Part shown: piece by piece, positions 1 through 64,000 of the stretch
How positions within the stretch are numbered: position 1 is the stretch's first letter
Layout: the number at the start of each line of letters is the position of its first letter
From: Amblyomma americanum
Lineage: Eukaryota > Arthropoda > Arachnida > Ixodida > Ixodidae
Direction of reading: 5' to 3'
Length of the DNA: 64,000 bases
Assembly: GCF_052857255.1 (NCBI RefSeq)
Contig: NC_135497.1
Coordinates: forward strand, 191,369,485 to 191,433,484
Made by a program: the position numbers and the translations under genes
The notes under the pieces: model-generated
What the model saw: only the letters and a program-made list of their open reading frames with translations
Told to the model about the DNA's origin: nothing
Database searches by the model: none

Positions 1-2276
1 CCGATTCCTCGCGCCCTAAGGTATGTGTTGTATTGGCCATCACATTAATTCGCCCAAAGAAAAAGGATCTCGGTTGACTGCTCACGCTCGCGCGTTGTCA
101 TCACCTGCAGAGTTCCAGGTACTTTATTTAATGACCTCGAGAGACCAGCAGAGGGAGCCTACCATAAAAGTGAGTAATTCAATTTAGATAGAAAAAGGAC
201 GAAGGCTCCTGATGCAGTTAATAGCGCCTGTAGAGTCTGGGGTAATATCAATGGGACCAGCGAGCTATAGATTCTATTCAAATTATATGAAAAAAACATT
301 CGGACCACCTGTGCGGATTTCGTGCAAAAAGGGGTAGATGACAAGAACGGATACGTTACTAAGATATCAGTATACAGAAGATTTCACGCAAATTGTTATG
401 TGAAAAGGCAGAATCCAGTTCCTTCTCAGTAATCTTAGGCCTAAAGCAGCAAGCATTTATGAGATTAACATAAGCGTTATAAATGATGCAAGAATTAGTT
501 CAATACAAAATTAAGTTTTATAAAAATACTCAATTCCTAAACATGAGGCTTGGTTGAAAGTTGGTTTTCACTATAAGTAGATGACGGGGGCAAACATTAA
601 TTGGTATGCAAGCGAATATGTCTTTGCAAACGCGAGCACAGTGTTTGACCGGCCAGTAGGGGGCATAGCTATGCGTGACATGCTGAAGCCAAGTGCTCAC
701 GCAGCCGATTAGTCGAAGCGCCTATCTCTTCTCGTCCTCGGCTTCAAAAAAAACACTGACGAATAACTTTGCCGGCAATTTTATTTTACTTCGACAACCA
801 TAATTAAATGTGGTGCACACAAAAGCAACATGTTGGAAATTAAGTATTAGTTTTTATAGACGACGACTTCCCCCTGAGCAGACTCTAAAATATGCCATTC
901 ACAATATATATATTTCTCTCCCTGCTGAGGCGAATCCCAGGAATCGAAACGGTATAAAAATATTTCGCATCATGGGCAAGTAATGCAGGCCAGCCCAATA
1001 TGTGCGACCGTCTGAAAAAGGTACAGCAAACCGTATCACACCACCACTTAGAAAACAAAAACGAATACGGGACAATAAATACCAAAATATCGTATTTTTT
1101 TTCAAGTAAAGTATGGATGTGCGCTGCCTAGCTCCCAGCTATTCCATACACTGCCAATGATTTCGTCTTTATACATTAATTCTCACGTCAGCAGTGAAAG
1201 TGCATACCTACATTTTTTTTTGCACTACAAGCATTATGACAATCATACATAATACTGGCAAGTTCTTTCTAAATAATCTATAAACACTCGCACCTTCAGA
1301 AATCATTATATTTGAAAAGCTCTTCCCTTTTCAACTGGCGTTGTGTATATCGCAGTTTTGTGTATGAGGCAGTATTCTTCCTCAGTTATTGGTCAACAGT
1401 ATAGCTGATTAAAATGGCGTACACAATATGTCTTCAGTTTGCTTTTTAGTGAAGTTGGCATCCTCACCTGCCAAGTTAGAGCAAATATCTTCTAAAGTAA
1501 ACCGTAAGAATTGTAGACACTATGCTAGACGGAACTACAGAAAACAAAATAGACTACAGGTGCCGTATTCCATAAGCTGTCCATTTTAAAATGCCCATTT
1601 CGCGTCCTCCTGATCCTCGGTAAATGATAACTAAGCTATACCCGCGGCTTTCAAGCGTGTCTGGAATGTGACCTGGTCATTTGGTGGTTTGCGACCGGAC
1701 CTACGATTGTCTGGCATTGACTGCGATATATGCAGTCACTGGTGAGGTGCATTGCAGCGCTCTGAGAACAGCAAGCTAATTGACCTGCGCACTTCCTGCC
1801 ATTGGCTGCCATATGCAGCCAGTGGTCCGGTCCGGTCGCCTGCTGTTCATAAAGCGCTCCGATGCACCTCACGAGTGGCTGCATATCGCAGTAAATGCTA
1901 GCCAATGGTGAGGTCTGGTCGCAAACCACCCAATGACTAGGTCTCATTCCGCAAACGCTTGAAAGCAGCGAGTATATCTGAGTGACCAATGACAGATGGC
2001 CAGACGGACGCGAAATGGTCATATTAAAATGGACAGCTTATGGAATACGGCCCCAGTTCTCCCCAGCCCCGTCACACGAACAACCTTGAAGTCATTAAAT
2101 TCAGGCCCCACCTTGACGACCAAAACAATATGAAAGTTCAAGCTATGTTACGTCCTCGTCTTTTATACGAAAATCAAAGAGCATGGTCTCTTGTATGTTA
2201 GTCCTTATTTGGTCCCACAGCAAATATAACCAGGCCTAGTGGTTGGCGCTGAAAAAACCTGGAAGTTACTGTAGTA
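1..2276. repeat. Left copy of an outer direct repeat (offset 61,724 bp)
   Basis: The sequence from base 1 to about 2276 matches 61725-64000 in the same orientation. The offset is 61,724 both at the start (the CCTCACGCCC/CCTCGCGCCC region) and at the very end (GTAGTA at 2271 and 63995). Differences are scattered substitutions and small indels; for example, about 15 bp near 470-485 are missing from the right copy. The repeat runs off the right edge of the window and may also extend to the left of base 1, so its true length is unknown. It contains the foldback element at 1562-2051 and no convincing gene. It is either a long interspersed repeat family or the start of a tandem unit about 61.7 kb long. 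Confidence 0.9.
1562..2051. mobile_element. Foldback-type MITE with long inverted arms
   Basis: The left arm begins GCCGTATTCCATAAGCTGTC and the right arm ends with its complement at 2042-2051. Complementarity continues inward for roughly 240 bases per arm, interrupted by mismatches, so the 490-bp element is nearly one large imperfect palindrome. For example, GGTGGTTTGCGACC near 1680 pairs with GGTCGCAAACCACC near 1917. No transposase frame is present, so it is non-autonomous. I could not identify a clean target duplication. A second copy lies at 63282-63771 within the outer repeat. Confidence 0.75.
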
Positions 2277-2429
2277 AGATTATCGTCCTGGAGCAGTGCC
2301 CGCAGATACTTTCTTCTTCTAGCATTAGGAACCGGGTGAACACAGGTAATGTTTGTGCGTTAAATGGTCGGACTGCGCGGCTATGCACCGTGAGCAGGGT
2401 GACATCAAATTCTGAACATGAATAGCGGC

Positions 2430-3150
2430 GACAACCACTTTTCCACTACGTCCAGCTCAATTCTCCAAGAAAACCTCGAAGCTTCTCCACCTGGATGACC
2501 ACCCTGGTGCAGTTCCAGCAGGTACTGTTTCTTCTGACAGAAGGGGCTTGGCAAACACGGGAACCGTGGAGCCGCTAGCTGGCCGGACCGCAGCACCATG
2601 AACCGCGAGCAGGGTGAGTTACGATTCCACCTTTGCAGGGCAGTGCTTTGGCTGCGAACCAACCTCATTCCCACGACGAGAAACATACCTCGGTCATAAA
2701 ATCTGGCTGCCCCTACCCATGGTATCCGTCCTGAAGCACTGCCAGCAGATATTCTTCCTTCAGGCAGAAAGAACTTGGTGAAGACGGGCACCGTTGAGCC
2801 GCCAGCTGGTCGAACCACAGCGCCATTATCCGGGAGCAATGTGGCATCTGATTCCACATTTGCATGGCAGTGTTCTCTCTCTCACCAAACCGCACTGCCA
2901 CCATGACCAGTAAAAGGATATGAAGGTACCTCACACTCGATGGCCAACCTGCCAGTGCATGCCCTTCTTTTCTGGGATAAGCGGCTTCGCGAAGACAGGG
3001 ACTGTGGAGCCGCGAGCTGTTTGGACCGACGCACCATGGACGAGGAGCAGGACGACGCCAGGATTCGTGCACGGATGGTGGTGTCATCGACCAGTCCCAA
3101 ATGACTGCCTCCTCAGTCAGCGAGTATCGCTGAAGGAACCGAGGAGCTAG
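2430..3150. repeat. Diverged module-B tandem repeats
   Basis: Three degenerate monomers can be recognised by a shared core, GCAGTTCCAGCAGGTACTG near 2500, CACTGCCAGCAGATATTC near 2737, and a weaker one near 2950. Each core is followed about 40 bases later by AAGACGGGCACCGTTGAGCC-like sequence. Both blocks resemble the 228-bp repeats at 11.1-11.8 and 47.9-49.7 kb. Several frames are open on both strands, the longest being 150 codons on the minus strand (2405-2857). Frames differ between monomers, so I do not call a gene. The stretch lies just outside the left boundary of the 21-kb unit. Confidence 0.6.
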
Positions 3151-3831
3151 TGAGGGAAAAATAAAAGGATGGCGAATAGGGCTTCGTGAGCATGTACAGG
3201 AGTGGCGCCCTTAGCACGGACAACGGGCAGCGTACGGTACCGAGGTGTAAATGCGATGTTCTTGCTTAGCCACAGCTGGTGACGACGACAGCCAACGGTC
3301 GATGCTGAAGGAGCCGGCAACAAGTACGGACGGGGACGCCTTGAACATGTACGAAGGCGGACATGTAGGCAAAGATACAGCCGCCATCTTGGCCTACATG
3401 CATTACATGCATTACTGCATGCATGCATTGCCTACATGCATTAGATACAGCCGTAAGAGACCACAGAGAGCGAATGCTACTGTAGTCTTAATTGAGCTAA
3501 ACACAGTCAGTTAGAGAATTTAGTAAAAGTAAGAAAGAAAGTTTGAATTGTTTTGCCATGATCTCCATCACCGATTTTTTGCAATCTTTTTCTTGTTTAT
3601 TACACCTTCTCTTCGAGACTAATAACTACCGCTGTCTGCTGCGAAAACAACTTCCAGAAAAATAGGATCGATTTCACAATTCCGCCAATGAAAGTGCGCT
3701 TGGCCCACGTGCTGTTTTATTCACCCGATTTTGATCGCGTGGCAATACGATAAATATTGCGTGCAGCTGACCAGGGCTTTTCGCAGCAATTATACGCAAT
3801 TGGGATTTTTCAAGTCCGCTCCTCTTAAACA
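3151..3831. other. Unassigned stretch with an ATGCATT-rich patch
   Basis: No gene or known repeat was recognised. At 3394-3445 the word TGCATTAC/TGCATGCATTGCC recurs about five times, forming a small low-complexity patch. The remainder to 3831 is AT-rich, and it ends exactly where the 21-kb tandem unit begins. Confidence 0.5.
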
Positions 3832-4280
3832 GCGCTAAGTACGGAGGAGCAGACAGAGACAACACTGGCGCTTCCAATCGTCTAATGTCTTATTTGAAGA
3901 CGCCCGTAGGTGAAATAGGCGTTTTTAGACGTCAGAAGCGAAGCAAGCACAACATCTCTGTGGAGGTGCACAATGATGCATGACTGCCACCGCCTTGCGT
4001 GCTGTCGTAGTCCATCGCACCTGTGCTCCCAGCTGATGCAGCCCATGTCCGTCGACGCGTTCGGCCAGGAACGGAGCGGCCGAAGATTGCAGAGCGGGAG
4101 CCGGAGGTTGATGACGATGAGTAGAGGACTGCACAAATTTATATGCATTTTTAGAACGCAAAGCACAAGAGTCTTAACGAAAGGGAGCTTCTCTCGGCCA
4201 CACTTCCTGCCGTGTTTTTTAGGGCTTTCATGCTCTAAAATTCCTTGCCTGCAGGCTGGGCCTGCCGATGAAGGAGTGCA

Positions 4281-4370
4281 ATGAAAGTTGGGCACTGCTC
4301 ACACACATCCTCACCAGTGGACACGCTCCCTTCCCGTGTTGAGCTTGAGGGCGGGAAGATGCCATATCGG
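4281..4370 (+). pseudogene. Disrupted counterpart of the 25553-25906 reading frame
   Basis: The ATG at 4281 opens the same frame as in unit 2 (MKVGHCSHTSSPVDTLPSR...). A 1-base difference near 4352 (GGCGGGAAG against GGCGAGGAAG in unit 2) shifts the frame into an early stop. If the frame is coding at all, unit 1 is the broken copy or unit 2 has a chance extension. The minus strand here is also open, so the region may simply be GC-rich non-coding DNA. Confidence 0.15.
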
Positions 4371-6117
4371 TGACGCAGACAGCGGTAGGTCCGCGGGTGG
4401 CGTTCCCAGGGTCTGCTGGTGGTCGACAAGCGTGGCCCGCACCTGCTCTTCATTTGTCCCCATGTGCACGGCTACGCGGGGTAGGGAAACTGCTCCCCGG
4501 AAAATGTTCATTTGTCTGTATACATGGTAGTGCGAATGGGGGATACTGCACGCACGCACACGGCACGCAAAAGGCACACTGGAAACGAGGCCTTTTGTAT
4601 TCCAAGTTCAGTGCGATGTTCTTTGGCGTTGACGATGGTTGCAGTGTGATGGGGACAAACAGTAATTGGACCCAGATGACGCCCGGTCCGCTCCGAGAGG
4701 TGCATAAAGGCAGTCCTTGGGAGCAATCTACCTCATGTAGTCATACGATGCACAAGCAAATATTGTTGGCTGCCTCCAGACGAAGCCTGCTGTAGCCGCC
4801 GCGGCTGAGCCTACACTGAGAGTCGACTGCGTTTGCTTATCCCCCAAGGCTGGAGGTCGGGGTTAGGTCATAACAATGCGTAGCTATGCGGAATCAGTTG
4901 AATTTTTGCGGCCGAGTATCGGAACACACCTGATCTAGACGAAGTTTACCAAATGGAGTAGTCTAGAAATGCGACCACCTCACTGTTCCGGATATAGACA
5001 TTGACGCTAGTCGGAGCAGCTAGAAAATAACTAGAAATTTAAGTCAATTAGACGCCCTACGGTGAAAATCATCACCTCAGTTTGTGCCCCCCTGGCTCCA
5101 TAACGTATGTGCTGGGCGACAGTGTTAGCATTCATGAGAGATTAGCAGCATTTTGTAGTGGGCTATAGTTGGTGCAGGTCTTCCATTTCAAAAACTGCGC
5201 GATGACACGAGGACCGAGTGACGTTACCCCGGCTTTAAAAACTGCACATCCCTCCCAAGGCAAAATGTAAGACTGAAAGAGGGGAGAGTGATGCTTTCCG
5301 GATTATCAAGAACGCAGACAAATGTGTGAGCACGCTGTCGATCATGCTTTCATCTAAAGAAATCGCGTTTATAATAGGCGCCAGTTTGCAACGACAGTTG
5401 TTTTTCTGCTCAGCACTAGAATTTATCGGCTTCGCCTTTGCCCTTGTTGCATGTTCCGACCCTTCACGACCATTTGATTCTAGGCTGTGGCTGAAGGTGG
5501 GTTCAGAATATCAGACCGTATTGAGGGTGGTCCGCGGGGGGCCGCTACCACATGACACAAACCTGATTCCTTTGAGTAACCTTGAGAGGCATATAACGCG
5601 TCTGCCGCCATCGGGTCGCAGAACTGTTTGACAATGCCGGCACTTATTTCAGTCGGCCTCTTCTGAGGCACCGGATTGTTTAGCCTATATGTTACAGCCC
5701 GATCACTACTTTCTCTATTAACATCTGCTCGCTCGCCGGCTACAGCTACCCGCATTGAAGCCGGTTTGGCTCTGCATGCACTATTTTCGTTTAGGATCGC
5801 TTTTAGTCCACGCAGAATTGCGTGGGTGTCTACCATTGTTTCTTCCGTTGCTTGTTAAATGATAGGTTAAAGATTTCGGATGAAAGTTCCGCTGCTGAAC
5901 TTACAGGGCGGGCGCCCTTCGAGGGCTCGTGCGTGCTCCGCGAACTAGGGCCACGCCAAATTCAAAGCGCGAGGCGTGAAACGTCGCGACTAATCAGTTT
6001 GGATTTATGTGTGGAATTTGTGAGATCGTGTTAGCTAGGGCTTGAGCTCGAAGAGGTTCTTGTGCAATCGCCAAACGAGGCTATGGACGGCTATAGGCCT
6101 TCGGTAATTTTTTTTGT

Positions 6118-6530
6118 GTGTGTGCGCACGTTTCGAGTTTTCTTGGTTGTTTTAATGGCGCCTGACCACCGTTATTAATTTGTCGTCTTGACACATGCGC
6201 GATCGTGGTGGTAACAGAAACATCGCTAAGGCATGAAGAGACCATAATGTTTTTCATGAAGTGGTTCTCTCTTAGCGCTGTTTCTCTCCAAGCCCACAAG
6301 GATGAGATTTAAGACGCAGGCTTCTTTGCCAAGTTATGTAGCCCTAGCAAGCCGAGCATCAGGCCTTGCCATAGCTTGTACCCATTTTGAGGAAACCGGT
6401 GGGTAACTCGCCGGCTGTGGGAGTGGAACCCGGCTACACCCGAAGCCGAGGCGGGTGCTCCACCACCATCATGTTTTTAGTGCTGGTTGAGAGGTACCTG
6501 CTGGATCCGGTTATTCTCTGCTGATTCGCA
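6118..6530 (-). mobile_element. tRNA-derived SINE-like insertion in segment A
   Basis: This block is present in A but absent at the equivalent point of A' (19755). On the minus strand, GGTGGTGGAGCACCCGCCTC is followed by a tRNA-like B-box region (GGGTTCCACTCCC here, GGGTTCCAATCCC in the better preserved unit 2 copy). A tRNA-unrelated body then runs left to a T/TG-rich end near 6115. I recognise the adjoining CCGGCGAGTTACCCACCGG body as a common tick repeat. The ends are approximate. Confidence 0.6.
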
Positions 6531-7268
6531 TTTGAGAAGATCCTCGTACAGCGTGTGTTCGACAATCATACTCTCATATTACATGCATGGCTCCATTCCA
6601 TGCCATCGCCCATTAGCTGCAAAACTTCCGAATAGCTCTCGGACGCTTCAAGTGCAACGTCTTTTAAATTGAGAGTGCACTTACGCTCAGCATTCATGTT
6701 GAGTATCTTAGTAGCAGAGCTTTCGTAACAGCGCAAGCAACACATGTATGGCGAGATAAAAAGGACTTTTCCGAGTTTGTTCTTAACATTGTGGTAAACG
6801 TAAAATTTTCAGGCCCGGTACATTTTTTCCTGAATACGTCGGCCGGATACGATCAGTGTTTCTAAATGCTCGGTCGTTTATGACGGCCTACGAGCATTTG
6901 ATTCTCGGTGGGATCTATTTCGTGCGCTTGCTTGTATTATCATTTACGACGATAGTTATGCATTTGGTTCCAGAATGTTACCACTATCCGTAATGGGGCG
7001 ATTGAGGTTCATGCGCGCACTTGTAGTGAGTTAGCACTAAACGATTTGTCTTGCTACGTGGATATGAAAACCATGTATTACGATTGCACTGTTTGTGGCA
7101 CGTTAGGTTTTAGCGTGCGAACTTCCAAATTATTTGGCTACTTGCATCCAAACGTGAGGCACATGCGCTTTTATAGCGTGTGCGGAAACTTCCTTCGTGA
7201 GTTTGTTTCAGCGAGCCACTGTCCTCCAATTGAAGATCAGTCCACCCTGCATCGTTGCTGTAGATGTA

Positions 7269-7506
7269 CAGTACTCACGGATTGAAATAGGACATTCGAA
7301 GCGCAAGCCTTGCAGTGCCACGCAGGCATGTGGTAAACCACAGGCCGGCTCGTTGGCGACTGGAAGGAACAATTCTGCTTTGTAGATGTTCTCCCCCTCG
7401 CGCCATACCACAATGCACCACCTTGGTTCCATGAGCATCTACGGGCGGCGCTCCATGAAGCGACGGCCACGCGCTCCGAATGTCCTATTTCAATCCGTGA
7501 GTACTG
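7269..7506. mobile_element. Tc1/mariner-type MITE, unit 1 only
   Basis: This is a 238-bp insertion. The left terminus CAGTACTCACGGATTGAAAT and the right terminus are perfect inverted repeats for 30 bases, and 35 of 36 bases match. TA flanks both ends (7267-7268 and 7507-7508). Unit 2 keeps the empty site with a single TA (GTAAATGTACATAAATGG, TA at 28548-28549), so target duplication is shown directly. CAGT termini with TA duplication are typical of Tc1/mariner transposition. The interior encodes no transposase. A TA-directed transposase must have been active after the 21-kb duplication, or the site is polymorphic. Confidence 0.93.
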
Positions 7507-7735
7507 TACATAAATGGCACGTGGCGACACCTGACCGCGGGAATGTTGGCTCCCTATAAGGCCGTACCCGCGCAGCTTTACACTTCCTGTCCGCTAATTT
7601 TCGCTCAAAAGACCAAGCTGTGAGCCGAGCCTGCCTCGTCTTCCCCTAAACAAGGCCATGTTTCCCGCAAAGTAGATTGGACACGCTTCGAGATTTTCAG
7701 TCGCTTTTCCCCTCTCTGTAATGGTGGGATAAGAC

Positions 7736-8598
7736 TTAGCATTCATTTGCAGGCCATCGGACCACCCTACAAGTTTTTTTACAATTTTCGCTGCCTCATG
7801 TCTACCCTCATGTTTGAAAATTCTAGCTTTGTTTCGGCGTCTTTTGTTGGCGCTGCATTTTTGTTTCATTTTTTTTGTTTTTTATGAAGCGGCTATTGGT
7901 TCTTTCAGTGTCTGGTTTTGTGGCCTAGATCTTATGTTGCGAGTCTTGTCACTGCTCTCGGGACTGATTTTTGGTTATCTGTCGGTTCTCAGCGCACGTG
8001 CTCACAGAATTTTAAAGCGTCCTCCGATTGTCTGGTTTCACTGGTTTCGCGTTCCCATTGACTTCTGTCTCATGTTTTTTAATGTTTGTTTTTGGTCTTT
8101 CTTTTGTTGCGGCCCCACTTGCCATGCGCTTTGCCCTCTCTCCATCCTTCTCTCCGCCACTACCCACTGTATATCTTTCCGCCCGTTTCAATTTTTTTTC
8201 ATTAAAACTTGTTCGTCAGCGCTCTGTTACGAGTTCCAGTGTTTCTCTGTATTTACCTGCGTCCGAAAGTCCATGCTGGCCCACAGATCGATTCATACCA
8301 ACTATCCCAGAAGAATCCAATTTTGAAGGACATAATAATGCGCAATGTTCATTTTGCAAACTCAGGCCACCCAGAGAAGGAGGAATTAATGGAGGACCCT
8401 GAGCATGGTTCTTGACGGATACTAGCCTCAGATAGACAATCCGAGAGATGACAGGGCGAGGGCTAGGACATTCTGTCATTGAGGCGGAACAAAATTTTTA
8501 CGCCGTCTCACAAAAGGACACCCTTTGAGTCTTCGTCGCCGGTGTTGCCATTAAAACCTGGAAGCTAACTTACGCAATATTAATTCCAAAACAAGGCA
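7736..8598. other. No gene recognised (T-rich)
   Basis: A plus-strand frame of 170 codons (7814-8326) encodes a very hydrophobic, Phe/Cys/Leu-rich peptide as expected from T-rich DNA. In unit 2 a small deletion (TTTTTTTTGTTTTTTATG shortened near 28915) breaks the same frame. I see no known element here. Confidence 0.5.
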
Positions 8599-8811
8599 TT
8601 ACTGTTCTGAAGCAATTGTGCCACCCAAAAGGTAATTGCTAGTACAAAATAAACACGTTAGAAGTAATTTGACGACCGAGGCAACATAAGTGATTCTTAA
8701 AAAAAATTTCAACATGATGGAAATGAAGAGATCTGCAAAATTAGTGTTTTCCGACCGCGTGTTTTTTGGTACGCGAAACAAGCGGGACGCGTTCGCTCCG
8801 GAAGACGCCAT
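8599..8811 (-). CDS. Exon-like short frame beside a CpG-rich stretch (uncertain)
   Basis: On the minus strand an ATG at 8811 sits in a favourable eukaryotic context (AGC before and G after) and opens MASSGANASRLFRVPKNTR, ending at 8599 after about 70 codons. Upstream on that strand (8812-9110) the sequence is CpG-rich, as for a 5' untranslated region. In unit 2 the matching frame stops at once after the same N-terminus, because one base near 29803 creates a stop. I do not recognise the product. It could be the first exon of a decayed gene or a chance frame. Confidence 0.15.
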   Translation of the reverse strand: MASSGANASRLFRVPKNTRSENTNFADLFISIMLKFFLRITYVASVVKLLLTCLFCTSNYLLGGTIASEQ

Positions 8812-8998
8812 GCTGCATATCCACACGACAGACGGCGCCGTCGCCGCAGAGCGGCTGTCTTCAACAATGGAGGCACCCTACGGTAACGTGAGCCGTGGGA
8901 ACTACCGCGCCCGAGTATTGCGCTGGCTCCGGATGTTAGGCACAATGGGTTAGAAGGACAGCAAGCGCAGAACTATAGCGAGGTGCGTCTGGAAGGCT

Positions 8999-9550
8999 GT
9001 GCGGTCGCGTTTGAGGCAGCAAGCGCGCGATGGGGCAAAACTTCAGCCTAGCGCTGCCGAACTTGAAAGCAAGGATGTATGCGGCGCGGACCAAGCCATT
9101 TCCGTCTCTCCAACTCCACGTGGTGTCATCACACGGCTTTGTTCGAGACAGAAGCATGGACGCAACAAGAGTGGCTCAAGGCAGTTTCTTCTGGCACTTC
9201 AACATGGGGATCCTGACTGGAACAGATACCCCGGTCTCTGTTATGTGCACACGAAAATGATGATGAAGTGCATCTCATGTGAAAGAACTGAAGTTAAATC
9301 GTCGTTGTCCCCTAATCGTTTGCTGAGTGTCGGTGACGTGGCTCAAGCATTGCGAACATCATCAGCAACCAATGGCAAACCCGAGAATGACGAGGTAAGG
9401 TGGCACACTTTGCATACATTGCAGTTTGAAGCTCCGGTCCCGAAATCAGAGCCAAATTTTGTGCGCAAGTGCAAGCAACGAATTTATGCATGTTACATCG
9501 ATCTGTTTGCACTACGAATAGCGTACAGACCCTTGCCGACGATGGTATAA
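8999..9550 (+). CDS. 183-codon open frame, intact in unit 1 only (uncertain)
   Basis: The frame is open from a GTG at 8999; the first ATG is near 9257 (MMMKCISCERTEVK...). That leaves about 97 codons ending IAYRPLPTMV before TAA at 9548. Composition is not strongly biased. The unit 2 counterpart (30038-30394) has a TGA replacing CGA after GDVAQAL, so it ends about 64 codons early. No domain, signal peptide or membrane segment is evident and I do not recognise a family. The difference between copies fits either a recent pseudogene or a non-coding frame, and the second is likelier. Confidence 0.15.
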   Translation: MRSRLRQQARDGAKLQPSAAELESKDVCGADQAISVSPTPRGVITRLCSRQKHGRNKSGSRQFLLALQHGDPDWNRYPGLCYVHTKMMMKCISCERTEVKSSLSPNRLLSVGDVAQALRTSSATNGKPENDEVRWHTLHTLQFEAPVPKSEPNFVRKCKQRIYACYIDLFALRIAYRPLPTMV

Positions 9551-9559
9551 GCAAACGGT

Positions 9560-10689
9560 GCTTTGATCAGCAGAAAGCCACTAAAGAAATTAAAATAGCT
9601 GTCTTTCCTTAACCGATATTACTTGGTCTTCCCTTGATCCTTGATCCCGGGTGCACCGAACGTAGATGCATGTGGTTTATATCGTCGTGTGACGTGAGTC
9701 GGCAGGGGTGTCCGCTCTTTTAATGGAGGGACTATAGGAAGCATTCACAACTCGAATTAAGTTTTCTGGTAAAAACACAAGGCTCAGTAATAGAATCTGT
9801 GTGGTTTGAACTGCTAATAGAGACATTTTTTTTGTGCTATTTGCGTCTCAACTCTGTGATTGGAGTTATCAACATTAGCGGTTGCTCTTAGGTTTTGTCT
9901 TTCTTACTCCACGCATACGGAATTGCTTTTTTTCCTTCTGGCTCTAACATTTCCGGCTGATAGCCGCAACGGCGGCTGTGACTGGTCAATCGTGTCGCAT
10001 TGCGTTATGGCTGGCAGCTTTCCTTCTTGCAACTAGTGATGCTCTGACATACAGCCCTGAGACATGCGTGCGCAGTAAACGATTAAATATATTAATACGC
10101 TTGAACACTAAAAACTACATGTTTGATCATTGCCATATGTGGAGAGGGCAGTTGATTGTTGATTTTTTATTTTTAATGTTGTCACAGCGCTTACACTGAT
10201 TCATTAATTCTTGTTCTCGAGAATATCCTCAGGGGCTAGCGGGTTGGGACGCTGGTTGTTTGCAAGGTCAAGCATTCTACCTACTTGAAGTGTTTCACCT
10301 ATGCATGAGACTTTTGCAAAACATCAAGCGTTCTAGACATACGTTTTCCTCTGGTTACGCGAATTCTATGCATTACACATTTAAGCCGATAATATTCTGG
10401 TTAATATCCGGTCCCAGATCACAAGAGGCTCTTATCTGTCCACGAAATCGTTTAGAACTTTGGCATATTAAGTTCCCTCAATAGTCACAACCTCAATTGG
10501 TTATTGATACCTAATTTGTTTTTGCAGCACATGTCATGGTGTGCTGTTCTAGATACGTAACCATAAGTCGGTTAAAATGGCTAAAATTACACCTCAATAG
10601 CACCGGCCTGTAAGTTTCGTATCACAATTTGTGGCTCTTTCAGAGAAGACACACTAACATAGGTTTTCCGAGTTAGAGCATGGTGTGAA
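9560..10689. other. No gene recognised
   Basis: AT-rich sequence, nearly identical in unit 2 (30600-31730). Two plus-strand frames of about 74 codons (9978-10199 and 10260-10484) are kept in length in both units. That is expected from low divergence alone and they look random. No repeats were seen. Confidence 0.5.
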
Positions 10690-13050
10690 AGTAATCAATA
10701 ATAATCAAAGCTACTTGACTAGATGAGAGATGTGAAACTAGAATTCGAATCTTTTTATTAACCACGCTGCAACAAGCACGTTGCAGCCATTCCACAAATT
10801 TCTTTACCAATAGCTATCACTGGTCGGACAAACTAAAGACGTTATAGCGTTAAGAAATATAGAGAATAGGTTAGTGTCCCACGTTCCGTCGCGGAGTTTT
10901 TCCTCTGGGCCAAGCAAGAGCTTCTGCTCACGACGCTTGAAAATAACTCACAGCATCATGGTTGCATTCATTGGCCGGCCAGCAACATTGCCACAACATG
11001 CACTACCTCTGTGAAAGCGGCCTTGTCTAATGACTGTGGGAGTGAGATCTCTTCGGTCTACATCGATGAGGAGAAAGGAGACGTCAGACTATTTAGTCTT
11101 CTTGCGGAGTCCTTCCTCAACGCCAACTGAATCGCCTCCACGTCTGATAATGACCTCTCAGAAAGTCTACCAGCACTTCCCTCTTGATGTACGCCCAGGA
11201 GCAGTGCCAGCAGATGGCCTTCCTCATGTGGGAACAACGATGGCAAAGACAAGGGCCATTGCTTCAGGAGATGGTCCGCCCGCTCTGCCACAGAGTATGA
11301 GCACCGGGACGGCGGTACCGCACCAGCCTGGTCGAGTCCGCGCTAAGTCCCAGCCGAATCTCGACCCGGCCCGTTGTATAACGGTAAGGAAGATGGCCAG
11401 CTCTTTTTTTCTGGAAGGACACCCTATATCAGTGCCAGCAGACACTGTTTCTCGAGTAGGGGCACCGGAATATTGAAGACGAGGACCGTGGCTTCAGGAG
11501 ATGGTCGGTCTGTACTGACACAGAGGAAGAGCAGCAGGAATCTGATTACCGCATCCGCGTGGTTGAGTCCCCGCCCTGTATACTAGCCGAATTGCCAACC
11601 CGTCCGGCGGACACCACTGCGAATGGCTGCCAGCTCTTATTCCTCGATGGACGCCCTGGAGCAGTGCCAGCAGATACTCTTTCTCTAGTTTTAACCAAGA
11701 TGGCTAAGATAAGGACCGTGTCGTCGCGAGCTGCCATGTCCCCACCGCCAAAGAGAACGAGCTCGAAGATTGCGGTTGCCGCACTCGCATGGCAGTTGTC
11801 TTGCTCAACGTACGCAATCGACTGAGTCAGGGAGGTAGTTAGGAGCGCCGAAAACGGGAAGCTTCCAGGCGTCTTACGCCAGAACGACTGATGTCGCGTT
11901 GGCCACTAGCCAAAGAGCGCCTGCTTTCAGTGTCGAATGGCGTAACCCTAGCTGAATCTTGCCCGGCGGCTTTGACGGCCAGTGGGCGGCGCTGAAGAAA
12001 CTAGAGAGCTGTGAAGAGATGAGGACAAGACCTCAAAACGGTGCGCCGTAAGCCTATCAGGAATCAGCCTATTGACTGAGGTCGCGGTTGACGTTGCGCT
12101 CTTCTGTAGGCATGTTAAACCAAGGTAGCAGTTGATCCCGGTGTAGCGGTTACGAAGCCTTGTTCGAAATGCGCCGGAAATATCAGGGAACTGTGACCTG
12201 ATAGGAGGAATGATATTCTACCTGAAGGAATACAGTATCGCGAGTGTTTCAAGAATTCTGCCTTCTTTTTCTTCACTGATTGCACGTGCGCGCGGCACGT
12301 GATTGGCGAAACCCACTTTATCTTCCTGTGTTCTCGCATTTTCGGCGAGTCGAATATAACTACTGTACTGCGCATTTTGATTGGGTAAATTTTATATAAG
12401 ATCTGACAAGCGGTTTTCTGGTTTTCAAGCACTTTTCCGCCCGTGATCATACTAGCTATCTTCAAAGTGGTCAGGCATGTAAATGTTGTTCGTACTTTGC
12501 GCAACTTTAGGGAAGAGTCGCCTTTCTAACAGTTGGAAACCCCAAGTTTCCGACTTTTGCTTTATTTGTGGACTTATGAATGTGAACAGGGCTTAACGTG
12601 CGGGAGAACGGCAAAACATATAGCGCAATGACGTACTGCCGACCCCTCGGGGCTAAATAAATATCCGCTTTATTTCAGAGCACACACGTAGAGACAAACA
12701 AAAAGAAACCTTGCAGTTAGGATGGTTGAAGCGCTTTGTTTACTTCTCTGCACCAGATGAGGCTCATTTATTGCTGCTAATAGGCTCTGAGGATGTTTAT
12801 GAGATGTGGTTCGCGGTGGAACACTATGAATTTTCCTTTCAGAGCTTCTAGTTTGGTTATTGTAATGAAAAAGAACGTATCATTTGATATCTCAGTATTG
12901 AGAGCGCTACTGAATCATCGAAGACATTTTCTGCGTGAGGAAACACCGCTTCTCAAAAATGAATGTCCATTATTTACGATGAATCTGATTTTTTCTATAG
13001 AAGAGCGCGCTTTAATGGAATGAACAACAGAATAAAAAAGAATACATGTC
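10690..13050. repeat. Module B, unit 1
   Basis: This is a block of about 2.4 kb shared with 31730-34080 and, more diverged, with 47430-50690. It begins at AATCAATAATAATCA, passes through CACGTTGCAGCCATTCCACA, three monomers of a repeat of about 228 bp, and GAAGCTTCCAGGCGTCTTAC, and ends at AATAAAAAAGAATAC. The flanking portions are as conserved between loci as the repeats are, so the whole block duplicated as one piece. Minus-strand frame 12115-12504 (129 codons) is shifted in unit 2 and stopped in the 50-kb copy, so it is not retained. Confidence 0.8.
11169..11830. repeat. Tandem repeat of ~228 bp, three monomers
   Basis: Monomer heads (CCAGCACTTCC, GCCAGCTCTTTT, GCCAGCTCTTAT) lie at 11169, 11396 and 11629, so spacings are 227 and 233. 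Each head is followed by a core such as GCAGTGCCAGCAGATACTC and a pyrimidine tract. In one plus frame the monomers read with a shared motif, LDGRPGAVPADTLS-like, and two frames on the other strand are also open. The unit 2 array is at 32208-32860. Confidence 0.75.
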
Positions 13051-15059
13051 ACGAGGAAAACTACACGACTAGTAAGACAGAATAGACTCCTCATTTGAAT
13101 ATCCTGGGGGTGCTTCTCCAACCAAAACAAGTATGAAAATATGGGGCTTAACCTCTGCCAGGGACCATATTCTGTAAATTTCCAATTCGTCCTTTACCAT
13201 TGGTCGCAGGTGCCAGTGACGTAGATGACGTTTAGAATTACGCACATGATGACACTACCATCAACGTATGCCACTCGATGACGCTCTGATGGACCGGTGC
13301 CATTTCCTATTAAGACGGTGCTCGACGTGATTTTGCCATTCTTGACGAGCTATTTCGGTCTTATTTCCGCGTGAGGAAGGAATCCAAGGGGTGTTTTCCG
13401 AAGGATGGACCGGACTTCCTTAAACTTTAACACAATCGGACCTAAAAGAACTTATCTCACATTGGCACAATGGACGGTATAGAGAGGGCGCGAAGATCGA
13501 ATTTTGTGGCAACACAAAACAAAGTGAACTGGGAAGTGAGGATCTCAGTCCAGTAGACAACGCTTCCACCAGTCCTTTAGTCTAAATGTTGCCTAGGGGA
13601 ATGAGGCCCCCCTCAACCATTATTCCCTCGCTTCTCTATTGGCAAAATGCGGGAATTTTAATACTGATGAAACAAGAATTTATAGTTTTCTGCTGTGACA
13701 TTGGAAACCGCATTGAACAAGCTTGAGCATCGTTATACTTTGGTACTTTGGTATTATCGGTGCATCTACTCATGACCGCTTCTCGGTGAAGTACATTTAT
13801 GGACTGGAGTTGTCGATTTAAACCGAGAAATTTCGATAAAATTATGCCAAATTCTATGGATTTTCACCCAAAGAGGCAAGTAACTTTGGCATGCTCACCA
13901 CAGCTGGGTGGCGATTGAATTTGACTGCGTTGGACGCAGTCAAAGAAGAAATACGGTGGCGGCATTGGATTAAGCAGCGCACTTGTGCGTTTTGAGATAG
14001 TTCTTCATACCTTACACGCCTGTGATGGCGGGGATGCGCCAAATCCTGGGTGTCTGTTAGCGAAGCGCTGTTTTTCACTATCGTCACCCGCTTAGGACGA
14101 TTGCTTGGTTAAGTAGGCTGCGCCGCGGCATGTACGGACACGTACGTGAACCCATGGATAAGAATGAAAAAAAAATTGTCATGTTCCCTATACCGTGAAG
14201 TTTTAGTGGCAGTTCAAACGCTGCTGTCAATATGTAGATAGTGTTACACCGCAGCCTGTTGGTCAACCCAGCGCAAGAACCCAACGATATAGCATCTCGG
14301 CCTAGTTTTTGGAAAGTAACTTGCACTTGCAATATCTTCTGATGGCCCCGCATTTAACCCACTCTTTTAGTGCGTGTGGTGTCATACAGAGTCCACCTCG
14401 CGCCGTCACGTGCATGAAGCCCGTCCAAGGTAAGTGATCAAAGCAGCCAGAAGATAACGATGAGATAATTAATTGATGCGCTGCGATTAGAGAGAGAAAT
14501 GGAGGAGTAGAGGAGAAAATGGGGAATGCTGTAGAGACGATATAGAGATTGAAAACACGATAAGGAAACGCTCTGCCAGCCAGGACAATACGAAGGGCAG
14601 AGAAGCAAGAAAACAAGGAGTGCGGCCAAGAAAGAAAGAATGCAAAAATGGGGAGAAAATGAAAGGAAGCTGTTGCAGGGACAGAAATAGAGAAATCTTG
14701 ATCTCAAGCTACTGGGCTAGTTGTGAAAACTTCCATGAACATGATGACGCCCGTCGCCCGCTGTCCAGGCCGGGCTATCGGAGCTGCGAGCGTTCCTCCA
14801 CGAGCTGCTGCAGCTAATAAACGTAGTGCTCGGCGAAAGCGAGCTCCGCCAGGATTTGCACTGTGGGCAGCCGAGGATACAAAATAAGAAACCGAAAAAC
14901 CAGCAAGCGTGCAAAGCATCGCTGCTGACCTTCTTAATGCGAGAGCATTATACAGCCTATTACTAACGTAACCTGGCATCAGCTCATAAAAAAAGCAGTC
15001 CGAAACACTACCAATGATGTCAAAATGGCGTGAAGCGTAAACCATAAGATAGTAAACGC
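13051..15059. other. No gene recognised; purine-rich tract near 14.47-14.70 kb
   Basis: The sequence aligns throughout with unit 2 (34080-36110) and has no long frame kept by ATG start. About 14470-14700 is unusually purine-rich on the plus strand (AGAGAGAGAAATGGAGGAGT and similar). The matching unit 2 tract (35530-35760) has several indels, as expected for low-complexity DNA. Confidence 0.5.
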
Positions 15060-15330
15060 ACTGATAGGCAATTACAGTGTTGAAAATAGTAGCAATTGTT
15101 GCACCTGATCACATCATGGCGTAATAGTGTTAGATGACGTCATAACGTAAGATACGTAAGATATTGTCACAAACTGAGATGCGTCATAGTGCATGATGAG
15201 GTCATACCACATGTATGTTGAATTTGAGATATTACATCATAATCAACTACATGTTATCGTATGCAATATGGTTTTGTCAACTACGTCATATCGGACAATG
15301 TGACGTGATCTAACAATTCACGTGATGTGG
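15060..15330. repeat. Degenerate TGACGTCAT-like motif cluster
   Basis: Words such as GATGACGTCATAA, GATGCGTCATAG, GATGAGGTCATAC, TTACATCATAATC, CTACGTCATATC and GTGACGTGATC recur at roughly 20-45-base intervals. This resembles a decayed short tandem repeat built around a CRE/ATF-like palindrome. Unit 2 has the same cluster at 36120-36370. I infer a decayed minisatellite and cannot show binding function. Confidence 0.45.
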
Positions 15331-15446
15331 AAAGGGTGTTAGTCAAGGGTGAGAGAAACGCCGGCATGCGCTAGAGGCGCGGAGCAGGAGATGAATGGTT
15401 TCGCATTCACAGCACGTAAGCTATGTTATGTTTCCTCGTATATTAT

Positions 15447-15898
15447 GAGGCGAAGGCGTTTAATGGCTCATTCTACCGTCCGTCCGGCGTTATTAGTGCT
15501 CTCAACAAAAAGATGAAAAATAAAATTTAGAGGGGCACTTTGTTGGCCTAATGTGCGGTGAGGCGAAAGCCTTTAGCGCGGTGTTGCTGCTTGTGTCACT
15601 GATGTGTGGCTAAGATGTTAATTAAGTACACAATTGTTTTTGAATCTCAAATGCTGGAGACATTAGAGGGCGTTTGGGAGGCATCCGTCAGATTCGACGC
15701 CTTTCCGCAAACACTCTCCACCGTCCTAGACAAGGGGAACTTCGTATGCGTTTGCAGGAAGTCGCGTAGTTGTTAGCACGCTCGGCTGCGGAACGGAAAA
15801 GTGGCGGTTCCAATCCCATCATACACAAAAAAAAAAATTTTCTTATGTAACGGACGCCGGACGGACGGGAGAAAAAGCCATTGAAGGCTTTCGCCTTA
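15447..15898. mobile_element. TIR element with internal tRNA-like block, unit 1
   Basis: The left end GAGGCGAAGGCGTTTAATGG and the right end (complement at 15848-15898) are inverted repeats of about 45 bases with a few mismatches, including ACCGTCCGTCCGGCG. Inside, TAGTTGTTAGCACGCTCGG and GGTTCCAATCC (15758-15815) resemble a tRNA A box and B box. They are followed by an A-run near 15828-15838. The element therefore looks like a MITE that either contains a small tRNA-related SINE or was built from one. Target duplication is unclear (TAT/ATA flanks). The twin is at 36499-36950. Confidence 0.65.
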
Positions 15899-16231
15899 AT
15901 ATAAACCAAAGAGTGGAGACCGGGGCCGCAGAGGTCTGCCATGAATAAAACCACTACAAAATAACTGAAAAGGACCGTAGTGAAGCTCGCGCTCGCCACA
16001 CTCGCCGTTTAGAAGACTTACTTTTGCACGTCGCCGATCGTCGGCGTAGAGAGAGCGAGGAACGGCAGGCGACGAAGTCATCCTAGCAGCGAAAGCATAG
16101 AAGGCGAACCTTCAGCTTACTGAACTGGCGTCTCGAAGGAGGTTCGGGACAGGAGCGCCGCGAAGCAGCGACAGCGTAGGAAACGTCAGAGCGAATTAGC
16201 GGCTGCTGCCGCCGCCCAGCCGTCAAACCCA

Positions 16232-16268
16232 GCCCAATCAAACAATCACACCGATTGTTTGACTGGGC
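16232..16268. repeat. Short perfect-loop hairpin
   Basis: GCCCAATCAAACAATC (16232-16247) pairs with GATTGTTTGACTGGGC (16253-16268) with one mismatch across 16 bases and a 5-base loop. In unit 2 (37270-37310) four bases are lost from the left arm only, so the stem is shortened. Confidence 0.6.
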
Positions 16269-16339
16269 CGTTGCCTGTTTTAGCAAATTTTTAGTTTCTT
16301 CAATGGCGACAGTACTTCGCTCTGCATACGCAGCCGTAG

Positions 16340-17203
16340 ATGCGACCACATTCCTTTATTCCTTTATTTCCGACAGAATCAGTTAAGGTGCATATGCATG
16401 TATACATTTACAAAAGGCTTTATAAATCGCCTGACAATCAATCGGATCCTGTATTGCACACAAAGCTTCAGACAACGGTTCGACGATCATAAATACATTA
16501 TGTACTCTGATGTGGCACAATGAAGAAGCGAGAAAGTTCGAATTGCACTGGTTAGGTACAGTTGTAAATGATATCGTGCATACTAACTATAACACAAGGG
16601 CTAATAAATGCGGATACACACAAGTGATCTCAACACAGACAATACCGTGACCTGTGAATAACAATGACCCCGTCAATATCATAATTTAGCCATGAACTGT
16701 GTGAACCTATGGGTAACATTTCGGGCAAATCGCTGGTAAATAGACTGCTCGCGCTGAAAAAAGGCCCAGATAAAGTCTGAGTGATTTCGGCCTCCCAGGA
16801 GTTCCACATTTTGTCACAGAAGTAAATTTTCTCTCAAAACAGCCGAAACCCGAAAAATGTCGGCTGAATTTTTCAAAAATGGAATCTGATAAGTTCAAAA
16901 CCTAAAAATGATTTAGATGTTGTTAACTCCACAGATTTTTTTTCCAATAATGTTCCCTTTGTTGTATTGTGAGTTACACTTTCTTAAATGCGTACGCAAA
17001 AAAAGAAACGGTGCAGACTAAAACCGGCGCACCCACTACAGTATGCAGATGAAGCCCATTGAGTTGTTACCACGTGGCGAAATAATATCTTGCCTTTGTC
17101 ACCAGAAATCTGCACCTCGGCTTTGCAACCGGATACGCAAGAACAGTGCAAAGCGATTCTAAAATTGTCTAAATGCAATATTTCAGGGGCGGTGTGACGA
17201 AGT
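16340..17203. other. No gene recognised
   Basis: AT-rich sequence aligning with 37395-38270. Nothing beyond short frames is seen on either strand. Confidence 0.5.
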
Positions 17204-17221
17204 GGGGGGGGGGGGGGGGGG
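17204..17221 (+). repeat. Poly-G tract, 18 bases
   Basis: An uninterrupted run of 18 G is followed by CTATTGGTTTTGG. Unit 2 has 19 G at 38272-38290. A tract this long could form a quadruplex and is prone to length error in sequencing, so the one-base difference may not be real. Confidence 0.9.
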
Positions 17222-17410
17222 CTATTGGTTTTGGTTCCTTATTTTGTTGGTGTTCAATCACTGGCGAGTTGAAGTATCATACGTAAAGAGGAGTGCATCC
17301 AGTGATCGAAGAAATCCTCCGCAAAAATTCTCCGTGGGGTCTCTAACGAAACCGTCGCGCAATCCACTCCTAGGACACAATTTTTTTGCGCGCAAAAATT
17401 TAATTACAAA

Positions 17411-17611
17411 ATGGCTGCATCGAAATTTTCTTGTTTTTTAAGAAGGGAAGGGCGGTTACTAGTTGATCTGGCTGGAAAACCGAACGATGGGCCTTCCGCA
17501 AGAGTTAGGGAGCGAAAGCTTGCTTCGCAAATGAACCGTTTTAGACGCTTTAAAGTATTGCTTGTTCCGACACCAAGTAGGGCAGAAATAATGCGTCATG
17601 GAATGTTCTGA
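17411..17611 (+). pseudogene. Truncated counterpart of the 38480-39046 frame
   Basis: The ATG at 17411 starts the same basic peptide as in unit 2 (MAASKFSCFLRREGRLLVDL...). It stops after 66 codons, where TGA replaces CGA (ATGTTCTGAAATGG against ATGTACCGAAATGG). A one-base difference in the following A-run also shifts the frame. Confidence 0.25.
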
Positions 17612-17863
17612 AATGGGGAAAAAAGATATACATTGAGGCATGTAGGAAGCTTAGTGCAATTGAAGGTGCCGTAGTACTAGATTCAGTGCACTTCTGCCTA
17701 AGAAATGGCGTCCCATCTTTCCATCTATCCCGCCAGGTGTCCCAAAATTCCCTTCAAGCCGTGCCTCGCTCTACGTGCGCCATCGCACACATCCCACGAC
17801 TCTGCTTCTTGACATGATGCACAGCGTATACAAGAGACGTGAAACACCATGCGTACGGGCATA

Positions 17864-18681
17864 CAGGGTGATTAAAATTATGATTTACAGATTTCGCAAA
17901 GTGCGGTGCTCAGAGGTACCTGAAATCCATCTCTGCACATCGTCTATGTGGCCAGGGGAGTACAAAGTACGAGGATAACTTTTACCGCCAGGCACATCAT
18001 TACCAAAAATTTATTAAGGAACTTTTTAATCACTACAGTAAGCGGACATGCCTGTATTTGAAACTTTGAGCGAGTCCTATTCCCCAATAATTATATTTAG
18101 TAAAATTTTCCTAGCATGTGTGTTTTACGAGATAATCCTTTACAAATTTTCAGCGGGATCCCCGTAATTGCGCATGCAAGGCGTTGAGATCGGCGCGAAA
18201 CTCCTACCAGCGTGACGAGGCGTTTCGTCAGCCAACGGCATAGAGCGACCGGTGAAGCTAACGACTGTTTCCTTCCACTTCTGGCTATCGATATTGTAGA
18301 AAAGCCTGATGCAATAGCTAAGTCACACTACTGAGGATATTTGCGTCGAGTGCCAGCGCCGAACATGTGTAATTACGCGAAATCAGTGGAAACTTTCGGG
18401 CCGAATACCTCATAACGCATGTGCTCTGGACGAACTCTATCAAATGCAGTAGTCTAGAAAAGCGACCGCCTCTATGTGTCCGGTATAAACATTCACGATA
18501 GACGCCGTGCTTAAAAGCCTAATTAGAAATTTAAGTTAATTAGATGGCTGATGGTGAAAATTATCATCTCCCTCTGCGTCCACGTGGCCGTGGCCGCATA
18601 ACTTATGTGCACAGATGTATTTGACGTAGCTTCCAGCGCGTGACATTAAGAAAGCTGTAAAACTTAATTTTCATCACCCTG
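17864..18681. mobile_element. TIR element with TA flanks, unit 1
   Basis: This is an 818-bp element whose termini CAGGGTGATTAAAATTATGA (left) and the complement CAGGGTGATGAAAATTAAGT (right) match over about 28 bases with about five differences. TA flanks both ends (17862-17863 and 18682-18683). No transposase frame is seen, so it is a non-autonomous DNA element, plausibly of the TA-targeting superfamily. Its interior (18385-18600) resembles 4910-5095 in segment A, which lacks the termini. The insertion therefore predates the A/A' duplication. The copy in unit 2 is at 38929-39749. Confidence 0.75.
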
Positions 18682-20705
18682 TATGATACTCGGCGAGATT
18701 GCTAGCATTTATGCGAGATTAGCAGTATTTTCTAGTGGGCTATAGTTGGCGCATGTCGTTCACATCAAAGAACTGCGCCAAAAAACGCTGTCCGAGTGAC
18801 CTTACCCTAGGTCTGAAAACACTATATTCCTCACCAATGCTAGAGGTAAGACTGAAGGAGTTGAGAGTGATGCTATCAGGATTTTCAAGAACGCAGACAA
18901 ATGTATGAGCACGCTGTCGATCATACTTTCATCTAAAGAAATCGCATTTTTAATTGGCGCCAGTTTGCAATGACAGCTGTTGTTCTCATCAGCACTATAA
19001 ATTATCGGCTTCGCCTTTGCCCTTGTTGCATGTTCCGATCCTTCACGAACATTTGATTCTAGGCTGTGGCTTAAGGTGGGTTCAGAACATCAGACCGTAT
19101 TGAGGGTGGTCCGCGGGGGCCGCTACCACGTGACACAAACCTGCATCCTTTGAGTCACCATGAGCGGCCTGTCATGAGTCCGCCGCCATCGGGTCGCAGA
19201 CCTGTTTGAAAATGCCGCCACTTATTTCAGTAGGCCTCTTTTGAGGCACTGAATTATTTGCCTATATGTTACAGCCCGATCACTACTTTCTGCATTAACA
19301 TGTGCTCGCTCGCTGGCTATATCTGCCCCGAATGAAGCTGCCTTTGCTCTGCATGCAATATTTTCGTTTAGGATTACGTTTAGTCCACGTTGAATTGCGT
19401 GGGTGTCTACCATTGTTTCTTCTGTTGCCTGTTAAGTGATAGCTTAAATAGTTCGGCAGCTCGACAAATTGATGCGCCCCGTAACGCTTGGTCCGGCGGC
19501 ACACATACAGGGCTGAGCCACAGTTGCTCCGGAAAATTTTGCGGGCGGGCGCCCTCGGGGGACTCTCGGGTGCTCCGGTAACTACCGGCTTGTCAAATGC
19601 AAACGAAGAGACGTGAAACGTGACGATTAATCAATTTTGATTTGTTTGTGGAGCTAGTGTAGCGGTGCTAGGTCGTGCTTGGCGAGCTCAGCGAGATCCC
19701 TGTAGTATCGTGGAACGAGGCTGGGCACTGCCTAGGTGTCCGGTAATTTTTTGTGCGATAACAATCTCCTCGTGCAGCCTGTGCTGTACATTCATAATCT
19801 CTCGTTACATGCATGGATTCATCCCATATCATCGTATCTTCGCTGCGAAACTTCCTAATCGCCTGGAATTCTTCAAGTGCCACAGCCGCGATATGCACTT
19901 TCAGTCAACATTAAAGTTGAGAATCGTTGTTGCCCAGCTTTCGGAGGAGCGTAATGACGAGATAAAGAGGAGGACGGATTCCAGACGGTTTTTAACGCAT
20001 TGGTAAACGTAGGATGGACGGGCCCAGTGCATTTTTTTCTTTCCCGAGTACGTCGGGCGGATCCCATCAGTGCTTTCGAAGTCCGGTCGGTTCTGATCGC
20101 CGCCGCACATTTGATTCTCGCTCGGCTCTATTTCGTTGCACTCGCTTGCACTATCATTTATTACGATAGTGATATCTTTTGTTCAAGAATGTACCCATTG
20201 CCCGTAATGGGGCGATTGGCGTTCATGCGCGTACTTCAAGTGCGCTAGTAATGACCGGTTTATTCTGCTACGCGGCTGATAAAAACGCGTATTCCGATTC
20301 TACTGCTTGCAGCGCGTCCTTAGGTTGCTGTGCGCAAAGTGCAAAATTACTCTTAGCTACTTGCATCGAAAAGTGAAGCGCATGTGCTTTATTGGAGTGT
20401 CCTTCCTGAACTTGAAGGCTTGTTTTGGCCATCCGCTGCTCTCCAAATGCAGTTGTGTGCGCGCTGCAGCGTTGTTTCGAATATGCACACATGGAGCGTG
20501 GCGACGCCTGAGTGGGGCAACTTTGGCTCGCTCTAAGGTCGTACCCGCGGGGCTTTACACTGCCTGCACGCTAGCTTTCACCCTAAAGACCAAGTTGAGA
20601 GCTTACCTCGTCTTTGGTATAAAATGTCGCTGCTTGCGAGAAAGTGGATTGAACATGCTTCGTACTTATCGGTTGCTCTTCCTTACTGTGTTGTGGTGGG
20701 GCTTG
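18385..20705. repeat. Segment A', unit 1
   Basis: This is the direct, diverged copy of 4895-7735. Homology starts inside the TIR element at 17864-18681 and continues past its right edge (GCTAGCATTTATGCGAGATTAG against GTTAGCATTCATGAGAGATT in A). The copy lacks the SINE-like insertion found in A. Unit 2 lost about 570 bp of this segment (19757-20328 equivalent). Confidence 0.8.
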
Positions 20706-21361
20706 TCTTCGCCTCGGCTGTCGCGCAGCCTGTTCGTTGCCGAACGCCAAAATTGAAAAGATCAATGTTCAATAAGCTGGCAAAGAAGCGGCAGCAAGAC
20801 ATGTCCTAGTTGCTACGGACACGTGCTCTGCAGGATAAGATGTGCGTTGTGGTGGGCATGGTGCTCGTAACAGATTGCATAATTACGAGAAGATGGCGGT
20901 CACACATTACTAGACTGTTGATTATTCTGATGGCGTACGTCACGACGCCTGCCGCCGTTATTTGCATTTCACAAGACGGCGGTGCTCGCAGCGTGCGACT
21001 GGTCAAGGCGCCAATCTGTGCCATTTGAGGAAGAGCTGGGAGCGTTTCACTGCGTCTGGACTTAAATGAGTGCTTTTATCATGGCGGATTCTGCGTGGAT
21101 GTCATCAGTTTTTCAGCACTTGTCGAGAGGGTGAGCTTCTTCGTACAGTCGCCGCATCGAACGAGAGACAAGCGATCGAGATGTAATAATGGGCGAACTC
21201 TTTTTTGCGCCTTCATCACGTGGAACAGTGCGTGTCAAGCAAAATAATGCGTGTACGCTGGACATGGCTTTAGCGATGGATCTACAGTGACGTCCGCAGT
21301 ATCTTTACTGAACAGGAACTGAGTAAGTCGGAAGTTCCTTTAGACACTTCGTGACCCTTGA
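20706..21361. other. No gene recognised; 64-bp block missing from unit 2
   Basis: The sequence aligns with 41206-41815. Bases 20921-20984 (starting ATTATTCTGATGG) are absent in unit 2, where GACTGTTG joins directly to CTCGCAGCG. Short frames around 20810-21028 are open on both strands and lose their ends in unit 2. Confidence 0.5.
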
Positions 21362-21545
21362 TGGGCACAAAGCCCTCATTTTCGCCCTTCCGCCCTCACC
21401 CTCACCATTAAATCATTGATCCTCTCTCACTGTCATCCTGATTTTGTAGACTTCCTTCCCCCTTACTCTTATTTCGTAAAATTAGTGGTCCTCCTTCACC
21501 CTCACCTAATTTTGCTGTCCCTCACTCGCGCTCACAATAAGTATT
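21362..21545 (+). repeat. Pyrimidine-rich CCCTCA-type tract
   Basis: CCCTCACCCTCACCATTAAA, TCCTTCACCCTCACC and CCCTCACTCGCGCTCAC recur, forming a strand-biased pyrimidine stretch. A second such tract lies about 1.1 kb downstream (22555-22640). Unit 2 equivalents are at 41830-41990 and 43010-43085. The two tracts may bracket a mobile element, but I could not find its termini. Confidence 0.5.
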
Positions 21546-21664
21546 TTTAACATTTGAGCTATTTGTCCTTATTGCCGATTTTTGCCGATATTACTCAGCA
21601 ACACTAGGCGCAAGCTATTGTTCACTCGGCCCTGTTTTTTCTTTCATGTCCAGTCCCGCGGTCC

Positions 21665-21694
21665 TTATAAGCGTCTCACTCCGAAGTTATCAGT
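21665..21694 (+). promoter_or_regulatory. Candidate TATA + initiator core promoter
   Basis: TTATAA (21665-21670) is followed 26 bases later by an arthropod-type initiator TCAGT (21690-21694). The first ATG comes at 21703. Both motifs and the spacing are unchanged in unit 2 (TTATAA near 42115, TCAGT near 42140). Motifs this short occur by chance, so support is modest. Confidence 0.25.
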
Positions 21695-21702
21695 AGGCGA
21701 GA

Positions 21703-22119
21703 ATGGTGGCGCAAACTATCAGAGGGACCACACGCATGCTGCAGACGATCACTGGCAAAAGCCGTGTAAATCTGGTACACCCGGCAGCGGCTAAAATGAA
21801 CTGTGCCGGAGACCGGGCCGTGAAAAGCGCAGCAGAAGTTCTCGCCACGCTAAATAGCCAATCAGAGGCGTCTTCAGGAGAGTTGCATCCAAGCTTACCA
21901 ACCGACACAGGACAACACGTCCGGTTTTCCCAAACGCAACCACCTCTCGGCCCACAAGTCGCGATTGTGGTGGCACACAAGCTTGGCGTAAATCACGACA
22001 ACCATTTTCATTCCCATTGGGCCGATATAGATTTGCCGTGCAGCAGCAGCACAACTCTTTCTAGTTCGGTGGCGATTAAAAATTACGACGCCAGCCGGCT
22101 CTCGAATGTGGCCGTATAA
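21703..22119 (+). CDS. 138-codon open frame (uncertain)
   Basis: An ATG frame of 138 codons follows the candidate TATA/initiator after about 10 bases. It ends at TAA after ...DASRLSNVAV. It has no signal peptide, no membrane segment and no family I recognise. It includes Ser/Thr-rich stretches and a His-rich patch (HKLGVNHDNHFHSHW). In unit 2 a 2-base insertion (CACGCGCTAAATAG against CACGCTAAATAG) ends the frame after ...VLATR. An offset frame (42334-42570) then encodes the rest, so the pair behaves like a gene and pseudogene or like non-coding DNA. The very short leader weakens the coding case. Confidence 0.2.
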   Translation: MVAQTIRGTTRMLQTITGKSRVNLVHPAAAKMNCAGDRAVKSAAEVLATLNSQSEASSGELHPSLPTDTGQHVRFSQTQPPLGPQVAIVVAHKLGVNHDNHFHSHWADIDLPCSSSTTLSSSVAIKNYDASRLSNVAV

Positions 22120-22554
22120 CAGGGCATCGACTCAGGGAATGAGCAGCGACTGAGCACGCTGCCGCGGGGTTGTACACTAAGCTGCCAAGCATCCTTTTGT
22201 TTGAAGCGAACGCCACCCACCATGGAGCTGCATATGCCCTTGTAGGCAGCGTGTACAGCAGCATCCGCGGCCGGACGCGCGTGCATGGGCGGTGTCAGTG
22301 GAGAGGTAGGCAGAAGAGCCTCTGGTGAACACCCTGCGGCATAATTAGGACCGCCCGTGGCATAGTCGAACTGAAGGGTCGTCCAAAGAAAGCATTCCTA
22401 CCGTAGCTCGACTCTAGAGAGTTCTTGTTTTGTAATTTAACTCTCGTCGTCTTTCACGCGTGTTCTGGAATCGGCTGCGCCCCGGACGGGAACCTCAACG
22501 AATGGCCGGGAATGGAACCAACTTTGTGACACACCGGCGGCCTCAACCCGCGCA

Positions 22555-23280
22555 TTTTTGCCCTCCTTCACCGTTACCCTCGAAAACTTTTCTTCGCTAA
22601 TCCTCCTTCTCCTTCACCTCACCGACTGAATCCCTCATGGGCTGAAGGTTCCCATGACTGGTTGTAACCTCCCTTCGTCGTCGGCTCTTCGCTCTCAGTG
22701 CACTGACGACCGTTCGCGCAATTGTCGCTAGCTGGCGCTAGTCGCCTGGCGGTGGTTAACAGCTCCCTGTCCTGGCCTCCCCATCCCTCTCGCCGTATGT
22801 ACAATCAAGTTTCCCCCTCCTCCACAATACAAATATAAACTAAGCAAAAACAGCCGAGGCACGTTCTCTAGGTCCCGTTAGTACTTGCAAACTACCGTCG
22901 CGTCTGAACAATACGAACTCGAAGTGGTCGGAGAATTTGTTTGAATTAATTAAAGTTCTGACTAAAAAGCCAGATCGGAACTAATGGCGAATGTACTGCT
23001 TTGCGCTCGTCCGCCAAATATTCTGTTTACTCGACGAGGTCTGATTACATTATCTGAAAAGCTATGCTGTATAGACAATAAAAACCTTTTATTTGGGACT
23101 AATACTGTTTGGCGGTCGGTCCTAAATTTCCGGGCGGCCAAAATATATATAGATAATTAGACGCATACCTTTTGTATCCGTGACAACGAGGAAGTTGACG
23201 TTGTATTGCAATCCACGCGCGCCTGCGCACTGTGGAAAATGATGAAGGAATAGAAAGCTTAATTCTCAGTCAAATGATAC
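22555..23280. other. Pyrimidine-rich tract then unassigned DNA
   Basis: A second CCTTCACC/CTCCTTCTCC tract (22555-22640) is followed by AT-rich sequence with no gene. Unit 2 matches at 43005-43735. Around 23145 the motif AATATATATAGATAATTAGA is kept in both units. Confidence 0.45.
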
Positions 23281-23874
23281 AACAGTGTCGAAGAAGGAAA
23301 AAGAATTATTCAAAGGACGATGTTTGAAGATCATGTACTCACCCAGGGAGGACCGCTGGCTGTCCAGGACCCCTCTATCTCCCGCGTCTCGCTTAATCCG
23401 TTCGACCAGCCCAAGCTGGTCGGTTGGGTTAGCGGCTAGCAGAGCATCCTACACCAGTGTGTGGATGGCGAAGGTTGCTCCCTGTCTGATTCATAACATG
23501 CCTTTGTGTGATCTGCTGTCTTGTTTATCTTCTCGTTAAAACTTAATTACTCTGTCGCTCCTCTGCCTTACTAGTTTCCTCGTTAAATAAATAGCATAGC
23601 TAAGGTCACCGGCTTAGCGCGTTAATCAGTGATAACTGACTATCAATAGCGATCGAGGTCTGGAGTGGCGGGCCTGTTTTGACGTTCCACAAGGGACTGC
23701 CCGGTTGGGCATCTCACAGGCTTGTTTTGCCGACTAACTCGCGTGCATACTCACCCTTCGTCCGATTGCGGTCATCAGTTCGATCGCGTTCCCTGCACGC
23801 TTCACGGATTTCACTGCCCGCTTGCACGAAGGAAATTAGTCTAGTCCCGAGTGTTGTCTGTTTCCCAGTCTAAG

Positions 23875-24327
23875 CCCTCCTTTGGTTTTGAGGAAAGCAA
23901 AGGCGCATAGCTGGCTCATTGGGTTGGTGGACACCAAATCGCGTTGGGAGGTGCTGATGGCGTCCACGTAAATAATACGCAACGCTTACACAACTGCCGT
24001 TGACCCCCTAAATGGGTTGTAACAAGCTATTACAGCTTTCGCTGCCAAAATTAACTGCACCCTGGAAAATTTTAAGCGGAAGCTGTAATAGCTTGGTACA
24101 AGCTTTTCAGTAGAAGAATTTTAGGGGCTACAACGGTAGTTGTTTGACGTGTTACGCGTTACGCGTTAGGTGAACACCTATTAAGGCGGAAACTTGGGCA
24201 AGTTGGAAAGAGTTTGAAGCGTTAGCAAAAATGATTTCATAGGTGAACACCACCGCCACATGACAGCATGACTACTTACCCAGTGAGCCAATGATAACTC
24301 TTTGCTTTCCTCAAAACCAACGGAGGG
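23875..24327. mobile_element. Foldback MITE, unit 1
   Basis: Terminal repeats CCCTCCTTTGGTTTTGAGG (23875 onwards) and the complement of 24301-24327 match over 27 bases with one difference. A nested inner inverted pair follows: CAACTGCCGTTGACCCCCTA (about 23982) pairs with the strand ending near 24147, and AAGCTATTACAGCTTTCGCT with AGCGGAAGCTGTAATAGCTT. The 453-bp element is therefore mostly palindromic and non-coding. Unit 2 has it at 44631-45067 with several substitutions and a short deletion. No clean target duplication was found. Confidence 0.75.
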
Positions 24328-25104
24328 TTTCGACTGACCACACTTGCAGCTAGACTATTTGGTTTCTACAAGCGTGCCCTCGAGTACGGAAGTGTACCTG
24401 GAACGCGCTCGACCGGAAAACCGCAAGTGGAAGATGGCCGAGTCTGCTCATAAGCGTCTAGACACCAATGCAGGCCGGTGAGACGCCAGACAGGGCAGTC
24501 GCCTCTGAAATGTCGAAACAGGCCTGCCACTCCGGACCTCTCTGCCGCTAATGCCAATCAGCTTTCACTGAATCATACGCCTGGCCAGTAGGCTTAGATC
24601 AAACAATTTTTAAAACCCAAAGCACCTCGAGCGTGTCTTGAGGGCCTTGCACTGAACAATGGTATGCTTTAGCGTTTCGCAGCCTTGCATGCAACAGCAA
24701 AAGGACAGACATGAATGGATGAACAGCATGGCCGACGTTCTAGAGAAGAAAGGCCGCCACCGTCTGGAAGACGTTGAAGTAACGAGCGTTAGCTGTTTGC
24801 TTTACTAGATGAAGAAAACGAAAAAGAACGCGCGGCTCGTCCCGAGAAACGGAATATAATACCCTTTGAAAAGGGGTGGTCTGCCACCTTGCTCGGCTAC
24901 GCGTGCACGCATGCCGCCTTGCGAAACGATCGCCGCATAGCGCCACCTATCAGAGAAATTACAATGCGCGTCTACTCATTGTCGAGTCGCACCCCCTCAA
25001 TATACGTCCCGAACGGAATTTGCTTCGTTTGGGGGGGGCAAGGTAGGCCTAGAATTCGGTTTGCGTTGCGATATGGTAACGCTCCAATTAGTAATTGCAT
25101 GCAT
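24328..25104. other. End of unit 1; 55-bp block lost in unit 2
   Basis: No gene is supported here; short minus-strand frames are not retained. Bases about 24867-24921 are missing in unit 2, where ACCCTT joins CGAAACG. The stretch ends in GCATGCAT at the tandem junction. Confidence 0.5.
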
Positions 25105-25552
25105 GCGCTAAGTACGGAGGAGCAGACAGAGACCTCACTGGCGCTTCCAATCGTCTAATGTTTTATTTGAAGACGCGCGTACGTGAAATGGGCGTTTTTA
25201 GACGTCAGAATCGAAGCAAGCACAAAATCTCTGTGGAGGTGCACAATGATGCATGACTGCCACCGCCTTGCGTGCTGTCGTAGTCCATCGCACCTGTGCT
25301 CCCAGCTGATGCAGCCCATGTCCGTCGACGCGTTCGGGCAGGAACGGAGCGGCCGAAGATTGCAGAGCGGGAGCCGGAGGTTGATGACGAAGAGTAGAGG
25401 ACTGCACAAGTTTATATGCATTTTTAGAACGCAAACCACAAGAGTCTTAACGAAGGGAGCTTCTCTCGGCCACACTTGTTGCAGTGTTTTTTAGGGCTTT
25501 TTTGCCCTAAAATTCCTTGCCTGCAGGCCGGGCCTGCCGATGAAGGAGTGCA

Positions 25553-25906
25553 ATGAAAGTTGGGCACTGCTCACACACATCCTCACCAGTGGACACGCTC
25601 CCTTCACGTGTTGAGCTTGAGGGCGAGGAAGATGCCATATCGGTGACGCAGACAGCGGTAGGTCCGCGGGTGGCGTTCCCAGGGTCTGCTGGTGGTCGAC
25701 AAGCGTGGCCCGCACCTGCTCTTCATTTGTCCCCATGGGCACGGCTACGCGGGGTAGGGAAACTGCTCCCCGGAAACTGTTCATTTCTCTGTTTACATGG
25801 AAGTGACGGATGGGGGATACTGCACGCACGCACCCGGCACGCAGAAGGCACACTGGAAACGAGGCCTTTTGTATTCCAAGTTCGGTGCGATGTTCTTTGG
25901 CGTTGA
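25553..25906 (+). CDS. 117-codon open frame in unit 2 (uncertain)
   Basis: The ATG at 25553 opens MKVGHCSHTSSPVDTLPSR and then a mixed-composition stretch (VELEGEEDAISVTQTAVGPR). It ends after about 117 codons. The unit 1 copy is frame-shifted by one base near 4352. The opposite strand is also open for 180 codons (25491-26033), including MGTNEEQVRATLVDHQQTLG, which is kept in unit 1. At most one strand can be real, and I cannot tell which. No domain or targeting signal is recognised. Confidence 0.15.
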   Translation: MKVGHCSHTSSPVDTLPSRVELEGEEDAISVTQTAVGPRVAFPGSAGGRQAWPAPALHLSPWARLRGVGKLLPGNCSFLCLHGSDGWGILHARTRHAEGTLETRPFVFQVRCDVLWR

Positions 25907-26164
25907 CGATGGTTGCAGTGTTATGGGGACAAACAGTAATTGGACCCAGATGACGCCCGGTCCGCTCCGAGAGGCGCATAAAGGCATACCTTGGGAGCAA
26001 CCTACCCCATGTAGTCACACGATGCATTAGCAAAGATTGTTGGCTGCCTCCAGACGAAGCTTGCTGTAGCTGCCGCGGCTGTGCCTACACTGAGAGTCGA
26101 CAGCGTTTGCTTATCCCCCAAGGCTGGAGGTCGGGGTTAGGTCATAACAATGCGTAGCTTGCGG

Positions 26165-28776
26165 AGTCAGTGAAATTTTTGCGGCCGAGTATCAGAACAC
26201 ACCTCATCTAGACGAAGTTTACCAAATGGAGTAGTCTAGAAATGCGACCACCTTACTGTTCCGGATATAAACATTGACGCTAGTCGCAGCAGCTAGAAAA
26301 TAACTAGAAATTTAAGATAATTAGACGCCCTACGGTGAAAATCATCACCTCAGTTTGTGTCCCCCTGGCTCCATAAATTATGTGCTGGGCGACAGTGTTA
26401 GCATTCATGAGAGATTAGCAGCATTTTGTAGTGGGCTATAGTTGGTGCATGTCTTCCATTTCAAAAACTGCGCGATGACTCGAGGACCGAGTGACGTTAC
26501 CCCGCCTTTAAAAACTGCATTTCCCTCCCAAGGCAAAATGTAAGACTGAAAGAGGAGAGAGTGATGCCTTCCGGATTTTCAAGAACGCAGACAAATGTGT
26601 GAGCACGCTGTCGATCATGCTTTCATCTAAAGAAATCGCGTTTATAATAGGCGCCAGTTTGCAACGACAGTTGTTTTTCTGCTCAGCACTAGAATTTATC
26701 GGCTTCGCCTTTGCCCTTGTTGCATGTTCCGATCCTTCACGACCATTTGATTCTAGGCTGTGGCTGAAGGTGGGTTCAGAATATCAGACCGTATTGAGGG
26801 TGGTCCGCGGGGGCCGCTACCACCTGACACAAACCTGCATCCTTTGAGTAACCTTGAGAGGCCAGTGGCGCGTCTGCCGCCATCGGGTCGCAGACCTGAT
26901 TGACAGTGCCGGAACTTATTTCAGTCGGCTTCTGCTGAGGCACCGGATTATTTAGCCTATATGTTACAGCCCGATCACACCTTTCTCTATTAACATGTGC
27001 TCGCTCGCCGGCTACAGCTACCCGCATTGAAGCCGGTTTGGCTCTGCATGCACTATTTTCGTTTAGTACTGCTTTTAGTCCACGCAGAATTGCGTGGGTG
27101 TCTACCGTTGTTTCTTCCGTTGCTTGTTAAATTATAGCTTTTAGATCTCGGCTGAAAATTCCGCTGCTGAACTTACAGGGCGGGCGCCCTTCGAGGGCTC
27201 GTGCGTGCTCCGCGAACTAGGGCCACGCCAAATTCAAAGCGCGAGGCGTGAAACGTCAAGACTAATGAGTTTGGATTCATGTGGTGAATTTGTGAGATCG
27301 TGTTAGGTCGTGCTTGATGAGCTCGAAGAGGTTCTTGTGCAATCGCCAAACGAGGCTAGGGACGGCTATAGGCCTTCGGTAATTTTTTTTTTTTGTGTTT
27401 GCACACATTTCGAGTTTTCTTGGTTGTTCTGATGGCGCCTGACCACCGTTATTGTTTTGTCGTTTTGACGCCTGCGCGAGCGTGGTGATAACAGAAACAT
27501 CGCTAAGGCATGAAGAGACCATCATGTTTTTCATGAAGTGGTTCTGTCTTAGCGCTGTTTCTCTTCAAGCCCACAAGGACGGAGATTTAAGGCGCAGGCT
27601 CCTTTGCCAAGATATCTAGCCTTAGCAAGCCGAGCATCAGGCCTTGCCATAGCTTGTACCCATTTTGAGGAAACCGGTGGGTAACTCGCCGGCTGTGGGA
27701 TTGGAACCCGCCACCACTCGAAGCCGAGGCGGGTGCTTCACCACCATCATGTTTTTAGTGCTGGTTGAGAGGTACCAGCTGGATCCCGTTATTCTCTGCG
27801 GATTCGCATTTGAGAAGATCCTCGTACAGCGTGTGTTCGACACTCATACTCTCATATTACATGCATGGCTGCATTCCATGCCATCGCCCATTAGCTGCAA
27901 AACTTCCTAATTGCTCTCGGACGCTTCAAGTGCAACGACTTTTAAAGTGAGAGTGCACTTATGCTCAGCATTCATGTTGAGTATCTTAGTAGCAGAGCTT
28001 TCGTAACAGCGCAAGCAACACATGTATGGCGAGATAAAAAGGACTGTTCCCAGTTTGTTCTTAACGTTGTGGTAAACGTAAGATGTTCCGCTCCGGTAAA
28101 TTTTTTCCTGAATAGGTCGGGCGGATACGATCAGTGTTTCTAAATGCTCGGTCGTTTATGACGGCCTACGAGTATTTGATTCTCAGTGGGATCTATTTCG
28201 TATGCTCGCTTGTATTTTCATTTACGACGATAGTTATGCCTTTGGTCCCAGAATGTTACCACTATCCGTAATGGGGCGATTGAAGTTCATGCGCGCACTT
28301 GTAGTGCGTTAGCAGTAAACGGTTTGTCTTGCTGCGTGCATATGAAAACCGTGTATTACGATTGCAGTGTTTGCGGCACGTCGTTAGGTTTTAGCGTGCG
28401 AAGTTCCAAATTATTTGGCTACATGCATCCAAACGTGAGGCAAATGCGCTTTTATGGCGTGTGCGGAAACTTGCTTCGTGAGTGTGTTTCAGCGAGCCAC
28501 TGCCCTCCAATTGAAAAACAGTCCACCCTGCATCGTTGCTGTAAATGTACATAAATGGCACGTGGCGACACCTGACCGCGGGAATGTTGGCTCCCTATAA
28601 GGCCGTACCTGCACAGCTTTACACTTCCTGTCTGCTAATTTTCGCTCAAAATACCAAGCTGTGAGCCGAGCCTGCCTCGTGTTCCCCTAAACAAGTCCAT
28701 CTTTCCCGGAAAGTAGAATGGACATGCTTCGAGCGTTCCAGTCGCTTTTCCCCTGTCTGTAATGGTGGGATAAGAC
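26165..28776. repeat. Segment A, unit 2
   Basis: This is the equivalent of 4895-7735. It carries the SINE-like insertion at about 27395-27817 but not the Tc1-type MITE; the empty TA site is at 28548-28549. Confidence 0.85.
27395..27817 (-). mobile_element. tRNA-derived SINE-like insertion, unit 2 copy
   Basis: This is the better preserved copy of the 6118-6530 element. On the minus strand the head contains GGTGGTGAAGCACCCGCC, then the B-box region GGGTTCCAATCCC (27697-27709). A body beginning CAGCCGGCGAGTTACCCACC follows. It ends at a poly-A (poly-T on the plus strand) near 27383-27394, as expected for a retroposed 3' tail. Confidence 0.65.
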
Positions 28777-31729
28777 TTAGCATTCCTTTGCAGGCCCGTC
28801 GGACCACCCTACAAGTTTTTTTACAATTTTCGCTGCCTCATGTCTACCTTCACATTTGAAAATTCTAGCTTTCTTTCGGCGTCTTTTGTTGGCGCTGCAT
28901 TTTTGTTTCATTTTTGTTTTTTATGAAGCCGCTATTGGTTCTTTCAGTGTCTGGTTTTGTGGCCTAGATCTTATGTTTTGAGTCTTGTCACTGCTCTCGG
29001 GACTGATTTTTGGTTATCTGTCGGTTCTCAGCGCACGTGCTCACAGAATTTTTAAGCGTGCTCAGATTGTCTGGTTTCACTGGTATCGTGTTCCCATTGA
29101 CTTCTATTTCATGTTTTTTAAGGTTTGTTTTTGGTCTTTCTTTTGTTGAGGTCCCATTTGCCATGCGCTTTGCCCTCTCTCCATCCTTCTCTCCGCACTA
29201 CCCACTGTATATATTTCCGCCCGTTTCAATTTTTTTTTTCATTAAAACTTGTTCGTCAGCGCTCTGTTCCGAGTTCCAGTGTTTTTCTCTATTTACCTGC
29301 GTCCGAAAGTCCATGCTGGCCCACAGAGGGATTCATGCCAACTATCCCAGAAGAATCCAGTTTTGAAGGACATAATAATGCGCAATGTTCAATTTGCAAA
29401 CTAACACCACCCAGAGAAGGGGGAATTAATGGAGGGCCCTGAACATGGTTTTTGACGGATACTAGCCTTAGATAGACAATCCGAGAGATTACAGGGCGAG
29501 GGCTAGGACATTGTGTCATTGAGGCGGAACAAAATGTTTACGCCGTCTCACAAAAGGACACCCTTTGAGATTTCGTCGCTGGTGTTGCCATTAAAACCTC
29601 AAAGCTAGCTTACACAACATTAATTTCAAAACAAGGCATTACTGTTCTGAAGCAATTGCGCCATCCAAAAGGTAACTCCTAGTCTAAAATAAACACCTTA
29701 GAAGGAATTGGACGACGCGGCAATATAAGTGATTCTTAAAAAAAATTTCACCATGATGGAAATGAAGAAATCTGCGAAATTAGGGTTTTCCTACCGCGTG
29801 TTTTTTGGTACGCGAAACAAGCCGGACGCGTTCGCTCCGGAAGACGCCATGCTGCAGATCCACACGACAGACGGCGCCGTCTCCGCAGAGCGGCTGTCTT
29901 AAACAATTGAGGCGCCCTACGGTAACGTGAGCCGTGGGAACTACCGCGCCCGCGTATTGCGCTGGCTGCGGATGTTAGGCACAATGGGTTAGAAGGACAA
30001 CAAGCGCAGAACTATAGCGTGGTGCGCCTGCAAGGCTGTGCGGTCGCGCTGGAGGCAGCAAGCGCGCGATAGGGCAAACCTTCATCCTAGCGCTGCCGAA
30101 CTTGAAAGCAAGGAGGTATGCGGCGCGGACCAAGCCATTTCCGTCTCTCCAACTCCACGTGGTGTCATCACACGGCTTTGTTCGAGACAGAAGCATGGAC
30201 GTAACAAGAGTGGCTCAAGGCAGTTTCTTCTGGCACTTCAACATGGGGATCCTGACTGGAACAGATACCCCGGTCTCTGTAATGTGCACACGAAAATGAT
30301 GATGAAATGCATCTCATGTGAAAGAACCGAAGTCAAATCGTCGTTGTCCCCTAATCATTTGCTGAGTGTCGGTGACGTGGCTCAAGCATTGTGAACATCA
30401 TCAGCAACCAACGGCAAACCCGAGAATGACAAGGTAAGGTGGCACACTTTGCATGCATTGCAGTTTGAAGCTCCGGTCCCGAAATTAGAGCCAAATTTTG
30501 TGCGCAAGTGCAAGCAACGAATTTATGCATGTTACATCGATCTGTTTGCACTACGAATTGCGTACAGACCCTTGCCGACGATGGTATAAGCAAACGGTGC
30601 TTTGATCAGCAGAAAGCCAGTAAAGAAATTAAAATAGCTGTCTTTCCTTAACCGATATTACTTGGTCTTCCCTTGATCCTTGATCCCGGGTGCACCGAAC
30701 ATAGATGCATGTGCTTTATATCGTCGTGTAACGTGGGTCGGCAGGGGTGTCCGCTCTTTTAATGGAGGGACTATAGGAAGCATTCGCAACTCGAATTAAG
30801 CTTTCTCGTAAAAACACAAGGCTCAGTAATAGTATCTGTGTGGTTTCAACTGCTAATAGAGACATTTTTTTTTGTGCTATTCGCGTCTCAACTCTGTGAT
30901 TGGTGTTATTAACATTAGCGGTTGCTCTTAGGTTTTGTCTTTCTTACTCCATGCATACGGAATATCTTTTTTTTTCCTTTTGGCTCTATCATTTCCGGCT
31001 GATAGCCGCAACAGCGGCTGTGACTGGTCAATTGTGTCGCATTGCGTTATGGCTGGCAGCTTTCCTTCTTGCAACTAGTGATGCACTGACATGCAGCCCT
31101 GAGACATGCGTGCGCAGTAAACGATTAAATATCTTAATACGCTTGAACACACAAAACTACATGTTTGATCATTACCATATGTGGAGAGGGCAGTTGATTG
31201 TTGATTTTTTTCTTTTTAATGTTGTCACAACGCTTAAACTGATTCATTAATTCTTGTTCTCGAGAATATCCACAGGGGCTAGCGGGTTGAGACGCTGATT
31301 GTTTGCAAGGTCAAGCATTCTACCTACTTGAAGTGTTTCACCTATGCATAAGACTTTTGCAAAACATCAAGCGTTCTAGACATCCGTTTTTCTCTGCTTA
31401 CGCGAATTCTATGCATTACACATTTAAGCCGATAATATTCTGGTTAATATCCTATCCCACATCACAAGAGGCTCTTATCTGTCCACGAAATTGTTTAGAA
31501 CTTTGTCATATTAAGTTCCCTCAATAGTCGCAACCTCAAATGGTTATTGATACCTTTTTTTTTGCAGCACATGTCATAGTGTGCTGTTCTAGATACGTAA
31601 CCATAAGTCGGTTGAAATGGCTAAAATTACATCTCAATAGCACCGTCCTGTAAGTTTCGTATCACAACTTGTGGCTCTTTCATAGAAGACACGCTAACAT
31701 AGGTTTGCCGAGTTAGAGCATGGTGTGAA
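28777..31729. other. Unit 2 equivalent of 7736-10689; no gene recognised
   Basis: Continuous alignment with unit 1 at an offset near 21,040. The 170-codon frame of unit 1 is broken here by a deletion in the T-run. The 183-codon frame is stopped after 118 codons (30038-30394). No repeats or RNA genes were seen. Confidence 0.5.
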
Positions 31730-34080
31730 AGTAATCAATAATAATCATAGCTACTTGCATAGATGAGAGATGTGAAAGTAGAATTCGTATCTTTTTATTA
31801 ACCACGCTGCAACAAGCACGTTGCAGCCATTCCACAAATTTCTTTACCAATAGCTATCACTGGTCGGACAAACTAAAGACGTTATAGCGTTAAGAAATAT
31901 AGAGAATAGGTTAGTGTCCCACGTTCCGTCGCGGAGTTTTTCCTCTGGGCCAAGCAAGAGCTTCTGCTCACGACGCTTGAAAATGACTCATAGCATCATG
32001 GTTGCATTCATTGGCCGCCCAGCAACATTGCCACAACATGCACTACCTCTTTGAAAGCGGCCTAGTCGAATGACTGTGGGAGTGAGATCTCTTCGGTCTA
32101 CATCGATGAGGAGAAAGGAGTCGTCAGACTATGCAGTCGTCTTGCGGAGTCCTTCCTCAACACCAACTGAATCGCCTCCACGTCTGATAATAACCTCTCA
32201 GAATGTCTTCCAGCACCTCCCTCTCGATGTACGCCCAGGAGCAGTGCCAGCAGATGGCCTTCCTCATGGGAACAACGATGGTAAAGACAAGGGCCATGGC
32301 TTCAGGAGATGGTCCACCCGCTCTTCCAGAGGAAGTGCACCGGGACGGCGGTTCCGCACCAGCCTGGTCGAGTCCGCGCTAAGTCCCAGCCGAATCTCGA
32401 CCCGGCCCGTTGTATAACGGTAAGGAAGACGGCTGGCTCCTTTTTTCTGGCAGGACACCCTGTAGCAGTGCCAGCAGACACTCTTTCTCGAGTGGGCACC
32501 GCAATGGTGAAGACGAGGGCCGTGGCTTCAGGAGATGGTCTGTCTGTACTGACACAGAGGAAGAGCAGCAGGAAGCTGGTTACCGCATCCGCGTGGTCGA
32601 GTCCTCGCCATGTACCAGCCGAATCGCCAACCCGTCCGGCGGACACAGCTGCGAATGGCTGCCAGCTCCTATTCCTCGATGGACGCCCGGGAGCAGCGCC
32701 AGCAGATACTCTTTCTCTAGATGGAACCAAGATGGCGAAGCTAAGGACCGTGTTGTCGCGAGCTACTAAGTCCGCACCGCCACAGAGAACGAGCTCGAAG
32801 ATTGCGGTTTCCGCACTCGCATGGCAGTTGTCTTGCTCAACGTTCGCAATCGACTGAGTCAGGGAGGTGGTTAGGAGCGCCGAAAACGGGAAGCTTCCAG
32901 GCGTCTTACGCCAGAAAGACTGAGGCCGCGTTGGCCAGAAGCCGAAGAGCGCCTGCTTTCAGTGTCGCATGGCGTAGCCCTAGCTGAATCTTGCCCGGCG
33001 GCTTTGACGGCCAGTGGGCGGCGCTGAAGAAACTAGAGAGCTGGGCAGAGATGAGGACAAGACCTCAAAATGGTGCGTCGTAAGCCAATCAGGAATCAGC
33101 CTATTGGCTGAGGTCGCGTTTCAACGTTGCGCTCTTCTGTAGGCATGTTAAACCAAGGTAGCAGTTGATCCCGGTTTAGCGGTTACAAAGGCTTGTTCGA
33201 AATGCGTCGGAAATATCAGAGAACTGTGACCTGATAGGAGGAATGATATTCTACCTGAAGGAATACAGTATCGCGATAGTTTCAAGTATTCTGCCTTCTT
33301 TTTCCTTCACTGATTGCACGTGCGCGCGGAACGTGATTGGCGAAAGCCACTTTATCTTCCTCTGTTCTCGCATTTTCGGCGAATCGAATATAACTACTGT
33401 ACTGCGCATTTTGATTGGGTAAATTTTATCTAAGATCTGAGCAGCGGTTTCCTGGTTTTCAAGCACTTTTCAGCCCGTGATCATACTATCTATCTTCAAA
33501 GTGGTCAGGCATGTAAATGTTGTTCGTACTTTGCGCAACTTTAGGGAAGAGTCGCCTTTCTAACAGTTGGAACCCCAAGTTTCCGACTTTTGCTTTGTTT
33601 GTTGACTTATGAATGTTAACAGGGCTTAACGTGCTGGAGAACGGCAAAACATATAGCGCAATGACGTACTGCCGTCCCCTCGGGGCTAAATAAATATCCG
33701 CTTTATTTCAGAGCACACACGTAGAGACAGCCAAAAAGAAAACTTGCAGTTAGGATGGTTGAAGCGCTTTGTTTACTTCTCTGCACCACATGAGGCTCAT
33801 TTATTGCTGCTAATAGGCTCTGAGGATGTTTATGAGGTGTGGTTTGCGGTGGAACACTCTGAAGTTTCCTTTCAGAGCTTCTAGTTTGGTTACTGTAATG
33901 AAAAAAAGAAACGTATCATTTGATATCTCAGTATTGGGAGCGCTGCTGAATCATCGAAGACATTTTGTGCATGACGAAACACCGCTTCTCAAAAATGAAG
34001 TTCCATTATTTACGATGAATCTGATTTTTTTCTATAGAAGAGTGCGCTTTCATGGAATGAGCAACAGAATAAAAAAGAAT
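31730..34080. repeat. Module B, unit 2
   Basis: This is the equivalent of 10690-13050. The repeat heads lie near 32208, 32432 and 32661 (spacings 224 and 229). The plus-strand frame 32309-32857 is open for 182 codons across nearly three monomers. The unit 1 counterpart is split by stops, including TGA after VGAPEY. The minus-strand frame 32302-32730 is also open for 142 codons, so I treat the block as a repeat, not a gene. Confidence 0.8.
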
Positions 34081-36498
34081 ACATGTCACGAGGAAAACTG
34101 CACGACTAGTAAGATAGAATAGACTTCTCATTTGAATATCGTGGGGGGTGCTTCTCCAGCCAAACCAAGTATGAAATTATGGGGCTTGACCTCTGCCAGG
34201 GACCATATTCTGTAAATTTCCATTTCGTCCTTTACCATTGGTCGCAGGTGCCAGTGACGTAGACGAGGAAGATGACGTTTAGAATTACGCACATGATGAC
34301 ACTACCATCAACGTATGCCACATCGATCACGCTCTGATAGACCGGTGCCATTTCCTTTTAAGACGGTGCTCGACGTGATTTTGCCATACTTGACGAGCTG
34401 TTTCGGTCTTATTTCCGCGTGAGGAAGGAATCCAAGGGGTGTTTTCCGAAGGATTGACCGGACTTCCTTAAACTTCAACACAATCGGACCTAAAAGAACT
34501 TATCTCACATTGGCACAATGGACGGTATAGAGAGGGCTCGAAGATCGAATTTTGTGGCAACACAAAAAAAAATTGAACAAATGGGAAGTGAGGATCTCAG
34601 TCCAGTAGACAACGCTTAGACCAGTCCTTTAGTCTAAATGTTGCCTAGGGGATTGAGGCCCCCCTCAACCATTATTCCCTCGCTTCTCTATTGGCAAAAT
34701 GCGGGTATTTTAATACTGATGAAACAAGAATTTATAGTTTTCTGCTGTGACATTGGAAACCGCATTGAACAAGCTTGAGCATTGTTATACTTTGGTACTT
34801 TGGTATTATCGGTGCATCTACTCATGACCGCTTCTCGGTGAAGTACATTTATGGACTGGAGTTGTCGATTTAAACCGAGAAATCTCGATAAAATTATGCC
34901 AAATTCTATAGATTTTCACCCAAACAGGCAAGTAACTTTGGCATGCTCGCCACAGCTGGGTGGCGATTGAATTTGACTGCGTTGGACGCAGTCAAAGAAG
35001 AAATACGGTGGCACCATTGGATTAAGCAGCTGACTTGTGCGTTTTGAGATAGTTCTTCATACCTTACACGCCTGTGATGGCGGGGACGCACCAACTCCTG
35101 GGTGTCTGTTAGCGAAGCGCTGTTTTTTACTATCGTCACCCGCTTAGGACGATTGCTTGGTTAAGTAGGCTGCGCCGCGGCATGTACGGACACCGAAGTT
35201 AACCCATGGATAAGAATGAAAAAAAAATTGTCATGCTCCCTATACCGCGATGTTTTAGTGGCAGTTTAATGACTGCTCTCAATACGTAGATAGTGTTACA
35301 CCCCAGCCTGTTGGTCAACCTAGCGCAAGAGCTCAACGATATACCATCTCGGCCTAGTTTTTGGAAAGTAACTTGCACTTGCAATATCTTCTGATGGCCC
35401 CGCCATTAACCGCTCTTAACCTTTACTGTGTGTGGTGTTATGCAGAGCCCACCTCGATCCGTCATGTGCATGAAGCCCGTCCAAGGTAACTGATCAAGCA
35501 GCCAGAAGATAACGATGAGATAATTCATTGATGCGCTGCGATGGGAGAAAGAAATGAAGGAGTAGAGGAGAAAATGGGGGAAGCTGTAGAGATTATATAG
35601 AGATTGAAACACGATAAGGAAACGCTCTGCCAGCCAGGACAGTACGAAGGAGAGAGAAGCAAGAAAACAAGGAATGCGGTCAATTGAAGAAAGAAGGCAA
35701 GAATGGGAATAAAATGAAGGAACGCTGTAGCAGAGACAGAAATAGAAAAATGTTAATATCAAGCTACTGGGCCAGTTGTGAAAACTTCCATGCACATGAT
35801 GGTGCCCGTCGCCCCCTGTCCAGGCCGGGCAATCGGAACTGTGAGCGTTCCTACACGAGCGGCTGCAGCTTATAAACGTAGTGCTCGGCGAAAGCGATCT
35901 CAGCCAGGATTTGGACTGTGGGCAGCCGAGGATACAAAATAAGAAACCGAAAAACCAGCAAGCGTGCAAAGCATCGCTGCTGACCTTCTTAGTGCGAGAG
36001 CATTATACAGCCTATTACTAACGAAACCTGACATCGGCTCATAAAAAAAGCAGTCCGAAACACTACCTATGACGTCAACATGACATGAAGCGTAAACCAT
36101 AAGATTGTAAACGTACTGATAGGCAATGACAGTGTTGAAAATAGTAGTAATAGTTGAACCTGATCACATCATGGAATAATAGTGTTAGATGACGTCATAG
36201 TATAAGATATTATCACAAACTGAGATTGCGTCATAATGCATGATGAGGTCATACCACATGTAAGTTGAATGCGAAACATTAAATCATAATCAACTACATG
36301 CTATCGTATTCAATATGGTTTTATCAACTACGTCATATCGGACAATGTGACGTGATCTAACACAACACTTCACGTGATTTGGAAAGGGTGTCAGTCAAGG
36401 GTGAGAGAAACGCCGGCATGCGCTAGAGGCGCGGAGCAGGAGATGAATAGTTTCGCATTCACAGCACGTAAGCTATGTTATGTTTCCTCGTATATTAT
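34081..36498. other. Unit 2 equivalent of 13051-15446; no gene recognised
   Basis: This stretch includes the purine-rich tract (about 35530-35760) and the TGACGTCA-like cluster (36120-36370). The longest frame, 187 codons on the minus strand (35406-35969), is split in unit 1 by indels in the purine tract, so it is not supported. Confidence 0.5.
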
Positions 36499-36950
36499 GA
36501 GGCGAAGGCCTTTAATGGCTCATTCTACCGTCCGTCCGGCGTTATTAGTGCTCTCAACAAAAAGATGAAAAATAAAATTTAGAGGGGCACTTTGTTGGCC
36601 TAATGTGCGGTGAGGCGAAAGCCTTTAGCGCGGTGTTGCTGCTTGTGTCACTGATGTGTGGCTAAGATGTTAATTAAGTACACAATTGTTTGTGAATCCT
36701 AAATGCTGGAGACATTGGAGGGCGTTTGGGAGGCATCCGTCAGATTCGACGCCTTTCCGCAAACACTCTCCACCGTCCTAGACAAGGGGAACTTCGTATG
36801 CGTTTGCAGGAAGTCGCTTAGTTGTTAGCACGCTCGGCTGCGGAACGGAAAAGTGGCGGTTCCAATCCCATCATAAACAAAAAAAAATTTTCTTATGTAA
36901 CGGACGCCGGACGGACGGGAGAATAAGCCATTGAAGGCTTTCGCCTTAAT
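36499..36950. mobile_element. TIR element with tRNA-like block, unit 2
   Basis: This is the copy of 15447-15898 with the same inverted ends, the same internal TAGTTGTTAGCACGCTCGG and the same GGTTCCAATCC. The A-run after the B box is shorter here. Confidence 0.65.
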
Positions 36951-38479
36951 ATAAACCAAAGAGTGGAGACCGGAGCCGCAGAGGTTTGCCGTGAATAAAA
37001 CCACTATAAAATAACTGAAAAGGATGGTAGTGAAGCTCACGCTCGCCAGACTCGCCGTTTAAAAGACTTACTTTTGCTAGTCGCCGATCGTCGGCGTAGA
37101 GAAAGCGAGGAACGGCAGGCGACGAAGTCCTCGACGCGGCGCAAGCGTAGAAGACGAACCTTCAGCTTCCTGAACTGCCGTCTCGAAGGAGGTTCGGGAC
37201 AGGAGCGCCGCGCAGCAGCGACAGCGTAAGAAACGTCAGAGCGAATTAGCGGCTGCTGCCGCCGCCCTGCCGTAAAACCCAGCCCAATCAATCACGCCGA
37301 TTGTTTGACTGGGCCGTTGCCTGTTTTAGCAAATTTTTAGTTTCTTCAATGGCGACAGTACTTCGCTCTGCATACGCAGCCGTAGATGCGACCACATTCC
37401 TTTCTTCCTTTATTTCCGAAAGAATCAGTTAAGGTGCATATGCATGTATACATTTAATTTTTCCATACTCTTTGGAGATCCGATACAAAAGGCTTTATAA
37501 AACGCCTGACAAGTCATCGGATCCTGTATTGCACACAAAGCTTCAGACAACGGTGCGACGATCAGAAATACATTACTCTGATGTGGCAAAATGAAGAAGC
37601 GAGAAGGTTCGAATTGCACTGGTTACGTGCAGTTGTAAATGATGTCGTGCATACTAACGATAACAAAAGGACTAATAAATGCGGATACACACAAGTGATC
37701 TTAACAAAGACAATACAGTGACCTGTGAATGACAATGACACCGTCAATATCATAATTTAGCCAGGAACTGTGGGAACCTATGGGTAACATTTCGGGCAAA
37801 TCGCTGGTAAATAGACTGTTCGCGCTGAAAAAAGGCCCAGATAAAGTCTGAGTGATTTCAGCCTCCCAGGAGTTCCACATTTTGTCACAGAAGTAAATTT
37901 TCTCTCAAAACAGCCGAAAACCGAAAAATGTCGGCTGAATTTTTCAAAAATTAAATCTGATAAGCTCAACCCTTAAAAATGATTTAGATGTTAACTCCAC
38001 AGAGTTTTTTTCCAATAATGTTCCGTTTGTTGTTTTGTGAGTTACACTTTCTTAAATGCGTACGCAAAAAAAGAAACGATGCAGACTAAAACTGGCGCAC
38101 CCACTACAGTATGGAGATGAACCCCATTGAGTTGTTACCACATGGCGAAATAATATCTTGCCTTTGTCACCAGAAATCTGCACCTCGGCTTTGCAACCGG
38201 ATACGCAAGAACAGTGCAAAGCGATTCTAAAATTGTCTAAATGCAATATTTCAGGGGCGGTGTGACGAAGTGGGGGGGGGGGGGGGGGGGCTATTGGTTT
38301 TGGTTCCTTATTTTGTTGGTGTTCAATCACTGGCGAGTTGAAGTATCATACGTAAAGAGGAGTGCATCCAGTGATCGAAGAAATCCTCCGCAAAAATTCT
38401 CCGTGGGGTCTCTAACGAAACCGTCGCGCAATCCACTCCTAGGACACAATTTTTTTGCGCGCAAAAATTTAATTACAAA

Positions 38480-39046
38480 ATGGCTGCATCGAAATTTTTT
38501 TGTTTTTTAAGAAGGGAAGGGCGGTTACTAGTTGATCTGGCTGGAAAACCGAACGATGGGCCTTCCGCAAGAGTTAGGGAGCGAAAGCTTGCTTCGCAAA
38601 TGAACCGTTTTAGACGCTTTAAGGTATTGCTTGTTCCGACACAAAGTAGGGAAGAAATAATGCGTCATGGAATGTACCGAAATGGGAAAAAAAAGATATA
38701 CATTGAGGCATGTAGGAAGCTTAGTGCAATTGAAGGTGCCGTAGTACTAGATTCAGTGCACTTCTGCCTAAGAAATGGCGTCCCATTTATCTATCCCGCC
38801 ACGTGTCCCAAAATTCCCTTCAAGCCGTGCCTCGCTCTACGTGCGCCATCGCACACATCCCACGACTCTCTTCTTGATATGATACACAGCGTATACGAGA
38901 AACGTGGAACGCCATGCGTACGGGCATACAGGGTGATTAAAATTATGATTTACAGATTTCGCAAAGTACGGTGCTCAGAGGTACCTGAAATCCATCTCTG
39001 CACATCGTCTATGTGGCGGCCAGGGGAGTCCAAAGCACGAGGATAA
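38480..39046 (+). CDS. 188-codon open frame in unit 2 (uncertain)
   Basis: An ATG in good context (ACAAAATGGC) opens a basic frame of 188 codons beginning MAASKFFCFLRREGRLLVDL. Lys/Arg-rich patches occur around residues 35-50 and 70-80, with several cysteines. From about residue 151 the frame is encoded by the TIR element that starts at 38929, so the C-terminus is transposon-derived. The unit 1 copy stops at codon 66 and is also frame-shifted. I recognise no domain. It is either a degraded exon with a mobile-element tail or a chance frame. A polymorphic or lineage-specific gene remains possible. Confidence 0.2.
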   Translation: MAASKFFCFLRREGRLLVDLAGKPNDGPSARVRERKLASQMNRFRRFKVLLVPTQSREEIMRHGMYRNGKKKIYIEACRKLSAIEGAVVLDSVHFCLRNGVPFIYPATCPKIPFKPCLALRAPSHTSHDSLLDMIHSVYEKRGTPCVRAYRVIKIMIYRFRKVRCSEVPEIHLCTSSMWRPGESKARG

Positions 39047-39749
39047 CTTCTACCGCCAGGCATATCATTGCCTAAGATTTATTAATGAACTTATTAATCA
39101 CTACAGTAACCGGACATGCCTGTATTGGAAAGTTAGAGCGAGTCTTATTCCCCAATAATTATATTTAATAAAATTTTCCTAGCATGTGTGTTTTACGAGA
39201 TCATCCTTTACAAACTTTCAGCGGGATCCCCGTAATTGCGCATGCAAGGCGTTGAGATCGGCGCGAAACTCCTACCAGCGTGACGAGGCGTTTCGTCTGC
39301 CAACGGCATAGAGTGACTGGTGAAGCTAACGACTGTTTCCTTCCACTTCCGGCTACCGATATAGCAGAAAAGCGTGATGCAATAGCTAAGTCACACTACT
39401 GAGGATATTTGCGCCGAGTGCCAGCGCTGAACATGTGTAATTGCGCGAAATCAGTGGAAACTTTCGGGCCGAATACCTCATAACGCATGTGCTCTGGACG
39501 AACTCTATCAAATGCAGTAGTCTAGAAAAGCGACCGCCTCTATGTGTCCGGTATAAACATTCACGATAGACGCCGTGCTTAAAAGCCTAATTAGAAATTT
39601 AAGTTAATTAGATGGCTGATGGTGAAAATTATCATCTCCCTCTGCGTCCACGTGGCCGTGGCCGCATAACTTATGTGCACAGATGTATTTGACGTAGCTT
39701 CCAGCGCGTGACATTAAGAAAGCTGTAAAACTTAATTTTCATCACCCTG
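38929..39749. mobile_element. TIR element with TA flanks, unit 2
   Basis: This is the copy of 17864-18681, with CAGGGTG ends and TA at 38927-38928 and 39750-39751. It is nearly identical to unit 1 over its right half. Confidence 0.75.
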
Positions 39750-41205
39750 TATGATACTCGGCGACATTGCTAGCATTTATGCGAGATTAGCAGTATTTTC
39801 TAGTGGGCTATAGTTGGCGCATGTCGTTCACATCAAAGAACTGCGCCAAAAAACGCTGTCCAAGTGACCATACCCTAGGTCTGAAAACACTATATTCCTC
39901 ACCAATGCTAGAGGTAAGACTGAAGGAGTTGAGAGTGATGCTATCAGGATTTTCAAGAACGCAGACAAATGTGTGAACACGCTGTCGATCATACTTTCAT
40001 CTAAAGAAATCGCGTTTTTAATCGGCGCCAGTTTGCAACGACAGCTGTTGTTCTCATCAGCACTATAAATTATCGGCTTCACCTTTGCCCTTCTTGCATG
40101 TTCTGATCCTTCACGACCATTTGATTCTAGGCTGTGGCTTAAGGTGGGTTCAGAATATCAGACCGTATTTAGGGTGGTCCGCGGGGGGCCGCTACCACGT
40201 GACACAAACCTGCATCTTTTGAGTCACCATGAGCGGCCTGTCATGATTCCGCCGCCATCGGGTCGCAGGCCTGTTTGAAAATGCCGCCACTTATTTTAGT
40301 AGGCCTCTTTTGAGGCACCGAATTATTTGCGTATATGTTACAGTCCGATCACTACTTTCTGCATTAACATGTGCTCGCTCGCTGGCTATATTTGCCCCGA
40401 ATGAAGCCGGCTTTGCTCTGCATGAAATATTTTCGTTTAGGATTGCGTTTAGTCCACGTAGAATTGCGTGGGTGTCTACCATTGTTTCTTCTGTTGCCTG
40501 TTAAGTGATAGCTTATAAAGAGTTCGGCAGCTCGACAAATTGATGCGCCTCGTAAGGCTTGGTCCGGCGGCACACATACAGGGCTGAGCCACAGTTGCTC
40601 CGGAAAATTTTGCGGGCGGGTGCCCTCGGGGGACTCTCGGGTGCTCCGGTAACTAGCGGCTTGTCAAATGCAAACGAAGAGACGTGAAAGGTGACGATTA
40701 ATCAATTTAGATTTGTTTGTGGAGCTTGTGTAGCGGTGCTAGGTCGTGCTTGGCTAGCTCGCGAGATCCTTGTAGTATCGTGGAACGAGGCTGGGCACTG
40801 CCTAGGTGTCCGGTAATTTGTTGTTGCGGCGCGCAAAGTGCAAAATTACCCTTATCTACTTCCATCGAAAAGTGACGCGCATATGCTTCTATGCCGTCTA
40901 GTGTCGAAGCTTGCTTCCTGAACTTGAAGGCTTGTTTTGGCTATCCGCTGCTCTCCAAATGAAGTTGTGTGCGCGCTGCAGTGTTGTTTCGAATATGCAT
41001 ACATGGAGCGTGGCGACGCCTGAGTGGGGCAACTTTGGCTCGCTCTAAGGTCGTACCCGCGGGGCTTTACACTGCCTGCACGCTAGCTTTCGCCCTAAAG
41101 ACCAAGTTGAGAGCTTACCTCGTCTTTGGTATAAAATGTCGCTGCTTGCGAGAAAGTGGATTGAACATGCTTCGTACTTATCGGTTGCTCTTCCTTACTG
41201 TGTTG
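39450..41205. repeat. Segment A', unit 2, with ~570-bp internal deletion
   Basis: This is the equivalent of 18385-20705. CCGGTAATTTG joins GTTGCGGCGCGCAAAGTG near 40820, removing about 570 bp that unit 1 keeps between 19757 and 20328. The offset between units changes from 21,070 to 20,500 across this point. Confidence 0.85.
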
Positions 41206-43742
41206 TGGTGGGGCTTGTCTTCGCCTCGGCTGTCGCGCAGCCTATGCGTTGCCGAATGCCAAAATTGAAAAGATCAATGTTCAATAAGCTGGCACTGAAG
41301 CGGTAGCAAGACATGTCCTAGTTGCTACGGACACGTGCTCTGCAGGATACGATGTGTGTTGTGGTGGGCATGGTGCTCGTAACAGATTGCATAATTACGA
41401 GAAGATGGCGGTCACACATTACTAGACTGTTGCTCGCAGCGTGCGACTGGTCAAGGCGCCAATTTGTGCCATTTGAGGAAGAGCTGGGAGCGTTTCACTG
41501 CGTATGGACTTAAATGAGTGCTTTTATCATGGCGGATTCTGCGTGGATGTCATCAGTTTTTCAGCACTTGTCGAGAGGGTTAGCTTCTTCGTACAGTCGC
41601 CGCATCGAACGAGCAACAAGCGATCGAGATGTAAGAATGGGCGAACTTCTTTTTGCGCTTTCATCACGTGGAACAGTGCGTGTCAAGCAAAATAATGCGT
41701 GTACGCTGGACATGGCTTTAGCGATGGATCTACAGCGACGTCCGCAGTATCTTTACTGCACAGGAACTGAGTGCGTCGGAAGTTCCTTTAGACACTTCGT
41801 GACCCTTGATGGGCACAAAGCCCTCATTTTCGCCCTTCCGCCCTCACCCTCACCATTAAATCATTAATCCTCTCTCACTGTCATCCTGATTTTGTAGTCT
41901 TCCCTCCACCTTACTCTTATTTCGGAAAATATGGTGGTCCTCCTTCACCCTCACCTAATTTTGCTGTCCCTCCCTGGCTCTCACAATAAGCATTTTTAAC
42001 ATTTGAGCTATTTGTCCTTATTGCCGATTTTCCCCGATATTACTCACCAACACTAGGCGCAAGCTATTGTTCACTGGGCGCTGTTCTTTCTTTCATGTCG
42101 AGTCCCGCGGTCCTTATAAGCGTCTCACTCCGAAGTTATCAGTAGGCGAGAATGGTGGCGCAAACTAGCAGAGGGACTACACGCATGCTGCAGCCGATCA
42201 CTGGCAAAAGCCGTGTAAATCTGGTACACCCGGCAGCGGCTAAAATGAACTGTGCCGGAGGCCGGGCCGTGAAAAGCGCAGCAGAAGTTCTCGCCACGCG
42301 CTAAATAGCCAATCAGAGGCGTCTCCAGGAGAGTTGCATCCAAGCTTACCAACCGATACAGGACAACGCGTCTGGTTATCCCTAACGCAACCACCTCTCG
42401 GCCCACAAGTCGCGATTGTGGTGGAACACAAGCTTGGCGTAAATCACGACAACCATTTTCATTACCATTGGGGCGATATAAATTTGCCGTGCAGCAGCAG
42501 CACAACTCTTTCTAGTTCGGTGGCGATTAAAAATTACGACGCCAGCCGTCTCTCGAATCTTGCCGTATAACAGGGCACCGACTCAGGGAATGAGCAGCGA
42601 CTCAGCACGCTGCCGCGGGGTTGTACACTAAGCTGCCAAGCATCCTTTTGTTTGAAGCGATCGCCACCCACCATGGAGCTGCATATTCCCTTGTAGGCAG
42701 CGTGTACAGCCGCATCCGCGGACGGACGCGCGTGCATGGGCGGTGTCAGTGGAGAGGTAGGCAGAAGAGCCTCCGGTGAACACCCTGCGGCATAATTAGG
42801 ACCGCCCATGGCATAGTCGAACTGAACGGTCGTCCAAAGAAAGCATTCCTACCGTAGCTCGACTCTAGAGAGTTCTTGTTTTGTAATTTATCTCTCGTCG
42901 TCTTTCACGCGTGTTCTGGAATCGGCTGCGCCCCGGACGGGAACCTCAACGAATGGCCGGGAATGGAACCAACTTTGTGACACACCGGCGGCCTCAGCCC
43001 GTGCATCTTTGCCCTCCTTCACCCTCACCCTCGAACACTTTTCTTCGCTAATCCTCCTTCTCCTTCATCTCACCGACTGAATCCCTCATGGGTTGAAGGT
43101 TCCCATGACTGGTTGTAACCTCCCATCGTCGTCGGCTCTTCGCTCTCAGTGCACTGACGACCGTTCGCGCAATTGTCGCTAGCTGGCGCTAGTCGCCTGG
43201 AGGTAGGTTAACAGCTCCCTGTCCTGGCCTCCCCATCCCTCTCGCCGTATGTACAATCAAGTTTCCTCCTCCTCCACAATACAAATATAAACTAAGCAAG
43301 AACAGTCGAGGCACGTTCTCCAGGTCCCGTTAGTACTTGCAATCTACCGTCGCGTCTGAACAATACGAACTCGAAGCGGTCGGAGAATTTGTTTGAATTA
43401 ACTAAAGTTCGGACTAAAAAGTCAGATCGGGACTAATGGCGAATGTACTGCTTTGCGCTCGTCCGCCAAAATATTCTGTTTACTCGACGAGGTCTGATTA
43501 CATTATCTGAAAAGCTATGCTGTATAGAAAATAAAAACCTTTTAATTGGGACTAATACTGTTTGGCGGTCGGTCCTAATTTTCCGCGCGGCCAAAATATA
43601 TATAGATAATTAGACGCATACCTTTTGTATCCGTCATAACAAGGAAGTTGAAGTTGTATTGCAATCCACGCGCGCCTGCGCACTGTGGAAAATTATGAAG
43701 GAATAGAAAGCTTAATTCTCAGTCAAATGATACAACAGTGTC

Positions 43743-43743
<1 letters not shown>
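41206..43743. other. Unit 2 equivalent of 20706-23290
   Basis: This stretch contains the pyrimidine-rich tracts, the TATA/initiator pair and the frame-shifted counterpart of the 138-codon frame (start near 42152, shifted near 42298, offset frame 42334-42570). No gene is supported. Confidence 0.5.

Positions 43744-43814
<71 letters not shown>
43744..43814 (+). repeat. (AAT)n microsatellite, about 23 units
   Basis: Perfect AAT repeats form the 3' tail of the minus-strand SINE. The tract is absent in unit 1, so it arrived with or expanded after the insertion. Confidence 0.95.
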
Positions 43815-43815
<1 letters not shown>

Positions 43816-44052
43816 TGGTTTTTGGCGAAAGGAAATGGCGCAGTATCTGTCTCATATATCGTTGGACACCTGAACCGCGCCGAAGGGATAAAGGAGGGAG
43901 TGAAAGAAGAAAGGAAGAAGAGGTGCCGTAGTGGAGGGCTCCGGAATAATTTCGACCACCTGGGGATCTTTAACGTGCACTGACATCGCACAGCACACGG
44001 GCGCCTTAGCGTTTTTCCTCCATAAAAACGCAGCCGCCGCGGTCGGGTTCTA
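43744..44052 (-). mobile_element. 5'-truncated tick SINE with (AAT)n tail, unit 2 only
   Basis: An insertion of about 305 bp interrupts CAGTGTCGAA/GAAGGAAAAAGAA, which is continuous in unit 1 at 23290. The body (GTGCCGTAGTGGAGGGCTCC ... TTTAACGTGCACTGACATCG ... CGCCGCGGTCGGGTTC) is a tRNA-derived SINE that I recognise as common in hard ticks. It is read on the minus strand, so (ATT)n is its 3' tail. The head stops at the B-box region (GGTCGGGTTC near 44041-44050) and the A box is missing, which is a 5' truncation typical of incomplete target-primed reverse transcription. The related complete copy is at 61310-61551. Confidence 0.9.
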
Positions 44053-44630
44053 AAAAGGAAAAGAATTATTGAAAGGATGATGTTTGAAGATCTTGTACTC
44101 ACCCAGGGAGGACCACTGGCTGTCCAGGACCCCTCTAGCTCCCGCGTCTCGCTTAATCGGTTCGACCAGCCCAAGCTGATCGGTTGGGTTAGCGGCTAGC
44201 AGAGCATCTTACACCAGTGTGTGGATGGCGAAGGTTGCTCCCTGTCTAATTCATAACATGCCTTTGTGTGATCTGCTTTCTTGTTTATCTTCTCGGTAAA
44301 ACTTAATTACTCTGTCGCTCCTCTGCCTTACTAGTTTCCTCGTTAAATAGCATAGCTAAGCTCACCGGCTTAGCGCGTTAATCAGTGAGAACTGACTATC
44401 AATAGCGATCGATGTCTAGAGTGGCGGGCCCGTTTTGACGTTCCACAAGGGACTGCCCGGTTGGGCATCTCGCAGGCTTGTTTTGCCGACTAACTCGCGT
44501 GCATACTCACCCTTCGTCCGATTGCGGTCGTCAGTTCGATCGCGTTCCCTGCACGCTTCACGGACTTCACTGCCCGCTTGCACGAAGGAAATTAGTCTAT
44601 TCCCGGGTGTTGTCTTATTCCCAGTCTAAG

Positions 44631-45067
44631 CCCTCCGTTGCTTTTGAGGAAAGCAAAGGCGCATAGCTGGCTTATTGGGTTGGTGGACACCAAATCGCGT
44701 TGGGAGGTGCTGATGGCGTCCACGTAAATAATACGCAACGCATTACACAACTGCCGTTGACCCCCTAAATGGGTTGTAACTAGCTATTACAGATTTCGCT
44801 GCCAAAATTAACTGCACCCTGGAAAATTTTAAGCGCAAGCTGTAATAGCTTGTTAGAAGCTATTCAGTAGAAGAATTTTAGGGGCTACAACGGTAGTTGT
44901 TTAAAGTGTTACGCGTTACTCGTTAGGTGAACACCTATTAAGGCGGAAACTTGGGCAAGTTGGAAAGAGTTTGAAGCGTTAGCAAAAATGATTTCATAGG
45001 TGAACGCCACCACCACATGACAGTGGGCCAATTATAACTCTTTCCTTTCCTCAAAACCAACGGAGGG
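44631..45067. mobile_element. Foldback MITE, unit 2
   Basis: This is the copy of 23875-24327. The left end is CCCTCCGTTGCTTTTGAGGA and the right end is TCCTCAAAACCAACGGAGGG. A short stretch near 45020 (around ACATGACAG) is deleted relative to unit 1. Confidence 0.75.
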
Positions 45068-45795
45068 TTTCGACTGACAACACTTGCAGCTAGACTATTT
45101 GGTTTCTACAAGCGTGCCCTCGAGTATGGAAGTGTACCTGGAACGCGCTCGACCGGAAAACCGCAAGTGGAAGATGGCCGAGTCTGCTCATAAGCGTCTA
45201 GACACCAAAGCAGGCCTGTGAGACGCCAAACAGGGCAGTCGCCTCTGAAATGTCAAAACAGGCCTGCCACTCCGGACCTCTCTGCCGCTAATGCCAATCA
45301 GCTTTCACTGTATCATACGCCAGGCCAGTAGGCTTGGATCAAACAATTTTTAAAACCCAAAGCACCTCGAGCGTGTCTTGAGGGCCTTGCACTGAACAAT
45401 GGTATGCTTTAGCGTTTCGCAGCCTTGCATGCAACAGCAAAATGACAGACATGAATGGATGAACAGCATGGCCGACGTTCTAGAGAAGAAAGGCCGCCAC
45501 CGTCTGGAAGACGTTGAAGTAACAACGAGCGTTAGATGTTTGCTTTACTAGATGAAGAAAACGAAAAAGAAGGCGCCGCTCGTCTCGAGAAACGGAATAT
45601 AATACCCTTCGAAACGATCACCGCCTAGCGCCACCTATCAGAGAAATTACAGTGCGCGTCTACCCATTGTCGAGTTGAACCCCCTGAAGATACGTCCCGA
45701 ACGTAATTTGCTTCGTTTGGGGGGGACCAAGGTAGGCCTAGAATTTGGTTTGCGTTGCGATATGGTAACGCTCCAATTAGTAATTCCATGCATGC

Positions 45796-46827
45796 AATTA
45801 TTACCTATTACTTAATTGTGGTTTTAATTCTATACCACAACCCATAGCGTTTTATTTGCCTAGCAAATGCGGTATACAAATGTCCCCTGGATGGGTGTAT
45901 ATATATATTGTCGGAGTATATATATAGCGGAACGAATGTGTACATTTATAGCTGCCCCCAACGGGACAGTTTTCCTACCCATTTTTAGAATATACTTGTT
46001 GAGGAGGGATGAAAGAGATGAGAGGGCCCAACCAATTTTAATGTCCGCCATCTTAAATTCGAGAAACTGAAACCATGCCGCTACTTCGTCCCCTGACGTC
46101 ATACTCACATAGTTCCACCATATTGGACCGTGACGTCATCATTGGCACGCGGGAGGCGGTTGTTTTTACAATGCTGTTGTAGATGGCGATTCAAGTCTCA
46201 ATGCAAGATACGGTGTTTTCTAGTTGCAGCCATAGAAGACTCTGGTCTATGGGTGGTATGAGACGCCACAGAATCTCGAAACGTGTTGATTAGTTGCTGC
46301 CACAGATGTCGCTGGGATCAAGGATGGTAGTAGACCCCACGAAATTTCGAAACGTGATGAGTATGAGCTAACGCTCTTAAAGGTACGTGTCGACTTGATT
46401 CGCAGTGAATGACTGTGTTCAATAGCCTGTGGGATTCAGTCCGCGGAATCGGTATCGACGCACTCATTTTACATGCGAAATCAGCCGTTGCTGACGATAT
46501 CACTATTTTTTGCTTCTTGGTCTTATCCACCTTATGAAAGCTCTGTATTCGGTAAAAGTGGTCTGTGTTTCCAGAAAGCGATGCTATATCAACACAGGCT
46601 ACAGTCTGTTCACTCTCAGTGTCCCTTTAATGGGATCCCACTGTATCCTAACCACGAAATATTTGTTCAGAGCGGTAGTAGGACCCTATAGTTTGCTGCA
46701 ACTCTCCGCTCAGAAGTACAGTTAGTGTCGCATCTCAGCAGGGTAATAGTTCCATAAGGAATACAAAAATATCATCAGAAAATAACGTAGCTGGGTAAAA
46801 ATGAAAGAAACTGACATGTACAGATAT
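45796..46827. other. Single-copy DNA with paired TGACGTCA sites and weak ~110-bp duplication
   Basis: Two perfect TGACGTCA palindromes lie at 46094-46101 and 46131-46138, 37 bases apart, near CGCCATCTT-like words. From about 46200 to 46370 a degenerate direct repeat is visible: TCGAAACGTGTTGATTAG matches TCGAAACGTGATGAGTATG, and both are preceded by GATGG/GGTGGTATGAGACGCCAC-like sequence. No gene is supported. Confidence 0.45.
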
Positions 46828-47037
46828 AGTACCCATTAGGAAGGGTAGCTAAAGAAAATTTGCACTCAACGTGACGGTAGAAATTAGCCACACGAGCAGT
46901 ACCCATTAGGAAGGGTAGCTAAAGAAAATGTGCACTCAACGTGAAGGTAGAAATTAGCCACAAGAGCAGTACCCATTAGGAAGGGTAGCTAAAGAAAATG
47001 TGCACTCAACGTGAAGGTAGAAATTAGCCACAAGAGC
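46828..47037 (+). repeat. 70-bp tandem repeat, three copies
   Basis: The units start at AGTACCCATTAGGAAGGGTA at 46828, 46898 and 46968, giving an exact period of 70. Copies 2 and 3 are identical; copy 1 differs at a few bases (TTTGCACTC, GTGACGGTAG, CACACGAGC). The array ends at AGTTGCCTCG (47038). Identity of the last two copies points to a recent expansion step. Confidence 0.95.
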
Positions 47038-47429
47038 AGTTGCCTCGTCCTGAAAGGAGGGAAATCAAGAGTTTCATACAATCTGAAACACACCTGAAGA
47101 AACCAGCGATTTAATCTTGCTTTTGCTTCATTAGCGCTGGTACCGAGAAAAGCACGTGGAATGCTCTTGCACTATACTACACATACCCTTGACTTTGACA
47201 CATTATGTTCCGTGAATATTCACATCGTAGATTGCTTTGGCTACGTTAATATTTTTGGAAAACTTTTTGAATTCATGGTGTCCTCTTCTAACCACTTAAG
47301 CATTTATGGTATAAAATGTTTTAAACCATATATACAAAGCACTGTTTTGTAAGATTTATGTAAATTTTTGTCAGTTTGCGTAAAGAATTGCTCACATTCG
47401 TTTTGCGTTTTACAGCATTGTGTTGAAGT
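47038..47429. other. No gene recognised
   Basis: AT-rich sequence between the 70-bp array and the third module B copy. A 63-codon plus frame (47161-47352) is unremarkable. Confidence 0.5.
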
Positions 47430-50400
47430 CATCGATAATAATCATTATTACCAGAAAAGATGACAGCGGTGAAATTCGAATGTTCTTATAAACCACGCCG
47501 CACCAATCACCTTGCAGCCATTCGAGAAATTTCTCCACCGATAATATAAATGGTCGCAGAACCTACATACCTCGTCCCACTAATGAAAATACAGAATAGG
47601 GTCATATCCCATGGGCGCTGGTGTTTTTCCTCCGCACCAAACGAAAGGGCCTGCGGATGACGCTGTAAATGTCTGCAAGCTTTTTACATTGAATGGCCGC
47701 CCGGAAACAGTGCCAAACAATGCACTACCTGCTGTAACGCGGCCCTGTGAGGATAACGACTGTCGGGCTGAGATCTCGTCGGACATCAGAAAAGTACATT
47801 AGGAGCAACGTGGCATAGGATTATGCAGTCGCCTTGCGATGTCCTCGCTCAGCACGAACATATTCACCGCCACGCGCGGTGAACACTGTAGAGAAAGTCT
47901 ACCAGCTCCTTTGACTCGATGGCCAACCACGAGCAGTGTCAGCAGATACTCTTTCTCCGTTGGTAACAACGGTGGTAAAGACGAGGACCATGGTATCAAG
48001 TGTTCGTAGGCTCGCGCTGCCACAAAGGACGAGCCGCAGAATGGTGAATATCGCACCAACCTGGTCGAGTCCTCGCTTTGTCTCAGCAGAATCGAAACCC
48101 TGCCCGGCAGACACCACTGAGTCCAGCTCCACCTCCTTGATGGCCACCCAGGAGCAGTGCCAGCAGATACTCTTTCTTCAGGGAGAGCCGCGATGGACGA
48201 GCAGCAGTGGACGAGCAGCAGGACGAAGGCAAGTGCACCAACCTAGTCCACTTATGGCTCAGTCCCGGCCGAATCACCTCTATGCCTTTCCGACCCCGCT
48301 GAAAAAGTCTGCCAGCTCCACCTCTTCGATGGCCGACCAAGAGCAGTGCCAGCATGATGATAAATGCCGTGATGATAAATGCACGGACTGTGGCGACACG
48401 AGGTGGTCGGTATGCTCTGCCACAGTTGACGAGCAGCAGGACGAAGGCGACTGCATCGACGTGATCCAGTCCTGGCTCAGTCCAGGCTGAATCGCCTCCA
48501 TGCTTGGTGGACACTGCTGAAGAAGTCTGCCAGCTCCACCTCTTCGATGGCCGACCAAGAGCAGTGCCAGCAGATACTCTCTCTCCAGGGAGAGCCGTGA
48601 TGGTGAATATAAGGACTGTGCTGTCACGAGGTGGTCGGTATGCTCTGCCACAGTGGACGAGCAGCAGGACGAAGGCAAGTGCACCAACCTAGTCCAGTGA
48701 TGGCTCAGTCCCGGCCGAATCACCTCTATGCCTTTCCGACCCCGCTGAAAAAGTCTGCCAGCTCCACCTCTTCGATGGCCGACCAAGAGCAGTGCCAGCA
48801 GATACTCTTTCTCCAGAGAGAGCCGTGATGGTAAATGCACGGACTGTGGCGACACGAGGTGGTCGGTATTCTCCGCCACAGTTGACGAGCAGCAGGACGA
48901 AGACAAGTGCACCAACCTAGACCAGTGATGGCTCAGTCCCGGTCGAATCACCTCTATGCCTTACCGACACCGCTGAAAAAGTCTGCCAGCTCCACCTCTT
49001 CGATGGCCGACCAAGAGCAGTGCCAGCAGATACTCTTTCTCCAGGGAGAGCCGTGATGATAAATGCACGGACTGTGGCGACACGAGGTGGTCGGTATGCT
49101 CTGCCACAGTGGACGAGCAGCAGGACGAAGGCGACTGCATCGACGTGCTCCAGTCCTGGCTCAGTCCAGGCTGAATCGCCTCCATGCTTGGTGGACACTG
49201 CTGAAGAAGTCTGCCAGCTCCACCTCTTCGATGGCCGCCCTGAAACAGTGCTAGCAGAACTATTTCTCTAGTGGGGGGCACGGTGGCGAAAACGAGGGCC
49301 ATGGCGTCAGGAGAAGGTCTGCCCGCACTGCCACAGAGGAAGAACAGCAGGAGGGTGGTTACCGCATCCGCGTGGTCGAGTCCTCGCCCTGTACCAGCCG
49401 AACCGCCAACTCGTCCGGCGGACATCGCTGCGAAAAGCTGCCAGCTCCTCATCCTCGACGGTCGACCTGAAATAGTGCCCGCAGGCACTCTTTCTCCAGG
49501 GGGATCCAAGATGGCGAAGATGAGGACCGTGTCGTCGCGATCTCCTTGGTCGGCACCGCCACAGAGAACGAACCCGACGACGGCAGTTTCCTCACTCGCA
49601 TGGCAGTTGTCTTGCTCAATACTAGCCGAATCGCCACCATGACAAACGTACGCAATCGACTGAGTCATGGAGGTTGTTAAGAGCGCAGGAAATGGGAAGC
49701 TTCCAGGCGTCTTACGCCAGAACGACTGATGCCGCGTTGGCCTGGAGCCGAAGAGCGTCTGCCTTCGATGTCGCATAGCACTGACCTTGCTGATCCTCGC
49801 CCGGCGGCTTTGACGGCCACTGGGTGCCGCTGAAGAAACTGGGGAGCTGGGCAGAGATAAGGGCAACAGCTCGAAAGGGTGCGTCGTAAGCCTACCAAGA
49901 ATCAGCCTCTTGGCTGAGGTGGCGGTGAACGTTGCGCTCTCCTGCAAGCATGGAAAACCACGGCAGCAGTTGATCCCGGTGTTGCGGTCTCAAAGGCTTG
50001 TTCCAAATACTCGGAAGTGCCAGGGAACTGTCACCTTAGCAGGATGACTGATGTTCTACCGTTAGGCACGCAGTGCCGTGAGCGTTTGAAGAATTCTGCA
50101 TTCTTTTTCTTTCACTGATTGCACGTGCGCGCGGCACGAGATTGGTGAAGTCCGCTTTATCTTCTTATCTTTTCACATTTCCGGCGAATTGAATATAGCT
50201 ACGGTACTGTAATTTGTTCAATGGCTAAATTCTATCCAAGGTCTGAGCAGTGGTTCCTGATTTTTATGTACTTTTCTGCCCGTTATCATACCAGCTATCT
50301 TCAATGTGTTAGGCATATAAACGTTGTTCTTACTATGGGGCACTTTGGAATTAGGATGCTTGAAGCACTTTGTTTGCTGTTCTGCACCACATGAGGCGCA

Positions 50401-50690
50401 CTTATTCCAGCTAATAGGGTCTAAGAATGCTTATGATCGGTGCATTGTAGTCAAGCACTGTGCATTTCCCTTGCATAGCTTGGTATTTGGCTAGTGCAAT
50501 GAAAATAAAATGTATCATTTAATATCTTAGTATTGGGAGCGCTACTGAATCATCGAAGACATTTTCTGCATGAGAAAACACCGCTTGTCCAAAATGATCG
50601 TTCATGACAAGAATGAAACTGATTTCTTCTATAGAAGAGAGTGTTTTCATGGAGGGAACAGCAGAATAAAAAAGAATACTCGTGCTCACT
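47430..50690. repeat. Module B, third copy, with expanded repeat array
   Basis: Both flanks match the unit copies: the left at CGATAATAATCATTATTACC and CCTTGCAGCCATTCGAGAAA, the right at GGGAAGCTTCCAGGCGTCTT through AATAAAAAAGAATAC (50666-50680). The centre is enlarged from three to about eight repeats. Divergence from the unit copies is much larger than between the two unit copies. The longest frame in the window, 328 codons on the minus strand (48961-49947), lies here. It spans repeats and flank alike, and the plus strand is open as well. Confidence 0.8.
47901..49660. repeat. ~228-bp tandem array, about eight monomers
   Basis: Monomer heads (CCAGCTCC followed by CGATGGCC) occur at about 47901, 48121, 48311, 48529, 48757, 48985, 49213 and 49440. 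Spacings are 220, 190, 218, 228, 228, 228 and 227. The three exact 228-bp steps are 76 codons each, so frames can pass through. Monomers near 48311-49213 are almost identical and alternate between two subtypes, one with GCACCAACCTAG and one with GCATCGACGTG. This suggests a higher-order pattern of two monomers (456 bp). The shared core GCAGTGCCAGCAGATACTC precedes a pyrimidine tract ending in CAG. Confidence 0.85.
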
Positions 50691-51690
50691 CCCAGCCCAA
50701 TCGCCACCATACTCCGTGGACTCCGCTGAGGTCTTCCTGCTGTTTCTCCTCAATGACCGACGAGGAGGAGTGCCACCAGACACTCTTTCGCCAGGGGACA
50801 CTGCGACGGTGAAGACGAGGGCTGCTGTGTTATGAGCTTGTAGGCCCGCATCGCCACATAGGCGGAGTAGGAATACGGCGGTTTGCGCACTCTCCATGCG
50901 GACTCATTGCGCAGTTCCCGCCGAATCTCTTCCACAGCAAGCGTACGCTGGTGAAGTAGCCGGGGATCTCGTCAACAGCGCAGAGAAAGGCGAGTAACGA
51001 TATGTCGTGCGCCTGAACGATGGAAGCCGCGTGGACCAGTGGATGAACTGCGTCTCACTGCGATGTCGATGTCGCATTGCGCTACCCTTGCTGATTGCGC
51101 GGCCGGGGGTGGCGGCAGCGACAGGGTGCCACTGAAGAAATCAGAAAGCAAGACGGAGCTAAAGAGAAGAACGGACACCGCGGCGTCGTAAGCCTTCCAC
51201 ATATCTGCCTCTGGGTTGAGTACTCGGATGAGATCGGGCTCTCGTACCTGCTTGGTGAACCAAAGTTGCTGTGGATTGCCGAGAGGCAATGGCCGAAGGT
51301 CGCGGGGGAATACGTTGAAAGCGCCCGCGAACGGTGGCCTAAGCCAGAAGTACGGCATTCAACTGAAAGCAAAACTGCATTCTGAATGCCCCGAGAATGC
51401 TTATTTCTTTTTGTCTGTCTGATGGCACTTCTTCGTGTCCCGAGATTGTTGCAGGCGACTTTATTCTCTTCTCCTTTCGCACCCCTGCGCGTTAATAAAA
51501 ATGTCTGGTATTATAATTTCTCTCTGGAGAAATTTCATACCAGTGTATGAACGGTGAGTCCCTAGCTGACATTCAAGCATTTGTTTGCCTTTCATCATGT
51601 TAGCGATCTCTGAAGTACTCAGGCATGTTATTTGGGTATCTAGTTGTTCGTGTGCTGAGCAACTTCTGAGAAAAAGCATGTGTTTAAAAA
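50690..51690. repeat. Fourth, most diverged module-B copy
   Basis: Immediately after the third copy, another repeat monomer follows (GACCGACGAGGAGGAGTGCC, then GGTGAAGACGAGGGC). It is followed by sequence like the module's right half: GGGTGCCACTGAAGAAATC, GGCGTCGTAAGCC, and, near 51600, CAGGCATGTTATTTGGGTAT followed by TTGTTCGTG, which matches GTCAGGCATGTAAATGTTGTTCGTAC of unit 1. Frames at 51095-51385 (plus) and 50972-51358 (minus) overlap and neither is preferred. Confidence 0.6.
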
Positions 51691-52855
51691 ACTATACGTG
51701 CTCACTTTTAGTTAGTGTGTTTGATGATTAATTTTTCGAAGCTATAGAGATGGCAGAAGGGCAATAGGTATGGCCCTGTGCACTATATAGAATTTATTAG
51801 AGCACTGTTTTTTGCCTAGAGCTGCGGTTTTGTTTCCTGCCGACTCTGTTGCCGATGCGCGGAAAACAAGTCACGTGCGTTCGGCGGCGGCACTTAGCCG
51901 AGACCGGTCGTGCCAGCGCTTAATCGTTCGCTCCCCACCCCCTGTTGCTCTCGCCACGACTGACGTCACAAAAAAATTAAAGGGAAACAAAACGAAGCGT
52001 TACAAATACTGCCCCAGGGCGCCTTTATTTTACGTGCCTCTTCAACTGAATAAGCATTACTGGAATCAGTAACTATAAAACTGCGCTACATATTTTCTAG
52101 AATTTGCTTCTGAATCTTTGGACTGGCATTTTTAAGGTCGATGCAATTGTGAATGTTTTAAAGGGGGTCGTCTTTCCAACCTAATGCAGCAAGCAATATT
52201 TGAAAGGAAGGAGAGCCGTTTCTTAAGAATTGGCTAATATCGTCGCTCTCTCTTCTCCTATTCAGAAACTGAGCGGCGAAAGTACTCCCTGCCATGCAAA
52301 CATTAATTTCGCGTAGTTCACCTAATGGCCATTTCCGAATTCGACGCCAGGCTGCTGTGGCGCCGAGGATTAGTGCAAGAAGTATTGGCGCGCGCTGATA
52401 ATCGTCATTTGCTTTATTGCGTGTGGGCTTCGCCGGCACATTCAGACGTTGTTGTCTGAGCTTTATGGTAAAAAAAGTCGGCAGAGGCACTTACGACTGC
52501 TTACGTGTGAAAAGGCGTCAGCCCAACCGCTCACTTTGTGAAAGCAGTCGCCGCGCGCTGGAGCGTGATGTAACCCGAAGCCCCCCACGCCGTTGGCAGT
52601 TCTACCACTGCATGGCTCAACGCAGACACCGCCGCGACGCCGCCGCACCTCTTCTGATCTGCGCGCTAACTTCGTGAAGGCAGTGGCCGCTGTACAGAAG
52701 AGCAAGCTTCCGAGCTAGTAGTTTGGCCGCTGTACAGTGGCCCGTGCTCCGCCTTACGGGATTGACGTGATAGCTAATGGGTTAATACTCATATGTGCAG
52801 AATTGATCATTGTCCACTTTACACTCATAGACCCCTGTGAGTCCTCATACCACTC
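51691..52855. other. No gene recognised
   Basis: Single-copy sequence of mixed composition; 52540-52740 is GC- and CpG-rich. Overlapping frames on both strands near 52417-52705 reflect GC content. Nothing else was identified. Confidence 0.5.
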
Positions 52856-53110
52856 CTGGCCCAGTGGCGCAGCGGTGAAGCGATGCGCCACTACCCTGCG
52901 GTGGCAGGTGCTGCCACCGATGGGGCTTGTGAGCCCCAGGTTGCTCTTCCCGAGCAATCTGGATGTTTTCTGTATAAAAAATCAGTTGCCAGTAGCGCCT
53001 TGTCTTGTCCACCTTTCTTGTGAATGTGTCTTATTGTGCGCTGACGTTTGTACATAGAATTATGCACCAACTAGCCCAGCAACAAGGGTTGCTTGAGTTC
53101 CCGAGCAACA
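52856..53110 (+). mobile_element. tRNA-related SINE, plus orientation
   Basis: The head CCAGTGGCGCAGCGGTGAAG contains an A-box match (TGGCGCAGCGG at 52865-52875). It is followed by GATGCGCCACTACC, GGTGGCAGGTGCTGCCACCG and a body ending GTTGCTTGAGTTCCCGAGCA. The element runs into CTCTCTCT and a CA/CG-rich microsatellite at its 3' end. I recognise this head and body as a widespread hard-tick SINE. A second member in the other orientation is at 55185-55390. Confidence 0.75.
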
Positions 53111-53206
53111 TCTCTCTCTCTCTCACACGCACAAACGCACGCACGCACACACACGCGCGCACACATACGCGCACACGCACACGCACGCACGCACACACTT
53201 CATTTT
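53110..53206 (+). repeat. Compound (CT)n/(CA)n microsatellite
   Basis: CTCTCTCTCTCTC is followed by interrupted CA/CG repeats (ACGCACGCACACACACGCGC and similar) directly after the SINE body. It was probably seeded by the SINE tail. Confidence 0.9.
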
Positions 53207-55051
53207 CGCTCATTTAGACAATGAAGGCGTACGACTATACTGTACAGGCTCTGGTACTGGACGTTTGCACCGTAACAAGACAGCAGAGTGGCGAAGTGTG
53301 CGCGGTTTTTCTGGTTGCAGCAATTCAGAGCGAGCATGGGAACAGGAAGTTTCCGCGCTGTGGTGGAATGCAACGCTCGCGGAACTGTGGCAGCGCAGTT
53401 CTTATCAGCCGTGCCTATATTATTTCTAAAAAAAAACCTTACGTGTACTCGAAGGCCGTTTGTAATTAGCAGGTCAGGTGCTATTTGTTCACAAACGTCG
53501 CTGAACACACACAATGCTTGGAGGGTTAGGGGAACTAACTTCTTCCCCTCTTCAGGACTTTGGACTACCAGGGATGCTAAATATCCCCACTATTTTGGCT
53601 AGCCGCAAACGCAAGGGTATGCATATCTTTAACGAAATCTGGACGTCCCGCCAGTGCACATATTTTGGTCGCGGTAAGTGTTATCACATTCGATTTGTCC
53701 AATAAACACCACTTAACAGTCACGTAATTTCACCAGGTGGGAGTTTCAGTTTATTCGTTTAACTTTTTTCGGGCACATAAATTTTCTCCGGAGGCATCGC
53801 CATCGGCATCGCCACCAGCATCGCAATCAGCGTCACCATGTTATTACTGTGATTATTGCATAATACTACAAAACGTACTATATGGTAAGCCAATGAGTAA
53901 AGCCATTGAGAAAACTCGACAATATGCCATATAGAAAGCATTTCATGCATTGTTAAGCCTATCTCAAAAAAAAAAGTCCTTTCCTTGTATTTTTCACGTC
54001 AGTGCTCTTCCTTGGCAATCGATCGCTAATTTTTTTTTATCACTGTACAAGAGTGGCATGAGAATTAGAGGATCATACGCACAGAAGAAATTTGTTTGAA
54101 AAAAAAAATACCGCATGTGCTTTTCATATAACCTCCGAAATAAAGCGTTATCTATTCGCTAATAACCTGTTCCTTTTCTTATTACTCCCGCGTGGACGTA
54201 AGGGCCGTGCAATGACGTTTTGTCGACGTTGCAGAAATAACGCCCTTCTCTGGACGATTCAGCTGTATAGTTTCTTTAGAAACATTGCTTAAACCTCAAT
54301 TCATATCATTGGTGCGTTGCAGAAGGAACGCTTGTTCGATGTTTATTGCATCAAACTGAACGCGGACATCTCCGTTTAAAAACGCTTTGATGCCCTTGAA
54401 GTAGTGTAAGCGGAGAACACCATTTTGGCTTTTTTTTCTACCACATTATTTTCATTCTAAAATCATAGTGCGTGAGGGGGAATGCGGCACGCTGTTCTCT
54501 GTCCTTGAAGACCCACAGGCATGCCGTCATATATGCCGGAGATGGATCCGCCCTCGAAAACATAAACCGATTTCCGGCGCCGTGAAATTAGAGAAGCTGA
54601 AACCGCGCACTAATACACGGCAGGAATGCCAGTACAGCAAAGCATAAACAGCAGAAGGAGACAGACGGCGTACAGCTTTCCCGGAGAAGAATGCGCCTTA
54701 TATCTCTCGAGTGCTAAGTCGCAAAAGCCGCATGACCGTTGAGTCAAGCAACCGTGTTTTGTATTTAAGCGCTTAAGAGAAAAAAAGAAAAAAATGTAAA
54801 ATATGCCACATTTGTTAGCAAAAGAACTCAGGCGCGTTTCCTTGCTGGAATTTGCATTGGGCTTTTCGCCACTGATGATATCTCTCCACAAGCGATTTCA
54901 AGACAATTAACATGTAGCTGGTTTGCAGTGACGCTCCTAAATTGCCCCAAAGAATTTTCGATGTTACTGCGAGCGGTGAGCATATTGTTCAGAAGCGCCG
55001 GAGCAGTGGCAACCGAAACAATTGCGACGTCGGTGGACAGACCCGTGCGAT
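53207..55051. other. No gene recognised
   Basis: Frames here are short (up to 104 codons at 53200-53514 minus and 53288-53602 plus, overlapping each other). A short GCATCGCC/GCATCGCA trinucleotide-like patch occurs at 53795-53830. Otherwise this is AT-rich single-copy sequence. Confidence 0.5.
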
Positions 55052-55140
55052 TCTTAACGCGACAGCGTTAAATTTAGGCCCCGTTACCCAGAAAATCCGG
55101 CGTCGGCGTCAGCGCTGTCGGCATTGTGAGCGACAAATCA
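55052..55140. mobile_element. MITE end or fragment
   Basis: TTCTTAACGCGACAGCGTTAAA followed by CCAGAAAATCCGGCGTCGGCGTC and CATTGTGAGCGA matches a pattern I associate with short DNA elements that are very abundant in tick genomes. Only one end is visible here. The short palindrome TTAACGCGACAGCGTTAA is present, but no partner end was found within the window. Confidence 0.4.
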
Positions 55141-55184
55141 CGAGCATGACTCTGGCAGATGGCGTCCAGAGAGCAACCTAGGAT

Positions 55185-55390
55185 GCAGATTGGACACCTA
55201 GGTCACGTGACCTTGCAGCGTCATCACAACCTTCCACTGGATAGTGAGCACACTGCTCACTGTGGCAGGTGGCTGTTAAATTAATGATTGGTCTCTGAGG
55301 AAGAGCAACCTGCGCCGCAGAAGGCCCGCTGCTGGGAGCACCTGCCATCGCAGAGCAGTGGTGCATCGCTTAACCGCTGCACCAGGAATG
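55185..55390 (-). mobile_element. tRNA-related SINE, minus orientation
   Basis: On the minus strand the head is GGTGCAGCGGTTAAGCGATG (complement of 55360-55383), then GGCAGGTGCTCCCAGCAGCG and CGCAGGTTGCTCTTCCTCAG. This is the same family as 52856-53110. Its 3' side continues to about 55185 (CACGTGACCTAGGTGTCC on the minus strand). No microsatellite tail remains. Confidence 0.7.
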
Positions 55391-57102
55391 GTATGCGGAC
55401 TTTCAGGGATCTTTGAATGTAAAGTAGACAGTGACCTTCTGCATATATGGGAATTAACCCATTACGGCTATCGTGCCGTACCCTTAAGGGAGAGCTTAAG
55501 TGTCCCCTCCAATTTTTTAAATTTTATCGCACGTAGTTTGCCGAGCGGAGACAGGAAACAATGCCAAGGCCTCCGGGTATAGAGATATTTTTCTTCATTA
55601 TCAACGATCGCGTCCGGTGGCCGGTGGAATGGCTTTGCCTGAATCAGTGACCAATGGCGAGAGTAATTAGAATGGAATGCAACTAAAAGATAATTGTTTT
55701 AGTATGCAAGTCAAACAAATTAGCTGTGGCCGGGCATGTGTCGTGGGAACCAGAGCGGCCACAGGCGGGCTGATAACCCGGCGAAGCATCGCCTGCAGCG
55801 CGACGGAAACGTGGGTGTGGGGCGTGTGTTGCTGGCTGCTCACCCTGTAACGGATTTCGGTTGCGCTCTGAGCAAAGGCTTAAACCAGCTCTCACACAGC
55901 GCGAAAAGAGGCACGCACGCACGCGTCGTTCGTGACCGTGAATAATAATTTGACGCATCGTGCAGCTTGTGAATGGAAAAGACAATTGCAGGTTGCGGAA
56001 AATCAAACTTGTGAAGTATCCCTCGCGGCCACTCCCACCAAAATAAATATTTTGTTTGATGTTAAGTCGACTAATTAGATATATGGTTAATCAACCGCGT
56101 GCTGGAAAGATACACTGGAATATATAATCGCAAACTTTCAGTAGACCAAAAGCAGCCACTAAAGACGTAGTAAATTTCTAGCAGTAGCTTTATTGCAAAA
56201 GTTGTTTTGCGCGCCTAAACAAGGCGCTCGAAATCAGAAGCGATAGCGGCAGCAGGGCGTCACGCGAGGATCCCGCACCTAGCAGCGCACCGGTCTTGAG
56301 CAGACACATTGCGGAGCCTAATTCACGCAAGCGTGTTCGCTATCGGGCTCGCAAGCCGCGGCAGTTTTGTCCTCCACAGAAAATATGCGCTCTTCCCTGC
56401 TAACGAGAAAAAAAGAATGGCATTAAGAACGCGCCGCTTTACGTCTTATCCGGAATCGCTACATTCACAAATTTTCTACATTATTTCTGCGACTCCATAA
56501 CCAAAAATTTTCGAGCATTTAGTACTTAAAGAAATTATGAATCATCAACTGTTAATTAAATGTTTGATAAATATTATGCCTTTAGGACCTGTTTAGATTT
56601 TATTCTCCGTACCCGTAACAGTTCCCCCTTTTCTCTGTTTAGAAGAGACACGCTGTATATCAAGAAAAAGGCGCCCTTTCAGTTCACCATTCCCGAAAAC
56701 AAGGGCCTTGTACAGACCCATTGCATTAAAGTCGCTATTCAGTGACGACGTCGCCAGCGGCGTCGCAAGAACGGTGGAGGGGGGGAAATCGTCTCTCCCA
56801 CAGGATGCTGCACCTGGCCGCGTCCTGAGGGTTGGCGATGCCATATGCGCTGTCGCACCACCGTCACTCGAGCCCCCCCTCCCCCACACCCCTTCCCCCA
56901 CCCCTGGTCCCCATGAGTGATGCCACTAATAGCCAACATACGTCGGGACCAGTATCCCCCTATAATATTTCATAGTTCCAACCACCACCACCACTCGAGC
57001 CTTCCTGTCCGCTGCGGATGGCAACGACGAAAGCGTGCTCTTTCTACGGTCTGGCGAGCACTGCGCACGATAGGCGGCGCCAGCGTGCTTCGTGCCGGGC
57101 CA
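55391..57102. other. No gene recognised; C-rich patch at 56870-56910
   Basis: The stretch is mostly single-copy. At 56870-56910 the plus strand has repeated CCCCC blocks (CCCCCCTCCCCCACACCCC), and frames there are composition artefacts. A 107-codon minus frame (55683-56006) has no recognisable domain. Confidence 0.45.
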
Positions 57103-57142
57103 CGGCCGGTCTCTAGAGGGCGCGCGCGCTCTTCCATACGGC
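57103..57142. repeat. Short GC-rich block, inverted relative to 59574-59617
   Basis: CCACGGCCGGTCTCTAGAGG followed by GCGCGCGCTCTTCCATACGGCC resembles the reverse complement of 59574-59617 (GGCCGTAAGAAGAAAAGCGC ... CTCGAGACCGGCCGTGG). About 40 bases are alike. They could be two copies of a repeat in opposite orientation or the ends of a 2.5-kb structure. Confidence 0.4.
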
Positions 57143-58560
57143 CTGCGCAATCGCCCCAGAAGCAATGCTAGTTTTTCTCAGGGAGTTACGCCGCCCGCCG
57201 CCGCTAAAGGCGCGACGGCCCTACCGCTGGCTCCCCGGCTGCATCTGCGGCGGCGGGTGGCTTTTGCCTAGTTTCACGCTGTAGCCTGCTGGTTAATGGT
57301 GAGCGCAGCACCGAAGTCAAAGAAAACAAAATCCAGATGCTTAAGCTGCGTATCGGCAACAAAGTCCACATGTGCACAGTTTCTTCGTCACAAACTTTGC
57401 TCGATGAAAAACATTTAAATTGAGGAATCACTCTTTCGTTCCTGAGAACTATATCGAGCATTTGTGGTTTTAAGTCCAGAAGGAAACACTCTGATCATTT
57501 CCTCGCGTATATGTCATAGTCCGTGATTAAATGACAAGTTAGTAAGGGGATGATCGATAATGAAAACTCAGAGAACGAAAGTTTTGTGCTTGTCCCATAA
57601 AAATGTACTATATCGCGGAAAAAATTCTGTACGACGCTTGAACCGTAAATCCGATAGCACCGTAACAGGTGCTTTGAGACGGTACTTGAGTCGCTGAACT
57701 GTCAAATAAATTGCAGGATTTCTGGGAGGTGTATATAGTACTTAATTACGTAGATTTCGTTTTTCGCACGTCCTCAATGAACTTATTTTCACCCTCATAT
57801 ACATCACAACTTCCTTAAACGAGAGCCTTGTATGAATATCTCAAAAGAATGCTAATTACTAGTGCGCGAGCAAGTGTCAAGAAGCATTGTAATGAATTGT
57901 TCTCTGCTCGAAGCCAATGGCCCGCGACCTTTCCGCTTTTGTTGTCAAACAAGAGGCCACCAGATTTCTCTGGAATGACAGTTGCCAAGTGCAAGTCTAT
58001 CTTCATGTTCAAAATTGTCGTAAGCGCATTATGCGTCTAATATTTCAAGTTCCTGGTAACCTTTATATTTTGCAAGGCCGAGAGCGACCGTCATTCTTAC
58101 CTTCGTTGATTGAGCACTTGCTTTGTCGCTGTGCCGGCGAACTGCATGCTTTATGTTTGAGGACACGAGTTAGCCCCAATAAACAATTTTCTAGTTGGAC
58201 GCAAGCTTCCGTGTCGACATTCTGGCCTGACTAACATTAATAGAACATACAGAACCAATCAGTACAAACTGCGTATGCTGCCACAGATATTGACATGTAC
58301 TGAGTATAGCAATTTCAGAAAGTATGTATGTCCATTAAGTGACTTCAGCTACCATAAAGAGCGCCATTTTTTGTTCTCCACGTATATTCAACCTGCGGCG
58401 TGTCCTGAAACTTCCTAGAATATTTGGTTTAAATATCATTGTAAAAGACATCAGAATATGGACTTGAATGCCGAATACCTTCTATTTTTTTAAATTCAGG
58501 GGATTTTACTAACAAGTAAGTGCTGCAAATGTTCATTTTCTGTTCCTCACATTATAAGAT
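57143..58560. other. No gene recognised
   Basis: A 105-codon ATG frame (57917-58234, MARDLSAFVVKQEATRFLWN...) and overlapping frames on both strands are present. None carries a motif I recognise. The rest is AT-rich. Confidence 0.45.
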
Positions 58561-58587
58561 AAGCCAGCTGGTATAACGCGAATTGCT

Positions 58588-58794
58588 GTGAGGTTTAGTG
58601 GAGCTCCGTTAAATTGCGGAAAACTTCTTCTTGTGGGGCTACTTTGTTTCCTGAATGACGTGGGGAAAGTTCATGCTCACGGGAGGTTTATCGACAGCAA
58701 GAACGAGGCTACAGATATGCAGGAGAATAATGCAAATCTGGTAGTCATCGCCTCCCAGATAAGTTTGCTCTCTCGTAAAGGCCGATTTTATTAA
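58588..58794 (+). other. Open stretch with signal-peptide-like segment, no ATG
   Basis: A 68-codon open stretch contains KLLLVGLLCFLNDVGKVHA, which has the charge, hydrophobic core and small-residue end of a secretion signal. It is followed by a polar region (HGRFIDSKNEATDMQENNAN). The frame opens at GTG, with no ATG upstream in frame. It could only be coding as an internal exon or with a start supplied by splicing. A pyrimidine-rich stretch and AG lie upstream (TTTTCTGTTCCTCAC, then TAAG, near 58535-58560). Support is weak. Confidence 0.15.
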
Positions 58795-58880
58795 GACAGA
58801 GCGCAGTTCCTAATTTTGCTTTCCTCGCAGTTAGTTCATGCTTGCAGTTACTGTAAACAAGTGACTTAATTTTCACATTG

Positions 58881-59180
58881 TCATATGGTGGGATGGGCGG
58901 TCGTGAGACGCCGCCAAACTTCAAAATGCCTTTCCAAGAGGAAATCTTGGACGTCGCGTGTGTGCAGCGTGCTCTGCTCCAGCAGCCAGGGTTGGGTTCC
59001 GCCTATAACCGTTCCTTTCGCGAATGACATGACGCGTTTTTCTGGGTAGCACCACGAATTCTTGCTAATGCCGCTGTTGTGCAAACACAAAGCAGCTGTG
59101 CTTGACATTTCAGTAGCTATATTTGCTCTGCAGAATCCTTTACTCTTATAAACTCGCCATCCAAGTATTACATGCCACAT
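58881..59180 (-). CDS. 99-codon open frame (uncertain)
   Basis: The ATG at 59180 (minus strand) opens MWHVILGWRVYKSKGFCRAN and ends ...WRRLTTAHPTI. Composition is ordinary, with four cysteines. There is no clear signal peptide or domain. It lies in single-copy DNA, so there is no internal copy to compare against. Confidence 0.15.
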   Translation of the reverse strand: MWHVILGWRVYKSKGFCRANIATEMSSTAALCLHNSGISKNSWCYPEKRVMSFAKGTVIGGTQPWLLEQSTLHTRDVQDFLLERHFEVWRRLTTAHPTI

Positions 59181-59573
59181 ATTATTCTACACACCCCTAA
59201 ATTACCTGCCGGAAGACGAACTATAGAAGCTGAAAGCCTTGCTTTTTAGCCAAATATAAGGGTGGAACCTGTTGACGTTTGTGCTCGAAGCATACGTTCG
59301 ACCATACACAGTCCGGCTCAAGGAGTGAGCGCGCAAACGTTAATCCGTTGTTTCAGATTTCGCCAATGGGAAAGGGGCTGACTACGCGGTCTTTGCGTAA
59401 AGCGTAAAGGGCAAAATATAAAGGCTTGACAGTTACCACTGACGCGGGCCGAATTGGGAGCGAGCGCGCGTTCTCCTTCGAAGTGAACGGCGGTCGCAGC
59501 GGCGGAGCGGTGTGGCAGTGGCGACCCCACCGAGGTGCGGCGGGAGGCGGAAACAGACCCCATTGCGAAGGCC

Positions 59574-59617
59574 GTAAGAAGAAAAGCGCGCGCTCCCCTC
59601 GAGACCGGCCGTGGCCT
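59574..59617. repeat. Inverted partner of 57103-57142
   Basis: GC-rich block described with 57103-57142. The surrounding 59430-59800 is CpG-rich and open in several frames on both strands, which I attribute to composition. Confidence 0.4.
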
Positions 59618-59909
59618 GGCTTTGTCATCTTTACCGATTACAGTGGCCGGAGCGAGAATCCCGCATACATCTGCGGCGTCGTCCTCCCCGAAACTGAGGC
59701 GCGCTGTTATTTTCGCGCCAGTACGGACCACTCAGAAGACGTTCAGCCAGAAGCCGCTCAGGATAACCCAAGGTAGCGGGGAACAGGGGGCTATAGTTCG
59801 AGAAAGTAAACGTCGCAGTCTTCTCTAAAGAGCTCGGTGGCGTCATCCTCTCGAATTTTCCTCCTTCGAGGGAGGATCGGCAGCCAGCAAGGAGCAGGGT
59901 AAACGTAAG

Positions 59910-60850
59910 GCATTAACTCAATAAATGCTGCTCAGCACTTGCTCCTGTATATAAGCGCTATCCGTTAACACTTGCACGCAGAAGTAGGTGTTGCGGTATG
60001 CGCTCCTACCAGCCTCATTGACCGCCTTAAACAACACACTCGAGGAGCAATCCGCAACACATCATGTAAATAAGTTTCGCCGTCTGACCACCTCCCGGCA
60101 AAGGCGTCACACTCGAAACTCTTGGATACAGCACGTTGCACCCCGAGTCTGGACCGCCGTGGGACCATCTACTCCGCACCACCATTCTTCATATACCCCG
60201 CAAAGTGAACCCAGGGAGGGATCCCGCAAGCCTTGCGGCCAGAGGCTGTCATCTCAAGGCCCCATCCCAAGACACCTATCAGACGTACAGATAAAACCTT
60301 CTACGAATACAATGCAACGACTGCATCTGTAGGCCCCCAGCACCAGGAATCCCGTCATCACACCGGTGTTCCTCACTCCAACTGCGACGTGGGTAGGCAT
60401 ATCCGGCATCTATATGGGAAGCTCGCCACAGCCTACACAAGGGATGCCGTCAGCAAAAACATAGCAGGAAACTGCCGCAGCGCATCGCCCTCTCGACAGC
60501 CCAGGATGAAAATTACGCCCAGAGCTCACCAGAAACAACTGGAAAACTCTGTGCGACCTTATGAAAGGTACACTAAGTCTAGCCAAATCACGAGCGCTAC
60601 TAATAGACACTCCTTGATGCAATTCAGGCCAAGTCAGTAAGTGCCAAAACTATTCAAAACCTTATCTGTAAACTTCCTGTGGATGCCATAGACATACTCA
60701 ACCGGCTGAATGGTATAGGTAAATATAGGCACAGGGCCCTGGCCCGCCTACAAAGACCGCCAAGATGAGGAAAACACGAATATCAACCAGGACATTACGC
60801 TAGATGAAGTCCAGCAATACTTCAAAGCATAAAATGCAACACTGAACCAG
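59910..60850 (+). mobile_element. Possible decayed retroelement fragment
   Basis: AATAAA (59920-59925) and TATATAAG (59948-59955) lie close together, as in some retroelement terminal regions. They are followed by about 900 bases of C/A-rich, coding-like sequence without a continuous frame: 114 codons at 59988-60332, then 135 codons at 60233-60640 in another frame. Short peptides LPVDAIDILNRLNGIGKY (about 60670) and DITLDEVQQYFKA (about 60790) recall the stretch ahead of reverse transcriptase in LINE ORFs, but the match is subjective. Stops and shifts show it is inactive if it is a transposon. Confidence 0.25.
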
Positions 60851-61309
60851 GACAAGAGAGTATACAGTACCGCGCACTCACAAATGTAGACGACATATCA
60901 GGCTTTAGGCGTCTTCCTTTAGAGCTCCATTCCAAGCATTCTCAATGTAGCTGTCCATTTGCATAATCCGCGTGGAGGGATTGCTTCGAAAAAAATCGCC
61001 ATTCAGAGGCGTGAAGGTTAACAATGTTGGCTGCTCAGCACAGTTCGTCAGTATGCGCAAGTTCTGATCCCTTAGAAACATATGCGAACGTGTGCCTCGA
61101 GCAACGATATTATTGTGACGGTCTGAGCGGAGTGAACAGACGGAGCGCATTTCTACTGCCTGTTGGAAATTTTTTGAAGCGAAGCACCTCGTTAGGGGCA
61201 GACAAGATATCCATGATGATAAGAAAGATGCAGATGTGGGGTGTGAGCGTGGGCGTGGGGATGAACTTCGGGTCAGGTTCATTTCAGTTACATATGTATA
61301 AAAATGAAA
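60851..61309. other. No gene recognised
   Basis: Frames on the two strands overlap (61024-61413 plus, 60905-61465 minus) and both run into the SINE, so neither is supported. TGGGGTGTGAGCGTGGGCG near 61235 is G-rich. Confidence 0.45.
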
Positions 61310-61551
61310 TTCAAAACTTAGTTTATAGGGGTTTAACGTCCCAAAGCGACTCAGGCTATGAGAGACGCCGTAGTGAAGGGCTCCGGGAATTTCGACCACC
61401 TGGGGTTCTTTAACGTGCACTGACATCGCACAGTACACGGGCCTATTGAATTTCGCCTCTATCAAAATTCGACCGCCGCGGCCGGGATCGAATCCGCGTT
61501 TTTCGGGTCAGCAGCCGAGCGCCATAACCACTCAGCCACCGCGGCGGCTGA
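61310..61551 (-). mobile_element. Near-complete tick tRNA-derived SINE
   Basis: On the minus strand the head is GCCGCCGCGGTGGCTGAGTG with A box TGGCTGAGTGG (complement within 61522-61538), then B box GGATTCGATCC (complement of 61487-61497). The body contains CGATGTCAGTGCACGTTAAA and CCCAGGTGGTCGAAATTCCC and ends with AGTTTTGAATTTCATTTTTA near 61310. Both RNA polymerase III boxes are recognisable. The B box has one change from the usual GGTTCGATCC. It is the same superfamily as the truncated copy at 43744-44052, and resembles SINEs described in ixodid ticks such as Ruka, though I cannot assign the family. Confidence 0.85.
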
Positions 61552-61724
61552 AATGCAAAACTGAGGTATTACAGCTAGCATTGGAGCAAGGGGTCTCGAA
61601 GAACACGACTGAAATATGACCTCAAAGATGGCTTTATTATTTGGTGAGTGTATGATGTAGATGGGGGGAAATACGGTTAAGGTTCTCGCAAGAAATCGAC
61701 CATCTAGCGGCGTGTGTGCCTATG
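61552..61724. other. Short unassigned stretch before the right outer repeat
   Basis: No feature was recognised. Because the window begins at the matching base, it is unknown whether this sequence also belongs to the outer repeat. Confidence 0.5.
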
Positions 61725-64000
61725 CCAATTCCTCACGCCCTAAGGTATGTGTTGTATTGGAAATCACATTGATTCGCCCAAAGAAACAGGATCTCGGTTG
61801 ACTGCGCACGCTCGCGCGTTGTCATCACCTGCAGAGTTCCAGGTACTTTACTAAATGACACCGTGAGAACAGCAGAGGGAGCCTGTCCCAAAAAGCGAGT
61901 AATTCGATGGAGATAGGAAGAGGACGAAGGTTCCTGATGCAGTTAATAGTGCCTGTAGAGTCTGGGGTAATATCAATGGGACCAACGAGGTATAGCTTCT
62001 ATTCAAATTCTATGAAAAACACGTTCAGACCACCTGTGCGGATTTCGTGCAAAAAGGGGTAGATGACAAGAACGGATACGTTATTCAGATATGAGTATAC
62101 AGAAGATTTCACGCAAATTGTTCTGGGAAAAGGGAGAATCCAGTTTTTCTCAATTGTCTTAGGCCGAAAGCTGCAAGCATTATAAATGGTGCACGAATTA
62201 CTTCAATACAAAATTAAGTTTAATAAAAATACTCAATTCCTAAAAATGAGGCTTGGTTGAAAGTTTGTTTTCACTAGTGTGTATGACGGGGGCAAACATT
62301 AATTGGTCTGCAAGCGAATATGTCCTCGGAAACGCGAGCACAGTGGTTGAACTGCCAGCAGAGGGCATAGCTATGCGTGACATGCTGAAGCCAAGTGCTC
62401 ACTCAGCCGATTAGTCGAAGCGCCTATCTCTTCTCGTCCTCGGCTCAAAAAAAAAAAAAAGAGGGACGAATAACTTCGCCGGCAATTTTATTTTACTTCG
62501 ACAACCATAATTAAATATGATGCACACAAAAGCAATATGTAGAAAATTAAGTATTAGTTTTTATTGAAGACGACTTCCCCCTGAGAAGACTCTTTGTAAA
62601 ATATGCCATTCACAATAAATAGATTTCTCTCCCTGCTGACGTGAATCCCAGGAATCGAAACGATATAAAAATATTTCGCATCATGGGCAAGTAATGCGGG
62701 CCAGCCCAATATGTGCGACCGTCTGAAAAAGGTACAGCAAACCGTACCACACCACCACATGGAAAAACAAAAACGAATACGAGAGACAATAAATACTAAA
62801 AAATCGTTTTTTTTAAAGTAAGGTATGGATGTGCGCTCCCTAGCTCACAGTTATTTCATACACTGCCAATGATTTCGTCTTTATACATTAATTATCACGT
62901 CAACAGTGAAAGTGCATGCCTACATTTTTTTTTTGCTTTTGCAGTACAAGCATCATGACAGTCATACATAATACTGGCAAGTTCTCTCTAAATAATCTAT
63001 GAACACTCGCACCTTCAGAAATCATTATATTTGAGAACCTCTTCCCTTCTCACCTGACGTTGTGTATATCGCAGCATTGTGTATGAGGCAGTATTCTTCC
63101 TCAGCTATTGGGCAACAGTATAGCTGATTAAAATGACGTACGCAAAAATGTATTCAGTTAGCTTTTTAATGAAGTTGGCATCCTCACGTGCCAAGTTAGA
63201 GCACATATCCTCTAAAGTAAACCGCAAGAATTGTAGACACTATGCTAGACGGAACTACAGAAAACCAAATTGACTACAGAAGCCGTATTCCATAAGCAGT
63301 CCATTTTAAAATGGTCATTTCGCGTCCGTCTGGTCCTCGGTAAATGATAACTCAGCTATACCCGCGGCTTTAAAGCGTCTGTGGAAAGCAACCGGACCAC
63401 TGGGTGGTTTGCGACCGGACCTACGATTGGCTGGCATTGACTGCGATATATGCAGTCACTGGTGAGGTGCATTGCAGCGCTCTGAGAACAGCAAGCTAAT
63501 TTACCTGCCCACTGGCTGCCATTGGCTGCGATGTGCAGCCAGTGGTCCGGTCCGGTCGCCTGCTGTTCATAAAGCGCTCAGATGCACCTCACCAGTGGCT
63601 GCATATCGCAGTAAATGCTAGCCAATGGTAAGGTCTGGTCGCAAACCACCCAATGACCAGGTCTCATTCTACACACGCTTGAAAGCCGCAAGTATATCTG
63701 GGTGACCAATGACAGATAGCCAGACGGACGCGAAATGGTCCTTTTAAAATGGGCAGCTTATGGAATACGGCCCCAGCTCTAGCCAGCCCCGTCACACCAA
63801 CAACCTTGAAGTCATTAAATTCAGGCCCCACCTTCACGACCAAAACAATATGAATGGTCAAGCTATGTTACGTCCTCGTCTCTTTTACGAAAATCAATCA
63901 AAGAGCATGGTCTCTTGTATGTTAGTCCTTATTTGGTCCCAACGCAAATGTAACCAGGCCTAGTGGTTGGCGCTGAGAAAACCTGGAAATTGCTGTAGTA
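61725..64000. repeat. Right copy of the outer direct repeat
   Basis: This is the direct counterpart of 1-2276 at an offset of 61,724 throughout apart from small compensating indels. It is cut off by the window end. It includes an A-run of 14-15 at about 62445-62460 that is shorter in the left copy, and the second foldback element. There is no gene. Confidence 0.9.
63282..63771. mobile_element. Foldback-type MITE, right copy
   Basis: The structure is the same as at 1562-2051: GCCGTATTCCATAAGC at the left, GCTTATGGAATACGGC at the right, and long imperfect inverted arms between them. Its position within the outer repeat is identical, so it was present before that duplication. Confidence 0.75.

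What the first reader, a model, noticed from the sequence alone, without database searches (positions are those of the whole stretch)
3832..45795. A 21-kb unit in direct tandem with a microhomology junction
Two successive copies cover almost two-thirds of the window. The left edge (ACAGCGCTAAG), the junction (GCATGCGCTAAG) and the right edge (CATGCAATTA) share only GC, so the join carries 2 bp of microhomology. That suggests end joining or template switching, not recombination between long repeats. The unit has no defensible gene yet is kept over its whole length. It could be a macrosatellite, an ampliconic region, or an assembly error that placed two haplotypes in series. The precise junction and the private insertions argue for a real duplication, but divergence at this level also occurs between tick haplotypes.
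Basis: partly seen in the sequence, partly recalled or inferred. Interest (0 to 1): 0.75.

Follow-up and report, generated by a model that had tools for sequence, protein, structure and literature searches.

The report
Two array units fused end-to-start
The two 21-kb copies are probably not a fresh duplication: they look like two members of an existing large tandem array of gene-poor DNA, fused where the stretch between them was lost, so the doublet is a scar of ordinary array turnover.

Summary
Window 3832-25106 and 25105-45795 are direct copies (95.4% over 20,293 aligned bases), joined with a 2-bp GC overlap.

The reading changes. The window lies in a ~362-kb array on C1 (191.230-191.592 Mb) of units A-B-C (~41 kb plus insertions): 8 A, 8 B and 8 C copies, plus one inverted, deleted relative 0.5 Mb upstream. 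The "21-kb unit" is only B. Elsewhere one B sits between A and C; here unit 3 is A-B1-B2-C and the next unit has no B.

B1 and B2 are not sisters. B2 belongs to a young right-hand group (~98% alike); B1 is 94-95.4% from every other fetched copy. Sisterhood is rejected (dlnL 825, p-AU 3.5e-5), and similarity to young unit 5 jumps from ~94% to 97-99% at the junction. So it fuses two different units, losing at least one C plus one A (~20 kb). The break lies in a palindrome inside a dispersed repeat. The B-less neighbour reflects a second join: a copy of the array's right end, with 299 bp of flank, joined to C.

No conserved ORF of 100 aa or more was found. A haplotypes-in-series artefact is disfavoured; no reads could be examined.

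The parts
1..3831 (.). segment A of unit 3 (A3)
   Evidence: matches the A of units 1, 2, 4 and 5 at 93.1-95.3%; 8 A copies in the array
3832..25106 (.). B1, first copy of segment B; old-type at most diagnostic sites
   Evidence: old-type allele at 198 of 239 diagnostic sites and at 15 of 15 after 22,000
3981..3984 (.). founding junction of the whole array (TGAC, 4-bp overlap); also at 25254-25257 in B2
   Evidence: native left flank precedes 3981 in unit 0 and in L034; native right flank follows 3984 in L035
7271..7504 (.). 234-bp inverted-repeat insertion private to B1 among the six fetched B copies, duplicated target TGTACA at 7265-7270 and 7505-7510
   Evidence: terminal inverted repeat 7264-7304/7471-7511; empty site in B2; absent from units 0, 1, 2 and 5
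24746..25106 (.). 5' part of a dispersed repeat at the end of B1, cut inside the palindrome TAATTGCATGCATGCAATTA
   Evidence: 2433 candidates, 40 scored; palindrome perfect in unit 0
25105..25106 (.). junction J1, GC overlap, B1 end joined to B2 start
   Evidence: 1 of the 40 listed genome places spans it, its own
25105..45795 (.). B2, second copy of segment B; belongs to the younger unit group
   Evidence: 98.1% to unit 5, 98% to units 5, 6 and 7 over 3 kb; sister to unit 5 with support 100
43746..44048 (.). about 303-bp insertion shared by B2 and unit 5, absent from B1 and units 0, 1, 2 (units 6, 7 not read)
45486..46150 (.). dispersed repeat running through the B/C boundary (extends past 46150)
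   Evidence: 3675 candidates, 40 scored
45796..61724 (.). segment C of unit 3 (C3)
   Evidence: 8 C copies in the array plus one inverted outside it
56094..64000 (.). tail of C3 plus A4: near-identical to the array's right end where compared
   Evidence: 5 differences in 56,094-57,954 against 31 in 54,000-56,094; 5318 of 5377 bits for 57900-60880; A4 end plus flank 99% over 875 bp, 98.7% over the last 456 bp
61725..64000 (.). start of segment A of the next unit (A4), continuing past the window to junction J2 at C1:191435474

Best explanation
The window lies in a ~362-kb tandem array of ~41-kb units (A-B-C). The doublet is a fusion scar: the broken end of one unit's B, cut inside a palindrome within a dispersed repeat at the B/C boundary, was joined with 2 bp of overlap to the A/B boundary of a different unit of the younger group, losing at least one C and one A (about 20 kb, possibly whole units). 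End joining between misaligned units, or a replication template switch, would do this. The B-less next unit comes from a second join (J2): a tandem duplication or circle of the array's terminal block (C from 46047, A, and 299 bp of right flank), later linked to other units by homologous recombination in C. Shown: the array, unequal ancestry of B1 and B2, both junction sequences, and near-identity of both sides of J2 to the last unit. Inferred: deletion as the type of event, order and age of the events, enzymatic route.
For: B copies at 8 places and C copies at 8 places in one array. B1-B2 identity (95.4%) is hardly above that among units 0, 1, 2 and B1 (93.3-95.0%) and like B1-unit 5 (95.2%), while B2-unit 5 is 98.1%. 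Unit 5 is B2's closest fetched relative in 14 of 14 segments with data; B2 is B1's closest in 2 of 14. B1+B2 as sisters rejected: dlnL 825, p-AU 3.5e-5 (6 of 8 B copies). Similarity of unit 3 to unit 5 is 93.7% in A and 97.4, 99.0, 99.0% in the first three 500-bp steps after the junction. B2 and unit 5 share a ~303-bp insertion missing in B1, U0, U1, U2. J2: among the scored places the whole 299 bp recur only at the array's end; the sequence right of J2 is 5395 of 5449 bits to the last unit's C, the C tail left of J2 is 5318 of 5377 bits to the last unit.
Against: On the whole of B, B1's own place is weakly supported (with unit 1, 72); in the 3' half B1 is next to the pair B2+unit 5 (support 99) and carries young-type alleles at 23 sites between 15.8 and 20.8 kb, so an old relation of B1 to the young group, or exchange, has blurred ancestry. 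The B/C sides of the two junctions lie only 251 bp apart in unit coordinates (45795 and 46047), about 1.2% likely if independent, which hints at one event or a hotspot. The switch points in C3 (56,094) and C4 (between ~49 and 54 kb) were not shown to coincide, and the 54.0-56.1 kb stretch is patchy. Deletion cannot be separated from a template switch by sequence alone.
Confidence: 0.68

Rival explanations
1. One duplicative insertion: a 40,886-bp copy (B2-C3-A4 plus 299 bp of right flank), ending at J1 and J2, was spliced into the B/C boundary of a normal unit A3-B1-C4 with loss of 251 bp.
For: Removing the segment leaves 43,005 bp, one normal unit; the two outer sides lie 251 bp apart in the same dispersed repeat; explains two Bs then no B in one step.
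Against: Does not predict that C4's start is nearly identical to the last unit's C (5395 of 5449 bits); B1 is old-type up to 25,057 while C4 is young-type from 46,047 (24 of 24 sites in the first kb); B2 is no closer to unit 7 than to units 5 and 6.
Confidence: 0.17
2. Tandem duplication of one B with a 2-bp junction, recent or old, followed by exchange of B2 with, or its spread into, other units.
For: Direct order and precise junction; in the 3' half B1 is next to the pair B2+unit 5 (support 99).
Against: B1+B2 as sisters rejected; similarity to unit 5 changes at the junction itself, which a spread from B2 would not explain since unit 5 has an ordinary A-B join; B2 shares an insertion with unit 5 that B1 lacks.
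Confidence: 0.07
3. Assembly artefact: haplotypes or array pieces placed in series.
For: Array repeats are hard to assemble; A4 plus 299 bp of flank looks like an array end followed by more array, and its small divergence from the true end (about 1%) would suit alleles.
Against: J1 and J2 share only 2 and 1 bp, too little overlap for a misjoin; no N; most units differ by 2-7%, which accurate long reads separate (recalled); B1 and B2 are not an allele-like pair.
Confidence: 0.08

Closest known systems
Human macrosatellite/megasatellite arrays (PMC3018141 and PMC2588610, passages)
   Same: head-to-tail array of large units; [quoted passage not shown]
   Different: ordinary units here are about 41-52 kb against 3-12 kb for the human arrays in the passages seen, and only 8 copies of each segment; copy-number variation not testable here
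CUP1 arrays of yeast (PMC4232551, abstract, start of the introduction and one discussion section)
   Same: tandem repeats founded by unequal non-homologous joins with 3 bp or less shared at the junctions
   Different: 1.2-2 kb units with a selected gene; here a gene-poor unit, and a non-homologous join later fused two already diverged units
Microhomology-mediated break-induced replication / templated insertion (PMC8421209, search listing only)
   Same: short overlaps at joins, copies of other segments placed at breaks
   Different: the junctions here can equally come from end joining; no replication signature was shown

Membership tests
Recent simple tandem duplication | the two adjacent copies are each other's closest relatives | tested here: not met
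   (dlnL 825, p-AU 3.5e-5; 6 of 8 B copies)
Macrosatellite/megasatellite array | head-to-tail units of several kb or more, at one locus | tested here: met
   8 A, 8 B and 8 C copies in one array plus one inverted deleted copy 0.5 Mb away; larger units than the human examples seen
Macrosatellite/megasatellite array | copy number varies between individuals | not testable with these tools
   one assembly only
Non-homologous (microhomology) junction | joined ends share only a few bases | tested here: met
   J1 2 bp, J2 1 bp, founding junction 4 bp
Haplotypic duplication artefact | half read depth over each copy, no spanning reads | not testable with these tools
   no reads available
Tandem gene-family array | a conserved gene in every unit | tested here: inconclusive
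   0 of 61 ORFs of 100 aa or more intact in all comparable units; best of 899 codon-position tests p=0.0016; 0 of 10 ORFs with a Pfam match at E 0.1; so no long conserved ORF, but short exons and RNA genes are not excluded

The most novel reading that the evidence does not exclude
The array's own terminal block left as a circle closed at J2 (flank 299 bp joined to C 46047) and re-entered the array by homologous recombination in C, carrying a piece of outside flank into the interior, so the array grows by capturing its own edge.
Probability: 0.15. Interest if true: 0.5.

Novelty: new member of a known kind. Interest (0 to 1): 0.33.

Why it matters
It turns an apparent 21-kb duplication into a readable record of array turnover: a founding join (4 bp), a fusion of two units (2 bp) and a copied array end (1 bp), all non-homologous, between tracts mixed by exchange. 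It also shows that a doublet with a clean microhomology junction need not be a duplication: without the neighbouring units the wrong event would be inferred.

Tried and rejected
Rejected: (1) simple duplication of B. (2) The idea that J1 falls at the end of a dispersed element, suggested where most matches stop near 25104; one search showed that the repeat runs on through the intact boundary, so the stop was only the query switching to B. (3) The one-event insertion model, my favourite until, now a rival. (4) A gene in the unit: ORF, codon-position and Pfam tests gave nothing; ARAGORN and Rfam gave one weak tRNA-like match at 61471-61547. (5) Conserved non-coding islands: the least variable 150-bp stretches lie mainly at 52.0-52.8, 53.3 and 54.5-54.8 kb, not followed. 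Literature searches bearing on ticks listed no such array, but the lists were capped (15 of 16, 12 of 19, 8 of 3,125 and 8 of 152 papers), so absence in print is not claimed.

Full report
Observation. The two 21-kb copies and the GC overlap are real. The whole genome was then asked for more copies. A 1-kb probe of B has, besides its own place and one copy split in two, seven further matches over nearly its full length at 90-95%, one of them inverted. A 3-kb probe of B2 matches 8 array places over its full length, itself included, plus a 1-kb piece of the inverted relative. A C probe matches 8 array places, itself included, plus the inverted one. The end of A is seen at 8 places. Order along C1: B0 C0, A1 B C1, A2 B C2, A3 B1 B2 C3, A4 (299 bp) C4, A5 B5 C5, A6 B6 C6, A7 B7 C7, A8, flank. 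The stretch 191.20-191.50 Mb was read; units 6 and 7 are known from search scores and two short fetches only.

Units. Lengths from A to A are 50.8, 51.6, 61.7, 22.2 and 44.6 kb for units 1-5. Units 3 and 4 are the odd ones: two Bs, then none. Their sum minus the 40,886 bp between the two unusual joins is 43,005 bp, one normal unit.

Ancestry of B1 and B2. Projected on the window, pairs among units 0, 1, 2 and B1 show 93.3-95.0%; B1-unit 5 95.2%; B1-B2 95.4%; B2-unit 5 98.1%. The tree joins B2 with unit 5 at support 100, and forcing B1 with B2 costs 825 log units (p-AU 3.5e-5; 6 of 8 B copies). B1's own place is weak on the whole of B (with unit 1, support 72): it goes with unit 1 in the 5' half (100) and next to the pair B2+unit 5 in the 3' half (99). 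By score B2 is as close to units 6 and 7 as to 5 (5176, 5095 and 5116 of 5413 bits; the others 4638 or less), so B2, 5, 6 and 7 form a young group. At sites where B2 and unit 5 differ from an agreed state of units 0-2, B1 has the old state at 198 of 239, the young one at 36 and another at 5; 23 of the 36 lie at 15.8-20.8 kb, which speaks for past exchange or an older link (sums of the table). At the junction the similarity of unit 3 to unit 5 changes from 93.6% (last 500 bp of A) to 97.4, 99.0 and 99.0% (first three 500-bp steps of B2). The simplest reading is that A3-B1 came from one unit, and B2-C3 from another whose A is gone.

Where it broke. The B/C boundary reads TAATTGCATGCATGCAATTA in unit 0, a perfect 20-bp palindrome; in C3 and units 1, 2 and 5 it has one or two changes. 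It lies inside a dispersed repeat with thousands of first-look candidates, which runs on both sides of the boundary (40 scored each). J1 keeps 15 of the 20 bases and continues at the A/B boundary. A role of the palindrome in breakage is inference.

Founding junction. Upstream of 3981, unit 0 and the inverted relative L034 share a different sequence (90.5% over 3.36 kb spanning the point), taken as the native left flank. Downstream of 3984 the last A (L035) and A4 share another sequence (369 of 375 identical; 98.7% over 456 bp), taken as the native right flank. Inside the array the two are replaced by a direct A-B join with TGAC common to both sides.

Second join. After A4 come 299 bp of that right flank, part of it a dispersed tRNA-like repeat, then C from 46047, with a 1-bp overlap. 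Left of the join, C3 from 56,094 onwards is nearly identical to the last unit (5 differences in 1.86 kb, against 31 in the preceding 2.1 kb, 10 of which cluster within 75 bp; then 5318 of 5377 bits). Right of it, C4 is nearly identical to the last unit's C start (5395 of 5449 bits), less so at 50.7-53.5 kb (4948 of 5135, still the best match), and no longer at 54.0-57.9 kb (6680 of 7043; unit 6 is best with 6836). Both sides of J2 therefore look like the same terminal block, as in a tandem duplication or circle of it, with later exchange in C. This explains the B-less unit without a direct tie to J1. That the B/C sides of J1 and J2 lie 251 bp apart is the main fact that this two-event account leaves to chance (about 1.2%) or to a hotspot.

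Content. 62 stop-to-stop ORFs of 100 aa or more exist in the reference unit, 61 with at least three comparable copies; none of the 61 is open in all of them. The best of 899 (overlapping) codon-position tests has p=0.0016, no more than expected from so many. Ten ORFs had no Pfam match at E 0.1. Short exons or RNA genes are not excluded. Resemblance over the whole length is what shared descent in an array gives; no constraint is needed.

Verdict. A true structure, in my view wrongly read as a 21-kb duplication. It is best explained as two array units fused by a short-overlap join. Of modest interest as a clear record of array turnover.

Noticed in passing
window 48205-49268: 228-bp minisatellite, 4.7 copies in C3, apparently longer in unit 0 (C1 about 191222.8-191225.5 kb); a related-looking 229-bp repeat at 32223-32717.
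   Followed up: partly
window 46828-47040: 70-bp tandem repeat, 3 copies, 97% alike.
   Followed up: no
window 57900-59615: high-copy dispersed element, 87-95% alike across the scored places outside the array (40 of 918 candidates scored).
   Followed up: no
window 61471-61547 (minus): weak tRNA-like match, possibly a tRNA-derived SINE; the SINE reading is a guess.
   Followed up: no
window 5105-5879 and 18681-19456; 11430-12496 and 49246-50334: older internal repeats within the unit at 86% and 79%.
   Followed up: no
L034 (C1:190715001-190725000): inverted relative 0.5 Mb upstream: left flank, B 3981-8566, then C from 47191; most of B is missing.
   Followed up: partly
window 52015-52790 and 54465-54764: least variable stretches among units (2-3% variable columns against 12.6% overall).
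   Followed up: no
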